Shown here: piece by piece, positions 1 to 64,000 of the stretch | Numbering within the stretch: position 1 is the first letter of the stretch | Layout of the letters: each line of letters opens with the position of its first letter | IMG/VR virus record: IMGVR_UViG_3300015261_000001 | Span: 62,001 to 126,000 of that record | DNA from: a virus | Direction: 5' to 3' (one strand) | Length of the DNA stretch: 64,000 nucleotides | Notes under the pieces: generated by a model | What the model saw: only the letters and a program-made list of their open reading frames with translations | Told to the model about the DNA's origin: nothing | Database searches by the model: none | Program-made: the position numbers and the translations under genes

Positions 1-2187
1 AGCTTTGACCAGGACGTGTTTGATCCACTGACGGTCACGCTGGCGCTGGATATCGACACGGTCAACAACAAGATCGCGTACGAGATTCCCGACGTTTACA
101 TCCAGAACAAACTGGGCGTGGGTTCGATCCGTATCTACACGTACACCACCAAAGGTGTGCTGACGAAGAACCTGACCGACGTAGCACCGACCACCATCCA
201 GCCCAACTACCAAGACTACCGTTACGGTATGGGCAATCTTGACAAGTATGCTGCTCCGCTGCGAAATGCAAGCGGTATTGCGTGGCGTATTGTTGAAATG
301 GTTCGTGGTGGTGTTGATCCTGTTCCGTTTACCGTGATGAAGCAGCGTGTGATTGACGGCCGCCAACAGCGTACTCTGCCGATCACTGAGAACAACCTGA
401 AGGGTGCCGTGGAGAACTACGGCTACAACCCAGTGAAGGCAATCGACTATGTGACCGGTCGTAAGTACGCCCTCACCAAGGAACTGCCGATTCAGGACAA
501 CAAAGGTTTCTACGCGCCGATGGCGTGCTTTGTGGGTAGCTATCTGGCTTCGGTTAACGATCTGGTTAACAGCGGCGTTGTGTTCGATAACGGTGCTCGC
601 ATCACCATCCCGCACAACGTGATGTTCGACGTGAGTGTTCCTACCAGCAAGTTGATCAACAAGCTGACTCAGGATCGTTATAACCAAATGAGCGGCGAGC
701 AGTTGGTTGATCTGTTGTCGAAGATCACTCTGGTCTACACGCCGTTCTATTACGTGATGGACACCACTGACCAACAAGCCGTACTTCGCACGTATCACCT
801 CGATGCTCCGAAGATCAACACGCAAACCTACAAACAGGCTAACCCTGCGTTGGGTCTGGGTGTAGGCGTTGGTCAGATGATGATCGTTCAACGCGACGGT
901 GGTTACACCATCACCATGGTGACTCAGTCGGACAACGCGTACAAGAAGCTGGAGAACGATCAGCTCGGTGTCCAGTTGTCGATTCATCCGCAAGACACCA
1001 ACAGCTTGGCCAGTATCGCTGGTGTGCTGGTGGCGGTAACACAAGAAGGTGAGCGAGTTTGGGAGTTCAATCTGAATACCCAGTTCGATGTGGATGTCAA
1101 TGACATTCTCTACTTCACCAACTTCATGCAGTTTGGTTCGGTACAGCTGGAGACCGGTACTCCGTTGACCGTTGACACCACGTTCATCTTCACGGTGGCT
1201 GGTGACAAGGATGTAACGCAGTCGGATATCGATGACAAGATCGATGACTCTATCTTCCGTATTCCGATGGTAGGGATTCTGGAGACGAGTTACAGCATCA
1301 CTTACGGTAAACGTTTGGCCAACCTTTATAGCCGGATTCGTCCGCTGGTAGGTGAGGCGCAGTACAAGCGTTATGATGCTGACATTCCTGCTCGCTACAC
1401 GTCGACCAAGTTCAAGCGTGACGAGAACGGTCAGTTGATATTTGATGAAGTGACCGGGCAACCAATCACCGAGTATCAAGCTGGCGATATCATCTACAAC
1501 TCTGACGGTACTCCAAGCCTGATGTATCGTCGTGATATCGACATCGTCTACGAGAACGGCGAACCAGTTATGCTGGAACCTCGTTTCTTGAAGTACCACT
1601 GGGACTTCATCGCGTTTGACGGTAACTACAAGTACAGCAAAGACGATTACGATATTCAGTTCGCTCAGGAGACGAAAGACTTCTTTGCTAACACCATCGA
1701 CCAGGACATGTTGGGCTTCACGTCTCAGTCGTTGGACCGCACCAACCTGTACTTCCAGCCTCGTAGCAAGTTGGGGTATCAGCGAGTGGTGGTGAACAGT
1801 AACTACGAATCCGTGCTTCGCCAGGATCTGTCGTTCACTGTGACCTACTACTTGACGGAAAGCGGTTATCGCAATCAGAACCTTCGGGATGCTCTGGAGG
1901 TCAGCACTCCACGTCAACTCAACACCGGCTTGTTTGGTGAGACCACAGTCAGCGTTGCGGCTTTGGTTAAAGCGTTGCTGGATAATGCTGGGGCTGATGT
2001 AGTGACGGCCAAGCTCAGCGCCATTTCAGGTGACAACACAGTTGACGTTATCAGTAACGTTGACGACCTGACTGGCTTCAGCGTGCGTAAGCGTCTGGAA
2101 CTGAGTAGCGATGGTCTGGTGTCTGTACAGGAGGATATCGACATCATCTTCCTGCCGCACGATACGCGAATGACAACAACGGTGTAA
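1..2187 (+). CDS. Virion structural protein, 5' end outside window
   Basis: The reading frame is open to the left edge; a GTG at 16 is in frame, but codons 1-15 are also open and coding-like, so the true start is probably outside the window. At least 723 residues are visible, beta-rich with many Tyr, Asp and Val and no catalytic motif or membrane segment. The style resembles the large virion proteins at 54542-58877, which suggests a tail or baseplate component, but no family was recognised. It ends just before a strong hairpin at 2197-2230 and converges on the minus-strand inner-body cluster. Confidence 0.6.
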   Translation, partial: SFDQDVFDPLTVTLALDIDTVNNKIAYEIPDVYIQNKLGVGSIRIYTYTTKGVLTKNLTDVAPTTIQPNYQDYRYGMGNLDKYAAPLRNASGIAWRIVEMVRGGVDPVPFTVMKQRVIDGRQQRTLPITENNLKGAVENYGYNPVKAIDYVTGRKYALTKELPIQDNKGFYAPMACFVGSYLASVNDLVNSGVVFDNGARITIPHNVMFDVSVPTSKLINKLTQDRYNQMSGEQLVDLLSKITLVYTPFYYVMDTTDQQAVLRTYHLDAPKINTQTYKQANPALGLGVGVGQMMIVQRDGGYTITMVTQSDNAYKKLENDQLGVQLSIHPQDTNSLASIAGVLVAVTQEGERVWEFNLNTQFDVDVNDILYFTNFMQFGSVQLETGTPLTVDTTFIFTVAGDKDVTQSDIDDKIDDSIFRIPMVGILETSYSITYGKRLANLYSRIRPLVGEAQYKRYDADIPARYTSTKFKRDENGQLIFDEVTGQPITEYQAGDIIYNSDGTPSLMYRRDIDIVYENGEPVMLEPRFLKYHWDFIAFDGNYKYSKDDYDIQFAQETKDFFANTIDQDMLGFTSQSLDRTNLYFQPRSKLGYQRVVVNSNYESVLRQDLSFTVTYYLTESGYRNQNLRDALEVSTPRQLNTGLFGETTVSVAALVKALLDNAGADVVTAKLSAISGDNTVDVISNVDDLTGFSVRKRLELSSDGLVSVQEDIDIIFLPHDTRMTTTV

Positions 2188-2196
2188 ACCAATACT

Positions 2197-2230
2197 TACC
2201 CTACCAGCCCTTTGCGGGGCTGGTAGGGTA
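2197..2230. terminator. Bidirectional hairpin terminator (CCCTTTGCGGGG family)
   Basis: Perfect 14-bp stem (TACCCTACCAGCCC paired with its complement) around a TTTGC loop, lying between the converging gene ends at 2187 and 2248. Confidence 0.85.
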
Positions 2231-2247
2231 GTAGAGGTATTTTTGCT

Positions 2248-2964
2248 TTACGCGGTTACTTCGTCGGTGTGCTGCTCAAGATACTGCACGAACAACGCCG
2301 TTACTTTCACCATGCCGATGAGGCGACACATGCAGTCATCAAGACCGCCGAGAGCGTAAGTAGAAGGGTCGTTGTAGCCGAACAGGTTTTCTTCCATCTT
2401 TTCTTGCGCACGGCGGATGTCCTGGCGATAATCGTTGAGGAACAAGTAGTCCCCGCTTTCGATTGAGTCAGTTTCCTGACGCAGACCATCCCAGCTGGTG
2501 ATTTCGTTCTTGACAACCTTGTCGCGACCGTCGAACCAACCCGAACCGATGAAGTCGATGAAACGCGCTGGTTCCTTGCGGAAGTCATTGAGTTTCATCA
2601 GGGCTTCTTGATCGTTCAGATCTTTGGAGTTGATGATGGCGAACACGCGCTCAACCTGAGCGATGATCTCGGGGAAGGCACGGGAGAAGTAGTCCTTGGT
2701 GTGGACCATTTCCAGCGCAACGCCGAGTTTGTCGCTGAAGGTTGCGTACAGGATCGCTTCACCGTTTTCTTTCGGGAAGTTGCCCGACAACTTGGTCTTC
2801 AGGTTCGAAGCTTCGTTGCCGTCCCAGTAACGGTCGATGATCAGATAAGCCGGTTCGAGAGCGATACCGTGCTTCAGTTCTTCGACCACAGTTGCAGCGG
2901 TGGCACGGATTTGCTCAAGCTCAGTCAAAGCTGCGCTGAGGCTTGTCATAAGTTCTTGGCTCAT
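2248..2964 (-). CDS. Hypothetical protein, inner-body cluster
   Basis: 238 residues, acidic and mostly helical, with no recognised family. The start ATG overlaps the upstream stop (ATGA at 2961-2964), so it is translationally coupled to the internal head protein gene at 2961-4478 and is the last gene of that run. Unlike its neighbour it has no G-X-E propeptide site followed by GFFS. The genomic position suggests a virion or head-assembly role, which is inference only. Confidence 0.6.
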   Translation of the reverse strand: MSQELMTSLSAALTELEQIRATAATVVEELKHGIALEPAYLIIDRYWDGNEASNLKTKLSGNFPKENGEAILYATFSDKLGVALEMVHTKDYFSRAFPEIIAQVERVFAIINSKDLNDQEALMKLNDFRKEPARFIDFIGSGWFDGRDKVVKNEITSWDGLRQETDSIESGDYLFLNDYRQDIRRAQEKMEENLFGYNDPSTYALGGLDDCMCRLIGMVKVTALFVQYLEQHTDEVTA

Positions 2965-4478
2965 AGTGGTTTACCAATCCCCAGTTGTTTGACGAGGTTG
3001 TTGTACTTGGTACGCAGGTCAGCAATGTCGTGATCGAACATCTCACGAGTAGTGCCCGCAAACTTTTCCATGAAGGTTTTGGCGTCCGCCTCGGTGATGA
3101 AATCCATCTCGATGGTGGTGTAGCCTTCCTGGTTGGACTGCGGGTTGTGACCTTCAGCACGGGCTTGCAGGTTCAGCTCACGCAGCTTCTCCATGTCACC
3201 CAGCAGGCCGTGCAGGTACCACATGTGGGCGCGCGCATACCAGCGGGACAGAGAATCAACCTGACGTTCAACGACCAGCAGTTGGCGAGAAACCATCTGG
3301 CAGAAGTTGGAGTAGTTGCGAACACCCACCGCTACTTCCTGATAGGTGGTCACCGGTTGAGGCAAACCGTAGTAGTCGGCCAAGGCTTTCACTTTGTCAG
3401 CGTCAGTCTTGTCGATGGCTTCGCCCAGCGACTTCAGGTTGATACCCGACATGTCGATCTGGTTATCCGAGATCTGCACGTAACGAGCGTTCAACGAAGC
3501 GATGTTGCTCATGATTTCTGAGACATCGACCGGAGACAACTTAACAGCGTGAGCTACTACAGTTGCGTCGAGTTGCTTCCGAACGTTGTTGAAGCCTTCG
3601 GTCAGCGCTTCGCTGGTGAACTCCACCTTGTACAGGGTGGACAACAGGGTAGCCACTTCATGGGTGATTGCCTGTGGGTTCAACGCTTTCATCACTTCCT
3701 GCGCAGCGGTGACCAAACGGTTCACTTCAGGCGAGTCACGACCTTCAACATGCTCGTTCTTGGAAGCACGAACACGAGTACGGTTGTACTCATCACGGAT
3801 CACCTTCTTGTAGATGTCCGATGCCTTCACCACTTTGCCAGAACCTTCATTCAGCTTGGCGATGCACTGTTGCAGGATTGGCAGCGCATCCGACAGACCC
3901 TTCATGGCTTCTTTGTCGGTTTCGAACTTGGACTTCATCAGAGTCAGTTGACCCAGACGATCGACACCGCTCGGCAGTTTGCCGATGAAGGCTTCCAGGT
4001 TGTACTCGCCAGCAGGGAAGCCCAGACCGCTCAGAGTGGTCTTGAACTCTTCCTGCAAGTTGGGCAGAGAAGCCTCGATAGCTTTGTCGATCCGCTCGCT
4101 CTTACGGAAGCCGAAGATACCTTTAACGGTATTGGCCACCCAGGAGAACGCCATGCGGATGTATTTGATGATGCCTTCGATGAAACCTTTGAAACCTTCG
4201 TACAGAGTGCTGAAGAAACCTTCCGCACCCACGACGCTGTTGCGTTGCGAAGGGAAAGGATCGTAAGCCTGGACGTTTGGAAGATTCAGCTTGGCGGCGA
4301 TGGAGCGGGACATCTTGCCCAAGGACATGGCTTCAGCACCCATGACCATATCCGTCGCTTTACCTTGTTCTGTTTCTTCGTACAGCTCATCCAGGTCAAC
4401 CAACTGTTTGTCATCGCCCGGCAGGAAAGAATCAACCGGGGTAGACAATTGCAGGTAAGACTGAACTGGATTATTCAT
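2961..4478 (-). CDS. Internal head (inner body) protein with cleavable propeptide
   Basis: 505 residues. Residues 84-90 read G-A-E-G-F-F-S, matching the S/A/G-X-E cleavage rule known for the phiKZ prohead protease gp175, so an 86-residue propeptide is predicted. A second G-A-E lies at 47-49. The mature N-terminus is a hydrophobic/amphipathic helix (about 87-125) followed by a long helical, charged body. The same GFFS boundary occurs in the proteins at 8282-9355 and 9380-10423. phiKZ relatives package many such proteins around their inner body. The start is supported by GAGG eight bases upstream. Identity of the exact phiKZ counterpart is not known. Confidence 0.7.
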   Translation of the reverse strand: MNNPVQSYLQLSTPVDSFLPGDDKQLVDLDELYEETEQGKATDMVMGAEAMSLGKMSRSIAAKLNLPNVQAYDPFPSQRNSVVGAEGFFSTLYEGFKGFIEGIIKYIRMAFSWVANTVKGIFGFRKSERIDKAIEASLPNLQEEFKTTLSGLGFPAGEYNLEAFIGKLPSGVDRLGQLTLMKSKFETDKEAMKGLSDALPILQQCIAKLNEGSGKVVKASDIYKKVIRDEYNRTRVRASKNEHVEGRDSPEVNRLVTAAQEVMKALNPQAITHEVATLLSTLYKVEFTSEALTEGFNNVRKQLDATVVAHAVKLSPVDVSEIMSNIASLNARYVQISDNQIDMSGINLKSLGEAIDKTDADKVKALADYYGLPQPVTTYQEVAVGVRNYSNFCQMVSRQLLVVERQVDSLSRWYARAHMWYLHGLLGDMEKLRELNLQARAEGHNPQSNQEGYTTIEMDFITEADAKTFMEKFAGTTREMFDHDIADLRTKYNNLVKQLGIGKPL

Positions 4479-4911
4479 GTTCGCCTCGCAGTTCTACCAT
4501 CAGGTAGGCAACGAGGTCAGCGAAGTGCTGGTTGCTGGTTACACAGATTTTCTGCGGAACTGGCTGGCCGTCGACCATGGTTTCTACATCACCCATTACG
4601 GCAAACTCTTCGTTGCCCGGGGTCACGCCGTCACGGATCAGACCTTGACGAACACGAGCCAGACGCAGCTTGGCTGCTTCGAGGATCAGGCGACCCTTGA
4701 TCGGGGAAACAGAGTTCCAGCGATCCAGTTGGTTCAGCAGATGGTCCTGTTCTTCTTCCGACATGGAGAAGCTGTCGTGGAATTTCACGTGGTTGCCAGT
4801 CAGCGCACGGATGTAGGCTTCCTGAACGAACTCCGCTTGAGCATGAGCACAGGTGACACCCAGTTCGGTGAGGTGGTCACGATAAGCAATAACGCGTGCC
4901 AAATGAGACAT
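4471..4911 (-). CDS. Hypothetical protein, inner-body cluster
   Basis: 146 residues, soluble, no known domain recognised. It overlaps the next gene (start 4478) by eight bases and follows the metalloprotease gene by two bases, so it belongs to one transcription unit running 6287 to 2248. The start has AAGGGA at a suitable distance. Function is unknown. Confidence 0.6.
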   Translation of the reverse strand: MSHLARVIAYRDHLTELGVTCAHAQAEFVQEAYIRALTGNHVKFHDSFSMSEEEQDHLLNQLDRWNSVSPIKGRLILEAAKLRLARVRQGLIRDGVTPGNEEFAVMGDVETMVDGQPVPQKICVTSNQHFADLVAYLMVELRGEHE

Positions 4912-4913
4912 GG

Positions 4914-6287
4914 TTAGATCCCTTTCAGTTGTTCCGAGAATACGGAGATTTCGTTGTTGTTGAGCGCCTGGGTGTAGTGCTCGATTTCTTTAAGCTTGAA
5001 GTCTGCGCCGGAGAAGACCCAGCCGAAGGCACGACCTACTGCACTGCCTTCATACCACGGACGCATCTTCTTGTTGATATCAAGCAGTTTGGTGATTTCG
5101 GTCACCAGCTGGTTTTTATCATTGGCCGGCATTTTCTTGCTGTCCTTCAGTTTAGCAATCAACTGACGGATGGCGTCTTCCATACGGCGATGGTCGGCGT
5201 TATAGATGTCGGAGTAACCACGGGCGAAGTAACCCAGGACGAAACTCAGAGCAAAGGTAACACCACCCACGATTGGGATGATCGCCATTGCAGCACCGCC
5301 CAGCGTAACCGGGATCATGGTCAGGTACATGAACATGATGGACGCCGAGCAGCTGAACAGGAAGTTCTCCATGATCGGCACGATGATACCGCGATCGGTC
5401 AACACACCGATGGCTGCCACGATGCCTTTGTCGCAACCCATGCGGATAGCGTACATGTCTGCCACTACTTCAGAGGTCATCTGAGTGACACCCACAGACA
5501 ACGCGCGCTGATTGTTACGCTGCACGGTCATCTTGGTGAAGTACAGCATAAAAGCTTCGTCGCCTTCGTTGCGGGAGAACTCCAGCAATTCGTCCTGTTT
5601 AGCAGGTTTCATGCCCAGCAGGGTAGCCGCGTCCTTCAATACAACAACGCGGTCTTCATGACGTTTGGCACCACGGTAGAATTGCAGAGCAGTCTGGGCA
5701 ACCAAGTTGTCTTCCAGTACTGTCATAAGCATCATACAGCCAGACCATGCATGACCCATCTCGTGGGTGATCGCACCGGTCGCCATACCTTCAACGGGCA
5801 CACCCCACTTTGCCACTTTGTCAGGCGGGAAGTACGCGTCGAGGTTGCGGTTGATACCGAGTTCAATCGGGATAGAGCAGAAAGAACCGAACACTTTGCC
5901 GGTGGTGTAATCCACACCGCCCTTGAACACTTTTGATTTGTTCTCGGAGTACCAGCGGTACAGAGTGGTCTGAGTAGCTTTCAACAGGTGGTCAACACCT
6001 TGATTGTTTAGCACGTGACCCGGAGAGAAGTAACCGGTGTCGACGTACATGTTGCCAGTGTCGAGCCATTTGATGGTGATGTTGTTGAAACCGATGTAGG
6101 TTTCGATCAGTTTCTTCATCGCTTCTTCGGCACTGTCTTCCAGACGAGACTGACCGTCAATCACACGAATATGCTCTTTCAGGACGCTACACATGGCGTT
6201 GTAAAAATCAGCATTCTGGAAATCGATGAACTCGGTTCCCGTCACTCGAGCATTTGGGAGTTTGGACAGGAAATCCATGGAAATCAT
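4914..6287 (-). CDS. Putative zinc metalloprotease with membrane hairpin
   Basis: 457 residues. Residues 175-179 are H-E-M-G-H, the HExxH zinc site; E273 in S-E-V-V-A-D (272-277) is a plausible third ligand of gluzincin type, with D277 supporting it. Two adjacent hydrophobic segments follow at about 308-329 and 331-355, suggesting a membrane hairpin after the catalytic domain; the C-terminal about 100 residues are charged. It heads the cluster of inner-body genes, and TAGGAG lies nine bases before the ATG. Proteolytic activity and substrate are inference. It could act on virion proteins or on the host envelope, but it is distinct from the serine prohead protease. Confidence 0.6.
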   Translation of the reverse strand: MISMDFLSKLPNARVTGTEFIDFQNADFYNAMCSVLKEHIRVIDGQSRLEDSAEEAMKKLIETYIGFNNITIKWLDTGNMYVDTGYFSPGHVLNNQGVDHLLKATQTTLYRWYSENKSKVFKGGVDYTTGKVFGSFCSIPIELGINRNLDAYFPPDKVAKWGVPVEGMATGAITHEMGHAWSGCMMLMTVLEDNLVAQTALQFYRGAKRHEDRVVVLKDAATLLGMKPAKQDELLEFSRNEGDEAFMLYFTKMTVQRNNQRALSVGVTQMTSEVVADMYAIRMGCDKGIVAAIGVLTDRGIIVPIMENFLFSCSASIMFMYLTMIPVTLGGAAMAIIPIVGGVTFALSFVLGYFARGYSDIYNADHRRMEDAIRQLIAKLKDSKKMPANDKNQLVTEITKLLDINKKMRPWYEGSAVGRAFGWVFSGADFKLKEIEHYTQALNNNEISVFSEQLKGI

Positions 6288-6317
6288 GAGTAGACGCTCC
6301 TACGGTAATTAGAGACT

Positions 6318-6321
6318 TATG
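6318..6321 (+). promoter_or_regulatory. Candidate late promoter (TATG)
   Basis: ACTTATGGCG lies about 50 bases before the polymerase N-part ATG in a divergent intergenic gap. phiKZ late promoters recognised by the non-virion RNAP carry a short TATG motif. So short a motif gives weak evidence. Confidence 0.3.
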
Positions 6322-6371
6322 GCGCCATTGTTATAGCGTCTAAAAGCAAGCATAAAATGCAGGATTAGGCA

Positions 6372-8216
6372 ATGACTACCGAACCAGTCAATACTTCACC
6401 AATTATCGCAAAGGTGTGTAAAAGCGCCAGTTATTCTGTCAGTCGTATTCGTAAGAGTGACTTGACTTGTGTAAAGATCACCAATATTCATGAAGACGGC
6501 AGTCGTAGCAATTCGTTTGTTCTTCGAAAGGATTATAAACAACCTTACTGGATTGTTAAGGATGGTCGTCGTCTGTTCAAACAACATAAGGACTATATCG
6601 AAGCCAGCATGTGTCGGGAATACCATGCACCTCGTGTGGAGATTCCTTTTGCAGTCAAGAAACAACTGTTTGGTGTAGCGGATCATAAAGCAACGATTCG
6701 TGATGTTTCGTTGAGTCCACATGTGTTCGGGTTGGATCAAACTCCTCCGGTTCACATTAAGCAAGAGTTTTTCAAGAAGTACGGCGAATATCAAGAGAAA
6801 GAACCGTACACCATGGCCGCCTACGACGTTGAAGGCGACATGTGGAAACCGGGTGTGCCTTTAATGATGGCCTCGGTAACTTTCAAGAAGAAAGCGTTCT
6901 TTGCAGCAAGACGCGGGTGGTATCAGGAACGTCAGGATGCGATTGACAAGACAGTCCGTTTAACCGACGAGATCATCTTAGCCAATCTCAAGGAAGCTGA
7001 AGATAAGCATCTGAAGGATCATCTTGAGCGTCGTGGTTGCACTGTTGAATACGCTTTGTTCGATACTGCTGGACAAGTAGTAGAAGCGTGCATTAATAAG
7101 TGGCATGAATGGGAACCTGATTGGGTAACCAGCTGGAACGCTACTTACGACATGGAAGCTAATGAGAAGTCGTTGCAGGATGATGGTTACGATCTGGCTA
7201 ACGTCTATTGTGATCCGGCTATTCCTCCTGAGTACCGTTCTTATCGTTTGGACCGAGGTCGTACTCACAAGACCAAGGAGGACGGAACCAGTAGCCCGTT
7301 GGAACCTCAAGAGAAGTTTCCAAGTATTCGAACCATGGCCAAATGGCAGTGGGCGGACGCAATGTCGTTCTTTGCAATCAAACGTGCTTCCTCGACAGGT
7401 AAGTTACAGGACTACACGTTGGAAGGTATTGCCAAGTACTTGAACATTCCGGGTAAGCTGTATACCGGTGCTGGCGCTCACTTGTTGCCGGGTTCTCCTC
7501 AGTGGCACCGTTACATGCAGAAGCATTGGCCTTACATCTACTCGATGTACAACATCGCAGACAACTTCGTTATTGAAGAGATCAACGAGAAAGAAAACGA
7601 CTTCTCGCTCGGTCTTCCAATGCTGTTGAAGTTCTCGGAATACTTTAACTACGTATCTCAACCGAAAACAATCAGTGACACCTTGTCATTCATTGCTCGG
7701 GACATGGGCTTCGTTTGGGGTAGTACACCGAGTAACCGAGATAAGCACTTCACTGACAGGTTGCCTACTTTGGGTAACTGGATTGCTCTACTCGATACTG
7801 AGAAGAACGCCAGTGTGGGTATGGCCTTGTTCGAAGGTCTGATGGACGTCATCAGTACAGGTCGCACAGACAGCTCTGACATCGACGTAGAGGGTGCTTA
7901 TCCTCACGCGACACTCTGTCTCAACACAAGTAACAAAACCACTCAGATCGAGGCGTACGCGATCCAAGGGGCAGACTCTGAGAAGTTCCGGGAGATCGGT
8001 GTTAACTACGCATCCAGTGCAGAGGCAAATGCAATTGGTCTGTGTCAAGCACTGTTCCGTTTCCCAGAAGCTGATCAGATTCAAGAAGTCTTCGAGAAGA
8101 TCATGATTGAGAAAGGTCAGGAAGAACTCCTGAAAGAAATCCAATCTGGTGCAAGACCTCGTAAGCCTCGTGTCAACATTGAAGAATACGACGAAGAAAT
8201 GAAAGAAGCAGCCTGA
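6372..8216 (+). CDS. DNA polymerase family B, N-terminal part (3'-5' exonuclease plus palm motif A)
   Basis: 614 residues. Exonuclease motifs are visible: Exo I A-Y-D-V-E-G (D152, E154), Exo II W-N-A-T-Y-D (N256, D260) and Exo III Y-N-I-A-D (Y393, D397). Polymerase motif A follows as D-I-D-V-E-G-A-Y-P (503-511), with D505 the expected metal ligand. The protein then ends, after a charged tail, without motif B or the DTDS motif C. Those lie in a separate gene at 40088-42187 on the opposite strand. The two products presumably assemble into one replicative polymerase. The gene is isolated on + between minus-strand virion genes and ends at a hairpin (8227-8261). Confidence 0.85.
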   Translation: MTTEPVNTSPIIAKVCKSASYSVSRIRKSDLTCVKITNIHEDGSRSNSFVLRKDYKQPYWIVKDGRRLFKQHKDYIEASMCREYHAPRVEIPFAVKKQLFGVADHKATIRDVSLSPHVFGLDQTPPVHIKQEFFKKYGEYQEKEPYTMAAYDVEGDMWKPGVPLMMASVTFKKKAFFAARRGWYQERQDAIDKTVRLTDEIILANLKEAEDKHLKDHLERRGCTVEYALFDTAGQVVEACINKWHEWEPDWVTSWNATYDMEANEKSLQDDGYDLANVYCDPAIPPEYRSYRLDRGRTHKTKEDGTSSPLEPQEKFPSIRTMAKWQWADAMSFFAIKRASSTGKLQDYTLEGIAKYLNIPGKLYTGAGAHLLPGSPQWHRYMQKHWPYIYSMYNIADNFVIEEINEKENDFSLGLPMLLKFSEYFNYVSQPKTISDTLSFIARDMGFVWGSTPSNRDKHFTDRLPTLGNWIALLDTEKNASVGMALFEGLMDVISTGRTDSSDIDVEGAYPHATLCLNTSNKTTQIEAYAIQGADSEKFREIGVNYASSAEANAIGLCQALFRFPEADQIQEVFEKIMIEKGQEELLKEIQSGARPRKPRVNIEEYDEEMKEAA

Positions 8217-8226
8217 TGCAAACATA

Positions 8227-8261
8227 CCCCTACCCATTCCCTTTGCGGGGAATGGGTAGGG
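8227..8261. terminator. Bidirectional hairpin terminator (CCCTTTGCGGGG family)
   Basis: CCCTACCCATTCC stem, loop CTTTGC, and complementary arm, between converging ends at 8216 and 8282. Confidence 0.85.
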
Positions 8262-8281
8262 AGTTATGCCGCTTGTGAAGC

Positions 8282-9355
8282 TTAGCCGCCGAAGACTTCG
8301 CCCATAGCTTTCTGGACGCTGGTCATGCGGGACAGCAGTTGCTTGAAGCACTGGCTGAGCTTGCTCGCCAACACCATCAGGCCACGCAGAGCGCCGAGTT
8401 CAGCATTCAGGTTGTCGCTACCCTTACCAGCTTCTTTACGGCTGGCAATCGCGCCTTCAACAGCTTTGATCGCAGCACCGATTTGGGACTGATGACCTTT
8501 CAGCGCGCTGTTGATCTTGTCGGCGTGGTCGATACCTTTCAGCATTTCGTCCAGCACAGTCTTGGCCTGGGAAACGTTGCTCAGGTCACGAACACCTTCC
8601 AGCTTGGTAAGCAGGGATTGATCGCCGTTGCTGCTCTTCAGTGCGCTGATCATGTCTTTGATCAACGGGCTAACGGTGGTACTGTCGGCAGCACCTTCGT
8701 CAGTCTCGTCGACGGTGGACTTGAGAACCTTCATCACGTTGATCAGCTGGTCGACTTTCTCGCTCAGTTTCTTCTTGGCCTTTTTGTTCAGCTTCGGAAG
8801 TTCGTGAGCAATCATCAGGATCGCTTTCTTCTTGTCGGCGAACGAACCTTTGTGGGCTTCGTCTGCTTCTTTCAGAATTTGATCCAGCGCCGACTTGTTG
8901 GCGTCCGCTTCATGACCCAGAGCCTTCAGAGTCGAGATCTGCTTGGCCAGGGTTTTGTCAGCTTCGGCTTCAGAAGAACCGCCGTTTTCGAACACAGCCA
9001 GTTCGGCCTTGCCGTCGGTGATTGCTTTCTTGGTATCAGCAGCCAGTTTCGGCGCGTCACGTTTGAAGAAGAAGTCCCAGAGGGATTTGAACATCTTCTT
9101 CACGTATTCGAACGCTTCGTTCAGGCCGGTACCGATCGAGCTGAAGAAACCTTCGTTACCAGCAACACGGGCGCTGACCTGACCGCTGGCGCTGAGAACG
9201 CCTTGCATGTAGGTTTGCGCCTGAGTCAGGCTTTCAGTACCTTCAACGTTGGCCAGGGTGTCGTTCAGTGCGTCGAAAATGATTTCAACGTGCGGAACAT
9301 CAGGAACGTCGTAACCTTCCCCAGCGCCTTCTTCGAGAATAATCTCATCCATCAT
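8282..9355 (-). CDS. Internal head (inner body) protein with cleavable propeptide
   Basis: 357 residues, paralogue of the gene at 9380-10423. Both propeptides share P-H-V-E-I-x-F-x-A-L-N-D-T and E-S-L-T-Q-A-Q. Cleavage is predicted after E68 in G-N-E-G-F-F-S (66-72). The mature part starts with an aromatic amphipathic helix (YVKKMF, WDFFFK) and continues as long Lys/Ala/Glu/Leu-rich helices, probably coiled coil. Known phiKZ inner-body proteins behave this way. The ATG follows AAGGA. The internal GAGE at residues 10-13 is less likely to be used because it lacks the GFFS context. Confidence 0.75.
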   Translation of the reverse strand: MMDEIILEEGAGEGYDVPDVPHVEIIFDALNDTLANVEGTESLTQAQTYMQGVLSASGQVSARVAGNEGFFSSIGTGLNEAFEYVKKMFKSLWDFFFKRDAPKLAADTKKAITDGKAELAVFENGGSSEAEADKTLAKQISTLKALGHEADANKSALDQILKEADEAHKGSFADKKKAILMIAHELPKLNKKAKKKLSEKVDQLINVMKVLKSTVDETDEGAADSTTVSPLIKDMISALKSSNGDQSLLTKLEGVRDLSNVSQAKTVLDEMLKGIDHADKINSALKGHQSQIGAAIKAVEGAIASRKEAGKGSDNLNAELGALRGLMVLASKLSQCFKQLLSRMTSVQKAMGEVFGG

Positions 9356-9379
9356 TGCAGTCCTTGTAAAGGAGGTTGA

Positions 9380-10423
9380 TTACAGGCCGAAAACGTTCGG
9401 GATGGATTTGTTGATGGACTTGGCGTCCTCCATCATGCGTTTCAGCAACTGACTGTGTTTAGCAGCGAGAGCCATTGCTTCACGCAGACCGGTGAGCGTT
9501 TTGTTGGCGTCTTTCTTCTTGTCAGCATCGCCTTCGGCGATACGGCCCACGTACTGCTCGGTGGACTCGATGGCGTGCTTGAACTCACCTTCCTTGTCGG
9601 AGATGCTTTTGACATCTTTCTCGATTTCGGTGATGAAGCCGGTGATGTCATCCAGGAAAATACGAGCCTTCGGCAGGTCTTCCAGATCGCGGATGCTTTC
9701 CAGGTACTGGAGGCCTTTGGTCAGGTCGCCGTGTTCTTCTTTCAGAACGTTGACGTAATGGGTGTACTCGACGGTGTCGAGAGCCTTGACCTTTGCTTCA
9801 GCCTGACTGGCCAGAGCAACCAGAGCTTTGAAGATCTCGATCAGGTTACCCAGTTTGTGGGTAAGCACTTTACGAGCCTTCTCGTTCTTCTTGCCCACTT
9901 TACCAGCAGCATGTTCGATGTCGCTTTTGCTGGAAGCCTTGCTGATCTCTTCCGACAGTTCGTCCAGCTCTTTGCTGTCAGAGCTGCCTGCTTTCAGAGC
10001 ACCAACGGCACGGCTCAGGCTGGCCTTGGCTTTGCCGACGTCGCCAATAGCCAGATCGGCTTTAGCTGCTGCGGCGCTTGCTTTCGCTTCTTTGGCCAAA
10101 GCCGGTGCTTCTTTCTTGAAGAAGAAACCCCAGATGGCGGCGAACATCTTCTTGATGTAATCCCAGGTCTTCTGGGCACCGCTGCCGATAGCCGAGAAGA
10201 AACCTTCCATACCGTTTACACGGTCGGCGTTGGTGATCAGGCCGTTGGCTGCCAGGATCGGTTGCATGTACAGCTGAGCCTGGGTCAGGCTTTCAACGCC
10301 GGTGACGTTTTCGATGGTGTCGTTCAGCGCTTCGAAAGCGATCTCGACATGAGGACCATCTGGCAAACCTTCCAGTTGTTCTTCGGCCGGATCCATTTCA
10401 ACAGTAACGGTAACTTCGCTCAT
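9380..10423 (-). CDS. Internal head (inner body) protein with cleavable propeptide
   Basis: 347 residues, tandem paralogue of the protein at 8282-9355. The propeptide is residues 1-73 and ends in G-M-E (71-73), followed by G-F-F-S-A-I-G. After the cut the sequence again shows YIKKMF and W-G-F-F-F-K-K-E-A-P, then highly helical Ala/Lys-rich sequence to the end. The 24-base spacing to the next gene and GAGG before the ATG suit co-expression at high level. The role is assumed from phiKZ: ejected or structural protein of the inner body. Confidence 0.75.
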   Translation of the reverse strand: MSEVTVTVEMDPAEEQLEGLPDGPHVEIAFEALNDTIENVTGVESLTQAQLYMQPILAANGLITNADRVNGMEGFFSAIGSGAQKTWDYIKKMFAAIWGFFFKKEAPALAKEAKASAAAAKADLAIGDVGKAKASLSRAVGALKAGSSDSKELDELSEEISKASSKSDIEHAAGKVGKKNEKARKVLTHKLGNLIEIFKALVALASQAEAKVKALDTVEYTHYVNVLKEEHGDLTKGLQYLESIRDLEDLPKARIFLDDITGFITEIEKDVKSISDKEGEFKHAIESTEQYVGRIAEGDADKKKDANKTLTGLREAMALAAKHSQLLKRMMEDAKSINKSIPNVFGL

Positions 10424-10449
10424 GGTAAAACCTCTGTGTGGGCTGATGC

Positions 10450-11076
10450 TCAGACTTGCATCAGTTTGTTGAAGTATTGGGTAACGTTTTCTTTGCCCAG
10501 ACGATTGAGGTCCTTAATGGCGTAAGTCACGTCGACGAGCTTGTTCAGCTCATGGCGGCGGGGCCAGCTGTTGGCGATCATCGTCAGCAGCGTCATGTAG
10601 TTGCGGTAGGTGCGGATGTGCTCGATTGGGTACTGCTTATCGAGGTCCTTCACGAAACGGAAAGCAGTACCATCAGAGAAGATGGTTTTGTTTTCACGGA
10701 TCTGGTTGAGCAGGTAGTCGGTCACCACGACGTACTTGTCGAACTCCAGCTTCAGCGTGTTGCCGATGGTGTCGATGAAGGTGATCTGTTCCTGGATGCG
10801 AGCGTCGCTGTCTTTGAAACCCAGCTCACCGCTGAGGTATTGAAAGTGGCGGGCAATCCGCGCCTTCATTACGTCAGTGGCAACATCGCCTTTGGAGTTG
10901 GTCATACGGCCGATGCCAATAACGTCTGGCACTTCATCCAGGCTCGGTTGAGCAGGAGGAGTAGGGGAAGCCGCTTTGGTGGCCCCCTCGTTCTTCTTGC
11001 CACCAGTGGCAGGTGCTTTAACACTGCCTTCGAGGTTTTCTTCCTCGGGTGCTACGTAGTCGTCAGGGTTGCTCAT
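10450..11076 (-). CDS. Probable virion protein, unknown function
   Basis: 208 residues. The first about 60 residues are disordered-looking (Pro, Ala, Thr, Glu, Lys rich); the rest is a helical globular domain without recognised motif. Its position between the inner-body paralogues and the 577-residue protein corresponds to a virion-protein cluster in phiKZ (around gp82-gp88 by order). The ribosome-binding AAAGGG lies inside an 18-base perfect palindrome directly before the ATG. Confidence 0.6.
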   Translation of the reverse strand: MSNPDDYVAPEEENLEGSVKAPATGGKKNEGATKAASPTPPAQPSLDEVPDVIGIGRMTNSKGDVATDVMKARIARHFQYLSGELGFKDSDARIQEQITFIDTIGNTLKLEFDKYVVVTDYLLNQIRENKTIFSDGTAFRFVKDLDKQYPIEHIRTYRNYMTLLTMIANSWPRRHELNKLVDVTYAIKDLNRLGKENVTQYFNKLMQV

Positions 11077-11093
11077 TGAAAGGGCCCTTTCAA
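11076..11093. promoter_or_regulatory. 18-base palindrome covering a ribosome-binding site
   Basis: TTGAAAGGGCCCTTTCAA is a perfect inverted repeat touching the start codon at 11074-11076 and containing the AAAGGG Shine-Dalgarno. It could be a dyad operator or an RNA duplex site, or chance. Confidence 0.35.
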
Positions 11094-11177
11094 AGAAAAA
11101 TGAATAAAGGTTGTTACTTGGGTGTACACCATAAGATACCCCGGCCCCACGAGGGGACCGAGGTACCGTACGGAGGT

Positions 11178-11621
11178 TTACTGCGGAGGGTTTTGTCCCA
11201 TTTGGCGCAACAGTTCCGCGGTCATAGGGTCGATTTCTTGCCCATGAACGTTTGCTGTATTGTTCTGCTTATCCTTAGCAGCTTTCTCTAGCCGTTTTTT
11301 CTCTTCCATCTTGAAGCGTTCATCCTTTCCTTTAATGATGCCCGCGACAATCCGGTCAACTGCGTGTTGCGGCAACTCCAGATAATCCCTTATCGGAATG
11401 TAGTCATGCAACTTGTTCATACCGTACTGCTCACCCACGTTCTCGTAAGACCATGGGTGAACATATGCTGACTCAATACGGTTGTAACGAACGCTGTGAC
11501 CCGGACGGATTTTACCCAGCCTTTCATAACCCATATTGATGTCATGAAGCAGTCCGTTGTTGAGGTGGATAGACTCGGGCATCATTCCGCTCATGTCTTT
11601 CCCCAACAAGTTCATCCACAC
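11178..11621 (-). CDS. Hypothetical protein, start uncertain
   Basis: 147 residues from GTG at 11621; ATG at 11615 is an alternative. The upstream in-frame sequence (S-F-F-H-N-P-E-A-K-Q) looks coding, and a strong GGAGG sits at 11653-11657, about 32 bases before the GTG, with no ATG, GTG or TTG at the usual distance. The true start may therefore be non-canonical, or the SD may be decayed. The C-terminal half is charged and Gln/Lys rich. No family was recognised. Confidence 0.5.
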   Translation of the reverse strand: MWMNLLGKDMSGMMPESIHLNNGLLHDINMGYERLGKIRPGHSVRYNRIESAYVHPWSYENVGEQYGMNKLHDYIPIRDYLELPQHAVDRIVAGIIKGKDERFKMEEKKRLEKAAKDKQNNTANVHGQEIDPMTAELLRQMGQNPPQ

Positions 11622-11659
11622 CTGCTTTGCTTCCGGGTTGTGGAAGAACGACCCTCCTA

Positions 11660-13393
11660 TTACGAGAGGGCTTCTTTGACGACGTTCTGCTTCTTGACCG
11701 CTTCGTTCATCAACATCAACTGGGTATGGGTAAAAAAAGTCATGAAGGAGTCAATAGGCGTGTAGCCCAGCTGACGTTCTCCTTGGCTTTCGGCCGTGTT
11801 CTTCTTGCATTTCGGGCACTCGTGGTTACGCAGACCGGTGAAGGTGCGCGTCATGTACGGAGCCTTGTTGTAGACGAACCGGGTCAGTTCAGCGTTGAGG
11901 TGATCGTCGATACGCAGAGCGTTCAACAGACCACGGTTGAACTCGTCTGGATTGGAGTCCTGACGGCGGATGACCACTGGCTTACCTTCCGAACCTTCTT
12001 CCGGCAGGATGGTGAACGTGTCAACCCACTGGATGAACTCGGAACCACCCAGGCTGTTGAGGGTGATCGCGATCTGGTCTTGCAGCTGGTTCTCATCAAC
12101 GATCTTGGCACGAATAGCCGCCAGACGTGGGTCGATGTCACCGACGAAGAAGTCGAAGGTGGCGAAAGCTTCTGCCAACGAAGGAGGAGCGATGGTCAGG
12201 CAGATACCACGCGATTCGTTGTAGACCTTGTTGTTGTCCAGGCCGTAGGTGGACTGGTCGATCAGCGCCAACACTTCTTCCGGGGTGTAGACCTTGCGAC
12301 CGTTGGTGATGTTGCCGAAGATGGCAGCTTCATCGTCAGTCTGGATGCCCGGACGAATCTGGGTAAACTTGGTTGGGTCCATCAGGTCGAAGCTGCCGTG
12401 GTCACACGCCGTGTTGATGCAGCGCAGGTCCATACCGATGCCGTCGTCGGTCAGCGAGGCCAGGATGGCGTTGCAGAGCGGATAGAAGTCGGTCACACGG
12501 ATGAGGTTGGACAGGTCCTTGAAATCGATGATCCCGGAAACAGTCGAGGACACGATACGTGGATACAGCCATTCCCACACAGCCTTCATGCCGGCGATGG
12601 TTGACAGCGCCATGCTGTTACCGCCCACCTGGCGAACATAACCACGCACGGTGGAGTTGATGTTGTTGATCAGGTCAGCCGATTCCAGCTTGGCGGCACG
12701 AGTGAACGTGATCGACAAGAAGGAGTTACGCAGCAGCGTGGTGTACTGATACGGCGCAGACTTGGAACGGGAAGTAGCACGGGTCATCGCTTCGGCAATC
12801 GAGAAGCCGGTGGTATCGGCGCCCGGTACACGACCGATGATGTCAGCGATTTCCAACTTGCTGGAGCGACGGCTGACGTTGGTGATATTCGGCTCCAAGA
12901 TCATCTTGGTGCGCAGCAGCATGTCGTCTTGCAGACTGTCGAAGAAGCGATACATCGAAATCGCTTTCTCTTCCATTTCAGCAGCAGACTTGCCCGGGAA
13001 GTTCTTCTCGAGGAATTGCTGCCAGTCGTTGTTGGCAGTTGCCAGCATGCTGTCAGAAGCACGACCACGTTCACGCAGATCGCGGATCGAAGTCAGCGCC
13101 AGCCAGCGGCCGATCAACTCTTGAGCCGCTTCGTTCTCTGCACGGGTGTTACCCATGTAGATAGTCGAGAAGCCCGCTTGACGATCTTCCTCGGTCAAAG
13201 GTTTCTTGACCGGACTGACCGGAGGTACCAACTCCTTCAGAGGAGTATTTTCCGCGGTGTGTTCGTCCATGTAACCGAAAGGAGCCGGGGCTTCCGATTT
13301 CGGGATGGCTGCGCTTACTGCTTCAGCCAAACCACCCAGCGCACCTGCTTCATTAGGCGGGGTAGTTGGGGATTGGTTTTCGTTCTCGCTCAT
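11660..13393 (-). CDS. Virion protein with C-terminal CxxC zinc-binding motif, possible baseplate hub/assembly component
   Basis: 577 residues. The N-terminal about 75 residues are Pro/Ala/Glu rich and likely flexible; the body is globular. Near the C-terminus N-H-E-C-P-K-C-K-K gives a CxxC (with a nearby His) that could bind zinc. By gene order it matches a phiKZ virion protein near gp83-gp84. Small zinc motifs of this kind occur in some T4-like baseplate hub proteins, but similarity beyond that is not evident. The ATG has AAAGGA ten bases upstream. Confidence 0.6.
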   Translation of the reverse strand: MSENENQSPTTPPNEAGALGGLAEAVSAAIPKSEAPAPFGYMDEHTAENTPLKELVPPVSPVKKPLTEEDRQAGFSTIYMGNTRAENEAAQELIGRWLALTSIRDLRERGRASDSMLATANNDWQQFLEKNFPGKSAAEMEEKAISMYRFFDSLQDDMLLRTKMILEPNITNVSRRSSKLEIADIIGRVPGADTTGFSIAEAMTRATSRSKSAPYQYTTLLRNSFLSITFTRAAKLESADLINNINSTVRGYVRQVGGNSMALSTIAGMKAVWEWLYPRIVSSTVSGIIDFKDLSNLIRVTDFYPLCNAILASLTDDGIGMDLRCINTACDHGSFDLMDPTKFTQIRPGIQTDDEAAIFGNITNGRKVYTPEEVLALIDQSTYGLDNNKVYNESRGICLTIAPPSLAEAFATFDFFVGDIDPRLAAIRAKIVDENQLQDQIAITLNSLGGSEFIQWVDTFTILPEEGSEGKPVVIRRQDSNPDEFNRGLLNALRIDDHLNAELTRFVYNKAPYMTRTFTGLRNHECPKCKKNTAESQGERQLGYTPIDSFMTFFTHTQLMLMNEAVKKQNVVKEALS

Positions 13394-13407
13394 GGTAACG
13401 CGTTCCT

Positions 13408-14238
13408 TTATTGAGCTTGCGATTCAGAGACTGGGTCTTGCGGCGGTTGCACAGCCACAATGGATTCATCTTCCGGGTCAACCGGAGGGAGGTTTTGCAG
13501 GTCGTCGATTGGCTCGCCTTCTTCCAGCATTTCTGCCATGCTTTCCAGATCGGCCAGCAGTTCTTTTGCAACGCCGGTGGCGTACAATGGAATCACCGTC
13601 TGCATACGAGTTTCATGCAGGGCTTCCATGTAGTTGTACATTTCCTGACCAGGCTGGATGTGTTCTTGCGCGTACGCTTCGAGAGCATCTTTCTGAGTCT
13701 CGATGAACGCGATGATCTGTTCACGGTAGTCGAACATCAGCTGATGCATGACGTCGGAGATGTGCAGAACGATCTCTGGATAATCCGCTGGCTGTTTGCC
13801 GGCTTTGTCCAGGGTGATAACCACAGTCACGTCTTCGGTGAATTCCACCAGCAGGCGTTCGAAACGCTCAACCAGAGCCGCGTGCTCTTCGCTGAGTTCG
13901 AAACGTTTCTCGTCAACCAGTTTCAGGTAGACCACCACGCCGCTATGCAACTTCACGACCATGCTGATCATATTGCTGATACCTTCCAGCAGATCAGTAC
14001 CGCTGATGAGGTCAGTGGTCTCTTCACCGGCCTTACGGCGGCGTTTCAGTTCACCGCTGTCACGGATGATGTCGTAAATGCTTTTGTGTTTGATCTGGTC
14101 AGCTTTGTCGACGCCCATTTGGGCAAAGGCGGTGTTACTGGCGTGTTCTTGGCGACGAACAGCCTTCACTTTGTCCTTTGAAGCTTTACGGCGTTTGGCG
14201 AGTTTGGCGTCACGACGTTTCTGTTGTTGGTTAGCCAT
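13408..14238 (-). CDS. Hypothetical virion-cluster protein
   Basis: 276 residues. The N-terminal 30 residues are strongly basic (Gln/Arg/Lys rich), the remainder helical and acidic, ending in an Asp/Glu/Pro/Gln-rich tail. It starts divergently from the gene at 14281. It is first in the minus-strand run 14238 to 8282, which holds the inner-body proteins. No family was recognised; nucleic-acid contact via the basic N-terminus is only a possibility. Confidence 0.6.
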   Translation of the reverse strand: MANQQQKRRDAKLAKRRKASKDKVKAVRRQEHASNTAFAQMGVDKADQIKHKSIYDIIRDSGELKRRRKAGEETTDLISGTDLLEGISNMISMVVKLHSGVVVYLKLVDEKRFELSEEHAALVERFERLLVEFTEDVTVVITLDKAGKQPADYPEIVLHISDVMHQLMFDYREQIIAFIETQKDALEAYAQEHIQPGQEMYNYMEALHETRMQTVIPLYATGVAKELLADLESMAEMLEEGEPIDDLQNLPPVDPEDESIVAVQPPQDPVSESQAQ

Positions 14239-14243
14239 AATGC

Positions 14244-14247
14244 TATG
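14244..14247 (+). promoter_or_regulatory. Candidate late promoter (TATG)
   Basis: GCTATGATTT lies 34 bases before the preferred start at 14281, upstream of the virion RNAP operon. It matches the short TATG core of phiKZ late promoters. Weak motif. Confidence 0.3.
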
Positions 14248-14280
14248 ATTTCCCTTTACCTACTGACGAGAATTTACCCG

Positions 14281-15183
14281 ATGCTTATCGAGCGTGATGA
14301 TGCAGTGATCCTAGAGGATGGTGAGTGCTTAGCAGACACCTTCGTCGGTGGCTTGTGGACCACCTTCCGTAATTCAATTCCAAGCCTGCAATCTAAAGAA
14401 TTAGATAAGGCGTTTAATTTCATCATGATGGCTGACGAAGACTCTCTGATGCCTTCGCAGATCAGCCACGTATTGGTTGACGAATATCTCGATCTGCCAA
14501 CCAAAAAGCAAACCGTATACGTGATCATAGCGACCAATATAATCGAATTGCTGGTTCGATTAGGTGTTGTGCTCAACGATGATGTAGCCGGTGAAGACAA
14601 GTTGGCTGAGCTGAATATACTCGCTGGTTTCTTCTACGACCTGAAAGAGTACGAAGACATCATCGGTCTGAAAGGCCTGCTGGAATCACAAGACATTCCG
14701 CCAGTCAACCGTTACCTTCAGGCCATGACTGTGTTCTACGGTGAAGAGTTCGACGTCTCTGAATTCGAGTGCTTGATTGAAGATGTCTCCGAAGTCACGA
14801 TCAAGGCTATTAAAGACGCCTTGTTCAACCCTGATGACGTAGAGACTCCTCCAGCCTCCCTACAGCGTCGTATCATCGAGAACAAAGGTTTCTTGGCCGG
14901 CACTAAAGCTTATGACCACGTGACCTCCAACGGTCAGTTAGGCGGCGCTGTGTCGAACTTCCTGAACTTCTTCAAGGACTACCTCGAAGACTTGCTGGAA
15001 GACGCAACTGAAAAGAACATGCTCCAATATGCCAAGGAAGTTCTTGGCTTTTTTATCATCAGTGAGATCAACGACGAGTGGCTTAAGGATAAAGCCTCGC
15101 AGTATCTCTACTCCATCATCACCGATGTGGTTACCCTTACCAAAGTGGAAGCCATGATTGAAGAAGTGATTATTCCATCATGA
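14281..15183 (+). CDS. Hypothetical protein coupled to RNAP beta' C-part
   Basis: 300 residues from ATG at 14281. Earlier in-frame starts (14224, 14245) overlap the divergent gene and the TATG motif, so they were not chosen; GAG at 14268-14270 is the SD. The protein is acidic and helical, with no recognised domain. Its stop overlaps the next start (ATGA, 15180-15183), so it is translationally coupled to the gp80-like polymerase subunit. By order it corresponds to phiKZ gp79. Confidence 0.65.
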   Translation: MLIERDDAVILEDGECLADTFVGGLWTTFRNSIPSLQSKELDKAFNFIMMADEDSLMPSQISHVLVDEYLDLPTKKQTVYVIIATNIIELLVRLGVVLNDDVAGEDKLAELNILAGFFYDLKEYEDIIGLKGLLESQDIPPVNRYLQAMTVFYGEEFDVSEFECLIEDVSEVTIKAIKDALFNPDDVETPPASLQRRIIENKGFLAGTKAYDHVTSNGQLGGAVSNFLNFFKDYLEDLLEDATEKNMLQYAKEVLGFFIISEINDEWLKDKASQYLYSIITDVVTLTKVEAMIEEVIIPS

Positions 15184-16481
15184 AAAAACTCGACTACTTG
15201 AAGTGGTTCTTCGATAACGACGGGTACAACGAAAAGGCTGCGCTGCAAGCAATCATTGCGATCCAGTTCGAAGACGAAGATTCCTCGGGCCAGTTCAAGA
15301 AGATTCCGTGTGCTCCCTTTGTTGAAAAGGGTCAGTTCCACGCCCTGATCGACGGTGGTCAAGTCAGCATTGAAGGTGATGTTGAGGAACCCATGTTCTA
15401 CATGGATGAGATCCTCGAGTTGCCGGGTGATTTCCACCCGATGCTTAAGGGTAAGCCAGTTCGTACCACCTTCGGTCTTTTCCTGTTCAACGTGATCCTG
15501 ATCTGGGAACCCTTCAAGGGTGTGGTGGATTACGTCAACAAGGAGTTCACTAAGCCGTTCTTTGAAAACCTGTTCCGTGAGATCATGGTCAGTAACCCGA
15601 AGGAAGGTGAGACAATTCCTGAGGGTAAGGCCAGCGTTAGCCAGTGCTTGATGTTCTCGCACAACTGTAACTTCCTGGAAGGGCTTGGGTCGCACTTTAT
15701 CAAGCCGGGCGGTGTAGACGCCCTTACCGTTCACCCTGACGTACTGGCGTTGCGTGACAAGCTCCTGGAAGAGCACAAGCATGAACTGGATGATCCGGTT
15801 GTCTTCACTCGTCTGATTGACCAAGTGGTTGATCTTGACACCAAGATCATCATGGCAGGTCCGAGCAAGAAGTTCTTCATTGCGAAGAAGTTCATCGACA
15901 ACAGCCGGAAGCGGATGTTCATCGCGTTTGGTATTGAGCCGAATGCGACAGGTGACGGTTGGGTTGCTCTGCCGAAGTCTCTGGATCAAGGTTGGGATCC
16001 TGCGTTCCTGGCTGACTACGTTAACACCTCGGTTGCTGGTTCGTATAGCCGTTCCATGGCTACAGGTGAAGGCGGTGCTCAGGTTAAGGAAACTCTGCGT
16101 CTGATCGCTCGTGCGGTTGTGTCCTTCACACATACCGACTGCAATACCCCAGTCACTGAAGACATCGAAATCATTGAAGCCAACAAGTTCTACTGGGTTG
16201 GTTCGTGGATTCGTGTGGGTGACAAGACCGATCAGATCACTCGTCAGAATGTCGACAAGTTTGTCGGTAAAGTTACCAAGGTACGGGTTCCTCAGTACTG
16301 TACTTTGGTAGACGGTGAATTCTGTAAGGTTTGTTGTGGTGAAGGTCTTGGCGCTTACGGTGAGCGTCTCAGTGCAGAGATCGTGTTGATTCCTACCACC
16401 ATGATGCTGCAACGGATGAAAGCTGCTCACACCGCTGGTAGCAAGACCAACCTGCTGGATCTGGAAGTTGCATTGAAGTAG
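15180..16481 (+). CDS. Virion RNA polymerase beta'-like C-terminal subunit (gp80-like)
   Basis: 433 residues. S-V-A-G-S-Y-S-R-S-M-A-T-G (284-296) with E-G-G-A-Q-V-K-E-T-L resembles the bridge-helix/trigger-loop part of bacterial beta'. Cysteines C321, C374, C382 and C385 mirror the four-cysteine zinc site of E. coli beta' (814/888/895/898), followed by a G-x-x-A-E-I-V helix and A-A-H-T-A-G in the place of the conserved FHIGG. phiKZ vRNAP is made of gp80, gp149, gp178 and gp180, and order fits gp80. It would be packaged in the virion and would transcribe early genes. Assignment to vRNAP rather than nvRNAP rests on synteny. Confidence 0.75.
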   Translation: MKKLDYLKWFFDNDGYNEKAALQAIIAIQFEDEDSSGQFKKIPCAPFVEKGQFHALIDGGQVSIEGDVEEPMFYMDEILELPGDFHPMLKGKPVRTTFGLFLFNVILIWEPFKGVVDYVNKEFTKPFFENLFREIMVSNPKEGETIPEGKASVSQCLMFSHNCNFLEGLGSHFIKPGGVDALTVHPDVLALRDKLLEEHKHELDDPVVFTRLIDQVVDLDTKIIMAGPSKKFFIAKKFIDNSRKRMFIAFGIEPNATGDGWVALPKSLDQGWDPAFLADYVNTSVAGSYSRSMATGEGGAQVKETLRLIARAVVSFTHTDCNTPVTEDIEIIEANKFYWVGSWIRVGDKTDQITRQNVDKFVGKVTKVRVPQYCTLVDGEFCKVCCGEGLGAYGERLSAEIVLIPTTMMLQRMKAAHTAGSKTNLLDLEVALK

Positions 16482-16508
16482 CAAAAAAAAAAGAACGAAA
16501 GGTAAACA

Positions 16509-16543
16509 CCCTACCCACCTCCCTTTGCGGGGAGGTGGGTAGG
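16509..16543. terminator. Bidirectional hairpin terminator (CCCTTTGCGGGG family)
   Basis: CCTACCCACCTCC stem with CTTTGC loop and complementary arm, between converging ends 16481 and 16552; an A-rich run precedes it at about 16483-16500. Confidence 0.85.
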
Positions 16544-16551
16544 TATGTGTT

Positions 16552-17040
16552 CTATTTGATAAATTGTGACTCGAACTTGCCGGTAACTGCCAACACGACT
16601 GTGTTACCCAAATGGGTGCCCTTTACCGTCATGCCGTGATGGTAAATAGGATCTTGCAGTTCCGTATGCATCACTATCAAATCACCTGCCTTATTGGCCG
16701 ACGTGATAGAGCTGATCGCCAGACTCAGTCTATCAGCCACTTCGCCATGGTACTCTTGCAAACAATAGTCAGGCGCATCAACATCCACGCCGTCTTCTTT
16801 GTCGAACGCCTTCAGCACATCTAAGAGGAACTCGATCGAGGCTGCAATTTCACAGTCGGGATCGTTGAGGTAGAAGTTGGGATCTTCGCACGCTTCTAAC
16901 ATCAAGTTTGGGTCATTGATGAAATCGTTTACAACAATGACCAGTGCTTCCAATAGAACAAAGTCCAGGAAATGCACATGTGCATCGGCGTATAAGTCAG
17001 CGCGTGTATCAGGGTCCAACTTTAGGATAAGTGTTTTCAT
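16552..17040 (-). CDS. Hypothetical acidic protein
   Basis: 162 residues, strongly acidic (many Asp and Glu), mostly helical, no recognised family. It is the last of four small minus-strand genes after the helicase gene, one base from its upstream neighbour, with GAGG before the ATG. Function unknown. Confidence 0.6.
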   Translation of the reverse strand: MKTLILKLDPDTRADLYADAHVHFLDFVLLEALVIVVNDFINDPNLMLEACEDPNFYLNDPDCEIAASIEFLLDVLKAFDKEDGVDVDAPDYCLQEYHGEVADRLSLAISSITSANKAGDLIVMHTELQDPIYHHGMTVKGTHLGNTVVLAVTGKFESQFIK

Positions 17041-17041
17041 C

Positions 17042-17425
17042 CTAAACCTCGATAGTAATCAGCACCCCTGAGTCGGTTGCAGACACCAGATGCCAGACAT
17101 GCCCCTTGTAAGGAATGAGGGCTTTGAGGTCCTCTTGATACGAGGGCGTTTCTTCGTAACGTCTGAAGGTTTCCATCACCTCTTTTGCTTCTGCGGTGAT
17201 GTAGCGCTCCTTCTGTTCTTCGTCTTTGTAATGGGTTGGTATCGGAAGATACTTCTCCACCAAAGAGTGTTGGTTGTCGTTGAACACAACATCGTCCATC
17301 AGACAACGAACTCGTTCCACCACTAACAGCCGCAGGATGAAACTGCGGTGTAGCTTTTCCAGACCCGGGGTACGAACGTTTTGGCTTTTAATAACACGGG
17401 TCGGATTAAAACTTTGCTTTGCCAT
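17042..17425 (-). CDS. Hypothetical protein
   Basis: 127 residues with a basic N-terminus and a hydrophobic beta-like C-terminal end. GAGG lies before the ATG; spacing to both neighbours is under six bases. No family recognised. Confidence 0.55.
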   Translation of the reverse strand: MAKQSFNPTRVIKSQNVRTPGLEKLHRSFILRLLVVERVRCLMDDVVFNDNQHSLVEKYLPIPTHYKDEEQKERYITAEAKEVMETFRRYEETPSYQEDLKALIPYKGHVWHLVSATDSGVLITIEV

Positions 17426-17430
17426 GTGTA

Positions 17431-17850
17431 TTAACCTCGTAGCTCAATGATCCAAAGATCGGGAAACCGTCTGACTACTCGGGCCATTCGCACTTTGAAG
17501 TGCTCGTGGTCTTGTAATGCATCCGCGTTAAGTCTTACGATTTCGTCTATCCAGTCAACAATTTCGCAGCAATATGACTCCCTCTGTTTACTGAGGTTAT
17601 CCCAATCAGTTCGAGTCATCTGAACCCCATTGAACGGAGGCTCAAGAAATTCGTCGACTCTGTCCGCCACCCAACCTGAGTATATCCATTGAGGATTACC
17701 CATGTCAGATGGAATCACTGATCTACTTTTTGCGAACTCTAGCATGCTCTGCTCGAGAACCGACGCCACAATAGGACTGCGCGCAGACAGCCTAGGGCAC
17801 CGAATCAGGAGCAATCGCGATTTCGGTAAGCTGTCCATAAGGATGTCCAT
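17431..17850 (-). CDS. Hypothetical protein, paralogue of the gene at 17864
   Basis: 139 residues. L-L-L-I-R-C-P-R-L near the N-terminus and P-D-L-W-I-I-E-L-R-G at the C-terminus align with M-M-M-I-R-S-P-N-L and P-N-M-W-V-L-Q-I-T-G of the gene just upstream, so the two are diverged tandem duplicates. No motif points to a function. The SD is weak. Confidence 0.55.
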   Translation of the reverse strand: MDILMDSLPKSRLLLIRCPRLSARSPIVASVLEQSMLEFAKSRSVIPSDMGNPQWIYSGWVADRVDEFLEPPFNGVQMTRTDWDNLSKQRESYCCEIVDWIDEIVRLNADALQDHEHFKVRMARVVRRFPDLWIIELRG

Positions 17851-17863
17851 TTAAACACCACAG

Positions 17864-18310
17864 TCACACCATCGCGCCTGTTATTTGCAGTACCCACATG
17901 TTGGGCAGCTTCCGTGCGACGTGAATGTTTTCGATCAGGTAGTTTGCAGAGACTTCAAGCAAGAGGTCATGGTTGTTGTCCATGATTTCGTGCATTAGTC
18001 TGTCCGCCTCAGCAGCGTAGAACTTTACTGTCTTCTTCGGGTTCTTTACTGCATTCCAGAACTCATCCTGACCACCCGTGATACGTACCTTGCCATTCTC
18101 ATCAAACAGGCGACATCTGACTTGAGTTGCAAAGCTTTCGTTCATCCAGCCATGCTCGACACCGTCTTCAGCAATATCGTCATAATTTCTGACGACGTGT
18201 AACAACTCATCCTCAACAATAGAGGAAGCGAGATTACTCACTGATTCGAGATTAGGGCTGCGAATCATCATCATGTGAATTTGAGTGAAGGGGCTCATAG
18301 AGCAGTCCAT
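17864..18310 (-). CDS. Hypothetical protein, paralogue of the gene at 17431
   Basis: 148 residues from ATG at 18310; a start at 18346 is possible but would overlap the helicase gene and add residues that do not align with the paralogue. Helical centre, N- and C-terminal beta-like strands shared with the next gene. Unknown function. Confidence 0.55.
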   Translation of the reverse strand: MDCSMSPFTQIHMMMIRSPNLESVSNLASSIVEDELLHVVRNYDDIAEDGVEHGWMNESFATQVRCRLFDENGKVRITGGQDEFWNAVKNPKKTVKFYAAEADRLMHEIMDNNHDLLLEVSANYLIENIHVARKLPNMWVLQITGAMV

Positions 18311-18323
18311 AAAAGGGAGTACC

Positions 18324-18341
18324 CCCTGGACTAATCCAGGG
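18324..18341. terminator. Small hairpin at helicase gene end
   Basis: CCCTGGA-CTAA-TCCAGGG, a 7-bp stem over the helicase stop codon, with no clear U-run. It may attenuate transcription or stabilise an mRNA end. Confidence 0.4.
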
Positions 18342-19863
18342 AGCATTCCGAGTTGATACGTTTGAACGTTTTCTGTTTATCAGCAAAAGCAATTTCTCGC
18401 TTCGCCAAATACTCCACATGCTTACCCAAGTCCAAACACACCCCAAAGATAAAGGCAGGTGTAATCTCGTCATTGAACTTCCCGAAGAGAGCCCGCAGAC
18501 GACCGATCATTTGTTTGTTAGCCTGAGTAGACGAAACAGTATGCAGACAGCAGACGGTAACAAGACCCGGAATGTCTTTACCCGTCCCGCAGCTGTTTGG
18601 AGTAGTAATAACTACCTCATGCTGTAAATATTTATCCTTGGAATCTTTCTTCTTGGAGTCTTCGCCTGTGAAGGTTTCAATATCCATTTCCGGGTACTTC
18701 GCTTTGAACATGCCCAGCATGGTGTCGCACATGTTCACCCGAGAGAAGAAGAAGAGGCACTTGGTACCCTCCCGCCTTCTATCCAAGTAGTATTCCTGAA
18801 ACATCTTGTCCGCGATCTTGAAGTAGAACTTCGTGAGCGCTTCAGACTTCAGGATGCTTTCATCCACAGCCTTGTCGTTGTAGGAGCCGAACTGTTCGGT
18901 CTTGATCCGATGTCGCCGGAGGTTGATCCGATACAGGTAAGCCACCACGTCGATGTAGTTCTCAGGCTCTGCCTCTTTAAGACGGAACCGCGGTGGGTAT
19001 AACCACTTGTACACTTTGTTGGTGAAAGGGTCGTCAGCTTTCAAGGTTGCCGACAGCACAAAGAGTTTCTTGATGTTGCCATACATCATCGAGAGGAAGA
19101 TCTGGTGAATTGCTTCGTGACCTTCTTCAATGATGCGCAGACCTGGATTGATCGCTTTCATGACCTGATCCAGATCCATCTCCTCGGGATCCCGTTTCCG
19201 CAAGAAGACTTCAATACGAGACATCGGCAAAATGATAATCTTGGGAGAGATCGTACCTGCTTCCATAGCTCGCGCCAGAGAGGGTAGGTTGTTCTCCCAC
19301 AACACAAGGTCGCCGGGTGCCAGCTTAACGATCTTGTGCAGTTCTTTAACCCAGGTTGTGATGTAGCGCGGCTGCATCGTGATGATGGTGCGTTTACCCG
19401 TTTTGATCATCGAGTAAATGCTCATAAAGGTCTTACCGTTGCCGGTGGCAGCGTTGTTGATCTTTATGTAACCTTCATCCAGCATGTAGTTAACCCATTC
19501 GGGCTGACCTTCACGCATGTTGTCGAAACCGGGGTTGAATTCGAAGGTAACATCTTGCCCCTCGATTTCAGGTTCCTTTTCAATCTTGATACGTGACTCT
19601 TTGTACCCCCGGTAAACCGCGTACTCCATGAACTCTTTAAACAGCTCAGCTGGTAGCCTGTATTCTTTCTTGTCAGGACTCGACCGAGCAAACACGTGCG
19701 TAACAACTGTGCGCTGCTTATTTGTGCCGGGAATGGGCTCCTTACCCGTCTTGAACAAATGGTGAGCGCAAAACGGCATCACTACACGCGCCACGAACTC
19801 TTCAAAGAACCCGTGAATCCTGATGTAGTGATTCGCTTTGCTGATAATAGCTGTTTCACGCAT
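18331..19863 (-). CDS. SF2 DNA/RNA helicase, UvsW-like (gp75-like)
   Basis: 510 residues. Motif I is A-T-G-N-G-K-T (139-145), motif II E-E-G-H (246-249), motif III S-A-T (271-273), and motif VI Q-M-I-G-R-L-R-A near 457-464. The first about 110 residues form a separate N-terminal domain. Domain layout and length fit UvsW-type helicases that remodel branched DNA. The first acidic residue of the DExH box is Glu rather than Asp. It directly follows the nvRNAP beta' C gene, as phiKZ gp75 follows gp74. Replication/recombination role inferred. Confidence 0.8.
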   Translation of the reverse strand: MRETAIISKANHYIRIHGFFEEFVARVVMPFCAHHLFKTGKEPIPGTNKQRTVVTHVFARSSPDKKEYRLPAELFKEFMEYAVYRGYKESRIKIEKEPEIEGQDVTFEFNPGFDNMREGQPEWVNYMLDEGYIKINNAATGNGKTFMSIYSMIKTGKRTIITMQPRYITTWVKELHKIVKLAPGDLVLWENNLPSLARAMEAGTISPKIIILPMSRIEVFLRKRDPEEMDLDQVMKAINPGLRIIEEGHEAIHQIFLSMMYGNIKKLFVLSATLKADDPFTNKVYKWLYPPRFRLKEAEPENYIDVVAYLYRINLRRHRIKTEQFGSYNDKAVDESILKSEALTKFYFKIADKMFQEYYLDRRREGTKCLFFFSRVNMCDTMLGMFKAKYPEMDIETFTGEDSKKKDSKDKYLQHEVVITTPNSCGTGKDIPGLVTVCCLHTVSSTQANKQMIGRLRALFGKFNDEITPAFIFGVCLDLGKHVEYLAKREIAFADKQKTFKRINSECSLD

Positions 19864-19910
19864 AAGCGACCTCTTAAGGGGACTAAGGGCCCCTTGAGGC
19901 CCTCACCCTG

Positions 19911-21920
19911 TTACGACACCGCCAAACTGAAGAAGCACTCGAGCGGACTGCCTTGACGGTTGACCATACGGAAGGTCTTGATCTCGTTCAGTACGTTCTG
20001 TTGCTTCTCGTAGATCATCAACATGCCAGCGCCGCGTCCATTGATAGCGTCAGCATAGTTGGAGAAGTATTTCGGAACATCGCCGTTAGCCAGCGAGCAA
20101 TCGTAATTGCTTGGATCACGGGTCACGGTGGAGAACAGCACGTTTTCCACATGCACCATGTTGATACCACGAATTTCTTGGTTGATCAAACTCCAATATT
20201 CAGCCCACACCTCACCGAAGATCTTCGGCGTGACGGTTTGTGCTTTCCACGCAGAGTTGCGCTTATTGTAAGTAATGAAGTTTTCCACACGAGCCCGGTG
20301 CATGTCCAGGTCTTCGCGGGTATACGGCAGGGTGAAGATTGGCGAAGTGGTGTTCCAACCACTCAAGTCGATCGAGATGTGTTTCTTCCCTTCGGCTTGC
20401 CAACCACGCTCCAGCACGTACTTCAAGAACTCCAACGAGAAACACGCATTACGCGACGAGACCGAAGTCCGTGCCGCGTGTTGTTGCACCGTGGTACCGC
20501 CCATCATGATGTCTTCGATCTGATAGCGGAATGTCACTTCCTGGAAGTACGGCAGCTTATCCAGACTCAGGTTATCCAGCATATCGAGCGAACGAATGTC
20601 AGACAGCACATTCACAATGTCCGCTTTAAGGATGAGATCCGAGCCCGGTGTACATACCTCAGCCTGAAGGAAGATTTCATCACCGTTGGAGCTGATGATG
20701 TTCTTGTCCTTGACGTGTGGTACGAACTGCCGTGTAACTGCGTTCCGAATGAAGTGCTTCGTCGACAACATACCCTGACCCATCGGGTTACAGATAGCCG
20801 TCGCCGAGTACATACCCACGTTTGCACTCTTACGCATCATCACGTTGTAGGGGACAGCCGACTTCAGCATACCGTAACAAACGCCGCACGGCACGCCTGA
20901 AAGATGGCTATTGCAGTAAGCGATGCTACGAACGTGAATTACTTCCCCCGCCTTAATATTCCACATAGTTTGGCTATCGATCAATTCCAGGCGCCCATCT
21001 TCGAACCGACGGAACTTACCTTGAAGGGATGACGCCATCGCGGCGTTAGCAACTTTGATCGGCACACACAGCTGAGTACCACAATCCCATTCGTGGTTAA
21101 TCGAGCTAATTACAGAGGTCAAAATGTGTGCTTTACGGTGGAACCACTCGGAGTCTTTCAGCGCCTTACCGTTGTTGGTCAGAGCTTTACCCGCAGCGTT
21201 ACGCTCACCCAAAGAGTCAGCCAGGTTGGTGATCCCGTGTGCATACGGAACCATTACCGCGTTCGGCATGATGGCGTTACTCAAGTCAAACACACCACCA
21301 CGAATTTCCGTGGTTTGATATGCTTGGTTGATACTCACGCCACCAGTACGCGCCAGCAGTGCAACTGTGTTCTGACCCAATGAGGGGGCTTCACGGATGT
21401 ACGAAGAGAACAACTCTTCACCTTCGTCGATGGTGATCTTCTTGGCCAGGATGTCATCCCGAATAGCCATGATACCATCATCTTCCATGAACTCTGCCAC
21501 AGACTCAGCAGTCGCAGAAATTGCCGACTGCTCGCTCATTACCACGATCAGGTTGTTGAGCTTGTTTTGCCAGATGTGAATCAACATCTTGATCCCGTCA
21601 ATTTCAACGGGGTCGTGTTTCGTTGGCATGATCCGTCTTAAGAACGTGTTGATGGGGATAGCGTTAGTGTTGTCGTCATAAACGATTTCCTTCGCGCCCT
21701 CCACCACGTTCGACGGGATCAACTCATCTACCGAGTAGGGAACGTCGTTATAACGACGGTGGATAATTAAACCCACCCACGTCAACATCAACACGAACGT
21801 ATCACTCAGTGCTGTAGCGCCGGAGTCATCAGTGACCTCCACCAGCATCCGAGTGCCTCGCCAACTCAACATCTTTTCTTCTGGACAATTGGCGAACTCG
21901 CGGAGATTGAGTTTAATCAT
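19911..21920 (-). CDS. Non-virion RNA polymerase beta'-like C-terminal subunit (gp74-like)
   Basis: 669 residues. R-T-G-G-V-S-I-N-Q-A-Y-Q-T-T-E-I-R-G-G (191-209) and the following N-A-V-M-V-P-Y-A-H-G-I segment match the bridge-helix/trigger-loop region. C280, C336, C345 and C348 (in C-G-V-C-Y-G) form the beta' zinc site, followed by Y-S-A-T-A-I-C-N-P-M-G-Q-G, equivalent to the helix before FHIGG. It overlaps the beta C gene by ATGA, so the two subunits are translationally coupled. In phiKZ the same pair is gp71-73/gp74 of the nvRNAP, which transcribes middle/late genes in the phage nucleus. Confidence 0.85.
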   Translation of the reverse strand: MIKLNLREFANCPEEKMLSWRGTRMLVEVTDDSGATALSDTFVLMLTWVGLIIHRRYNDVPYSVDELIPSNVVEGAKEIVYDDNTNAIPINTFLRRIMPTKHDPVEIDGIKMLIHIWQNKLNNLIVVMSEQSAISATAESVAEFMEDDGIMAIRDDILAKKITIDEGEELFSSYIREAPSLGQNTVALLARTGGVSINQAYQTTEIRGGVFDLSNAIMPNAVMVPYAHGITNLADSLGERNAAGKALTNNGKALKDSEWFHRKAHILTSVISSINHEWDCGTQLCVPIKVANAAMASSLQGKFRRFEDGRLELIDSQTMWNIKAGEVIHVRSIAYCNSHLSGVPCGVCYGMLKSAVPYNVMMRKSANVGMYSATAICNPMGQGMLSTKHFIRNAVTRQFVPHVKDKNIISSNGDEIFLQAEVCTPGSDLILKADIVNVLSDIRSLDMLDNLSLDKLPYFQEVTFRYQIEDIMMGGTTVQQHAARTSVSSRNACFSLEFLKYVLERGWQAEGKKHISIDLSGWNTTSPIFTLPYTREDLDMHRARVENFITYNKRNSAWKAQTVTPKIFGEVWAEYWSLINQEIRGINMVHVENVLFSTVTRDPSNYDCSLANGDVPKYFSNYADAINGRGAGMLMIYEKQQNVLNEIKTFRMVNRQGSPLECFFSLAVS

Positions 21921-24205
21921 TGCGCCGCTCCTTCATTCATGGCTTCTACCAGCGCTTTGGGGATCGCTAATGGTTCAGCTGGCAAACTATCTACCATCTG
22001 ATCCATCGTGTTGTAGGCTCGGTCCAGAGACGTCTCACGACGGTCTGTAGCGCGTTCCCGACGCAGAGTATAGCCGGAGTCCGACATCATGCTGAGCGAC
22101 ATCTTCAACGCACGGTTGCTGAGGTACTCTTCAGGCTTGATGAGTTGGTTAACGTTGAACGGGTCATCTGCACGGATAAGCCGTCTGGTAGCTTTTGCAC
22201 GGTTCTCTGGCGAATACGCCAAGGCAAGATGTTTCTCAGCTTCTTGCCCACCGGCTTGGCTAACTTCCAGACGCAGTTCAGTTTCACCCGAGTTCTTGTT
22301 GCCCTTGTCCGTCATTGGTGTAGCGTACTTGCCACTGTCGTTCATCTTGGCAGGCATACCGAACAAGTTAGACTTGGGCATGCTTTGCGCACTCATGTCT
22401 GCACCGAACTTGTCGAGCAGCATGATATCCTGATAACTGATCAAGATGGGGTTGGTGGTTTCTACGCGTTCGCCCAACGAGTTAACGAACATGGCTTTCT
22501 GCGGTTTGTAGCTGTACTTCTTCCGCAAGGCGTTAATGATGTTCACGCCGAACAGCTTGGTGTTACTGATCACATGCACAGAGATCTTGTTCTTGCAAAC
22601 GTAATCAACGTGTTCCTGCTTCTCTTCGTCAGTGACCAGAGCCATCTTGACAGTTTCCGCAAATTCTGGGAAACCGGTCTCGTAGAACTCCATCAGTTTG
22701 AAGTAGGCGGTTTTGTAGTCGCCCAAACGACGCAGGTGTTTCACTTCACGGTGCACGTTCATGTTGACGAAGTTAATACTCAACTCCATCAGCATCGAGA
22801 AGATCTGACGACGGAAAGCTGGCGTGTTGTTCACAATGAACTCAGCCCGAGTACCGTCTGGATAGCACGGTGCTTCGTGGTCTTCGATGATCAGAACGTT
22901 AACGCCCTTGTCACCGTTGAGACCGGCATACTTCCACTTCACACGACCCGCTACCGATTGCTTCAGTTCGATGTGAATGTTCCAGTCTTTCAGCTTCTCG
23001 CGTTTCTCTGCACGGCTCAACGGGTTGATCTTGCCGATGCCGTTGCGGGTGTAGTTACCATAAGCGTTCCGAATGAAGGTATCCAACTCCTTACTGATCG
23101 GAATTTCGTTGTTACGGGCCGCGTGGGTTTTCATCTCGTACCAACGAGTGACGTTATTCCACATTTCGTTTTGTTTCTTCTCGTGGCGATCGAGCATGGT
23201 GTTGTGACGCTGCTCGATGTAATCAGTACCACGATTGTTGGAACGGTTCTTCATCCGTTCAGACTTCACAGTCACCGACATTACGACGGCGTCACGTGGA
23301 GCATAGAACAGTTTGTCGTAGGTCAGGTCAGGTTCACGCAGCGACTTCTTGGTCAACGATACGAGAGCGTTTTCCTTGATGCGGCGGCGGAAGCCCATGA
23401 CGATACCGTCGTTACGAATTTCTTCACCAGCTTGCGGGAACGGCGATGGGTTCTCGTCGGTTCCGTACAGCATCAGTGGGATCCACTCGTCTTCGTTATA
23501 CCCGAAGCTACGATCATGTTTAAACATGCAACGCGACCGCTCCGCAAAGGAGCGGGTCATAATCACACCGTCCTCCTCAGTGCGATAGTCCGATAGCGCC
23601 GCTACCAGAGTTGGCATTGCAAAACACCACTCGCCGTTCTTGCTGATTCGAGGACTGCGGGCAAATACAGTACCCTTAGGGAATGTTGCCCCTTTCTTCA
23701 GCTTGCGCATGACGTCTTGGTCATACACGTACTCAAAACCGACGTAAGTGTTTTGCGTGTTGTACTTTGGCAGCTCGAGAATGTCGTAAGCATTCTTTTC
23801 GTCATTCTTATACAGAATGCGAATTGTGTTCCAGTCGTCTGTGAGCTTTTCCGGGTCCAGACTGTTGACGTAGAAGATTTCCTCTACTTCCATGTTGGCT
23901 GGAGCTTCGATGCGCCGTGCAGTCTTGGCGTACTGGAACTCAAACCCCGTAACCATCATCCGTTCGCCCGCCCCCTTCGTTGGCACGGACTTTGGAATCA
24001 TGTTACCAGCCATGTACAAACGACCCGCACTACTGTTCCAAGGGAACAGAATGAGGTTGTTACTGATCCCCACTAGTGCAGGGTGAATCTGGTTCTCACC
24101 GCACTCGTATTTGTACTTTACGGTCTCGGCGATTTCCGTTAACTCGAAGTCAAATGGTGTCTTGCCTTCGGTTTCAATCTCATTATCGCTCATGTTATCG
24201 CTCAT
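21917..24205 (-). CDS. Non-virion RNA polymerase beta-like C-terminal subunit (gp71-73-like)
   Basis: 762 residues. T-E-E-D-G-V-I-M-T (209-217) corresponds to the NYEDSI region, G-L-N-G-D-K-G-V (428-435) to the conserved GRHGNKG, D-G-T-R-A-E-F-I-V-N (450-459) to the switch/flap segment before the clamp, and S-G-E-T-E-L-R-L-E (639-647) to G-E-M-E-V-W-A-L-E. The rest of beta is not in this window and is expected from a gp123-like gene elsewhere. GGAG lies before the ATG; a second near-identical MSDN repeat at the N-terminus is odd. It lies behind an early-type promoter motif at 24245-24264. Confidence 0.85.
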   Translation of the reverse strand: MSDNMSDNEIETEGKTPFDFELTEIAETVKYKYECGENQIHPALVGISNNLILFPWNSSAGRLYMAGNMIPKSVPTKGAGERMMVTGFEFQYAKTARRIEAPANMEVEEIFYVNSLDPEKLTDDWNTIRILYKNDEKNAYDILELPKYNTQNTYVGFEYVYDQDVMRKLKKGATFPKGTVFARSPRISKNGEWCFAMPTLVAALSDYRTEEDGVIMTRSFAERSRCMFKHDRSFGYNEDEWIPLMLYGTDENPSPFPQAGEEIRNDGIVMGFRRRIKENALVSLTKKSLREPDLTYDKLFYAPRDAVVMSVTVKSERMKNRSNNRGTDYIEQRHNTMLDRHEKKQNEMWNNVTRWYEMKTHAARNNEIPISKELDTFIRNAYGNYTRNGIGKINPLSRAEKREKLKDWNIHIELKQSVAGRVKWKYAGLNGDKGVNVLIIEDHEAPCYPDGTRAEFIVNNTPAFRRQIFSMLMELSINFVNMNVHREVKHLRRLGDYKTAYFKLMEFYETGFPEFAETVKMALVTDEEKQEHVDYVCKNKISVHVISNTKLFGVNIINALRKKYSYKPQKAMFVNSLGERVETTNPILISYQDIMLLDKFGADMSAQSMPKSNLFGMPAKMNDSGKYATPMTDKGNKNSGETELRLEVSQAGGQEAEKHLALAYSPENRAKATRRLIRADDPFNVNQLIKPEEYLSNRALKMSLSMMSDSGYTLRRERATDRRETSLDRAYNTMDQMVDSLPAEPLAIPKALVEAMNEGAAQ

Positions 24206-24244
24206 GATGACTCCATTTAAAACAGTTCCTTACAGACTCAGGAA

Positions 24245-24264
24245 GATAATATAGGTTCAAAATT
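24245..24264 (-). promoter_or_regulatory. Candidate early promoter
   Basis: Minus strand reads AATTTTGAACCTATATTATC, 40 bases before the beta subunit start. It shares ATTTxxAACCTATATTA with sites before gp68-like, chimallin, PhuZ and HslV-like genes and resembles the AT-rich TATATTAC early promoters of phiKZ. Confidence 0.55.
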
Positions 24265-24292
24265 CGATAACCACTTGACCAAAGGTTCTTTT

Positions 24293-24622
24293 ATGCCTCT
24301 TTCTAACAACGACTTCAGTAACGGTAAAGAGGTTTATTACACTGAAGCTTTCAAAACTATGGTTCGTTCTGAGCGAGAATCACTACTCAAGGAAACCACT
24401 GAATTCCAGATGGTCCCGATGAACGAACTTTACGCATACCGTTATGACATCTATCGGTTGCTGCGCAGCCTAGGTGTTCCGTCTTACTTGTGGTGGGTCA
24501 CCGCTTACCTCAACGGTGTTGAAGATCCTTTCACTGACATCAGCAAAATGACCTCCCTACGAAAGATAAACGAGGAAAGTTTATCGGATCGCATTGTCCG
24601 TAGTAATACTGTTCAGGCGTAA
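24293..24622 (+). CDS. Putative baseplate wedge protein, T4 gp53-like
   Basis: 109 residues from ATG at 24293 with AAAGG eight bases upstream; a TTG at 24275 is not preferred. The segment L-L-R-S-L-G-V-P-S-Y-L-W-W-V followed by N-G-V-E-D-P-F-T-D-I resembles T4 gp53, where a helix with WW precedes N-x-I-x-D-P-F. This is a lone + gene inside the minus-strand nvRNAP block, closed by a convergent hairpin at 24648-24677, which suggests late expression separate from its neighbours. The match is by eye on a short motif. Confidence 0.55.
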   Translation: MPLSNNDFSNGKEVYYTEAFKTMVRSERESLLKETTEFQMVPMNELYAYRYDIYRLLRSLGVPSYLWWVTAYLNGVEDPFTDISKMTSLRKINEESLSDRIVRSNTVQA

Positions 24623-24647
24623 AAATAGTGCAAATAAAATGACGAAT

Positions 24648-24677
24648 ACTAAGCGGAGGGGCAACCCTCCGCTTAGT
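24648..24677. terminator. Bidirectional hairpin terminator
   Basis: ACTAAGCGGAGGG, loop GCAA, and a perfect 13-base complement, between converging ends 24622 and 24694. Confidence 0.85.
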
Positions 24678-24693
24678 AAAGTCTTATGCCGCG

Positions 24694-26160
24694 TTAGCCC
24701 CAGGCTTGGTTATCGTTCAAACCGCCACCGCCGCTCTGATCAACGTAAACGTTGGTCGGATTAGACGGCATGCTCGGCTGCATCATGCCGAGTTGCTGTG
24801 GATGGACGATCTGGCCGTTAGGGAGCATGACCATACCGTTCGGCAGAACTTGAGCACCTTGCATGTTCATGTTCATGTTGCCACCCATCATGTTCAGGCC
24901 GCCCATGTTCATGCCACCCATCATCGGAGTTTCCTGACGATAGAGCATGTTGCCTTTCTTGCTGCAACCGTAGACAACCGGGTTGTTGTTCAGCGTGTTG
25001 ATCGCGTGGTGCAGGATACGACCTTGAACGTAATCAATTTCGTACTTGACCCAGCGGTCGCCGGCTTGCATCGGTGGAGCAGTTACGTCGTATTCACCAA
25101 CCATGTTGCTGGCTTGCTGCATCCCGCCCTGCTGGTTGTGTTGCGGATGTTGCTGGATGTTCTGCTGGCTCTGACTGCTGGAGACAGACAGGAAGCCACC
25201 CAGATCGTTACGGCCCAACGCTTGGTGAGTCGTTTCGTCGTGGGTGTTGTGACTGTTGTAGTCCATCATCGGAACCTGACGATAGATGTCCGGCAGCTCT
25301 TCCATCATCTCCGTCCAGGACAGGTTGATCGGGTATTGATTGACTTTGTCGAAGTCAGCCCGGAACGTGTTCTGGATTTTGTTCATCTGTTCAGCGATCT
25401 GCGCGTAGCAACCCAGGTATGAGATCAAGCGAGCGGCCACCGGAGTAGTCGATTCGTATTCTTCGTCGTCCGGGGACAACACTGCCGGCAGGATCACTTG
25501 GAACAGGTGAGCAGCGATCTTCAACGCACCACGGGATACCGAGTGGTTGTTGATCTCGACGGTTTGGTTATCCGCCTGACCTTCCGAACGAGCCAGCCGA
25601 CGCACGATCTCGGCGTAGAACGGGAACGATGGTTTGGTTTTGTAGTAGACACGCTCACCGCTGACCTTGGACAGACCGCCGCCTTTGGTGGTCTTGAAGT
25701 GGATGAAGCGGTTGTCGAGACCGTTTTCATCCAGCTCGATATGCATCCGAGCGAACAGCTTGTTGACTTCTTGCCGTACGGTCTGCTTGGTATTTTTGAG
25801 CGGCTCCAGGAGATCCAGAGTGCGTTGGTTCCAGGTCGACTTGGCTTTGCCGCTGGCCACTTGGAACAACACCACAGGGATGTGTCGGAAGGTGTCCAGG
25901 AGTTTCATGCCGGTCATCTTGCGGATCAGCTTGAACACTTCGGTTTCTTTCGAGGTGATGTTCTCGCACGCTGGGTGGAAGAACACTTTCTCGATGCAGT
26001 TACCGTCGAGGACTTCCGACAGCGGCAGGTGCAGGGACATGTTGTCGATGCGCAGAGGGTATTCCTGGCCATCCACGGAGAAGACGATTTTACCTTCGTC
26101 CTTGATAATCGCTCCCCATGACAAGAGCATCGCTTCGTACAGCTTATTCAACTGGTTCAT
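24694..26160 (-). CDS. Unknown conserved-position protein (gp70-like) with low-complexity tail
   Basis: 488 residues. The first about 330 residues are globular; from about 335 on the sequence is low complexity, first Gln/His/Asn rich, then Met/Gly/Asn rich with repeated M-G-G-x-N-M and M-M units, ending Gly/Asn rich. AAGGAA lies before the ATG. It is 12 bases from the gp69-like gene and part of the gp68-gp75-like block. Such a tail is typical of flexible or phase-separating regions, but no role can be assigned. Confidence 0.65.
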   Translation of the reverse strand: MNQLNKLYEAMLLSWGAIIKDEGKIVFSVDGQEYPLRIDNMSLHLPLSEVLDGNCIEKVFFHPACENITSKETEVFKLIRKMTGMKLLDTFRHIPVVLFQVASGKAKSTWNQRTLDLLEPLKNTKQTVRQEVNKLFARMHIELDENGLDNRFIHFKTTKGGGLSKVSGERVYYKTKPSFPFYAEIVRRLARSEGQADNQTVEINNHSVSRGALKIAAHLFQVILPAVLSPDDEEYESTTPVAARLISYLGCYAQIAEQMNKIQNTFRADFDKVNQYPINLSWTEMMEELPDIYRQVPMMDYNSHNTHDETTHQALGRNDLGGFLSVSSSQSQQNIQQHPQHNQQGGMQQASNMVGEYDVTAPPMQAGDRWVKYEIDYVQGRILHHAINTLNNNPVVYGCSKKGNMLYRQETPMMGGMNMGGLNMMGGNMNMNMQGAQVLPNGMVMLPNGQIVHPQQLGMMQPSMPSNPTNVYVDQSGGGGLNDNQAWG

Positions 26161-26172
26161 AACTGTTCCTTC

Positions 26173-27609
26173 TTAAAAGTGTTCTTTGATGTTGGCCAGG
26201 AAGTTCTTGGCTTCCAGCAGACCGGTTTCAGTCCCGGAGATCGAACTGCTGGTGCGGTTGATGTAGTACGAGGCGTTCACGAAACGCTGGGCGTTCGCTT
26301 GATCGCCGTTGAAGAAGATCGTCACCGAGATCTCACCGAACAAGTGACATTCAACTTCCACCGACATGATGTTGCGCAGGTGAGCGTACGGACCGGAGTA
26401 CTTCGAGAAGAAGTGCTGAGCGAGCAGCTGTTTGAAACCTTCTACTCGGTTCATTACATACAGATCGCCGTCCAGTACAGACATAGCGGGACCTTGCACA
26501 AACGCCACACCGTTGTCACTACCCAGAACGCCCTCGAAGTCGCTTGGGTTGTTGGTCGCCGAGAACGCCAAGCTCATCAGACCGCTTTGCAGCAGCAGGT
26601 GAACAGTGCACATCGCCAGTTCAGTAGCGATGGTTTCGTACAGGTTAGCCGAACCATATTCGTTACTGGTCAGCAGTGCGTTGTCTTCAGCGAACTTGGT
26701 AACGTTCAGCAGGCCGAGGTGCATGACGTCCAGCAGGTTCTCGAACACCGAGTTGATTTCACCGATGCTGAAACCTTGGAACCCTGCCAGTTGGTGGGTG
26801 CCGGTCTGGAACATCATGGTGTGGAAGAACGGGTTTTCAGTTGGCGAAATTTCACCAATGCTTTCGCCGATCAGGCCGTCAGCCAGAGACAGTTCCAAAC
26901 CTTGGCCCATCGCCGTCTGGTTGCCCGCTGTAGTAGCCAGACGAAGCAGTTCACGACTGTGGTGAGTTGGGTTCAGGTTCTGAGTCTTCGATGCCAGTAC
27001 GTTGTTACGCAGGTCGCTACCAGCTGTGCCGCTGTACATGGCGCTGGTGCCATCTTGCTCGGTCACAGCAAAGCCCAATGCTTCGTTACCGATGTCGATC
27101 GGACGAACGGCTTTCAGATCTTTCTGCTGGTTCGGGTCACCCATCAAGAATTGCTGGGAACCGTCGATCACCGTTTTGACCATCGGGAAACCGGAACTGT
27201 CATGGGTGTTGGTGGTCAGGGTAGTCCAGCAACGAACCGGAACGAACAGGGTGTTTTCAGCGATGCCTTCTTCGCTGTAGTCGCCACCCACCAGATAACC
27301 CACAACTGCCAGTTCGGATTGCTGCATGGCGTTACTTTCAACCATGAAGTTCAACAACGCGATACCGCGGCGCAGGTTGAAACCTTCTTCCATCGACACG
27401 TAGCCTTGAGGACGTGCGGTCAGCTGACCTGCCGATTGGGCGATCTCGTTCAGAGTGCTCGGCATGATTCCGCCGGCCATTTGCTCGTAACGGAGTTTGT
27501 CGATTTCCATGGAACCGATGTTCATGGTGTTGTGGCGGTGTACGTGCGCGTGGTTGCGGTTACCGATACCGAAGATAGCTCGGGTAAGGGTAGTAGTCAT
27601 ATTGGACAT
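26173..27609 (-). CDS. gp69-position protein, putative phage-nucleus import factor (PicA/Imp1-like)
   Basis: 478 residues, no catalytic motif. The N-terminal 35 residues are His/Asn rich; the rest looks like a mixed alpha/beta globular protein with hydrophobic helices around 310-330. In phiKZ, gp69 (PicA/Imp1), between gp68 and gp70 and upstream of the nvRNAP genes, was identified genetically as needed for protein import into the phage nucleus. Here the gene holds exactly that place. The assignment is by synteny only. GGAGAG lies before the ATG. Confidence 0.45.
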   Translation of the reverse strand: MSNMTTTLTRAIFGIGNRNHAHVHRHNTMNIGSMEIDKLRYEQMAGGIMPSTLNEIAQSAGQLTARPQGYVSMEEGFNLRRGIALLNFMVESNAMQQSELAVVGYLVGGDYSEEGIAENTLFVPVRCWTTLTTNTHDSSGFPMVKTVIDGSQQFLMGDPNQQKDLKAVRPIDIGNEALGFAVTEQDGTSAMYSGTAGSDLRNNVLASKTQNLNPTHHSRELLRLATTAGNQTAMGQGLELSLADGLIGESIGEISPTENPFFHTMMFQTGTHQLAGFQGFSIGEINSVFENLLDVMHLGLLNVTKFAEDNALLTSNEYGSANLYETIATELAMCTVHLLLQSGLMSLAFSATNNPSDFEGVLGSDNGVAFVQGPAMSVLDGDLYVMNRVEGFKQLLAQHFFSKYSGPYAHLRNIMSVEVECHLFGEISVTIFFNGDQANAQRFVNASYYINRTSSSISGTETGLLEAKNFLANIKEHF

Positions 27610-27640
27610 GGTGAACTCTCCGTCTTTTACTTAATAATGA

Positions 27641-29197
27641 TCAAGCGTTGATTTGCCGAATCAACCGCATGAATTCGTTCTTGATTTCAATTTCGATCTC
27701 GAGGCTGAACAACGCGCCACGTTCTACGCGGCTGTAAACTTCCTCGTCATCCAACACTGCGTATTCCAGGTTGGACTTCCACTGACCGTTACCGAAGAAC
27801 TCGAGGAAATCCGTCGCAGCCTCGATTGCTTCGTTAAATGAACGTCCTTCGTCATTACGACTTTGGATGTCACAGATACTGGCCAGGAACTCTTTGTCTT
27901 CAGTGTTGAGCTTCAGCCCGTCCGGCAGAGAACGCATGCCGTCTGGATCGTTGATTGCACCCAGTACCGAAGGCAAGTAGTGATAACCCCATTCGCTCAA
28001 ACGGACTTGAGCCAAAGCAATTGCCGCCATCAACTGGTTGTAGTCGCAGGCCCAGTAGATCATCGACGGAACTTCTTCGTAGAAGGTCAGTTGTAGCAGT
28101 TTGATAACGTGGTCGCCCAGTTCAAATTCCCAGGTCGGCGGAATGTTGTCGAAGACACGTTCTACCAGTTTTGGGTTCTTGATCTTCAGACCAAGGCATG
28201 GAATCTTGAAGCGATCGACATGACGCTCTTTGTCGTTCTCGTCAAACAACCCCACGCTGAAATACTCGGCCGCCATGATTTCGTTGGTGGCTTTGATTTC
28301 TTCGTTAATCTGATAACGCTCATACAACGAACGTTTATCTTCTTCACCTTCGGAACGGTCATCCTTCTTGCGGAAGGTACTGCCGCTGGATTCATGCTGG
28401 CGTACTGCCGCGTTGATCGCAGTGGCGAGGTTCTTCTCTTCTTCCGTTTCTGGAATGACTGCGCAGCACAACCGACTGAAGATCGTGTTGAACAGTACAC
28501 GGTCGATGAAGTATTCCTGACTACCCACGGCGTCCACTTGCTGTGGGATACCGCGCTTGTTGAAAGCGAAGTCCACATACGTCTGAAGCTTGCTCCAACC
28601 GTACATGTTGATGATGTGTGGATTGTCCTTGATCAGACTACCGCACACCAACTCGCTGTAACCCGAACCCATTGTCGAATCGAAACGACTCGTCAACGAG
28701 AAGATGATCGGATAGATCACGCGCACAACGAAAGTGAACTTTACCAGTTCCTTATAGTCGTACTCAGTAATCGTGGTCTGTGATGGATAGTCGCCTTTAC
28801 TGGCAGCGATGCTCAGTTCAGGTGGAACCACCATGTGGCCAGAGTACTGGATAAAAGAACAGAACTTAGGAACGTCAATGAAGTCCAGAATCGCATCGGT
28901 AATCGGTTTGATCTGGGTCAGTTCTAAGTTGTAGTCCTTGAACGCTGGGCTCTCTGCAACAGTGTGAGCCTTCTCGAACAATTTGAACAGTTCTTGTTTA
29001 CGCTCGGTGTCGAAAGTGCTCTCGACGTACTCGTTGAAGCAGCTGAAAAGATTAGGCTCAGGAGCGTCCTTCTCTTTAACAACGGCCTCCAACTTGATAC
29101 CGGCGTCACCATTGAAGCGCAGAATGTGTTCGTTCAGGCTAATAATGATTGCTTTTATAGTCTTTTTAGACTTCCGCTTCACTTCAATGTTAAACAT
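27641..29197 (-). CDS. Non-virion RNA polymerase fifth subunit (gp68-like)
   Basis: 518 residues from ATG at 29197, which has CGGAG at good distance; an upstream in-frame ATG at 29218 lies almost on the promoter motif and was not chosen. The sequence is acidic with long helices, and no bacterial sigma or beta motif is seen. phiKZ nvRNAP contains gp68, a subunit without bacterial counterpart needed for promoter recognition. Size and position ahead of gp69-gp74-like genes fit. Support is therefore contextual. Confidence 0.55.
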   Translation of the reverse strand: MFNIEVKRKSKKTIKAIIISLNEHILRFNGDAGIKLEAVVKEKDAPEPNLFSCFNEYVESTFDTERKQELFKLFEKAHTVAESPAFKDYNLELTQIKPITDAILDFIDVPKFCSFIQYSGHMVVPPELSIAASKGDYPSQTTITEYDYKELVKFTFVVRVIYPIIFSLTSRFDSTMGSGYSELVCGSLIKDNPHIINMYGWSKLQTYVDFAFNKRGIPQQVDAVGSQEYFIDRVLFNTIFSRLCCAVIPETEEEKNLATAINAAVRQHESSGSTFRKKDDRSEGEEDKRSLYERYQINEEIKATNEIMAAEYFSVGLFDENDKERHVDRFKIPCLGLKIKNPKLVERVFDNIPPTWEFELGDHVIKLLQLTFYEEVPSMIYWACDYNQLMAAIALAQVRLSEWGYHYLPSVLGAINDPDGMRSLPDGLKLNTEDKEFLASICDIQSRNDEGRSFNEAIEAATDFLEFFGNGQWKSNLEYAVLDDEEVYSRVERGALFSLEIEIEIKNEFMRLIRQINA

Positions 29198-29227
29198 TGA
29201 GATACTCCGATTGATCAATTCAACCTA

Positions 29228-29247
29228 GTAATATAGGTTTGTAAATC
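29228..29247 (-). promoter_or_regulatory. Candidate early promoter
   Basis: Minus strand GATTTACAAACCTATATTAC is the best match in the window to a TATATTAC early promoter; it lies about 30 bases before the gp68-like start. Confidence 0.6.
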
Positions 29248-29263
29248 TTTGAGGAGGCGTAAA

Positions 29264-29296
29264 TGAGGGGAGGAAGGGTTGCCCCCTCCTCCGGTC
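29264..29296. terminator. Weak G/C-rich hairpin
   Basis: GGGGAGGAAGGG and CCCCCTCCTCC arms around TTG pair imperfectly in the gap between the gp68-like promoter and the end of the SSB-like gene. The position is that of a bidirectional terminator, but pairing has mismatches. Confidence 0.35.
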
Positions 29297-29308
29297 ATTT
29301 AAAAGGGT

Positions 29309-30022
29309 TTAGAACTCAACGTCGTCGAACGTGTCGTCGAAGCTGCTGTTACCACCACCACCACCGCCATTGCTCTGGCCGCCGTTGTAGTTGTTACCGC
29401 CGCCACCGTTACCTTGACCTTCACGCGGAGGACGAGGTTCCCAGGCTGCGCGTTCCATGTCATTCAGAACGTTCTGGTGGAAGTTGACCCAGGCACGAGC
29501 CGCCCAACGCGACATGGTACCTTTGTCTTCGACTTTCTCGCCAGCTTCGTTCTTCATATACAGCACGGTGTCGTTCGGACCGCGGAACACCAGAGGTGCC
29601 TTGAAGTCGCCCTTGCTGTAAACGAGAGTGATCACGCCGTTCGCATCACGGATGATGGTGAACATGGCTTGAACGATCGGGTGGTCGGAGATCTTGCTCT
29701 GACCGCCGGACTTGATGAACTGCTTCTTCTGGATCACCATTTGCTTGGTGCCGAAGTTTACATCGTTGGTCGCTTGTAGAACGGCTTCGAAAAGAGAGCC
29801 GCGATCAGAGTAACCCAGTTCCACTTCCTTGTGGTTGGTTTTCTGGTCACGGTTGAAAACGCCGTCGTTGATTTTGAAAACAATCGCCCCGTTATTCTTC
29901 TGTTGGAAGACACCTTGCGCGGGGTACTTACCGCCCGACATTGGCTGAAGAGTTGACGGGTGCGGTTGACGCCAGTCGTCCAGCAGAGTCTTTTTACGCT
30001 GGTTGTTGGTGCCTTGATTCAT
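29309..30022 (-). CDS. Putative single-stranded DNA-binding protein
   Basis: 237 residues. The C-terminal about 45 residues are a Gly/Asn/Ser linker followed by D-D-T-F-D-D-V-E-F, an acidic aromatic tip like those by which bacterial and phage SSBs bind replication partners. Residues 1-190 are beta-rich with many Lys, Arg and aromatic residues, compatible with an OB-like core, although no OB signature can be proven by eye. AAGGAAG precedes the ATG, and a promoter-like motif lies at 30054-30070. It sits with helicase, SbcD and nvRNAP genes, and by order near phiKZ gp67. Confidence 0.5.
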   Translation of the reverse strand: MNQGTNNQRKKTLLDDWRQPHPSTLQPMSGGKYPAQGVFQQKNNGAIVFKINDGVFNRDQKTNHKEVELGYSDRGSLFEAVLQATNDVNFGTKQMVIQKKQFIKSGGQSKISDHPIVQAMFTIIRDANGVITLVYSKGDFKAPLVFRGPNDTVLYMKNEAGEKVEDKGTMSRWAARAWVNFHQNVLNDMERAAWEPRPPREGQGNGGGGNNYNGGQSNGGGGGGNSSFDDTFDDVEF

Positions 30023-30053
30023 GGAGATCTTCCTTAAAATTCGAAATTGTTAA

Positions 30054-30070
30054 CCAATATAGATAGGTAC
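30054..30070 (-). promoter_or_regulatory. Candidate early promoter, weaker match
   Basis: Minus strand GTACCTATCTATATTGG keeps CTATATT but lacks the upstream ATTTxxAA. It lies about 30 bases before the SSB-like start. Confidence 0.35.
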
Positions 30071-30079
30071 TCAGTGGAA

Positions 30080-30874
30080 TTAAAGCATCTTCAATAAGCC
30101 TGCTTTATCCACCCCCTGAGGCAAACTGCCAATGTTCGACCGCACACGACTCATGGTAGTAGCCGACGTCCAACCGTTGTCCAGCGCGAGCTTTTTGACC
30201 AACGCTTTGATCCCTTGTGACGACGAAAAGAAGTCAGTCGACTTATCACCAAAGACCTGAATGGTGAGTTTGTTAAACGGCATGTAAAACAGTTCCTCAC
30301 CTCCTGTCAATTTGGTGTACCACTGGGTGAAGGGTTTAAGCTTCCCTGTGTAGGATTCTAGCAATGTAAGACGCGCTACCGCATCCACCATAACAAGGTC
30401 GACAACATGATGTGTCAATACAATACCCTTGCCTTTGAATGCCGGCATGCCAATATCCGTCTTCTGGATCAGCTTTTCGTACTTGTCGTAGAGTTTCTGT
30501 GCGGCACCCTTTGAGACTTTATCGTAACGTTTTTGGTTATCCGTCTTTGGCTCTTTCAGAGACGCAAGCGGGAACCGAAGCTTGAGCGAGAAGTAGGTTG
30601 GGTAGTACACGATCATCTGGATGGGTTTGGTCTGACGAGCCTTCTCCATCCAAGCGCCCATGATTTTGAGGTCGGCTACCACGTCTTCCACTAACTGGTC
30701 AGCGGTCAGCTTTTCTTTCTCTTCCTTGGTTTCGTAAGCGTCGTGTGCGTTACGGATCAAGGTATAGATGTTGAACAACGCCACATCAGACATACGGATC
30801 TGGCTAGCGGCGTCGCTTTGTTCGATGGCCATGGATGTCCCAAGTGACATCCCTAAAGCACCAGTACTTCTCAT
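30080..30874 (-). CDS. Hypothetical protein coupled to SbcD-like nuclease
   Basis: 264 residues, basic C-terminal third, no recognised motif. The start overlaps the end of the SbcD-like gene (ATGA, 30871-30874), so it is coupled to it and may act with it in DNA processing; that is inference from position only. Confidence 0.6.
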   Translation of the reverse strand: MRSTGALGMSLGTSMAIEQSDAASQIRMSDVALFNIYTLIRNAHDAYETKEEKEKLTADQLVEDVVADLKIMGAWMEKARQTKPIQMIVYYPTYFSLKLRFPLASLKEPKTDNQKRYDKVSKGAAQKLYDKYEKLIQKTDIGMPAFKGKGIVLTHHVVDLVMVDAVARLTLLESYTGKLKPFTQWYTKLTGGEELFYMPFNKLTIQVFGDKSTDFFSSSQGIKALVKKLALDNGWTSATTMSRVRSNIGSLPQGVDKAGLLKML

Positions 30875-31986
30875 TTGAATTCCTCCAGCAGGGCAAGCGC
30901 TTCTTCTTCTGAGATACCTAAACCTTTAAACGTGTCAGCCATCTCAGGCCAGAGGGTTGCGATTAAGTTATCCTTGGTGATTGACACGCCTTCGTAGGTA
31001 TGTTCATCAAAGAGTTCTTCGCCCACCAATTCTCCATCCGCTTTAAGGTTCTTCGTCTTAAAGCCGAGGTGTGGGTATTCCTTTTCGAACACCGAGATAA
31101 TCGGGTTAACAACTTCGCCGGGTCCATTCGCTACGCGCACTTGTGCAAAGTGGGGCAGTCTCTTTTCCCGGATAAACTTGTGCAGATCCAGCACCAGTTG
31201 TTCTGGTGTGATATCTGGCTTAACCTTCAAGGTCACATAAGGGAGAGCTTTCTTATTCTCCCAGAAAGAAGCCTTAAAGGTTTTCTTCTTCTGATCCAGA
31301 TCCACCACGTAGGCGCCTTTGGGATGTTCTTCACCATGAGCGATACGGTCAAACGAACCTGAACTGTGAACCAGTCCTTCTACCGAAGGGATGTGAATGT
31401 GACCCGAAAGGATCAGGTAGTTGCAGATCGACTCCCAACGCGCCCGATCATGCTTTTTGTGCATTACGTGGCCAGGCAGTTGGTGATCCCAAGTACCGTG
31501 AAAAGCAATAACGTCTACCTTCGTCAACTTGTGTTCATTCAACACAGTCAACGCTTTCTCCCAGACTTCATCAGGCGTCATTGCACCCATGTTGTCTGGA
31601 ACACACAACACTGTCAAACCGTCCAGCTGCGGATAATGCTGGATCGACAGTGTGTCTACATAACGGAAGTCCATGTCAACTGGAGCGACCGTTTCCAAGT
31701 GCTTAGGTTGCCCCCAGTCATGGGATGATGTCCCTTCAAGATACAGGACGGCAACCTTGTGTTTATGGCACTCGTTGAGGAACCCACTGTTCCATTCCTT
31801 GACTCTAAAGAGATCAGGGTGGTTGGAATCGACCAAGCGGTCCATGAGGTCCCCACCTTTAATGACCAATCCCACTTTTGAGAGATCATGGTCCTTATAG
31901 TAGAACGTAGACAAATTCCCCAGAATGTGAAACGTGGGGGTTGTCTGGTGTAACGTGTGGTGGTCGGAACTCCACAGAATCCGCAT
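30871..31986 (-). CDS. SbcD/Mre11-like DNA repair exonuclease (metallophosphoesterase)
   Basis: 371 residues. Calcineurin-fold motifs appear in order: S-D-H-H (D8, H10), G-G-D-L-M-D (44-49), G-T-S-S-H-D (85-90, in place of GNHD), F-H-G near 164, and G-H-I-H-I. The C-terminal about 130 residues would be the DNA-binding/capping part. Asn of the usual GNHD is replaced by Ser. No SbcC/Rad50-type ATPase is visible in this window. It is expected to trim DNA ends during replication/recombination. AAGGGGA precedes the ATG. Confidence 0.8.
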   Translation of the reverse strand: MRILWSSDHHTLHQTTPTFHILGNLSTFYYKDHDLSKVGLVIKGGDLMDRLVDSNHPDLFRVKEWNSGFLNECHKHKVAVLYLEGTSSHDWGQPKHLETVAPVDMDFRYVDTLSIQHYPQLDGLTVLCVPDNMGAMTPDEVWEKALTVLNEHKLTKVDVIAFHGTWDHQLPGHVMHKKHDRARWESICNYLILSGHIHIPSVEGLVHSSGSFDRIAHGEEHPKGAYVVDLDQKKKTFKASFWENKKALPYVTLKVKPDITPEQLVLDLHKFIREKRLPHFAQVRVANGPGEVVNPIISVFEKEYPHLGFKTKNLKADGELVGEELFDEHTYEGVSITKDNLIATLWPEMADTFKGLGISEEEALALLEEFK

Positions 31987-32020
31987 CGGTAACTTTCCCC
32001 TTTACCCTAATCCTAAAAAA

Positions 32021-32830
32021 TCAGCACTCCAATGGATCGTCCGACACTGCTGGCTTCTGTGCGCCTTGAGCAGTTGTGGTTGCCGGAGCTGCCTCCACTT
32101 TACCTTCGATGATGAACTCGCCGAGGCTCAGTTGGTGGATGAAACGGTACTCTTCTTGCGTGACTGGTTCGCCCTTGTGGTCGCGGTACAGGATAGGACG
32201 AGCTTTGGTCAGTTCTTCTTCCGACGTATCTTTGCCCTTACGGATGATATCGCGGATGTAGTAGATCTTCTGTTCTACTTCCGGGATGATGCCGTACTTG
32301 GCGAAGAACGCTGGGTTGATCAGGTCAGTCATGGTCAGCGGCTTGGCTTTCAGGCCGACTTCCGGGTCTTTCAGGACTTGAGCCACTTCCATGTTGGCGT
32401 TGAGGTTGTTCGCCTTCATGGAGTCCTTGCTGTTGACGTAGATCACTACGGCAGCTTTACGCAACAGTTCCCGGTCTTCGTCGGTCAGGCTGTGCGAGAT
32501 CAGCGGCGGAACCAACAGCGAAGGCTCTACCTTGCCGGTATCTTCGTTACGCTTTACCACCAGTACAGCACGAGTGCCGTTGAAGGTGAACTCGAACCAC
32601 TGCTTCATCGGGAAGTAGTTCTTGCCGAGAGCGTTGCCCAGAGCAAACGGGAGCAGCCACTTCTTGACGAACTCAGGTTCTTCAATGATGTGGCTTACGT
32701 TGATCGGCAGGTCTGCTGCTTCTTCCCCGAGCATCAGCTTGCCGTCAACTTCATGAACCTTCAGTTGGTCGAGCCAGCCGAGGTCTTCCTTGATCATCAT
32801 GTCTCGTACTTCAGCGGTCATATGACTCAT
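32021..32830 (-). CDS. Hypothetical protein
   Basis: 269 residues, mixed fold, ending in an Ala/Thr/Pro/Gln-rich tail with final acidic residues (S-D-D-P-L-E-C). It overlaps the upstream gene by ATGA (32827-32830). There is no recognised motif; the tail looks like a protein-interaction tip. Located among replication genes. Confidence 0.6.
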   Translation of the reverse strand: MSHMTAEVRDMMIKEDLGWLDQLKVHEVDGKLMLGEEAADLPINVSHIIEEPEFVKKWLLPFALGNALGKNYFPMKQWFEFTFNGTRAVLVVKRNEDTGKVEPSLLVPPLISHSLTDEDRELLRKAAVVIYVNSKDSMKANNLNANMEVAQVLKDPEVGLKAKPLTMTDLINPAFFAKYGIIPEVEQKIYYIRDIIRKGKDTSEEELTKARPILYRDHKGEPVTQEEYRFIHQLSLGEFIIEGKVEAAPATTTAQGAQKPAVSDDPLEC

Positions 32831-33234
32831 TTCTTCAATCGCTCCGTGTCTAGCACTTTATAAAGTTCACCTGTTACCAGGATTGTTTGCGCAAGGTCAT
32901 ACTTGACTCCGTCCACTACAACGCGTGAAGCCAAAATGAGCCTGTAATTGTTTGTCTCTCCAGTAACATTTTGTCGAGAGACGTCAACGATAACGTCATC
33001 GAACTGTTCCTCCATGTACGCTTTGAACTTATCGCGCATCTGAGAAACCATTTGTTCCGGGTTGCTGGAGTAGTCTTTGAACAACATGTAGAAATTAGGA
33101 ACGTCCCCCAGAATCTTTCCCTGATTCTGTCGCCCAGTAAACCAATAGGTCACGTGTAGCGAAATAGCAGCTTCGACCGATTGGGTTTCCCAACCAGAAC
33201 TTGTATCCATGGTCCCTATACAGAAACGACCCAT
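32827..33234 (-). CDS. Hypothetical protein
   Basis: 135 residues, compact alpha/beta, no recognised family. GAGGATA lies before the ATG; ATGA-coupled to the next gene. The 100-base gap upstream holds a TATATA stretch and A-rich sequence. Confidence 0.6.
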   Translation of the reverse strand: MGRFCIGTMDTSSGWETQSVEAAISLHVTYWFTGRQNQGKILGDVPNFYMLFKDYSSNPEQMVSQMRDKFKAYMEEQFDDVIVDVSRQNVTGETNNYRLILASRVVVDGVKYDLAQTILVTGELYKVLDTERLKK

Positions 33235-33335
33235 GCGACTATCCTCTTTGAAAGAAAAAACCCTCTATATAAAGTCAAAAAAAAAATAACCAAGTAGGGT
33301 GTTACCCCCACCTGGCTATATGATACGGACGTCGG

Positions 33336-33986
33336 TTAATCTTCAGGCGGTTCTACAACCGGCTCGACATACGACTTCACTCGTTCACCGCGTTCGCTGG
33401 TAAGGTCGAATGTAGTGCTCAGACGATGATGGTCGATTGCTCGCCAAGTCTTCTGAATGTCTACCCGTTCACGGAATGGCAACTTGCCACCCAGTGTGTC
33501 GTTGTACTGCGTGTGGCGAAGCTGCGCTTTCTCTTCTACCACTGTCAGGTTCAGCAAACCGTTCATAGCGCGGCGATAGAACAAGTTGTCCTCGGCGACG
33601 CCTGTACAGAAATGGCTGAACTCGCCACCGTAGCCGCTGATCTCTTCAGCAAGGTAATCTCGCATCAGGTCAGGGTGAGCCATGATGTAATCCCGCATGT
33701 AGCCCTCGGCGCCTTGCAGAGCTTGAATGCTCCCCAAGTAACCAACAGCATAACGCGACACGAACTCACCATCTTCGTTACCCAGGAGACGCTTACTCAT
33801 TTCCCATGCACGTGAGTTGAGGAAGTTGTCAAAGTTCTCCAAGGTCTTTGTAGCTTGCTGACCCAACCAACCACCGGCATTTTGCAGCATAGCGGTTGTG
33901 TTGTTTACGTACTCGGCGTATTTGTTAATTGCCTCATCCGTGAAACTACCTGAGATCGCATAACTGAACGCATTTGCACTGTTCAT
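33336..33986 (-). CDS. Hypothetical protein
   Basis: 216 residues, helical, negatively charged Pro/Glu end. AAGGAGG before the ATG is the strongest ribosome-binding site in the area, pointing to high expression. It follows the beta' N-part gene by 18 bases, so it occupies the gp56-like place. No recognised motif. Confidence 0.6.
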   Translation of the reverse strand: MNSANAFSYAISGSFTDEAINKYAEYVNNTTAMLQNAGGWLGQQATKTLENFDNFLNSRAWEMSKRLLGNEDGEFVSRYAVGYLGSIQALQGAEGYMRDYIMAHPDLMRDYLAEEISGYGGEFSHFCTGVAEDNLFYRRAMNGLLNLTVVEEKAQLRHTQYNDTLGGKLPFRERVDIQKTWRAIDHHRLSTTFDLTSERGERVKSYVEPVVEPPED

Positions 33987-34004
33987 ATGCTTGGTCCTCC
34001 TTAA

Positions 34005-35627
34005 TTAGCTCACCAGTGGTGTTTGCATGAGCAATGTGTTCAGGTTCATCAAGTTAGTCGCTGTTTGACCGGCGTACTTGCTGACCTTGAATGGGGTGTT
34101 CTTGTCCAGCGTCTGGTGATGACCGAAGCTGCCATACGACTTGGCCTTGGACTCGTTGTCGAGCAAGAACAGTACGTACATTTGGTCACCGTCGAAGTCG
34201 GCGTTGTATTCACCCACACTCAAAATCGAGATCTTGATACTTTCGTCTTCGAGATCACGATTCACTTTCAAGAAGTTGCCACGTCGACTCAAGTACTCAA
34301 TCGACGGGTTACGACCAGCTTGAACAATACACTTACGGTTTACTTCAACATCTCTGAAGAATGCGTCGATCTCAGGTACGATCTCGTACGCTGCTCTCGC
34401 AATCATCTTCCGTGCACCGATCGGGGTAAACCCTAAGCGGTACAGATAGCTGGTGATTGGAATCTCCAGGATGGTAACCGTCATCTTCCACGGCATGATG
34501 ATCTCGTCACCATGGATGATACCGGTTTGTGAAGTAATTACCGAACGACCCGTGAATGGAACTGGGCCGGCGCAGACGTGCTTACGGTTGATACCGGGTT
34601 TGTTGAACAACGCTTTCGGGTTGTTGACCATGCGGAACTGGTCTGCCAACGCCACCAGGTTTTTGCCGGTGATGTCGATGTTCTTTTGCAGATCACGTTT
34701 AGTCATTTTGTAACAACTATTCGATTTCTGCGTATCGGCGATGGCGTGGTACAACTTTGCCGTTTCTGGATGGTGCTGGTAGGACAGAACTTCTTTGCCA
34801 GTCTTTTCCAACACTGTACAGTAACGACTTGGAACTTTCATGTAATCGCAGAAAGCCAAATGCTTGTAGCTGTAATAGAAGTCCAGGATCTGCTGGCCCT
34901 CATTACGGTATTTCGTCCAGCGAGCACCATTGCCAATCAGCAGGTACTCCATGATCCGGTCACAGTTGTCGTAGAACGAGTTCAGGTTGATCTCGTCGAT
35001 ATTGAGTTCTGTGAGCATCTGAGTCATGGCCATATTGGAACCATTGCGGTTCTTTTTCTGGGTGGCTCGGTATGCAGGGTCAATGAAGTAACGGGCTACA
35101 CCAATCTTGGGACTGGGGTTGCCGATGGTGATGTTGTTGAAGAATGTGGAGAAGAAGCCGAGGTTGACAAACTTCTTCACGCCTTCGGGACAGCGCAACC
35201 AAATACGAGTGTCTTCGCCTTGGTCGAGGAACACTTCCGCTTTTGTACCACAACGCGGACATTCACGATCACTACCTTGAAGGTAGTTGCCTTTCATATG
35301 ACCACATTGACACTTGGCTACCGTATCGAAGGAATTGCCTTCAAACTCCATACGGGTCAAACGACTGAGTGCTTCGCGATCTTCTTCGAGGTTAAAGTCG
35401 AAGTCATTCAGGTACGCATGTTTCAGACGACTGACGTCGTGCAGGTAGTTGTAATCTTCGAAGTCGGGGTACAAGGGTTGCGAGAATGCTGGGTCGTCTT
35501 CGAGCGAATATGGGAGGTTTGAAGCATACCCCATAAACCACTTCATCGGATCCAGAGCTTCCTCGCTGTACTTTGTCAGCGCGTTCACGGCCAACAAGTT
35601 ACTCGGAGTTAATTCTGGGAATAGCAT
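34005..35627 (-). CDS. Non-virion RNA polymerase beta'-like N-terminal subunit (gp55-like)
   Basis: 540 residues from ATG at 35627, which has GGAG ten bases upstream; longer in-frame starts run through the hairpin and into the chimallin gene. N-terminal zinc site C106-x-C108 and C123-x-x-C126; F-T-G-R-S-V-I (358-364) matches the conserved GRSVI of beta'; N-A-D-F-D-G-D-Q-M (475-483) is the catalytic magnesium loop. The protein stops about 55 residues later, so the bridge helix and jaw must come from the gp74-like subunit. phiKZ gp55 directly follows gp54 (chimallin), as here. Confidence 0.9.
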   Translation of the reverse strand: MLFPELTPSNLLAVNALTKYSEEALDPMKWFMGYASNLPYSLEDDPAFSQPLYPDFEDYNYLHDVSRLKHAYLNDFDFNLEEDREALSRLTRMEFEGNSFDTVAKCQCGHMKGNYLQGSDRECPRCGTKAEVFLDQGEDTRIWLRCPEGVKKFVNLGFFSTFFNNITIGNPSPKIGVARYFIDPAYRATQKKNRNGSNMAMTQMLTELNIDEINLNSFYDNCDRIMEYLLIGNGARWTKYRNEGQQILDFYYSYKHLAFCDYMKVPSRYCTVLEKTGKEVLSYQHHPETAKLYHAIADTQKSNSCYKMTKRDLQKNIDITGKNLVALADQFRMVNNPKALFNKPGINRKHVCAGPVPFTGRSVITSQTGIIHGDEIIMPWKMTVTILEIPITSYLYRLGFTPIGARKMIARAAYEIVPEIDAFFRDVEVNRKCIVQAGRNPSIEYLSRRGNFLKVNRDLEDESIKISILSVGEYNADFDGDQMYVLFLLDNESKAKSYGSFGHHQTLDKNTPFKVSKYAGQTATNLMNLNTLLMQTPLVS

Positions 35628-35663
35628 TAAAAGAAACTCCAAAAAATACAAAAGGGGCATAAA

Positions 35664-35691
35664 GGTTAGGGAGCCCGAAGACTCCCTAACC
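35664..35691. terminator. Hairpin between chimallin and beta' N genes
   Basis: GGTTAGGGAG and CTCCCTAACC with an 8-base loop, 10-bp stem, in the leader of the beta' gene. Partial termination here would set a high chimallin to polymerase ratio. Confidence 0.7.
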
Positions 35692-35716
35692 CCTATTCCG
35701 TTACAACTTCTACAGC

Positions 35717-37720
35717 TTAGCCGAAAGCGACGCCGCTGCCGAACACACCCATTGCGTTCAGGTTGTTCATGTTGTTGCTGCCCACAGAAGCGTGGGTGGC
35801 CAGGCCGGCACCTGGAGCGTAAACCAGTTGGTTCGGACGGAAGCTGGCGATGGTGTTGGCCACGTTCAGAGTACCGATCGAATCCAGGGTTTCGCCGATC
35901 AGAGCCATCAGGTTTGGATCCCAGACGCACGACTGAGCGAAGCTGTTGATATGGACGTTACCGTCGAAGATCGACTGGTTCAGTTCCATACGCAGTTTCT
36001 GGCAGCGCGCCTTGAAGTCTTCCTGAGTTTGGCCGTACTGGATGGACAGGTAGTTCATGATGGACTGTTGGCCACCTTTACCCTTGACGTGACCGAGCAG
36101 CATCTCGTCGACTTCCAGCGTGTTCAGCTCTTTGTTGCCGAGCTTGGCCAGGCCGTTGACCACGATCATCTGCGTGCGGTGCAGCGCAGGCTTGTCGATG
36201 GTCCAACCGGTGTTGTTGTTGATGTTGCGTTGCAGCAGTTCCGAGAACTTGTTGCCGGACATTGCGTCCAGGACCGCGACCATGGTGCGAATTTCTTCGG
36301 TGCGGTTCTTCGACGACAGGTTCAGCAGGAAGTTGTTCACCGACGCATCAGGACCGTTGGTCACGATGTTGGTACGGAAGGTTGCGTGCTGGCTGACGTT
36401 CTGACGGATCCACTGGTTCACCAGATCGGTGTCAGTGATGGTCTTGTCGTTCAGCTGCGGACGCTGACCCATGAACACGCCTTGCAGCAGGCTGTCGATG
36501 CGCGGCTCCAGAGCGCTCAGGTTGCCACGGCTACCAACGCTCAGCTTACGCAGAGCTTCGGTGAACACGTAGTCGGTGTTGGTCGACATCAGCAGGTACA
36601 GACCGAAGAAGTACGGGAACAGACCCTGGTTGTAGTTCATCATCTCGCCAGCGATAGCCGATTCGATGGTGATCACAGGGTGCAGTGGACGGTAACCGTT
36701 CGGGTACAGACCGCCGTTCATGCCCAGGAACGCCTGGATTGCATCGGTTTGTTGCAGGTTGCCACGCGACGCAGCCAGGTTGGCCATGTGCGCTTGGTAG
36801 GTGATACCGGACAGCTGCACGGTAGCGGTAACGCGGCAGATCTCTTTCGAGTTCGCCTGCACCGACGCCGGGTTGTTGATGTTGTTGATGGTGGAAGCCA
36901 CTACTTCCATGTTGGCCGGAGACAGGGTGCCTGCCTTGGTCACACGGTCCTGGATGGCGCTGACGCGAGCTTCGGCGTAACCGTCTTTACCGAAAGGTTG
37001 CTTCGGATCTTTGAACGGCGACGGCAGAGCCATGTCGGCGGCAGGCAGGTCGTGAGTGATCTTCACCAGAACTGCGGTTTCCCACTGACCGGCCAGGTAG
37101 TTGGCCAGACGCGCAACGCGGTCTTTCGGATCGCCCGCTTCCGGGTGGTTCAGCATTTCCAGGTCGACGACGGTCATGTTGACGATCGCGACTTGTTTCA
37201 GGCCTTGTTGCTCGGCCAGCGCCATGAAGTGCTTGCGCAGGTTTTCGATGACGAACTTGTCAGCGTAGCTGGTTGGTACCAGCGGGATGCTGATCTGAGT
37301 GGCGCCCATGCCGCCGACGTTGTTGATGCGGATCGGCTCGGAGCTGATGGTCAGCTCTTTGTTGGAGAACAGCACGCCCATTACCCAGAAGGTGTTGTTG
37401 ACCAGCTTGTACAGAACCAGACCAGGCAGGATGCCGGAGATGGTGGTGGTCATCAGGTCGATGTCCGGCAGGATCGCGAGTTGCGCCTGAGGAGTAGTCG
37501 AGCCCGACAGTTGTTTGTAGTTCTTCTTCATGGCTTCTGCAACTTCGCCGACCTCGATGAGGTTGCGGTTGTCAGCAGTCATGGAAGTGGTTGCGAACAG
37601 AGATGCCAGGCCGGCGATGTCTTGATGACCTGCGAGGGAGCCGTTCTCGGCAGCTTCGTTCGAGTTGTCCCAGTTAGTGCCAGTAGTTTTGCCGGCGGCT
37701 GCGCCACGTTTTACAGTCAT
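35717..37720 (-). CDS. chmA: Chimallin, phage nucleus shell protein (gp54-like)
   Basis: 667 residues. It sits directly before the gp55-like beta' gene, as in phiKZ, with GGAG before the ATG, its own early-type promoter (37814-37833) and a following hairpin: the layout of a highly made early protein. The first about 35 residues are flexible; a hydrophobic stretch spans about 95-117; the last about 40 residues are Asn/Gly/Ala rich and extended, consistent with the linker and C-terminal segments by which ChmA protomers bind each other. No enzyme motif. Known ChmA proteins self-assemble into the lattice that encloses phage DNA. Identification is by order, size and tail character rather than motif. 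Confidence 0.65.
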   Translation of the reverse strand: MTVKRGAAAGKTTGTNWDNSNEAAENGSLAGHQDIAGLASLFATTSMTADNRNLIEVGEVAEAMKKNYKQLSGSTTPQAQLAILPDIDLMTTTISGILPGLVLYKLVNNTFWVMGVLFSNKELTISSEPIRINNVGGMGATQISIPLVPTSYADKFVIENLRKHFMALAEQQGLKQVAIVNMTVVDLEMLNHPEAGDPKDRVARLANYLAGQWETAVLVKITHDLPAADMALPSPFKDPKQPFGKDGYAEARVSAIQDRVTKAGTLSPANMEVVASTINNINNPASVQANSKEICRVTATVQLSGITYQAHMANLAASRGNLQQTDAIQAFLGMNGGLYPNGYRPLHPVITIESAIAGEMMNYNQGLFPYFFGLYLLMSTNTDYVFTEALRKLSVGSRGNLSALEPRIDSLLQGVFMGQRPQLNDKTITDTDLVNQWIRQNVSQHATFRTNIVTNGPDASVNNFLLNLSSKNRTEEIRTMVAVLDAMSGNKFSELLQRNINNNTGWTIDKPALHRTQMIVVNGLAKLGNKELNTLEVDEMLLGHVKGKGGQQSIMNYLSIQYGQTQEDFKARCQKLRMELNQSIFDGNVHINSFAQSCVWDPNLMALIGETLDSIGTLNVANTIASFRPNQLVYAPGAGLATHASVGSNNMNNLNAMGVFGSGVAFG

Positions 37721-37813
37721 GATTGAACTCCATCGTTCTTAAGAAATTTGTTTTGCTAGCAGAATCGCTTGGTGTTTGCCTACACACAATTATCCTTCTG
37801 GCGATTCATTACG

Positions 37814-37833
37814 GTGATATAGGGTTGAAATAT
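37814..37833 (-). promoter_or_regulatory. Candidate early promoter of chimallin
   Basis: Minus strand ATATTTCAACCCTATATCAC, about 95 bases before the chimallin start, shares ATWTTxxAACCTATAT with the other early-type sites. Confidence 0.55.
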
Positions 37834-37914
37834 TTTAGCCCCAGTCGCGATGAGAGTAAAATACCCCGTGATGCTATAGCAGCTTCAATAAACCCTTACC
37901 ATTTTTGAAATCGC

Positions 37915-37945
37915 ACTCCGGTTTCTCCAGGATTTCTCCCGGAGT
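37915..37945. other. Hairpin in divergent intergenic region
   Basis: ACTCCGG and CCGGAGT are separated by 17 bases in the 269-base gap between the divergent chimallin and 37990 genes. GTGCTATATAATG at 37953-37965 just downstream could be the promoter of the + gene. Confidence 0.35.
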
Positions 37946-37989
37946 CATTAGTGTGCTATATAATGACGACAAAATGAGAAAACACTGTT

Positions 37990-39093
37990 ATGAGAACATT
38001 GTCCTTTCCTAAGCCGTCTAATACGGTGTATCCCCGGTTACAGTTTACCGATCTGAACAACATGCGTCGTCAGACTGAGTTCAACCGCAAGGCATTCGTC
38101 AACTGGGTGCGTGATCAACCTTTTAACGTTGAGAACGAACACCTGCTGGTAGGATTGCTTCAGCAGTTAAGCATCAATGCTGAATGGGATTTGGACTACG
38201 TGGTTGGTTACACTCGCTTCCGAGCGTATTCATTGTGCACCATGTTTAAAATTACTTCCCTCCATCACGTTGGTGAAGCGACGACTCAAGGTTTCTACCG
38301 GAACAACACCCGCGAGCACTGGTGCCTCATTGAGAACACCAAGGAATACCGCATGGGTGAAGTGAGCCTGAATTCCCTGCGACCTGTTGTACCACTCTGC
38401 TCGACAGTTGTCCAGCATGGCTATTCCCACTACCTGACCCGCAGCGATCGCAGCAGCAACGCCATCGGACACCTTGCAGTGATCGGTGTTGACTTGGTTG
38501 AGCTGGCGGTGGGTTGGTGGATGTATCAACGTTTAAACCGTGAGCGCGACACCGGTCCAGGTGCTTACGTTGCCCAGTATCCGTTCGTACAGGCTCAGCT
38601 GATTCACAACCAGTTGACCGTAATCAATATGCTGTATGAGCATGTGATCGACGGTATTCCTCTCGATGTACTGATTACTGCTGACAAGGTGGTGTTCACT
38701 ACGGTGAGCGAGCAGAAGTATTACAAAAAGCTGCTGGAGTTCTTGGTGGGGTATTACTCCAGCCATCGACTACAGAACTTCGAACACTTCCTCAGCGCGA
38801 TCGACAGCATCTATAAAGAAGAGTACTTCAACTACGTTCAAGCTGGTAAGAACGGGTTGTTTGCTCAAACCATGTGGATCTGGGAACCAGCGATCCTGAA
38901 ACTGTATTCGATCTACTTGACCTTCTGTAATCAACAGAAGCATAAGGTCAGTGATATCAGTACTGTGATTGTTCGAACTGAATCGGAGCGCCTACAGAAC
39001 TTCCGCAAGGTGCCGGAGAGTTACTTCAAGGGTTGGTTCATCGAGTTGTCCGACCAAGTGTCTCAGTTGAACAAAGAAAATTTTGCACTATAA
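37990..39093 (+). CDS. Hypothetical protein divergent from chimallin
   Basis: 367 residues, rich in Tyr, His, Trp and Leu, probably helical, with a hydrophobic stretch around 150-180 that could be buried core. No catalytic motif found. It is transcribed alone from the gap shared with chimallin and is closed by a 13-bp convergent hairpin. By order it corresponds to phiKZ gp53. Virion or nucleus-associated roles cannot be told apart from sequence. Confidence 0.65.
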   Translation: MRTLSFPKPSNTVYPRLQFTDLNNMRRQTEFNRKAFVNWVRDQPFNVENEHLLVGLLQQLSINAEWDLDYVVGYTRFRAYSLCTMFKITSLHHVGEATTQGFYRNNTREHWCLIENTKEYRMGEVSLNSLRPVVPLCSTVVQHGYSHYLTRSDRSSNAIGHLAVIGVDLVELAVGWWMYQRLNRERDTGPGAYVAQYPFVQAQLIHNQLTVINMLYEHVIDGIPLDVLITADKVVFTTVSEQKYYKKLLEFLVGYYSSHRLQNFEHFLSAIDSIYKEEYFNYVQAGKNGLFAQTMWIWEPAILKLYSIYLTFCNQQKHKVSDISTVIVRTESERLQNFRKVPESYFKGWFIELSDQVSQLNKENFAL

Positions 39094-39096
39094 AGG

Positions 39097-39126
39097 CTAG
39101 AGTACGGGCTCACGCCCGTACTCTAG
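39097..39126. terminator. Bidirectional hairpin terminator
   Basis: CTAGAGTACGGGC, loop TCAC, and a perfect 13-base complement, between converging ends 39093 and 39138. Confidence 0.85.
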
Positions 39127-39137
39127 TATGACCGCTA

Positions 39138-39782
39138 TCAGTTGAAAATCACCTGACCAAGCAAACCACCTACCCATGCGAGGTCTTCACATTTTTCGGT
39201 ATAGAACAGGTGAGTGGTTTTTACGCCGGGAGGAAAAGCAATGAACGCTTCTTTTTCCACCGTCAAGGAGTCGACGTCCAGAAGACTGAACTTACTGAAC
39301 GTATCGGCTTTACTGACATAATCGGGATCCGCAGCAATCTTGATTCCCGATTCTTCATGGATCATGAAGACGTAGCCACTGTTTTTCTCGATGACTATTG
39401 TCTTGTCTTCAGGCGCCTCATCCTTCTTGATCCCGTAAATGTGGTTGAAGAAATCGTGTGTCACGACGATATCCGGTACTTCAAGACACGGGCAGCTGTT
39501 AATGAAGTTCAGCAGGTTTTGCATTTGTCCCGGACAAGTCGGGTGGAACACAAACTCGCTGAAGTTAAACCGTGTAACGATCTTGAAGTCTTCCAGCACC
39601 GTCAAATGGTTCGGGTGATGGAGTTCGTCGCAATCTTTGCGGTCTGGGAACGCCACACAGTCTGGCAAGTAACCCTCTGGATGGTTGCCAACTACCGCAA
39701 ACTCCAACCGAGTAGGTACGTGCAGAAAAAGATGCACACCTTTGCTCGGTTCATGCATGAGCGTTTTCTTTAGGTTACGCAT
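39138..39782 (-). CDS. Hypothetical protein
   Basis: 214 residues from ATG at 39782, chosen over 39794 because GAGGG sits at correct distance and overlap with the upstream gene shrinks to eight bases. Three Cys-containing segments (one P-C-L, one P-T-C-P-G) are visible, but no known motif. It is last in the unit that begins with the polymerase C-part. Confidence 0.6.
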   Translation of the reverse strand: MRNLKKTLMHEPSKGVHLFLHVPTRLEFAVVGNHPEGYLPDCVAFPDRKDCDELHHPNHLTVLEDFKIVTRFNFSEFVFHPTCPGQMQNLLNFINSCPCLEVPDIVVTHDFFNHIYGIKKDEAPEDKTIVIEKNSGYVFMIHEESGIKIAADPDYVSKADTFSKFSLLDVDSLTVEKEAFIAFPPGVKTTHLFYTEKCEDLAWVGGLLGQVIFN

Positions 39783-40080
39783 GGTTACCCTCACTCGTGT
39801 CGTTGATACCTTGAGAGAAGTCAGGATTAGGCATCACGTAACCGTCCGTAGGGATGTAGCCGCCGAACTTGCGATCAACGGCTACAGACTCTTCGTTCAG
39901 TCTGTTAATGGTCTCCATGTTCTTCTTGAACTCCGGGGTGTTGGGCGCGTCGCGACCAAATGCGTTGTATAACGCATTATTCTCCGATGCCAACCGGGCG
40001 ATCACTTTGCCGTTAGCAACAACCCGGTGGTAAGCCTGAATGACTTCAAGCCATTTTTCTTTGGGTACTGTTAATGCCAT
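39775..40080 (-). CDS. Hypothetical small protein
   Basis: 101 residues, helical first half with Asn/Ala/Lys-rich sequence, then an Asp/Asn/Gly-rich tail. GAGG lies before the ATG; seven bases after the polymerase C-part gene, so possibly an accessory of it. Unknown function. Confidence 0.55.
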   Translation of the reverse strand: MALTVPKEKWLEVIQAYHRVVANGKVIARLASENNALYNAFGRDAPNTPEFKKNMETINRLNEESVAVDRKFGGYIPTDGYVMPNPDFSQGINDTSEGNHA

Positions 40081-40087
40081 GCCTACC

Positions 40088-42187
40088 TCAATGTTCGTCA
40101 GATACCAAACGAGTCGACTTGGCGTTTAGAATGAAGACGCCCAGCGATTCAAGAATGGCGTAAATGGATTTCAAGTTCTGCGTGATCAGCTGACGAGCAT
40201 CAACAAACGGCAGGAACTCTTTAGGCACACCGCCAATACCTTCCATCATGTCTGTCGGAATGTAGATAGAAGTCAATCCATCTTTATCCTTGAGGAAGCT
40301 CATGGCTGCTGCTTTGAAGTTTTCATCCTCCAACCCATCGTAGAACTTTTGCAGTTTCTTCTTGCCGTTCAGATCAAGGTTGACTTTGTAGGCCTTATAC
40401 GGCAGTGGTGGTGCCTCGCCGTACTTGGTACTCAGTACTTCCTCCCACAGTTTGTGGTAGAAGAAGATTGATGAATCAGGCGTCTTGTAAACCGCCTCAT
40501 CCTTCACACTGTTCTTGGTTAACCAAGCCCAGCCTCCCTTGGTGATGTCTTCGTACAGGGCGCGCTCGATTTCCGCTGCTTCGTGCAGGATCTGTGGCGC
40601 GTCCAGTTTACCCCGGTTGTACAAGGTATCCAACACCTTCCGCATCAGCTTACCGGTAAAGTCTCGTACCAGTTGAGCAATCTTCACACCCCGCAAGTGA
40701 ACCCCTTTCAACTCAAGCTCAGGCTTCTTGTTCAGAATACCTTCGACCATCAGTTGCAGCGCGTAGTAGTGTTTCGACATCGAAGTCGTTACGTACGAAC
40801 CGAACAGATACTCGTTCTTCATGTTGAGGCGGAACAGATACTTGTCAGCCACGTTCATGTTGCGGCTGAGCTTGGCGTGCTGGTCAACCGCAATCGACCG
40901 AATGAAGTACGTCAACACGCCGTTGAAACGCAGTGCCGTTTGTGGGTCAGCCGCGTAATCCGCAATCACAGTGTCAACGCTGTAGATCACGGAGTCAGTG
41001 TCGGAGGTCATTACGCTTTCACGCACGATCTCTTTAACGTTGAAGATACCGGTTGGTGGAATCTTCGACTTGAAGAACACCTTGAGGAACTTCTCCCACT
41101 TCTGCTCAACCGTGATGTGGTAAGCGTTGAGGTAGTTGATAGCCGTCTTGGTTGCGCCTTCACCCAGCTTGGTAATACACAGGATCTTGTAGTCGCTGTT
41201 GGCTGGTTTGTCGTAATCGTCTTCCTTGGCGTTAGCTGGCAACGCTGGAATGTCACACCAATCGTTAAAGAACTTACGCATCAGTTCCGGGTTGGTAACA
41301 TACAACCCACGCAAGTCCAAGGTGCACAACAGAACGGTCAACTCAAGACCGGTCAAGCCCGACAAGAACAACCGGATCGCGCCAAGTTTGGTCGGGTTGT
41401 TGAAGTAGTAGTGCGCGCAGTGGGTGACCATTTCCATCACTTGGTCAACCGTTGCGTAGTTCATACCGTATTCGGTAATCACTTCTTGCATCAACGCCTG
41501 ATCGGTGTACTGTAGCTGCGCAATAAAACCTTCGATGGCCTTGTTGTACGACAGCAGCAAACGGTTACCGGTAATCAGTCGTTCGTTAATCAGGTTAGCG
41601 GTAGAGGTCAATGCACGGCAGGTACTGGTCAAGCTGGTATGCCCAGACTTGTTAAACAGCGGAGTACCCGAAGACGACATACCACCAGACTGGGCGTTGT
41701 TGAAGATCTTCAACGCGTTCTGGATTTCGTGAAACGCTACTTTGGCTTCATGGTCACCGGCGTCATGTGCCTGTGCCTTCTTGCCTTTATACAAGCGACG
41801 GAACTCAATGAACGCCTCAGTACCAGCTGCGTTTACTGATTGTTCTTCATCGGTATGGGTATAACCGACCAACGAAGGTGAAAGGTGCCAATTGTTCTGT
41901 ACTACCGTGTTGAAGAACTCACGGGTAGCCATGACCATCGGAACGCGGTCACCATGCTTGTCTTTCTTGAAAACACGGAACTTCGCTTCCTTGAATCCGT
42001 TCTCGTTTGGAACAAACACCTGAGCCATCAAATCCAGCAGGTGTTCATAGTCGTAGTTGTAAACCACCGAGAGCATGTAAGCCGCTTGGTAGTGGTACGC
42101 TTTCAAGAAGTTACGGTTAGTTTTGTAGACCGGCTCTTGAAAAGGAGACTGGTGATCAGCGGGGTCTATCTTGGCTGGAACGCCCAT
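40088..42187 (-). CDS. DNA polymerase family B, C-terminal part (palm motifs B and C, thumb)
   Basis: 699 residues. Motif B appears as E-I-Q-N-A-L-K-I-F-N-N-A-Q-S-G-G (154-169; K160 with the N-N and S-G-G that stand for Kx3NSxYG). Motif C is T-S-D-T-D-S-V-I-Y (394-402), with D396 and D398 as metal ligands. K-N-E-Y-L-F-G and G-V-H-L-R-G-V-K-I further on match the KxY and thumb segments. Exonuclease motifs and motif A are absent; they are in the gene at 6372-8216. The catalytic aspartates of one active site are therefore on two polypeptides. Residues 270-390 carry a long insertion between motifs B and C. Confidence 0.85.
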   Translation of the reverse strand: MGVPAKIDPADHQSPFQEPVYKTNRNFLKAYHYQAAYMLSVVYNYDYEHLLDLMAQVFVPNENGFKEAKFRVFKKDKHGDRVPMVMATREFFNTVVQNNWHLSPSLVGYTHTDEEQSVNAAGTEAFIEFRRLYKGKKAQAHDAGDHEAKVAFHEIQNALKIFNNAQSGGMSSSGTPLFNKSGHTSLTSTCRALTSTANLINERLITGNRLLLSYNKAIEGFIAQLQYTDQALMQEVITEYGMNYATVDQVMEMVTHCAHYYFNNPTKLGAIRLFLSGLTGLELTVLLCTLDLRGLYVTNPELMRKFFNDWCDIPALPANAKEDDYDKPANSDYKILCITKLGEGATKTAINYLNAYHITVEQKWEKFLKVFFKSKIPPTGIFNVKEIVRESVMTSDTDSVIYSVDTVIADYAADPQTALRFNGVLTYFIRSIAVDQHAKLSRNMNVADKYLFRLNMKNEYLFGSYVTTSMSKHYYALQLMVEGILNKKPELELKGVHLRGVKIAQLVRDFTGKLMRKVLDTLYNRGKLDAPQILHEAAEIERALYEDITKGGWAWLTKNSVKDEAVYKTPDSSIFFYHKLWEEVLSTKYGEAPPLPYKAYKVNLDLNGKKKLQKFYDGLEDENFKAAAMSFLKDKDGLTSIYIPTDMMEGIGGVPKEFLPFVDARQLITQNLKSIYAILESLGVFILNAKSTRLVSDEH

Positions 42188-42302
42188 AGTTCAGTTACTC
42201 TCATTCCAGGTCTTATTAAAGAAAAAAATAAGGTTGCAAAAAGAAAAGTTCAGACCACACCCTCTAATAAATAGAAGATGTGGTATCTGAAAACCGGGGT
42301 GC

Positions 42303-42716
42303 TTAGCGGGTGGTCTCGTGGGAGGTGTAACTGGCTCCCAGGTCGCGCAACGCTTTTGCGAGTGGGCCGTTCATCTTTTCCTGGTAGTTCGTGATGATGA
42401 ACGTTTTGGTACGACCCTCGATTACCTTGAAGGTCGCATCGTTCACCCACGGAATACCGATCACTTCCATCGTGTCGTTCGGACGCTGGATCGCGAAGTA
42501 TTTGTAAGCCGCCGGGTTATTGACGTTGCCTACCTTGTCCTTGAAATAATCGTACAAGTTGGCGTGCTTAACAGCAATTTCAGGATCCATCAAGCGAGCG
42601 GCTTGATAGGTCATATCTGGGACAATGACCACACAGTCAGTGCGTTCATCGCCGTTGATACCGTTGACCACCAGTTGGAAGTCAACGATGTCATTTGTCA
42701 TCGGAGTGATGGCCAT
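42303..42716 (-). CDS. Hypothetical protein
   Basis: 137 residues, beta-rich globular, GAGG before the ATG. It begins the downstream end of a run of seven small genes (44885 to 42303) between PhuZ and the polymerase C-part. An 85-base AT-rich gap separates it from the polymerase gene. No recognised family; the compact beta content is compatible with a small virion protein. Confidence 0.6.
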   Translation of the reverse strand: MAITPMTNDIVDFQLVVNGINGDERTDCVVIVPDMTYQAARLMDPEIAVKHANLYDYFKDKVGNVNNPAAYKYFAIQRPNDTMEVIGIPWVNDATFKVIEGRTKTFIITNYQEKMNGPLAKALRDLGASYTSHETTR

Positions 42717-42724
42717 GGCAACCT

Positions 42725-43045
42725 CTAAATGAATTTTACTTCAATCTTGACCAGTGGGAGCATGTAGTTACGACCACTAACTCTTACGACAATGCCCGGT
42801 ACATCCGTTACCGAAACAGCATCGATGACTCCCAAATCGTACTGAGCAAACAAGATCTCTGTCAGCACGGTGTCCTCATTAAATGGCTCGCAGGTCATGA
42901 GGTTAGCCACGTGTTCTTTCAAGACGCCGTGGAAATAGCTAAACGCAGATATTTCTTCGGGTTCGTCAGAAGCTTGGGGCAGCTGGGCCTGTAAATGACT
43001 GGCCACAGCCTGATAATCCACGCTGAGTAACCAATTCAGGCTCAT
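42725..43045 (-). CDS. Hypothetical protein
   Basis: 106 residues from ATG at 43045, preferred over 43075 because AGGAG lies ten bases upstream and the gene then starts just after the previous stop. Helical first half, beta-like second half. Unknown function. Confidence 0.55.
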   Translation of the reverse strand: MSLNWLLSVDYQAVASHLQAQLPQASDEPEEISAFSYFHGVLKEHVANLMTCEPFNEDTVLTEILFAQYDLGVIDAVSVTDVPGIVVRVSGRNYMLPLVKIEVKFI

Positions 43046-43049
43046 CGCA

Positions 43050-43343
43050 TTAAGGCTCCTGGTAGGAGAAGACAAAGGTTGCTACCGCGCTGTTAACCCG
43101 GCAGTCGTCGAGCTTGACGCTAATACGGTCACGCATCAGTTGCTCCACGATAATTTTGGTGTTATAGAAATCCGTCATCAGCTTCTTTTGCTCGTCTTCG
43201 ATCGGATGAGTGAACTGATCAACGTAAGGGAAAGGCATAGCATTGGGTAAACCCAACATGTCGAACAGTGCACGGTAAGCGCCCATCATCTGCTCAACGT
43301 CTGTCATTGGCGGGATGGCGACGCTATGGGTAGTTAGCTTCAT
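43050..43343 (-). CDS. Hypothetical small protein
   Basis: 97 residues; TGGAA before the ATG; overlaps the upstream gene end by 20 bases. No motif recognised. Confidence 0.55.
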   Translation of the reverse strand: MKLTTHSVAIPPMTDVEQMMGAYRALFDMLGLPNAMPFPYVDQFTHPIEDEQKKLMTDFYNTKIIVEQLMRDRISVKLDDCRVNSAVATFVFSYQEP

Positions 43344-43659
43344 GACTAATTTCCAAAAGGATTGTGTACGGATAAACGACCCAGCGAATCAGTTGCCCCC
43401 TGCCCGCTAAGGTTCGTATGCTGCCAGCAATAGCCAGCATGTCCAAGCTTACCGCATTCCAAAGCATTTGAGCTGACAGTTCATCCAAGTCCAGCTCAGT
43501 AAACACGTACTCTTTGGTGATGTCTTCGTAAAGCTCATTCGCACGCCAGAGCATTACCAGCGTGGTCATCACCGAGGTGATCTCATCGTCAGTAAACCCG
43601 AAGAGTTTGAATTGAGCACGAAGAGTAAGGTAAGGTAGTGTGACAGTTTTGTTCTTCAC
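43324..43659 (-). CDS. Hypothetical small protein (GTG start)
   Basis: 111 residues, GTG start overlapping the upstream stop (GTGA) with GAGAGGG eight bases ahead. Helical and Leu-rich centre. Unknown. Confidence 0.55.
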   Translation of the reverse strand: MKNKTVTLPYLTLRAQFKLFGFTDDEITSVMTTLVMLWRANELYEDITKEYVFTELDLDELSAQMLWNAVSLDMLAIAGSIRTLAGRGQLIRWVVYPYTILLEISHEANYP

Positions 43660-44072
43660 TCTAAATCCCTCTCGTCGATTCCAATCAACAGATCGCCGTT
43701 CGATAAGACCCGAAACAAAAACGGGTGTTTTAATGAAGTGTTAGGGATAAGCTTAGCCACTTCATTGTTGATCATGCACGCTACATCTTGAGTTAGTTCG
43801 CTCAGATCATCTGGCAAAAGATAGTACCTGGCCAGACGAGTACCAAAAGTTGTATCCCCCAAATCAAAGGCACCGTTACAGGCGGTAAAGTAGTCTAATC
43901 CTGTTTGCACTAGGCTCCAGGTTATTTTGTTGTATCTATCGTTTCCCGAAACGTTCCCAGTCACTAGTCCGCCAACCTGCTTTCGCATCGTCTCGTACAC
44001 AGGTAGCAAGGCGATCTGAAAGAAGCGGTGTTCTCCGGGTGGTCTCGCGAGTATGGAGTTTACTGAGTTCAT
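43656..44072 (-). CDS. Hypothetical protein with long overlap to upstream gene
   Basis: 138 residues from ATG at 44072, which would overlap the gene at 43936-44505 by 137 bases. An internal ATG at 43988 would cut the overlap to 53 bases. The N-terminal residues I-L-A-R-P-P-G-E-H-R-F-F read like real protein, so the long form is kept. Function unknown; a frameshift joining the two frames is an alternative. Confidence 0.5.
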   Translation of the reverse strand: MNSVNSILARPPGEHRFFQIALLPVYETMRKQVGGLVTGNVSGNDRYNKITWSLVQTGLDYFTACNGAFDLGDTTFGTRLARYYLLPDDLSELTQDVACMINNEVAKLIPNTSLKHPFLFRVLSNGDLLIGIDERDLE

Positions 44073-44505
44073 TGATTGCGTCCATATCCGGGTGGTCGCT
44101 TACCATGTCTGTAACATGTTCTGGATCCGGCTCGATGGTGTTCTGTGCCAAAATTCGCGCAATCGTCTCATCAAGATCCATTTTGATATTGATGTGATGA
44201 AACGCTTTCCCTATTTGTTTGTACTCCAGTTGAGCAATAGTGCGTTTATCCCAACCGGCACCTTTTGCACGCTGACGCATTTCTGCGACCATGTTGAGAA
44301 CCATGTCAGCGGCGCCCATCACTTCATAATCGTTTTCCAGCACTTCTTCCAACTGGACGATTACGTCATTTTCCAGATGTGGGTCGTTAAAGATCTCCAC
44401 TGCCCCACGGATCAATTCGCACACCAAATGCTCCCGAACACTTACCTCCTTCATATTCGGGATCATCAAGTTACGTGCTAGGTCCTTTACATCAAAACTG
44501 ATCAT
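43936..44505 (-). CDS. Hypothetical protein
   Basis: 189 residues, GAGG before the ATG, acidic and helical up to about residue 145; the last 45 residues, which overlap the next gene, switch to a basic Arg/Thr/Trp-rich composition typical of out-of-frame sequence. The true C-terminus may differ, see the overlap finding. Confidence 0.5.
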   Translation of the reverse strand: MISFDVKDLARNLMIPNMKEVSVREHLVCELIRGAVEIFNDPHLENDVIVQLEEVLENDYEVMGAADMVLNMVAEMRQRAKGAGWDKRTIAQLEYKQIGKAFHHINIKMDLDETIARILAQNTIEPDPEHVTDMVSDHPDMDAINELSKLHTRETTRRTPLLSDRLATCVRDDAKAGWRTSDWERFGKR

Positions 44506-44519
44506 GTTGGCCTCGGTTA

Positions 44520-44885
44520 TTAAAAGGAAAAGGTGAATAACAAATGGTTGTTATTTCGACCCATGGCTTTGACTTCAACCTGCGCGCTGGTCGGAATACC
44601 AAGTGTTACACCCGTCAGAGTTTCTTCCAAACAAGGAATAACTCCAAAGCGTGTTCTCACAATTCCCATCTCAGAAATGTTGTTGTAACCCAAGCTGCTC
44701 AAGCACGCAATAACGTCGGAACGATCTACGCGCTGTTTAAGCAACTCTTTCTCCGCACCAATGGCACGGTATAGGGTGTATTGTTTAAGATCGATAGAGA
44801 AGCTCGTCGACACCTTGTAGCTCCTATTTTGCGGTATTGGGTAGACATAAGAATGTAGGACGGGTAAAAATTCAGTGAAAAACAT
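44520..44885 (-). CDS. Hypothetical protein
   Basis: 121 residues, beta-rich with aromatic residues at both ends (M-F-F-T-E-F, L-L-F-T-F-S-F), AGGG before the ATG. First gene after the PhuZ terminator. Unknown function; the aromatic C-terminal strand is typical of virion assembly proteins but proves nothing. Confidence 0.55.
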   Translation of the reverse strand: MFFTEFLPVLHSYVYPIPQNRSYKVSTSFSIDLKQYTLYRAIGAEKELLKQRVDRSDVIACLSSLGYNNISEMGIVRTRFGVIPCLEETLTGVTLGIPTSAQVEVKAMGRNNNHLLFTFSF

Positions 44886-44892
44886 AATAAAC

Positions 44893-44924
44893 CCTAAGGT
44901 AGGAGCGCTAGCTCCTACCTTAGG
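44893..44924. terminator. Hairpin terminator after PhuZ
   Basis: CCTAAGGTAGGAGC, loop GCTA-like centre, and perfect complement, 20 bases after the PhuZ stop. Confidence 0.8.
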
Positions 44925-44943
44925 TATCTATCAGGGAATTGCT

Positions 44944-45930
44944 TTACAACACCATGCCCAGGCTGTTCGAGCCAGTGCTGACGTCTTTCTGCTTGGTGTA
45001 GTCGACAGCCACTTTGGACTTGGCTTCATCGACGCCTTCGATTTCTTCTTGCAACGCGGCCAGAGCGTCGCCGTGGTCCAGAACGATGTGCAGCTGGGTC
45101 ATCTCTTTCGGCAGGTTGACATCTTTACCGAACACGCCGGTGGTGCGATACATCGAACCGACGAACATCGGGATGATTTCGTTGCTGGTACGGAACAGGC
45201 TGGCTACTGCGACCGGAGGCTTGCCTTCGAAGTCAGAAGAAGTCTTCTGGTCGAAGAACTGGATACGGCTCAGCGCTGGCGGAACCTTGCCGCGAGCGGA
45301 GTAGTTGAAGATACGCTTGATATCTTCGTAGTCCATTTCGGTGTTGCTGGCGTCGAACAGGATGCTCAGCAGGTTCAGGCCGCCGACGATTTCTTCGTTG
45401 ACTTCGCCGCGGGTTTTGTCGACGGTGTTCTCGTACGGGATGTAGCACATTGGAGCGCCGAGCTGGCTTTCCGCAGTTTGGTTGGCGAACGAGGTCAGGC
45501 CGCCGACGGAGTTTTCTTTCTCGATGACCGAGGTATGATCGGAAACCAAGCACAGTACTGCAACGTGGCCAGCTTGGATCAGCAGACGAGCAACCAGTAC
45601 AGCGAGCATGCTGCCGGTACCGCCAGCGGTGTTCGAGATGATGACGTTGTAGCGACCGGCTTTGTGTTTCTTGATCACGGCTTCAACGAAAGGGATGGCC
45701 TTTTCGAAGTTGACCGATTTGTCCTTACCGCTACCCAGCGCACCTTCGATGCGTTCAACAACGAACTGGTCGGCGCTGCCGTTTTTGTCGCTGGAATCCA
45801 GACCGATGAAGCGGGCGTTTTTGTTGCCCAGGGTTTTGGCGCCTTTCTTCAATTCGAGAGACAGGTTGATCCCGGTACCGCCACAAGCCCAGTAAGTGAT
45901 GTCGGAAAAGTTTTCGGTGGTCTTAGACAT
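44944..45930 (-). CDS. phuZ: PhuZ-type phage tubulin
   Basis: 328 residues. G-G-T-G at 17-20 forms an N-terminal phosphate-loop motif and N-T-A-G-G-T-G-S-M-L (100-109) is the tubulin/FtsZ signature T4 loop. Length matches phiKZ-like PhuZ, which makes bipolar filaments that centre the phage nucleus and carry capsids. A GTP-binding core plus C-terminal domain is expected; the last about 20 residues are Lys/Ser/Gly rich with no acidic cluster as strong as that described for other PhuZ tails. An early-type promoter lies 66 bases upstream and a terminator behind it. Single-gene unit by order, gp39-like. Confidence 0.85.
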   Translation of the reverse strand: MSKTTENFSDITYWACGGTGINLSLELKKGAKTLGNKNARFIGLDSSDKNGSADQFVVERIEGALGSGKDKSVNFEKAIPFVEAVIKKHKAGRYNVIISNTAGGTGSMLAVLVARLLIQAGHVAVLCLVSDHTSVIEKENSVGGLTSFANQTAESQLGAPMCYIPYENTVDKTRGEVNEEIVGGLNLLSILFDASNTEMDYEDIKRIFNYSARGKVPPALSRIQFFDQKTSSDFEGKPPVAVASLFRTSNEIIPMFVGSMYRTTGVFGKDVNLPKEMTQLHIVLDHGDALAALQEEIEGVDEAKSKVAVDYTKQKDVSTGSNSLGMVL

Positions 45931-45995
45931 GAACGAGACTCTCTATATGAGTACATGAAATTGGAGCAAAGCTAAATACTGTTCGCTTTACTAAT

Positions 45996-46020
45996 CAAAT
46001 AATTTAGGTCTGAAATATTC
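45996..46020 (-). promoter_or_regulatory. Candidate early promoter of PhuZ
   Basis: Minus strand contains ATATTTCAGACCTAAATTATT, aligned with the other early-type sites; one A replaces T in TATATT. Confidence 0.5.
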
Positions 46021-46226
46021 CAGTCCAGTTTTGTCTCCGGCATAAAAATAAACCCCAGCAGACCCGAACGAAGGGGGTGAGCCTGCCAGGGCATCTCAAG
46101 TGAGATAAATTGCCTGTAAGGAGAACATCACCGCCAAACCACCTGAGAACCATGGCCAGGTCAACAAAGCGGTACTGACGGTATAAGATATCCTCTTCGG
46201 GTGAAAAATAAAAACGCGAAATAGAA

Positions 46227-46262
46227 CCTTACCCCAGCAACCCGAAGGAAGCTGGGGTAAGG
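46227..46262. terminator. Hairpin terminator of HslV-like operon
   Basis: CCTTACCCCAGC and GCTGGGGTAAGG, 12-bp stem with 12-base loop; on the minus strand a T-rich stretch follows some 15-25 bases later. Confidence 0.7.
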
Positions 46263-46427
46263 GTGGGGGAATTTGTAGGCAACTTCCTCGTAGGAAAGAC
46301 AGAGATAACCTAAACCGAAGAAGGTGTGAGCGGTGCTCCCCCTAACCTACTCACGAAACACAACCACAAAACGGGCGTAAACCGAAACTGCTGCGACACA
46401 ATCCACGAGGTTCACATACAATGAACA

Positions 46428-47090
46428 CTAGAGGAACTCCGCATACTCTTCGTTCTGCAACAACTCACGCAGATCGTTAAGTTGAGTACGGATTTCTTCA
46501 TCGCTGCTAACGGCCGTGTTGAGGATGTCGCGCATGTCGGAGATAAGGTTGGACAAAGTAGCGGTGACAGGTTCGTCCTCGCGCCAATGCACTACCTTAC
46601 CTTTCCATGCCTCCCAGACCTGTACACGACCACCGGTATGCGAGTCGTATTTGATCGCAGCCTTTACCGCATCTTCCGCTGGTTTGCCAATTGACATAAC
46701 AGCGTCGGCCAATACCGCACCGCTACCGATGGCATATGGACCGGTAACAATGAAGATGTTGGTGTTGGTTGCATGCTCACCGCTCTTGTAATCCCAGCAG
46801 AGCACTTCTCCGTTCTTACCGACCGCCAGCAATTGAAAGCTGGCATCGAGGTCATCCATAACCGTATCGACAGTAACACCCTTGGCCAATTCCTGCTTGA
46901 TGCGCTGTGCCAAGAGCGTATCGCCGCACAAACCAAAGGCTGCAATTTCCACGTTGTTGATGTACCACGTTACATCAGGGTGAGCGATAAAGAGTCGTCG
47001 CGATGCTTCTTGGCGACTTTTCTCATCTTCTTCATCCGATGAATGTGAATCACTTGCCAGGTTCTTGCCGTCCCACGCTACAGTTGACAT
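46428..47090 (-). CDS. HslV/proteasome-beta-fold protein, probably inactive paralogue
   Basis: 220 residues. It aligns along its length with the next protein: D-S at the Asp17 position, R-R-L-F, W-x-I-N-x-V, A-F-G-L-C-G, A-I-G-S-G-A and K-A-A-I-K-Y-D-S-H-T-G-G. After Met removal the first residue is Ser rather than Thr, and the Lys33 position is Arg in R-R-L-F, so the classic catalytic set is broken. An acidic insertion (S-D-E-E-D-E) follows the N-terminal strand. It could be a non-catalytic partner of the 47109-47792 protein, as inactive beta subunits are in proteasomes. GGGGG precedes the ATG, 18 bases after the neighbour. Confidence 0.65.
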   Translation of the reverse strand: MSTVAWDGKNLASDSHSSDEEDEKSRQEASRRLFIAHPDVTWYINNVEIAAFGLCGDTLLAQRIKQELAKGVTVDTVMDDLDASFQLLAVGKNGEVLCWDYKSGEHATNTNIFIVTGPYAIGSGAVLADAVMSIGKPAEDAVKAAIKYDSHTGGRVQVWEAWKGKVVHWREDEPVTATLSNLISDMRDILNTAVSSDEEIRTQLNDLRELLQNEEYAEFL

Positions 47091-47108
47091 GAGAAGTACC
47101 CCCGAGGG

Positions 47109-47792
47109 TTAGTGGGTGAGTTGTGGGGCTTTCTCCGACTCTTCCTCAGCTGGTGGGGAAGGGAGCGGATGCATGTCCCGGGTGATGTCTTTGATCAAGC
47201 TGGTCAATTGCTCGATGGACATATCGCCCACCTTGCTACCAACTTCCTTGATGTTGACTTCTGGAGGCGCTGGGCGGGTGCTCAGCACTTCTGGAATAGG
47301 TGGCAGATTGAAGATCTGCAAATCACCACCACAGCTGATGTCCAGCTTGATGGCAGCCTTAACGCCTGCTTGAGCGCGACCTTTCTTGCCGATCTCCATT
47401 TGGGAGTAAGCATAAGGCGCGCCGCTACCTACAGCCACCGGCGGATCCATTGGGATACACACTACGTCCTGCTTGCCAGTACGAGCAGGGTGACCGCTGA
47501 TGACGTAGCAGGAGCCGTTCTCCAGAACACACAGAGCATCGAAGCTCAGATCGATTTCAGGTTGCAGTACCGAACGGTAGGTAATGCCCTTTTGCAGCAT
47601 CTCCCGAACGTAAGGAATCGCAGTAGCGCCACCAGCAAACCCGTAAGCCAGTACCTTTACCCCGTTGATTTCCCAGTACTCGTCTTCTTTGGGTGTAAAC
47701 AGTTTCTGGCCACCAGCAGGCAACTTCATATCAGCCATGGTCATTTGGCTGTCGGTTACCAATTCTTGGCCATCATAAGCAACTACAGTCAT
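47109..47792 (-). CDS. HslV/20S proteasome beta-like Ntn-hydrolase
   Basis: 227 residues. Met is followed at once by Thr, giving an N-terminal Thr1 after Met removal; D13 (T-D-S-Q) and K29 (Q-K-L-F) match Asp17 and Lys33 of HslV and proteasome beta subunits. G-F-A-G-G, A-V-G-S-G-A-P-Y-A (the HslV AIGSGGPYA) and a C-terminal D-I-S-C-G-G-D-L-Q-I-F (HslV DICIYTN) complete the match. After the fold about 55 residues form a charged tail. HslV needs the HslU ATPase, and none is visible here, so the partner may be host HslU or none. AAGGAG precedes the ATG; an early-type promoter is at 47871-47890. Confidence 0.75.
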   Translation of the reverse strand: MTVVAYDGQELVTDSQMTMADMKLPAGGQKLFTPKEDEYWEINGVKVLAYGFAGGATAIPYVREMLQKGITYRSVLQPEIDLSFDALCVLENGSCYVISGHPARTGKQDVVCIPMDPPVAVGSGAPYAYSQMEIGKKGRAQAGVKAAIKLDISCGGDLQIFNLPPIPEVLSTRPAPPEVNIKEVGSKVGDMSIEQLTSLIKDITRDMHPLPSPPAEEESEKAPQLTH

Positions 47793-47870
47793 CGTTATTC
47801 TCCTTCGTTCTATTCAAAAGGTACGCGTACAGCAAAAATCGGTATACCATATCGCTATTAGTATCAAACT

Positions 47871-47890
47871 AATGATGTAGGTTTCAAATT
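47871..47890 (-). promoter_or_regulatory. Candidate early promoter of HslV-like operon
   Basis: Minus strand AATTTGAAACCTACATCATT aligns with the AATTTxxAACCTATATTAT group, two C substitutions in the core. Confidence 0.45.
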
Positions 47891-48212
47891 CCCTGAGTGC
47901 ATAATAAACCCTACCCATTCCTTTTCAGGGAATGAGTGTTTTAAGGTTTGTATTTATAATAACTATATTTCTTTAAGTTATTTTTTATTTTGTGCATAGG
48001 CCCTACGGGCCTAGGTAAAGCAAGAACAAGAGCAAAGCAAGTTAACTACGTTAACCAGTCTAATCCTCCCCCAGAGTAATCCTTATTCCGTTCCGTCTCC
48101 CGAAGGGATACTCCACTACATAAGTCTTACTCTTACCCCCTCCTTGAAAAAATCAACAATTGCAGAGGTAAGACATACAATACAAATCAGTTGAAGAAAA
48201 ACCATGCGATGT

Positions 48213-48216
48213 TATG
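48213..48216 (+). promoter_or_regulatory. Candidate late promoter (TATG)
   Basis: GTTATGATCC lies 33 bases before the ATG at 48249, upstream of a four-gene + operon. It shares TATGAT with the site before 14281. Confidence 0.35.
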
Positions 48217-48248
48217 ATCCCTTTAACTAACCATCGGAGCGTGTCTAG

Positions 48249-49094
48249 ATGAACTGTGTGGATTACGCAATCGAGCGAGTGCAGAATAGTGATATCGACG
48301 AATACCTACTGAAGCTTGCTTTTGAAAACCCTAACGCCAACTACCAAGGGAACTGGTACGGTCAAGGGAACCTTACCACCGTAGCTCAAGGTATCCGCGA
48401 ACGAGTGATTCACAAGACTTGCCTGCCAGCCAGTAACTGCAACGGCGGCAAGACTGAGTTGATCGACTTGGGCGGTTCCATGATGCGCGGGTTGGGTAAC
48501 GGTTGTATTGAAGTCAACGTTCCTGAGATCACTACTCGGGGTGCGAAGATCATCAGCGTCACGGAGGTTTATCTCGGCAGCATGCAATCGGCTACCGGGC
48601 AACTCGGTATGGGCGTGAACGAGAACTCCACTTGTGGTGTTGGTTCTCTGAACTCGATGTTGGGCGGCATGATTGACGCGCTGGCTCCAAGTGCTTCGAT
48701 GCAAACCACTTACACCGACGTGCACATGACCGGTAACAACTGTTTCGTGATCTTTGGTATCAACATGGGGACTTACTCCATGACGGCCAAAGTAATCCTG
48801 GAATACGACGAAGGCATGAGTTCGATTCACCCTCGTCACTGGGAGAACTTTGCAGAGTTGGTGGAATGGGCTGTTAAGGCTCACATCTACCGTGTCTGCA
48901 AACGCCCTACTCAAGAAGCAGTGTATCGCTCGGGTGTTCCGCTGGAAGGTATCCGCGATGACATCATGGAGTACCGTGATGCGTGGCAGGGCTACAAAGA
49001 CTACCTGAAGGACACTTGGAGAGCCTGCATGGCTTGGAGCGACAAACAGGCGGTACATGAAGGTATCCGCATGTCGGTGCCGAGGAGAATGTAA
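48249..49094 (+). CDS. Probable virion protein, unknown function
   Basis: 281 residues, Gly/Met/Asn rich, beta-type in the first 190 residues then helical with several Trp and Arg. GGAG nine bases before the ATG. First of a + operon (48249-51122) leading to the TerL convergence; the TATG promoter and context suggest a late structural gene. No recognised motif. Confidence 0.6.
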   Translation: MNCVDYAIERVQNSDIDEYLLKLAFENPNANYQGNWYGQGNLTTVAQGIRERVIHKTCLPASNCNGGKTELIDLGGSMMRGLGNGCIEVNVPEITTRGAKIISVTEVYLGSMQSATGQLGMGVNENSTCGVGSLNSMLGGMIDALAPSASMQTTYTDVHMTGNNCFVIFGINMGTYSMTAKVILEYDEGMSSIHPRHWENFAELVEWAVKAHIYRVCKRPTQEAVYRSGVPLEGIRDDIMEYRDAWQGYKDYLKDTWRACMAWSDKQAVHEGIRMSVPRRM

Positions 49095-50482
49095 TGGGTG
49101 CTTTCCACAACTCCCTCTGGGATGACGGGACGGAAGTCTTCAGTCTCTTTGAGGGACTTGAGTCACACGTCGTATCCTGGAACCCCCTCTACAGCCATTT
49201 ACGCGATGAGGGGCAGGTCGATGGTTTGGAGGCTTTGCTTCCTGGCGTTAACTTCGAATCGAACAACGCTATTCTGGTTGTGTTCGACAAGATGGCGACT
49301 TATCTGGACGTGACCCCGAAATGGGCAGCAGCGCTCCACAAGTACGTGTACAACTTCATCACCCGCAAGGTTGGCATGACCGACCACATGGCTTTCTTCG
49401 GGGCACCGTATCTGGGTCTGGAGAAGATCACCTTTACCACGGCTGACCGTAACCAGTGGTTCAGTGAGATCTTCGACTGCGATGAAGATGAGCTGCGGGA
49501 GAACCTGCACGCGTGCACGGCGATCAAGAAGGAGTGGGCAGTAGTAGGTGATGCGTTCAACATGACCATCCCTTACCTGCTCTACCGGATCAACAAGAGC
49601 AAGCTGGACGAGAAGACCAAGCACCGCGCGATGGTGGACGTTGTGTCCATGTATCACTACAAGTGTTTGACCAGTATCGTCCACAACGACTATCCGTTCA
49701 CTGCTCGGAAAGAAGTCGTGCTGGAAACCTACAACCGCCTGAGTCTGAAATACGACATCAAGCGTTACGGTAGCTGGCGAGCCCTGATCGAAGCACGAGC
49801 CGAATACATCATCAACCCGAAGACAGGTATTCACTTCGAAGCCTTCACGAAAATGGATGACGACAAGAAAATCGTCTACATGGTTGGTGACATTCAGAAC
49901 CGTCTGCGTCGGGCAATCAACGACATCAACAAAGTGTTCCACGATGTGAAGAACAAAACCAACATCGTGAAGGTAGAGGGCGCGCACGTTAACCTCCAAG
50001 ACGAGTTGACCATCAAGTCGGTTTCCAAGGAAGTTAACCAGCACGTCATGTACCTGGACCGAATCCTCACGGAAGAGACATCGTTCTTCAAAGAAGAGCT
50101 GATGGAATATGCGGTTGGCGTCCTAGACGGTGTTCGGATGGACATGCTCACGTATGTTCTGCAAGAATTCCCCAAACGCTACAACAATCCTAAAAAACCC
50201 GAGTACAAGCAATTCGCTGAAACCGTGGTGCTGCACATGTTTGAATACCTGCACACCAATGGTATCAAGAAGAGCAATGTGTACAACGTGCTCATCAAGA
50301 TGCGCGGGGCGTACGGGGCCAGCCGCAGTAACAACGACATGGTTAAGGTGATCCGTGATCTGGGTGACCAGATTGTAATTGAGATCACTGGTCGTAAAAC
50401 ACCACAGTGGGTACTCACCACGCGCACTGCCTTGAGTCTCTTCATGGTACTGCGTGTAATTTCCAAAGACTATTTCGAATAA
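49094..50482 (+). CDS. Probable virion protein, unknown function
   Basis: 462 residues; the ATG shares its A with the upstream TAA (TAATG), so translation is coupled. Helical, evenly charged, with no signal, membrane segment or known motif. Likely a late structural or assembly protein from operon context. Synteny places it near phiKZ gp33-gp35. Confidence 0.6.
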   Translation: MGAFHNSLWDDGTEVFSLFEGLESHVVSWNPLYSHLRDEGQVDGLEALLPGVNFESNNAILVVFDKMATYLDVTPKWAAALHKYVYNFITRKVGMTDHMAFFGAPYLGLEKITFTTADRNQWFSEIFDCDEDELRENLHACTAIKKEWAVVGDAFNMTIPYLLYRINKSKLDEKTKHRAMVDVVSMYHYKCLTSIVHNDYPFTARKEVVLETYNRLSLKYDIKRYGSWRALIEARAEYIINPKTGIHFEAFTKMDDDKKIVYMVGDIQNRLRRAINDINKVFHDVKNKTNIVKVEGAHVNLQDELTIKSVSKEVNQHVMYLDRILTEETSFFKEELMEYAVGVLDGVRMDMLTYVLQEFPKRYNNPKKPEYKQFAETVVLHMFEYLHTNGIKKSNVYNVLIKMRGAYGASRSNNDMVKVIRDLGDQIVIEITGRKTPQWVLTTRTALSLFMVLRVISKDYFE

Positions 50483-50505
50483 CCAACAGTAACAAGGACA
50501 TCTCC

Positions 50506-50817
50506 ATGAGCCAGGGCATTCAAGTTATCAATTTCAACGCGTCGACCATGCACATGCTGGGCAAGACGGAAATGGCGTTTAAGGGTGGGAGCGCCGAAGT
50601 ACTGGTAGTGGCTAAAATGGCCGGTCCTGTAGGCGCGGCAGAAGGTGGTAACAAATCGGTAGAAGAAGTAGGTACTTCTGATGCTCGTTTTTACCTGAGC
50701 CCGATGATCGCGCAGACTGCGTTTGAAGATCTGACCAAGGGCAACAAAATGATGCCGGTATTCGAAGGCCGCACTGCGACCGAGATGCAAGAGCATCTGA
50801 TCAAAAACGCGAAGTAA
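50506..50817 (+). CDS. Small virion-type protein, tandem paralogue A
   Basis: 103 residues from ATG at 50506 with AAGGA upstream; an earlier in-frame start lies inside the previous gene. D-A-R-F, then A-x-x-x-F-E-D-L-T-K-G and G-R-T-A-T-E-M align with D-P-R-F, C-F-T-E-L-T-A-G and G-H-T-Y-D-E-L of the next gene: a diverged duplication. Function unknown. Confidence 0.65.
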   Translation: MSQGIQVINFNASTMHMLGKTEMAFKGGSAEVLVVAKMAGPVGAAEGGNKSVEEVGTSDARFYLSPMIAQTAFEDLTKGNKMMPVFEGRTATEMQEHLIKNAK

Positions 50818-50828
50818 GGAAAGTGAAC

Positions 50829-51122
50829 ATGTCCTTCAGAAAACCAGCGGTTGGTCTGATCAGCATGACTCACTCGATGCTGAACGTGTTCATGGACAGT
50901 GGTAAGGGTCAACTGCCAGCCTTTGTGGTGGTTGAGCGTAACAAGAGCGAAGACGAAGACAAGCAGGACATTGATCTGCATGATCCTCGCTTTCGTTGGT
51001 TTCTTGATGCCAACGTTGCCGGAGAGTGTTTCACCGAGCTGACTGCTGGGCGTCCTCTTCATGCTGGCATCAAAGGTCACACGTATGACGAACTGAAGAA
51101 CTTCGCGTTGGCGGTTGCGTAA
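50829..51122 (+). CDS. Small virion-type protein, tandem paralogue B
   Basis: 97 residues from ATG at 50829 with AAGGA eight bases upstream; a GTG at 50823 is less likely. Shares F-V-V-V-E/L-V-V-A-K, R-F and LT-G segments with the gene before. Ends the + operon at the hairpin 51141-51174. Confidence 0.65.
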   Translation: MSFRKPAVGLISMTHSMLNVFMDSGKGQLPAFVVVERNKSEDEDKQDIDLHDPRFRWFLDANVAGECFTELTAGRPLHAGIKGHTYDELKNFALAVA

Positions 51123-51140
51123 CAAACCAAAACCGGTCAT

Positions 51141-51174
51141 AACCCTCCCAGCCCTTTGCGGGGCTGGGAGGGTT
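51141..51174. terminator. Bidirectional hairpin terminator (CCCTTTGCGGGG family)
   Basis: AACCCTCCCAGCCC, loop TTTGC, and complementary arm, between converging ends 51122 and 51179 (TerL). Confidence 0.85.
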
Positions 51175-51178
51175 AGCC

Positions 51179-54100
51179 TTATGCCGCTCTACGAAGTTGC
51201 AGGTGTCGTTTATTCCGTTCCAGTTTAGCGTCGTCGATGATACTGTCGATCGTCATCAGGCGAGACTGTTCTGGTGGCAGGAGTTTAACGAGTTTACGGA
51301 TTTCAGCTTCCAGTCGCAGCGCCAACAGGTTGTCGTTGGTAGTCAACAACTCATCGGTCAACTGAGCAACTTTGGCCTTCACCTTGCCCATGAACTGAAC
51401 CACATGCGGTTCCATCGCTGGAGCAGCGCTAGGGTTGTTCTCGTTCAAGATGTTGCGGGTCTCTGTCAGAGCAATACCCGGCGGAATACCGTAAAGGGAT
51501 TTGTTCATCCCCAGCTTAATAAACCAGTAACTGAGAAGCCACGCGATAACCAAGTCATCGTGCATTTTCTTGTCGTGGTCTATTCGATCGCCTCGAGTTT
51601 TCAAGTTGATCAGCTCGTCTGCCAGTTTCGGATAGTTCAAACCGTAACCGGTGTTGCCCACCGCTTCCATGATCAGACCATACAGGGTGTCCCGAGAAGT
51701 CTTGGTCGTCACAAACCCGAAGTGTTGCTTGTACTTCAGGTAGAAGTTCTTGGTGCGGTTACTGAAGGTAGTGCGGCGGATCTCTTCGTACTCGTTTTCA
51801 TGGTTAACGGTGTCTTGATAGATCGCGTTGTAAATCCGTTGGAACGGATCCATGCCTTTAGCAGGCAACATAATCAGCAGACTGTCGATCATGTGGTGAG
51901 CGTAGTTACGCTCAATGACCAGCAAGCTGTTCTTGATTACGTCCAGCAGGTCCACCAGGATGTTGGTGACGTTATCCAAGAAGGTCAGTGCGTAGCGACC
52001 TACTCCTACCACCTTACCGGTCCTCATACTTCGAATGATGATGGTGCAGGCGTCCTTGTTGATTGCCGACGAAGTATCACAACCGATCAAGAAGAAGTCG
52101 TTGTGTTCCTTCTTGCTCATCTCCACCAGCTCTTGCTGCGTCACAAAGAAGTCCATGTACAACTGGCTGTCTTTGTACTCCTTGCTCCAAACCACCTCCC
52201 GCTTCATGTTGTTGATAGCTTCACGAGTTACGTCGTCAAACAGGCGGTTCTCACCGTCCTCTACCCACATGAGCAGCAAGTCGATCTTCGCCTTGGCCAA
52301 GCTCAAGCTAAGTTCGTCGATAACTTCCTTCACCCAGGTTTTGTCTTTACCCAGTTGCAGGTAGTTATAAACCATACTGACCGACGGAGACGTGGTCTCT
52401 TTCGGAGACGCCCGGATTAGGCGTTGTTTCAGATGGCTCTCACCGAACGAGTCGAAGAAGCTTTCACGCCACTCGGTTGCAGTCATCAGACGCTTGAACA
52501 TGAAATCACCGCTAGGGTGCAGTGTCGTGTTCGGCGTAGTGATGTGGTTAATACCGTACGGCAACCCAGCAACTCGGCAGTTGCTCATTTCTGTCAGTGC
52601 CGAAGGCGCGCAACCGTCGATGATGGTCTCAATGAAGCTGATGTAAGCAGACTCATCATAGTTGGTGGTGCCTACCCGGAGACCCCGTCCCAAGTCACCA
52701 GCTTGCGCCTGACTTTGTTGCGGAACGTTAACGTACATAGTGTTGATTTTGTCTTCACCGAAAGCTTTGTACGTCAGGGAAGTACCAGCGTCCTTGTCCT
52801 TGTAGCTTGAGTTGATCAAGTACTTGGGGATACTGTTCCGAATGGTCTTGATGGCGTTGATGAACTGAGCGCGGTTGTCAGACTTCAGTGTAATCAGGTG
52901 AGAGGTGTAACCCCGACCCATGATGTACGTCAACCAGAAGTTGATTACCTGCACCGCCACAGTGTTGTGGGTCACCAAGAACTCATCGGTGATGTACAGG
53001 TGTTCTACCGCGTCCACTTCAATACACGTGCACTCGTCGTCACCGGCATACTTGATGTCGGTAATGAACAGGGCGTTGGTGGTGTAAACTGGTTTCGGTT
53101 TTTCCGCAAGGTAGAAGTAGTCAATAGCTTCCGGCAGGGTAATAGTCACGCCCGTTTTGGTCTTCTTGGCGGTACCGCCAAAGCTCCGAGCGAGGTAACT
53201 CAATTGACCTGTCATAGCACGCCCTACAGCCACGTGCGCCGAATCCTTCCCTACCGTAGCCCCAACGTCGAGAAACGCGTGGAGCAGCTTCTTACGGTCT
53301 TCTAGAGCACCTTCAAGGTACTCCGGCGCGGCACCGTACTCCGCGTTCACCGAAAACGGCTTTCCATCCGCTCGCCAGAGGATAGTGGCGTCCTGATTAC
53401 CAGCAACTTCCACACCCATTGGCAGATTGACGTACAGATATTGAAGCTGTGCTGCATTGAGACCCTGAAGGTGGATCTCCTTACCCACTTCCTCACCTTG
53501 CAGTAACAGACCCAGAACATAAGGGTCGATTGGCAGCTGTTGCTTAGGACCATCCTCGGCATCAATCAACGGCAGTTGGAGCTTGGCACCTTTCTTTAGA
53601 CGCTCAATCAAGCCTGAAGTGGTGTAGTCATCCCAATAAGCTTTGCCTTCATGCTTGTCGGAATGGTCTCGGGCTGTCCACAAGTGTTCAGTGCCCACAT
53701 CGGTATAACGACCATCACTGGTGTACACGCGATATAGCCGCTTGGTCCCTTGTGGGTGAATGCCGATAACTGTTGCTTCATTGCCGTAACGGTCAACGAT
53801 GGCTTCGCCTACTTGCAAGTCACCGATCTTCTTCCAGGTATCTTTAGTCGTGATGTTGCGACCAAGGTCCTTTGTTTTAATCCGCACCTTTGAACTGTTA
53901 CGCTGCAACTTGCCCTGCTGACGAGGCATGATCATGTACGTGGTAACGTGGTTCAGGTAAGACCACATGAAACTGATGTTACCGCGGTTAGCACGAAATC
54001 CGTGAGTCGGACCCAGACGACAGACTTCTCGCAAGAAGTACCAGAAGTTGGTTCGGGTCTCCTGAGCGATCATGGTGATCTGCTCGTTGGTCAGCTCTTC

Positions 54101-54451
54101 GGAATAAGGATCCAGTCCTTGCAACAACGGGTTGTTCAGTTGAAGCAAGAAGTAGTAGTTCTTGATACCTTGGCGACGGAAGATTTCAGCAGTCCGCAAG
54201 AACGAGGTGTTTTTCGTTCCAAGGTCAGGGGCGGCGCTGTACAGGTGGAAGTCTTTCAAGAAGCGAACAGTCTTGATGCCCCACAAGCTGTCTTCGTTGT
54301 AATGAGCCAGCAAAAGCTCATCTTCGGATCGACTCTCTGGATCGATACGCTTCTTCCGATCGTCGATCAACGTCTTAGGGAGGTTGTTGCTTCCTAAGTA
54401 GTCGACCAACTTTTTTGCAAAGAGAAGATTCTCATTGTCAGTTGTGTCCAT
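51179..54451 (-). CDS. Terminase large subunit with in-frame intein (gp25-like)
   Basis: 1090-residue precursor; excision of residues 182-496 would leave a 775-residue terminase. Walker A is P-R-Q-Q-G-K (176-181) joined to T497 after splicing; Walker B is N-Y-D-E (597-600). In the C-terminal nuclease part, I-G-C-D-T-S-S-A near 790 and M-H-D-D-L-V near 1000 supply acidic metal ligands. It packages DNA into the prohead. An ungapped terminase gene would end Walker A in GKT, so the intein must splice for activity. It is convergent with the + operon, and a hairpin lies upstream. phiKZ gp25 holds the same place before the sheath region. Confidence 0.9.
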   Translation of the reverse strand: MDTTDNENLLFAKKLVDYLGSNNLPKTLIDDRKKRIDPESRSEDELLLAHYNEDSLWGIKTVRFLKDFHLYSAAPDLGTKNTSFLRTAEIFRRQGIKNYYFLLQLNNPLLQGLDPYSEELTNEQITMIAQETRTNFWYFLREVCRLGPTHGFRANRGNISFMWSYLNHVTTYMIMPRQQGKLQRNSSKVRIKTKDLGRNITTKDTWKKIGDLQVGEAIVDRYGNEATVIGIHPQGTKRLYRVYTSDGRYTDVGTEHLWTARDHSDKHEGKAYWDDYTTSGLIERLKKGAKLQLPLIDAEDGPKQQLPIDPYVLGLLLQGEEVGKEIHLQGLNAAQLQYLYVNLPMGVEVAGNQDATILWRADGKPFSVNAEYGAAPEYLEGALEDRKKLLHAFLDVGATVGKDSAHVAVGRAMTGQLSYLARSFGGTAKKTKTGVTITLPEAIDYFYLAEKPKPVYTTNALFITDIKYAGDDECTCIEVDAVEHLYITDEFLVTHNTVAVQVINFWLTYIMGRGYTSHLITLKSDNRAQFINAIKTIRNSIPKYLINSSYKDKDAGTSLTYKAFGEDKINTMYVNVPQQSQAQAGDLGRGLRVGTTNYDESAYISFIETIIDGCAPSALTEMSNCRVAGLPYGINHITTPNTTLHPSGDFMFKRLMTATEWRESFFDSFGESHLKQRLIRASPKETTSPSVSMVYNYLQLGKDKTWVKEVIDELSLSLAKAKIDLLLMWVEDGENRLFDDVTREAINNMKREVVWSKEYKDSQLYMDFFVTQQELVEMSKKEHNDFFLIGCDTSSAINKDACTIIIRSMRTGKVVGVGRYALTFLDNVTNILVDLLDVIKNSLLVIERNYAHHMIDSLLIMLPAKGMDPFQRIYNAIYQDTVNHENEYEEIRRTTFSNRTKNFYLKYKQHFGFVTTKTSRDTLYGLIMEAVGNTGYGLNYPKLADELINLKTRGDRIDHDKKMHDDLVIAWLLSYWFIKLGMNKSLYGIPPGIALTETRNILNENNPSAAPAMEPHVVQFMGKVKAKVAQLTDELLTTNDNLLALRLEAEIRKLVKLLPPEQSRLMTIDSIIDDAKLERNKRHLQLRRAA
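52964..53908 (-). mobile_element. Intein in TerL Walker A, class 3 signature, decayed LAGLIDADG endonuclease
   Basis: Residues L182 to N496 of the terminase precursor (315 residues). The N-terminal residue is Leu, not Cys or Ser. W258 in T-E-H-L-W (block B), C476 in T-C-I-E-V (block F) and T494 in L-V-T-H-N (block G) give the W-C-T trio that defines class 3 inteins, which use an internal Cys nucleophile. The C-terminal H495-N496 and T497 (+1) are intact. The endonuclease region keeps L-G-L-L-L-Q-G (313-319) and L-H-A-F-L-D-V-G-A (390-398) where LAGLIDADG helices should end in G-D-G and D-x-D-G; the acidic active-site pair is lost on at least one side. Confidence 0.8.
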
Positions 54452-54488
54452 GAATTATAAACCCAAAGTGAACGAACTCATAGAAACA

Positions 54489-54516
54489 GTAACCCTAGCC
54501 AAACGGCTAGGGTTAC
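54489..54516. terminator. Hairpin between the gp26-like gene and TerL
   Basis: GTAACCCTAGCC, loop AAAC, and perfect 12-base complement, downstream of the 54542 gene on the same strand and upstream of TerL. Confidence 0.8.
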
Positions 54517-54541
54517 CGGTCGGTCATAGTATCGAAATGGG

Positions 54542-56272
54542 TTACGGCAGCAAATCAACCGTAACAGCCGATTGACCGAGTTGCAGTTCAACGCCCGCTG
54601 CATCGCGGCTGACCCATTGGATGAACCAGGTCTGACCTTGTTGCAGTTGGATACCGAGGACGTTGTTCTTGTTCCAGTCGGTCGCAATGGTAAAGCGCCA
54701 TTTGCGTTTGTCGACTGGGTGCATCAGGTAGAAGTGAGTCGGCTCTGGAGCTTTCTCTTCATCGAAACGGTTGTAGCTCGGCTCAACACCACGGTACATC
54801 GCCTTCAACCAGTTCTCGACCAGATAGATATCCTGCGAGATGTTGACGGTAGTGGTGATGCCTGCGTTCTTGGTCTTCGCGAACATGCCGCCGTAGAACG
54901 GTTTGTTCGGCGAGAAGCCAACGTCCCAACGCTTACCGGTGCCGTTGATGTCCTTGTACAAGATGATCGTGGTGTGCTGGTTGAAGATAACGCTTTCATA
55001 CAGCGGCGACACGTCTTTCAAGTTCAAGTTGAAGATCAGCGACTGAGACACGCCGTACGACACAGGACGCCATGGTTCCGACTTGTCGTTGAACGTGACC
55101 TTGGCGGTAACGTCGAGCGCAGTCTTGCGGTCCAAGTCGTACAGGTAGTGCGACAAGCTCCAACCACTGATTGCCGGATCCCACACTGGGAAGGTGTAGA
55201 TCTTCGGCGAGTAAGCACCTTTGACCGCGGCCGACTGTACCCGATAGATACGGTTGGTGTGATCCGGTGTACCCGGCTTCGGCATGTAAGCTTGTTCATT
55301 TGGCTGGTGTTTGTAGATGAGGTTGAGTTCACCTTCTTGCCCAGGCCAGGTCGGACGATATTCGTTCACACCGTACAGGCTGAAACGTTCACCGTTGACT
55401 GGGAGCGGCTCTGGACTGACACTACCGTCGGAGTAATGCACGATCGCACGCAGTTCTACTGCTGGAATCAAAACGTTCATCGGGATGATGAGCAGTTCTG
55501 GGTCCATGGTGTTGGTGAACCATGGCGACAGCAGTTCGACCTCGGTCACGTACTTGGTACCGATCTGGTGGTCTTTCATGTACGAGCAATGCTGAACCAT
55601 CAGCGGTTGAGCAGGTGGAATGTAATCACCGCCCTCGTCGTAGAACACCAGCCAGCAACGAGTACCGTCTTTCAGCGCTTCTTCGTTCATGGTGACACTG
55701 AATGGACCAGTGGTCATGATCGAGACGTTGGTGCGGTCGACGATTTCAGCCAACTTGCATGGCACCTTGTTGGTGGTCATGTTGTTGGACTTGTCGTACT
55801 GAGCACTGATGATCGCCGTTTCAACAGCAGCGCTGCCGAGGAACACTTTGGCGTAAGCAGCACCCGGACGCATGATGGTCGCGTCAACACGAGCCACGTT
55901 TGGGCGCACGCTGTAATCGATCGACAGCAGTGCTTCACCGGCCATTGGACCACCACGCAGGCCGTAGATCCAATCCTGCTCAGTAGTCGCGTCTTCGTTA
56001 CCGTTGATCAACGCCCAAGGAACAAGCGTTGCTTTTTGGGTAGCCTGACTATCGACGTGAGCCACCCGCAGGATCACACCGTTGTTGACGTCGAAGACCA
56101 GCCAGTTCTCTTTCGGCACGACGTACTTGGTTTGATCCTCTGGTGGATGCTTGTCAGGATCGAACATGTCCTCGATATAGAGGAACATCCCCCGCTGGGG
56201 ATTGTTGGTCGTAGAAGCGGCGGTTGCAGCAATCGCGCGCTCCGCAGACGTACTGGGTTTATCATCGAACAT
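54542..56272 (-). CDS. Large virion structural protein (gp26-like)
   Basis: 576 residues, beta-rich with many Pro, Tyr, Trp and Thr, no catalytic motif. The N-terminal 25 residues are flexible (Ser/Ala/Thr). GAGG sits 10 bases before the ATG, which overlaps the end of the 871-residue gene by 11 bases. phiKZ gp26-gp28 are virion proteins between TerL and sheath, as here. Probably baseplate or tail. Confidence 0.65.
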   Translation of the reverse strand: MFDDKPSTSAERAIAATAASTTNNPQRGMFLYIEDMFDPDKHPPEDQTKYVVPKENWLVFDVNNGVILRVAHVDSQATQKATLVPWALINGNEDATTEQDWIYGLRGGPMAGEALLSIDYSVRPNVARVDATIMRPGAAYAKVFLGSAAVETAIISAQYDKSNNMTTNKVPCKLAEIVDRTNVSIMTTGPFSVTMNEEALKDGTRCWLVFYDEGGDYIPPAQPLMVQHCSYMKDHQIGTKYVTEVELLSPWFTNTMDPELLIIPMNVLIPAVELRAIVHYSDGSVSPEPLPVNGERFSLYGVNEYRPTWPGQEGELNLIYKHQPNEQAYMPKPGTPDHTNRIYRVQSAAVKGAYSPKIYTFPVWDPAISGWSLSHYLYDLDRKTALDVTAKVTFNDKSEPWRPVSYGVSQSLIFNLNLKDVSPLYESVIFNQHTTIILYKDINGTGKRWDVGFSPNKPFYGGMFAKTKNAGITTTVNISQDIYLVENWLKAMYRGVEPSYNRFDEEKAPEPTHFYLMHPVDKRKWRFTIATDWNKNNVLGIQLQQGQTWFIQWVSRDAAGVELQLGQSAVTVDLLP

Positions 56273-58877
56273 TGTTGTTTACCTCGAAATGACCTTCAAT
56301 CACACAAACTGAATTGAGGTAACTGGCGTTGACTTGGCGGATAAAGGCCATCTCATTTGCAGTCACGGTTACCAACCCGAAGTTGGCGTAAGGCATGATC
56401 GCAAAGTACCGACGATCAAACTCCAACGGAACCGGGTCGTACTTCAGCCACCACATGTAAGGGGCAACCTGTTCCCGGACGAACTGTTCCGTGTAACCTT
56501 CTTCCATGTCTTCCAATGCGGGCAAGACCAGCAGCCGATTTAGGATGGCGTTAACAATCACGCTCAAGAACGGGCTGAACAACCGATACTTATCCTGCAT
56601 GTTTGGGATAACAGGATTAGTGTTCGGTTTAGGGAGATACAAGGTCAAGTAGTCACTGACCCGCTGGTCCACAGCACGACTTTCTTTGAACCCTGGGAAG
56701 TTGTCATACGGCTCGACGTACTTAATCGGACAGTAGACGTGTTTCACCATGTACGGGCGACCGTTCAGGTGGTTCCACAGGTTATCAGGAGAATGGGTCT
56801 CCGCGTTGGGTACTTCATCAGTGACATACAGAGCGCCATTGATGACTGTGCGAGTAACCCGATCTTCCCGCAGGTTGTAGCGAGGGAAACGACCGATCAC
56901 ACCACCGTCGACAAAGCCCAACTCGGTATCCCGCTTTGGCTTGGTCTGATCTTCCCAGAACTGGTGACCCCGGTAGGTAATGACCTGCGGACCATCAACA
57001 ATGAACTCCTTGTTGAAGATGTAGCAGTAGCCGTCCTTGTAGATCCAATCGACGTTGTCGATCAGCGGGTGACCGTTGAGGAAGACCTCGGTGTTGGCAA
57101 ACGAGATCGGGAAGATCAAGCCGCCATCTTCGTAGATCTGGGTTTGGGCGAACGCCAAGCTGTGGTCGATGTGATCCAACTCAAACGTGTACGCCAAGTG
57201 TGCCGTGTTGAACAACAGCACACCACGCTGGTTGACATGGTCCAGCCCGCGCCATACCAAAGTACCGTTAACGATACCGTAGATGGTTTCATCCCCCGTC
57301 ACATCGGTCAGAGGTCCTTGGATCTCTTGAGCGTCGATGTTGTAGAAGCTGGTGTAGACCCGGAAGTCGTTCACCGCGCTGATCGGAATGTCGGTGTTGA
57401 TAATGATCGAATCCAACTTGCGAGCATACTGACCAACAATGAACTCCACCAACTTGCACTCGGGGTTAACCGGGTTGTAGTAACGAGTGTTGATCCGGTT
57501 GTAGTAACCCAGCAACAAACCGTCGGCGTCGTATTCCCACGCACTGAAGGTTTCACGGTAAGTGAACGGAATCTCGATCCCGCGACCACCAGCCTCATAT
57601 TCCACATGCAACGGCGATTCGCTGAGCACACGAGTAGCGGCGTTGTAGCCCACTGCCAGCTTGGCGCCCACCCGGTCCAGATTCTTCATCTGCTTACGGG
57701 TAAAACTCATGACCACACCTTTCTCAAGGTTTGGCGCAGTCCACTCAGGAACAGTGGCGCGATCACCGGTCATTGCCCGGACGATACCGACGTCATCCAT
57801 CCGGTACAGATAACGAATGCGTTGATGTTCATGCGGCCACTGGTGTTCCCAGTCGGTACGGCGAACCAACACTAATACCCGGATATCCGATACATTGGAC
57901 AAGGCTGGGTGGTATTCGCTGGCTGCATGAACAGCGTCGTCAGAAATACTGACGTCAACATGAGTCAACTGACGGATAGCGGTGATGTCATTTCGATGGA
58001 AGTACAAACCATATGGGGTTTTGCCCAGCAGGTAGAAGTCATTGTCATCGAAGTAACGGAACGTAAAGTCACCGGGGCGTTTTGGCGGATGGATGATCAG
58101 CTTGCGCTTCTGGTCCAAGTCCGAGTAAAAGTCTTTGAGGCTGGCGTACGCGTAAATCTCGGAACGAATCACGGTTGGGTCATGGAAGACCTCGACCACG
58201 TCACCCACTGCCAGTTTGGGAATGGTGTTGGGTGCACCGTGGTAATACGCGCCGTTATGGATCACCCCAGTAAAGCCGGCTTTGTTCTTGTAGAACTGAT
58301 AGCGGGCAGTAAAGGTAGCCAATTCCGCAGGACTTTCGTAGACCATGGTCTCGTAAGCGTACGGGTTGGTTTGGGGTAGATCGACTTGTTCGTTACGCGC
58401 CACCGCGATCGAAGCCGTGTAGCAACGGAAGTACATCTCCTCACCACGGGCGATCGGGTAAACCTTGGTCTTTTCCAGAGCGATCAGGGTCAGGCCGTCA
58501 TAGGTGGTCATGAGCCACGCTTTGCTGCGACTGTACTGGTAGCCCTTGGTGTTGTAAACATCCAGCTGCACGCCGCGACGTTTGCACAGGTCGCCCATGT
58601 TGATCCAACGATCGAGTGGGTTGCGGCGCAGTACGCTGGTGCGGAAGTTCCAGTACCCGGCATCGAGACCTGCTACGCTGAACACATAGTAGAACGTGTC
58701 ACGCTTCGGCAACGTCCTCCATTTATTCATGTAGGTGAAGTTGTCGATGTCGCCGTAGTAGTCGCTGATCCGAACGGTTTTAACCTGGTACTGGTGGTTC
58801 TCCTCTGGATTACCCCACAAGTTGTCGGTAGCGTACTCCAACAAGGGGTTATCGGTGTCAAACCCTTTCAAGATCAT
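56262..58877 (-). CDS. Large virion structural protein (gp27-like)
   Basis: 871 residues, very rich in Tyr, Arg, Asp and Val, repeated beta-strand pattern, no enzyme motif. AAGGGA before the ATG; five bases from the gp28-like gene, so co-transcribed with it. Size and composition suit a baseplate wedge or fibre-connecting protein; exact role not established. Confidence 0.65.
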   Translation of the reverse strand: MILKGFDTDNPLLEYATDNLWGNPEENHQYQVKTVRISDYYGDIDNFTYMNKWRTLPKRDTFYYVFSVAGLDAGYWNFRTSVLRRNPLDRWINMGDLCKRRGVQLDVYNTKGYQYSRSKAWLMTTYDGLTLIALEKTKVYPIARGEEMYFRCYTASIAVARNEQVDLPQTNPYAYETMVYESPAELATFTARYQFYKNKAGFTGVIHNGAYYHGAPNTIPKLAVGDVVEVFHDPTVIRSEIYAYASLKDFYSDLDQKRKLIIHPPKRPGDFTFRYFDDNDFYLLGKTPYGLYFHRNDITAIRQLTHVDVSISDDAVHAASEYHPALSNVSDIRVLVLVRRTDWEHQWPHEHQRIRYLYRMDDVGIVRAMTGDRATVPEWTAPNLEKGVVMSFTRKQMKNLDRVGAKLAVGYNAATRVLSESPLHVEYEAGGRGIEIPFTYRETFSAWEYDADGLLLGYYNRINTRYYNPVNPECKLVEFIVGQYARKLDSIIINTDIPISAVNDFRVYTSFYNIDAQEIQGPLTDVTGDETIYGIVNGTLVWRGLDHVNQRGVLLFNTAHLAYTFELDHIDHSLAFAQTQIYEDGGLIFPISFANTEVFLNGHPLIDNVDWIYKDGYCYIFNKEFIVDGPQVITYRGHQFWEDQTKPKRDTELGFVDGGVIGRFPRYNLREDRVTRTVINGALYVTDEVPNAETHSPDNLWNHLNGRPYMVKHVYCPIKYVEPYDNFPGFKESRAVDQRVSDYLTLYLPKPNTNPVIPNMQDKYRLFSPFLSVIVNAILNRLLVLPALEDMEEGYTEQFVREQVAPYMWWLKYDPVPLEFDRRYFAIMPYANFGLVTVTANEMAFIRQVNASYLNSVCVIEGHFEVNNNVR

Positions 58878-58882
58878 AAGAG

Positions 58883-59761
58883 TTATCCCTTAAGGTCGTA
58901 AGTGAAATCAATGCTGTTCTGGAAAGTTTCCAGAGTACCCTTGTTGTATTTCGGATCGGTTGCCTGGCCGAATGGGGTCTTACCGTACTGTTTGAAAGTC
59001 GATGCCCCGTAAACGAATGCCGTCATCAGGCAAGGTGCTTCAGCCGAAGCGCCGATCACTTTGTTACCCAGCCCGGTGAACATCAACGAACTCACCAGAG
59101 CAATCATGTCTTTCAGACCCAGACCACGGAGCTTATAAAGAACCGGGTTAGCGCGAATCGCGACGGTCAGTTGTTCCAGGGTTGCCAGATGCGGTACATC
59201 TTCGATCACACCCTGAGTGAACTCTTTCTCCATGCCGAACACGGAACGTACGACGTTCTCGCCGACGAACTGAAGGTCGGTGTTCGGTTGTTCAACCAGA
59301 CACACAACGTAGAACGCGAGCAGGACTTTCAGGGTGGTAGCTTCAGTGATATCCAAACCAGCCCGACGAGTGATCAGGTTAGTCAAGGATTCAGCAAAAG
59401 CCTTGGTGGTCATGAAACGCGCTGCCTTCAAAGCAGTGAAACGTTGCTCGGCTACGTCCTGTTGGAGGAACGCCGCCAATTTCATGATGGTGATGTCATT
59501 TGGATTTGTTGCACGGTTCTGTTTATCCCGGAAGGGACGCTCATCATAAACCGTGATGGTTTTGCGAGTGTGCGTCTGAAGTGTCACCGGGAACGCCAGA
59601 GCAGAGAACGGCATCTCCGTAGCGTTAGTCACTACAAACACGTTCTCCTTTTTAGTAGGGGTGAGGTTGTTGCTCAGGTGTAAGGTTTTAATGACTTCGT
59701 CAACCTTATGCTCAGAGCGCAAGAACTTTCCGACCGTTGTGTCATAGGCATTAATCAGCAT
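58883..59761 (-). CDS. Virion structural protein (gp28-like)
   Basis: 292 residues from ATG at 59761, with AAGGAAA 8-14 bases upstream; an in-frame start at 59836 runs back through the promoter gap and was rejected. Helical, Leu/Ala/Thr rich, hydrophobic patches in the middle (A-F-Y-V-V-C-L-V near 160-170 and a Leu/Val-rich helix near 225). Divergent from the sheath gene. Confidence 0.65.
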   Translation of the reverse strand: MLINAYDTTVGKFLRSEHKVDEVIKTLHLSNNLTPTKKENVFVVTNATEMPFSALAFPVTLQTHTRKTITVYDERPFRDKQNRATNPNDITIMKLAAFLQQDVAEQRFTALKAARFMTTKAFAESLTNLITRRAGLDITEATTLKVLLAFYVVCLVEQPNTDLQFVGENVVRSVFGMEKEFTQGVIEDVPHLATLEQLTVAIRANPVLYKLRGLGLKDMIALVSSLMFTGLGNKVIGASAEAPCLMTAFVYGASTFKQYGKTPFGQATDPKYNKGTLETFQNSIDFTYDLKG

Positions 59762-59803
59762 GGTGCGGTTTTCCTTAAAATAACATGTTATGTGCCAGTT
59801 GTA

Positions 59804-59807
59804 TATG
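59804..59807 (+). promoter_or_regulatory. Candidate late promoter of sheath operon (TATG)
   Basis: GTATATGACAC lies 70 bases before the sheath ATG in the 115-base divergent gap. TATG is the known phiKZ late core; the location before the most abundant tail gene supports it. Confidence 0.4.
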
Positions 59808-59876
59808 ACACTGTACGGCCCTGAAAATGGGTACATACGATTGCTTCAACCCAATTTTCCCACGAGGTTTCTCCCC

Positions 59877-62039
59877 ATGACGGTTTTTTCTAATATCGTA
59901 CCGGGTGGTGTGGACAACGGCGGCATCGCGGATCGCTCGATCCCGGAGTACACGATCAACGCTCCGTCGGCGCCGCTCCACCTTCCAGTCGTGCATGTCA
60001 TCACCCCAAAAGGTGCACTGGCAAGCCAAAAAGGCACAGTCTGGATCGCACCCTCCAACTTCACCCAAGTGTTCGGCAACATCTTCGATGAGAAGACCCC
60101 GTACTACAACGCGACGGCCGCGCTGATCCAAGCTCTGGCCAAAGGCAACCAGGGTACCATCGGTGTTCGTCGTCTGTCGGTCAACGAAGAAGTTGCCCGC
60201 GTTGCGATGTCGGCTTACGTTCAGAAGAAGGTCCAACAGGACTACGAGCGTGACTCGGCCGGTCGCTGGAAGTACGACGCGGACGGCAACCGCATCGTTA
60301 TCGTCGGCAAGACGTATGAAGGTGTTGAAGTCACCATCAAGCCCGACGACACCGCTGCGACCCTCGCACCAGGTGAGCTTCAGGTACGTACTATCGCTGC
60401 GAGCGGCGAAGTTCCTGAAACTGTGGTCTATCCTTTGTTCGAAGCCCTCGCTGGCGTCGGTGAAGAATACAACCGCAGCGGCCTGAACCTGGGTGTTCGC
60501 AACGAGATCATGAACTGGCGTTCGGTTTCCGAGTTCGTCCGTTCTACCGGTGTGTTCCCGTTCGACCTGCGTCAATTCGTTGACCCACTGAACGGCGAGC
60601 GTGCATACGCCAAAACCACTACTGGTCGCGACTCGGCGAAGTTCACTCTGTTCCCAACGGATCTGAACAACGTCCAGTACAGCCTGAAGTTCGGTTTCGG
60701 TGCTTACACCGGCACCAACGCCAACCGTCCGTCGAACCCGCAACCTGCGCCGTTCAATGACCTGATCACCTACGACGAAAACATCGACGCGCTTTGCCAG
60801 TTGATGTACGTGGTTGAAAAGGACCACAACGAATCGTTGGTGGAAGTCGGCACTGCTGACCAGTTCTACAAGCAGATGAACCCGTTCACCTGCACCAACC
60901 ACAACGGCGCGCCGTACTACGCCATCAGCACCAACGCCACTATCAAGTGGGATCTGTCGGGCGCGGTGAAGGCTGCCGGCGGTGTATCTCCATTCCTGGA
61001 AAAGGATGGCAAGGTACCGGATTACGTGACCACTCCAGACGTACCGGATCCGTTCGGTCTCCTGGCTGGTCTCGTCCGTCCTCTGACTATCCAGCAAGGT
61101 TGGGAAATCAACAACAAGCTGATGGTCACTGACCTGACTCGTTACGTGAACGGCGTTGAGATGAAAGACGTCACCCGTAACCGTCAGTCGCTGTTCTGGG
61201 ACGTTGGCTACACCCAGGAAGTGAAAGACCTGGCGATGCAGATGCTCGGCCGTCGTAAGGACATCATCGTGATGCCTGACGCCACCGTTTGGACTCCAGG
61301 GCGTTCCAACCCTCTGGAAGAAGTCTACTCGCGTGCCGGCATGCTCACTTCGACCCTGCGCATGACGCCTGAGTCGGAGAAGTGGGGCACCCCAGCAGCT
61401 CGCGCGGCAGTCAACCTCATCGAGGTGAAACTGATCGACGAGAAGACTGGCTGGTACTTCTCGGGCAACATCGACTTGGCTTACGCGTTCGCGTTGTTCG
61501 CCGGTCGTAACAACGGCCTGATCTCGACTCCGCTGTCGCCGGACCACGGTGATAACCGTATCCTGCGTCTGGGTCACAGCCCAACTATCGTCTTCGAAGA
61601 AGATGAAGTGGCTGCTGAGAACTTCGCCAACGGCCACATCAGCCTGCGTCCGTACGACTGGAACACTCAGGTCTACCGCGCCGGTCTGCCAACCGTTTAC
61701 ACCAACCCGGACTCGGTTCTGAAGGACCTGATGACTCCGTTCCTGTGCGTGTGCATGGAGAAGATCTCCGCTGACCAGTGGAAGCTGGTGACTGGCGATA
61801 CCACCATCACGCAGGAGAACTACGCTGCGATCATGAAGGACAACATCGAAGCTGAATGCCGTAAGGCTGTAGGCGGGATGGTCAGTCAGATCACTGCGGA
61901 AACCTCCTTCCAGGAAGGTATCCCAGGTTCGCGTGCCAAACTGAGCGTTGCACTCCATGGCTGGTTCAACAAGGCCAAGTACATGATGGAGTTCGACCTC
62001 TTCGTCCATAACCAACAGGATCTGGCTACTGCGGCTTGA
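59877..62039 (+). CDS. Contractile tail sheath protein (gp29-like)
   Basis: 720 residues from ATG at 59877, GAGG nine bases upstream; a longer frame start at 59790 has no SD. N-terminus V-F-S-N-I-V-P-G-G-V-D and V-I-T-P-K-G resemble sheath proteins of the phiKZ group, followed by a variable insertion domain (about 100-480) and a C-terminal conserved sheath domain with P-E-S-E-K-W-G and a final beta/alpha segment ending in L-H-G-W-F-N-K-A-K-Y. It is followed 11 bases later by the tube gene, the usual sheath-tube order. Codons are strongly C/G-ending relative to neighbours, as expected for an abundant protein. Confidence 0.85.
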   Translation: MTVFSNIVPGGVDNGGIADRSIPEYTINAPSAPLHLPVVHVITPKGALASQKGTVWIAPSNFTQVFGNIFDEKTPYYNATAALIQALAKGNQGTIGVRRLSVNEEVARVAMSAYVQKKVQQDYERDSAGRWKYDADGNRIVIVGKTYEGVEVTIKPDDTAATLAPGELQVRTIAASGEVPETVVYPLFEALAGVGEEYNRSGLNLGVRNEIMNWRSVSEFVRSTGVFPFDLRQFVDPLNGERAYAKTTTGRDSAKFTLFPTDLNNVQYSLKFGFGAYTGTNANRPSNPQPAPFNDLITYDENIDALCQLMYVVEKDHNESLVEVGTADQFYKQMNPFTCTNHNGAPYYAISTNATIKWDLSGAVKAAGGVSPFLEKDGKVPDYVTTPDVPDPFGLLAGLVRPLTIQQGWEINNKLMVTDLTRYVNGVEMKDVTRNRQSLFWDVGYTQEVKDLAMQMLGRRKDIIVMPDATVWTPGRSNPLEEVYSRAGMLTSTLRMTPESEKWGTPAARAAVNLIEVKLIDEKTGWYFSGNIDLAYAFALFAGRNNGLISTPLSPDHGDNRILRLGHSPTIVFEEDEVAAENFANGHISLRPYDWNTQVYRAGLPTVYTNPDSVLKDLMTPFLCVCMEKISADQWKLVTGDTTITQENYAAIMKDNIEAECRKAVGGMVSQITAETSFQEGIPGSRAKLSVALHGWFNKAKYMMEFDLFVHNQQDLATAA

Positions 62040-62049
62040 GGACTGAAAG

Positions 62050-62952
62050 ATGACAACGAACAACACGAACTACCCTCACCGTACGGCTACCACGTTGCTT
62101 CCAGCAACTGATGCCTTCGTTGAGGCGCTGGACCTCCAGGAACGGCCGGTCATTAACGCCGAACAAGGTGGTCAGTACGGTTGGGCAGGTAACGTTTTCG
62201 AATACCTGACCGCGCAGCCGCATGTAAGCCAGCTTGGCTGGTGCATCATGTTGTCCTCGCCAGCCGCGTTCTCGCGGTTGCCGGGGGGCACCCAACTGCA
62301 CTCCCTGTGCAAATCCTGGTTCGAGAACCGTTCGCAGAGCTTCGAAGGTCTGCGTAACTCGATCGAATTCAGCTTCGGCACCATGGAGTGGACTGGTCAC
62401 GTGCTGTCCATCCCGACTGGCGCGACTCGTTCGCAAGGTCAAGTCAGCCACACCGGCTACGATGTTGAAGGTGAAGTCTTCACCAAGATGTTCGACATCT
62501 GGGGCCGCTGGCTCATCATGGACCCGGAACTGCTCAACGCCAAGATGGTTATCTTGGACGATCCAGGTCCGATGCTGCTGGACGACCAATCGGCCGCTTG
62601 CATCTACTTCGAACCGACGCGCAACATGCGGGACGTTGCTCACGCCGCGATCGTCGTGGGGATCATGCCACGTACCAACGTGCCGATCGAGATCAAGCGT
62701 AACAAGGCCGACGAAAACCAGATCCGTCAGATTCAGATGGAGTTCACTGGTCTCGTCGAGTTCGACACCCTGGCGGTCAAGCAGATTGCTCGCCAGATGT
62801 TGAAGCTGCTGCCGCTGTACAACCCTGACGCAGTTTCTGCGCCTGCTGGCTTCCAGAAGCGTTCTGCTGCTGTGGCTGGCGCGAAGTCGGGTACCGTGGA
62901 ACGCATGACCGCTCAAAAGGCGACCGTGACGAACGCGAACTACATGGGCTAA
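62050..62952 (+). CDS. Tail tube protein (gp30-like)
   Basis: 300 residues. It directly follows the sheath with GAGGA before the ATG. The central part has I-E-F-S-F-G-T-M-E-W-T-G-H and Q-I-Q-M-E-F-T-G-L-V-E-F, paired beta strands typical of tube proteins; the C-terminal 50 residues are Ala/Lys/Thr rich. phiKZ gp30 is the tube. It ends at the hairpin 62976-63006. Confidence 0.85.
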   Translation: MTTNNTNYPHRTATTLLPATDAFVEALDLQERPVINAEQGGQYGWAGNVFEYLTAQPHVSQLGWCIMLSSPAAFSRLPGGTQLHSLCKSWFENRSQSFEGLRNSIEFSFGTMEWTGHVLSIPTGATRSQGQVSHTGYDVEGEVFTKMFDIWGRWLIMDPELLNAKMVILDDPGPMLLDDQSAACIYFEPTRNMRDVAHAAIVVGIMPRTNVPIEIKRNKADENQIRQIQMEFTGLVEFDTLAVKQIARQMLKLLPLYNPDAVSAPAGFQKRSAAVAGAKSGTVERMTAQKATVTNANYMG

Positions 62953-62975
62953 TCACCCAAAGCAAAAGTAAGCCA

Positions 62976-63006
62976 CCTACCCCACCCCTTACGGGGTGGG
63001 GTAGGG
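62976..63006. terminator. Bidirectional hairpin terminator
   Basis: CCTACCCCACCCC, loop TTAC, and perfect complement, between converging ends 62952 and 63019. Confidence 0.85.
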
Positions 63007-63018
63007 GTTTATGCCGGT

Positions 63019-63423
63019 TTACGGTAATTTACAGAGTTTGCCATCGACACAGGATAAAGCATCATTCCCGTGGATCATGACTTCCCGGTAAATCTCCAAG
63101 TCCTTGGAGTGGGGGGTCTTGCCTGAGTAAGGTGGGTCGTTGCGTAGCAAGAATGCATCCACCTCCTCATCGCTATACGCCATGGGGAATACAATCTCCC
63201 ATCCGTCGACATGACGGGCAAACCAAGGAACCACGCAACTTGGCCTGCGGACAATCCGTACCTTCCCTGCGTACATACCCAATGTAAAGCTAAAAACACG
63301 ACCCTCGGGGACCTTAGTCAACGAATAGGAAATGCCCTTAGCTTCCCAATGACGCCGTAGCAGCATCAGTACGATCAACACGTAAAGAACCCAGACAAGC
63401 AAATTGGCTGCGATATCTTTCAT
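63019..63423 (-). CDS. Small inner-membrane protein
   Basis: 134 residues. N-terminal anchor: residues about 6-22 (A-N-L-L-V-W-V-L-Y-V-L-I-V-L-M-L-L) form one transmembrane helix, followed by R-R, then a soluble charged domain with Pro/Lys-rich end. Strong AAGGAG before the ATG. Could alter the host envelope or be a lysis accessory; no motif decides. Confidence 0.65.
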   Translation of the reverse strand: MKDIAANLLVWVLYVLIVLMLLRRHWEAKGISYSLTKVPEGRVFSFTLGMYAGKVRIVRRPSCVVPWFARHVDGWEIVFPMAYSDEEVDAFLLRNDPPYSGKTPHSKDLEIYREVMIHGNDALSCVDGKLCKLP

Positions 63424-63437
63424 GGTGATTGTCTCCT

Positions 63438-64000
63438 TTATGACGAATGACTTCCTAGCACTGATTTAATCTTCCGTTTAAAGAGAGAAATCTCAGAAGC
63501 GAAAACACCCTTGGCTGAATCCGAGATGGTCTCCCATAGATTACCAGTGGGTCCGTAGTAATCCATAAAGAGATTCTGGACTTCCTCCAAACTAGTACCC
63601 CGGTAATGACGCTCAAGAAACTCGTCATAGACTTTCTGGTAATTCTGATTAACCACATCAGTCAAGCGTTTGGTGTTGTGTACCACCAGTTGGAGGCGGG
63701 TGCGGAAAGAAGGACGCAAGCTTTGAGGATTCAGCGGTTTACACGACTGAGTAATAAAGCGTTGCTCTTCTTTACTGAACACCTGGTGTGCATGAAGCCT
63801 CAGGAACATCCATGCAACGCCCGGAGAGGCGTCGTAAGGATAAAGGCTGGTCAATGGATGGCCAGTCTCAAACAACGCTACAATCGCGTACACGAGGCTC
63901 TTGTCGTGCTCCGAGAATTGAGTTGCTTCATTGTTGATGAGCGCTTCGGCTACTTTCAGCGAGTCCCTCAAGTATTTGTGGTCATAGTCATCCTCATCGT
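63438..64000 (-). CDS. Hypothetical protein, 5' end outside window
   Basis: The frame is open through the right edge (D-E-D-D-Y-D-H-K-Y precedes the TTG at 63971), so the gene starts beyond the window; at least 186 residues are present. Helical, His/Arg/Phe rich. Fourteen bases from the membrane protein gene, so one unit. No family recognised. Confidence 0.6.
   Translation of the reverse strand, partial: DEDDYDHKYLRDSLKVAEALINNEATQFSEHDKSLVYAIVALFETGHPLTSLYPYDASPGVAWMFLRLHAHQVFSKEEQRFITQSCKPLNPQSLRPSFRTRLQLVVHNTKRLTDVVNQNYQKVYDEFLERHYRGTSLEEVQNLFMDYYGPTGNLWETISDSAKGVFASEISLFKRKIKSVLGSHSS

What the first reader, a model, noticed from the sequence alone, without database searches (positions are those of the whole stretch)
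6372..42187. Family B DNA polymerase split in trans inside the palm domain
The 6372-8216 product has Exo I-III and motif A (D505), while the 40088-42187 product has motif B and the DTDS motif C. The break falls between motifs A and B, so the two active-site metal ligands lie on separate proteins encoded about 32 kb apart on opposite strands. Motifs are read directly; that the two halves reassemble is inferred from family knowledge. I cannot say from memory whether the same split is described in close relatives.
Basis: partly seen in the sequence, partly recalled or inferred. Interest (0 to 1): 0.85.

Follow-up and report, generated by a model that had tools for sequence, protein, structure and literature searches.

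The report
Split DNA polymerase of nucleus-forming phage
This giant bacterial virus makes its DNA-copying enzyme as two separate proteins that must join to build one active site; the sequence bears this out, but the whole phiKZ virus family does it and it has been in the literature since about 2012.

Summary
ORF 6372-8216(+) carries Exo I-III and motif A (D505). ORF 40088-42187(-) carries fingers, motif B, motif C (D396/D398), the KxY motif and the C-terminal region. In phage RB69 gp43 numbering the first half stops near residue 430-436. The second half resumes at the SPxxxxY element, which corresponds to about residue 457. The palm is therefore divided between two chains, and the two metal-ligand sets lie on different proteins.

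AlphaFold models of each half alone are confident except for the palm pieces: motif A (453-565), the stretch after motif B (167-208) and motif C (378-401). Intact partners occur on opposite strands in 42/42 records holding both, median 31.8 kb apart. Bacillus PBS1 and Staphylococcus PALS_2 jumbo phages are also split.

The window is a phage-EL-like, chimallin-encoding jumbo phage, 69% identical to EL in both halves. The split is already published: OBP 2012 as cited for SPN3US and phiKZ, and AR9 gp132 'partial catalytic domain' with gp152. A 2021 survey described the C-half as a polymerase lacking only a fused exonuclease, and these data argue against that reading. Most likely mechanism: a non-covalent heterodimer with a composite active site. 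Assembly is untested.

The parts
6372..8216 (+). N-terminal half of the family B DNA polymerase (614 aa): N-terminal domain, 3'-5' exonuclease, first palm segment with motif A. Orthologue of EL ORF051, phiKZ gp082, SPN3US gp44; PHROG 3011
6819..6839 (+). Exo I (AYDVEGD, residues 150-156; D152, E154)
   Evidence: invariant in 30 sequences; position computed
7131..7154 (+). Exo II (SWNATYDM, residues 254-261; N256, D260)
7548..7562 (+). Exo III (YNIAD, residues 393-397; Y393, D397)
7878..7904 (+). Motif A (DIDVEGAYP, residues 503-511; metal ligand D505, steric-gate tyrosine Y510)
   Evidence: aligned with RB69 DLTSLYP (D411) and PALS_2 DFDLSSLYP
40088..42187 (-). C-terminal half of the polymerase (699 aa): fingers, rest of palm, thumb. 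PF20286 divDNApol, PHROG 2927; orthologue of EL gp021, phiKZ gp050
41861..41881 (-). SPSLVGY element (residues 103-109), first recognisable family B element of this half, matching 'APNGVVY' of Pol zeta and SPNG at RB69 457
41786..41800 (-). Fingers R130...K134, putative dNTP triphosphate contacts (equivalence to RB69 R482/K486 from family knowledge)
   Evidence: invariant
41684..41722 (-). Motif B (Q156-x3-K160-x3-N164-x3-G168)
41063..41590 (-). Lineage-specific, mostly helical insertion between motifs B and C (about residues 200-375)
   Evidence: insert described in PMC7824862
40991..41005 (-). Motif C (SDTDS, residues 395-399; metal ligands D396, D398)
40766..40774 (-). KHY (residues 472-474), equivalent of the KKxY motif
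35717..37720 (-). Nuclear shell protein (chimallin) gene: context showing a nucleus-forming phage
   Evidence: PHROG 4795, 7.6e-134

Best explanation
The two genes encode the two subunits of one divergent T4-like family B replicative DNA polymerase. The first subunit supplies the N-terminal domain, the proofreading exonuclease and the palm strand with motif A. The second supplies the fingers, the remaining palm with motif C, and the thumb. The chains associate non-covalently, completing the palm sheet and joining D505 to D396/D398 in one two-metal site, so neither chain should polymerise alone. Shown here: motifs, complementary coverage of a complete PolB, co-conservation, and single-chain models whose weak spots are the palm pieces. 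Inferred: assembly, activity and replicative role.
For: Complementary motif sets with no overlap. Complementary profile coverage of RB69 gp43 (PBS1). Both single-chain models hit RB69/T4 gp43 as best PDB fold: E=3e-12 for the N-half, 3e-5 for the C-half. pLDDT below 50 is confined to palm fragments and termini. The N-half was found in 42 of 44 records holding the C-half; the two misses are contigs of about 105 kb. All 42 pairs lie on opposite strands, median gap 31.8 kb. No other DNA polymerase was found in the record. The split is also present in PBS1 and PALS_2. Literature: 'split subunit DNA polymerase' (PMC5694885; PMC5105663); [quoted passage not shown] Precedent: gp43A/gp43B of Aeromonas phages, broken between motifs A and B in 44RR (RB69 512/521), co-purify and are active in phage 25 (PMC2988022).
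Against: No complex was modelled and no biochemistry is known to me for any phiKZ-type pair. The C-half structural match is weak (TM about 0.27). The RB69 profile alignment of the C-half covers only motif C onward; motif B and fingers rest on alignment with PBS1/PALS_2 and Pol zeta. PMC7824862 describes the C-half as a polymerase with a standalone exonuclease.
Confidence: 0.9

Rival explanations
1. The C-half is a complete, divergent family B polymerase on its own, and the N-half is only a standalone proofreading exonuclease that docks onto it (the reading in Iyer et al. 2021).
For: PMC7824862 section 3.4.1. Pfam has a single whole-protein family for the C-half (PF20286). D80 in a GDR turn of the C-half is over 90% conserved.
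Against: Motif A sits on the N-half and is conserved wherever that segment is present. The C-half aligns to RB69 only from motif C on, with motif B upstream. D80 is missing in PALS_2 and not in a motif-A context in PBS1, while both keep canonical motif A on the N-half. The motif C region of the C-half does not fold confidently alone.
Confidence: 0.06
2. The halves are joined covalently: protein trans-splicing by a split intein (as in Nanoarchaeum) or RNA trans-splicing by a split intron.
For: Split inteins are known at PolB breaks (PMC4104785; MIJ3 intein in PMC6892783). Introns occur at motif A in related N-halves.
Against: No intein family hit in either protein. No Rfam intron in the window at gathering threshold, nor in the flanks of either gene at E<=1 apart from one sub-threshold CRISPR-repeat hit. 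N-half C-termini and C-half N-termini are variable and carry no conserved junction.
Confidence: 0.03
3. One or both halves are decayed remnants and another polymerase replicates the genome.
For: Both are divergent, with weak Pfam DNA_pol_B matches.
Against: Catalytic residues are invariant at 25-80% identity; both genes are open and co-retained in hundreds of phages; no alternative polymerase was found.
Confidence: 0.01

Closest known systems
Split subunit DNA polymerase of phiKZ-related phages (OBP; SPN3US gp18+gp44; phiKZ gp050+gp082; EL gp021+ORF051)
   Same: Orthologous genes, same division of motifs, same opposite-strand arrangement about 30-50 kb apart, about 69% identity to EL
   Different: Nothing essential; a new, previously unannotated virus record
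AR9/PBS1 and Staphylococcus PALS_2 jumbo phage polymerases
   Same: Two genes, exonuclease + motif A on one, motifs B and C on the other
   Different: More canonical motifs; in PBS1 and PALS_2 both genes are on the same strand, about 16-21 kb apart; PALS_2 has an HNH gene between its Exo I and Exo II coding parts
gp43A/gp43B of T4-like Aeromonas phages 25 and 44RR
   Same: Family B polymerase in two chains with motif A and motif C on different proteins; shown to co-purify and be active (phage 25)
   Different: Adjacent genes in 44RR, an independent split, break inside the fingers (RB69 512/521) rather than before them
Split PolB of Methanobacteriales and Nanoarchaeum equitans
   Same: Family B polymerase encoded in two genes
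   Different: Archaeal PolB3, attributed to inteins; Nanoarchaeum halves can be trans-spliced; no intein here
RB69/T4 gp43
   Same: Best fold match of both halves; all catalytic motifs have counterparts
   Different: Single chain; lacks the long helical insertion between motifs B and C

Membership tests
[quoted passage not shown]
   D152/E154, N256/D260, Y393/D397 conserved
[quoted passage not shown]
   D505...Y510-P511 on N-half
[quoted passage not shown]
   K160/N164/G168 on C-half; SxY replaced by AQS here, canonical in PBS1/PALS_2
[quoted passage not shown]
   SDTDS 395-399, KHY 472-474
[quoted passage not shown]
   Foldseek best hits RB69/T4 gp43: N-half 3e-12; C-half 3e-5 with low TM
[quoted passage not shown]
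   needs biochemistry
phiKZ-type split subunit DNA polymerase | Orthologues of both halves on separate genes | tested here: met
   PHROG 3011 and 2927; 278 and 292 phage records
phiKZ-type split subunit DNA polymerase | Resides in a nucleus-forming jumbo phage with multisubunit RNAP | tested here: met
   chimallin and RNAP beta-subunit PHROGs in the window
phiKZ-type split subunit DNA polymerase | Physical heterodimer | not testable with these tools
   complex prediction not available; no experiment found in the papers held
Split-intein PolB (Nanoarchaeum type) | Intein halves at the break | tested here: not met
   no intein hits in Pfam or NCBIfam

The most novel reading that the evidence does not exclude
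The break through the palm is kept because it makes polymerase assembly a control point. Each half would be made in the cytoplasm as an inactive chain and imported separately through the phage-nucleus shell, so that an active replicase forms only next to phage DNA.
Probability: 0.07. Interest if true: 0.65.

Novelty: already known. Interest (0 to 1): 0.25.

Why it matters
It corrects a published reading in which the C-half is treated as a polymerase lacking only a fused exonuclease: the exonuclease subunit carries one catalytic metal ligand, so any attempt to purify or image 'the' phiKZ-family polymerase needs both genes. The same kind of split, present in Gram-negative and Gram-positive jumbo phages, suggests an ancient break that was never repaired, a good test case for how a replicative polymerase works as two chains.

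Tried and rejected
Intein or intron joining: no hits. A second polymerase in the record: none found; the PF03104 profile does not even see the known exonuclease half, so Pfam negatives are weak. Sequence search of PDB with the N-half profile found nothing real. Alignment A1 was too diverse for a contig scan. The MAFFT alignment of C-halves with RB69 misplaced motif B because of the large insertion and was ignored. The founding paper on OBP (Cornelissen 2012) was not found in the library; it is cited through PMC5694885 and PMC5105663. A joint two-chain structure prediction could not be run, because fused or changed sequences are not accepted. Inter-chain coevolution was not attempted: about 40 paired sequences is too few.

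Full report
Observation. The 614-aa product of 6372-8216(+) matches PHROG 3011 'DNA polymerase' almost end to end. The 699-aa product of 40088-42187(-) matches PHROG 2927 'DNA polymerase' and Pfam PF20286 'Divergent Family B DNA polymerase' almost end to end. Both are about 69% identical over nearly full length to proteins of Pseudomonas phage EL, and homologues occur in 278 and 292 phage records. The window also holds a chimallin (nuclear shell) gene and RNA polymerase beta-subunit genes, so this is a nucleus-forming, phiKZ-related jumbo phage. The window is 64 kb of a 238,193-bp IMG/VR record.

Motifs. In alignments of 30 N-half and 42 C-half sequences the catalytic residues are invariant or nearly so. 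The N-half has Exo I D152/E154, Exo II N256/D260, Exo III Y393/D397 and motif A D505-x4-Y510-P511. The C-half has fingers R130/K134, motif B Q156/K160/N164/G168, motif C D396/D398, K472-H-Y474 and K494-G495. Motifs A and B look degenerate in this phage. Their identity is settled by Gram-positive relatives in the same alignments: Staphylococcus phage PALS_2 has 'CDFDLSSLYPS' at the motif A column, and PBS1/PALS_2 have 'KLLANSFYG'/'KILANSYYG' at motif B.

Where the break falls. Profile comparison puts the N-half on RB69 gp43 residues 105-430, ending just after motif A, and the C-half on 616-767, starting at motif C. Single-sequence blastp of the PBS1 halves gives RB69 106-432 and 704-835, plus a weak 527-569. 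The first family B element recognisable in the C-half is SPSLVGY (103-109), aligned with APNGVVY of Pol zeta, which corresponds to SPNG at RB69 457. The break is therefore between the motif A helix and the base of the fingers. Since the palm is discontinuous in sequence, its first strand with one metal ligand is on one chain and the motif C hairpin is on the other.

Structure. AlphaFold2 models made from window and contig sequences are good overall (mean pLDDT 76 and 79). In the N-half, apart from the termini, pLDDT falls below 50 only at 453-565, around motif A. In the C-half it does so only at 1-11, within 167-208 just after motif B, and at 378-401 around motif C. These are the pieces that would have to pack on the other chain. 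Low confidence can have other causes, including a shallow alignment, so this is supporting evidence, not proof. Foldseek finds RB69/T4 gp43 as the best solved fold for both halves, E=3e-12 and 3e-5; the second has a low TM-score.

Distribution. Of 44 contigs holding the C-half, 42 also hold the N-half; the other two are contigs of about 105 kb. All 42 pairs are on opposite strands, with a median gap of 31.8 kb against 31.9 kb here. PBS1 and PALS_2 are split too, with both genes on one strand. No fused single-chain relative was seen. No other family B, family A or PolIII-alpha gene was found in the record, with the caveat that the general Pfam profiles are weak here: PF03104 misses the known exonuclease half.

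What is already known. [quoted passage not shown] By contrast PMC7824862 describes the C-half as a divergent polymerase without a fused exonuclease and suggests a standalone exonuclease. The data here favour the first view, because motif A is on the exonuclease subunit. I did not find in the held literature a statement of the exact break or of a composite metal site, nor any biochemistry on a phiKZ-type pair.

Precedents. Aeromonas T4-like phages encode gp43A and gp43B. In 44RR the break is at RB69 512/521, also between motifs A and B, and the phage 25 proteins co-purify and polymerise (PMC2988022). Archaeal split PolBs are attributed to inteins (PMC4104785). So a family B polymerase with its metal ligands on two chains is not unprecedented.

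Mechanism. Best supported is a non-covalent heterodimer that completes the palm between chains. Shown: complementary parts, conservation, co-occurrence, and an incomplete palm in each single-chain model. Inferred: physical assembly, activity, and role as the replicase. Inteins and introns at the junction are not detected.

Verdict. The arrangement is an ordinary, published property of the phiKZ-related phages; this record is one more member. The remaining value is a sharper map of the break and a testable correction to the 'standalone exonuclease' reading.

Noticed in passing
L190 3591-3896 (PhiPA3); L189 after position 190 (Goslar); L174 after position 2949: In three relatives the N-half ORF stops at motif A ('VADLD', 'VAD*', 'LAD*'). 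PhiPA3 has a group I intron there (Rfam 71.7 bits) and Goslar a NUMOD1/HNH gene; the motif A exon follows downstream in both. In L174 a long ORF in another frame follows and the downstream exon was not seen. Mobile elements seem to target the catalytic-Asp codons.
   Followed up: partly
L013 2277-5041 (Staphylococcus phage PALS_2): An HNH homing endonuclease gene sits between the Exo I and Exo II coding parts of the N-half, so this polymerase appears to be in three ORFs.
   Followed up: partly
L179 (N-half ORF, 950-aa open frame): One metagenomic N-half carries a C-terminal acidic, helical-looking extension of more than 300 aa after the usual end.
   Followed up: no
window 41063-41590 (-): Large mostly helical insertion between motifs B and C, absent from RB69 gp43; proposed in PMC7824862 to make up for the lack of a sliding clamp.
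   Followed up: no
window 19911-24205 and 34005-35930 (-): Multisubunit RNA polymerase beta-subunit genes in the same window; the chimallin ORF at 35717-37720 partly overlaps one of them as listed.
   Followed up: no
Phage records H18, H91, H103: The N-half is misannotated in public records as 'ribonuclease', 'nucleic acid binding protein' or 'RNA polymerase beta subunit'.
   Followed up: no
window 8230-8267: Sub-threshold Rfam hit to a CRISPR repeat family just after the N-half stop codon (20.7 bits, gathering 39); possibly a terminator hairpin.
   Followed up: no
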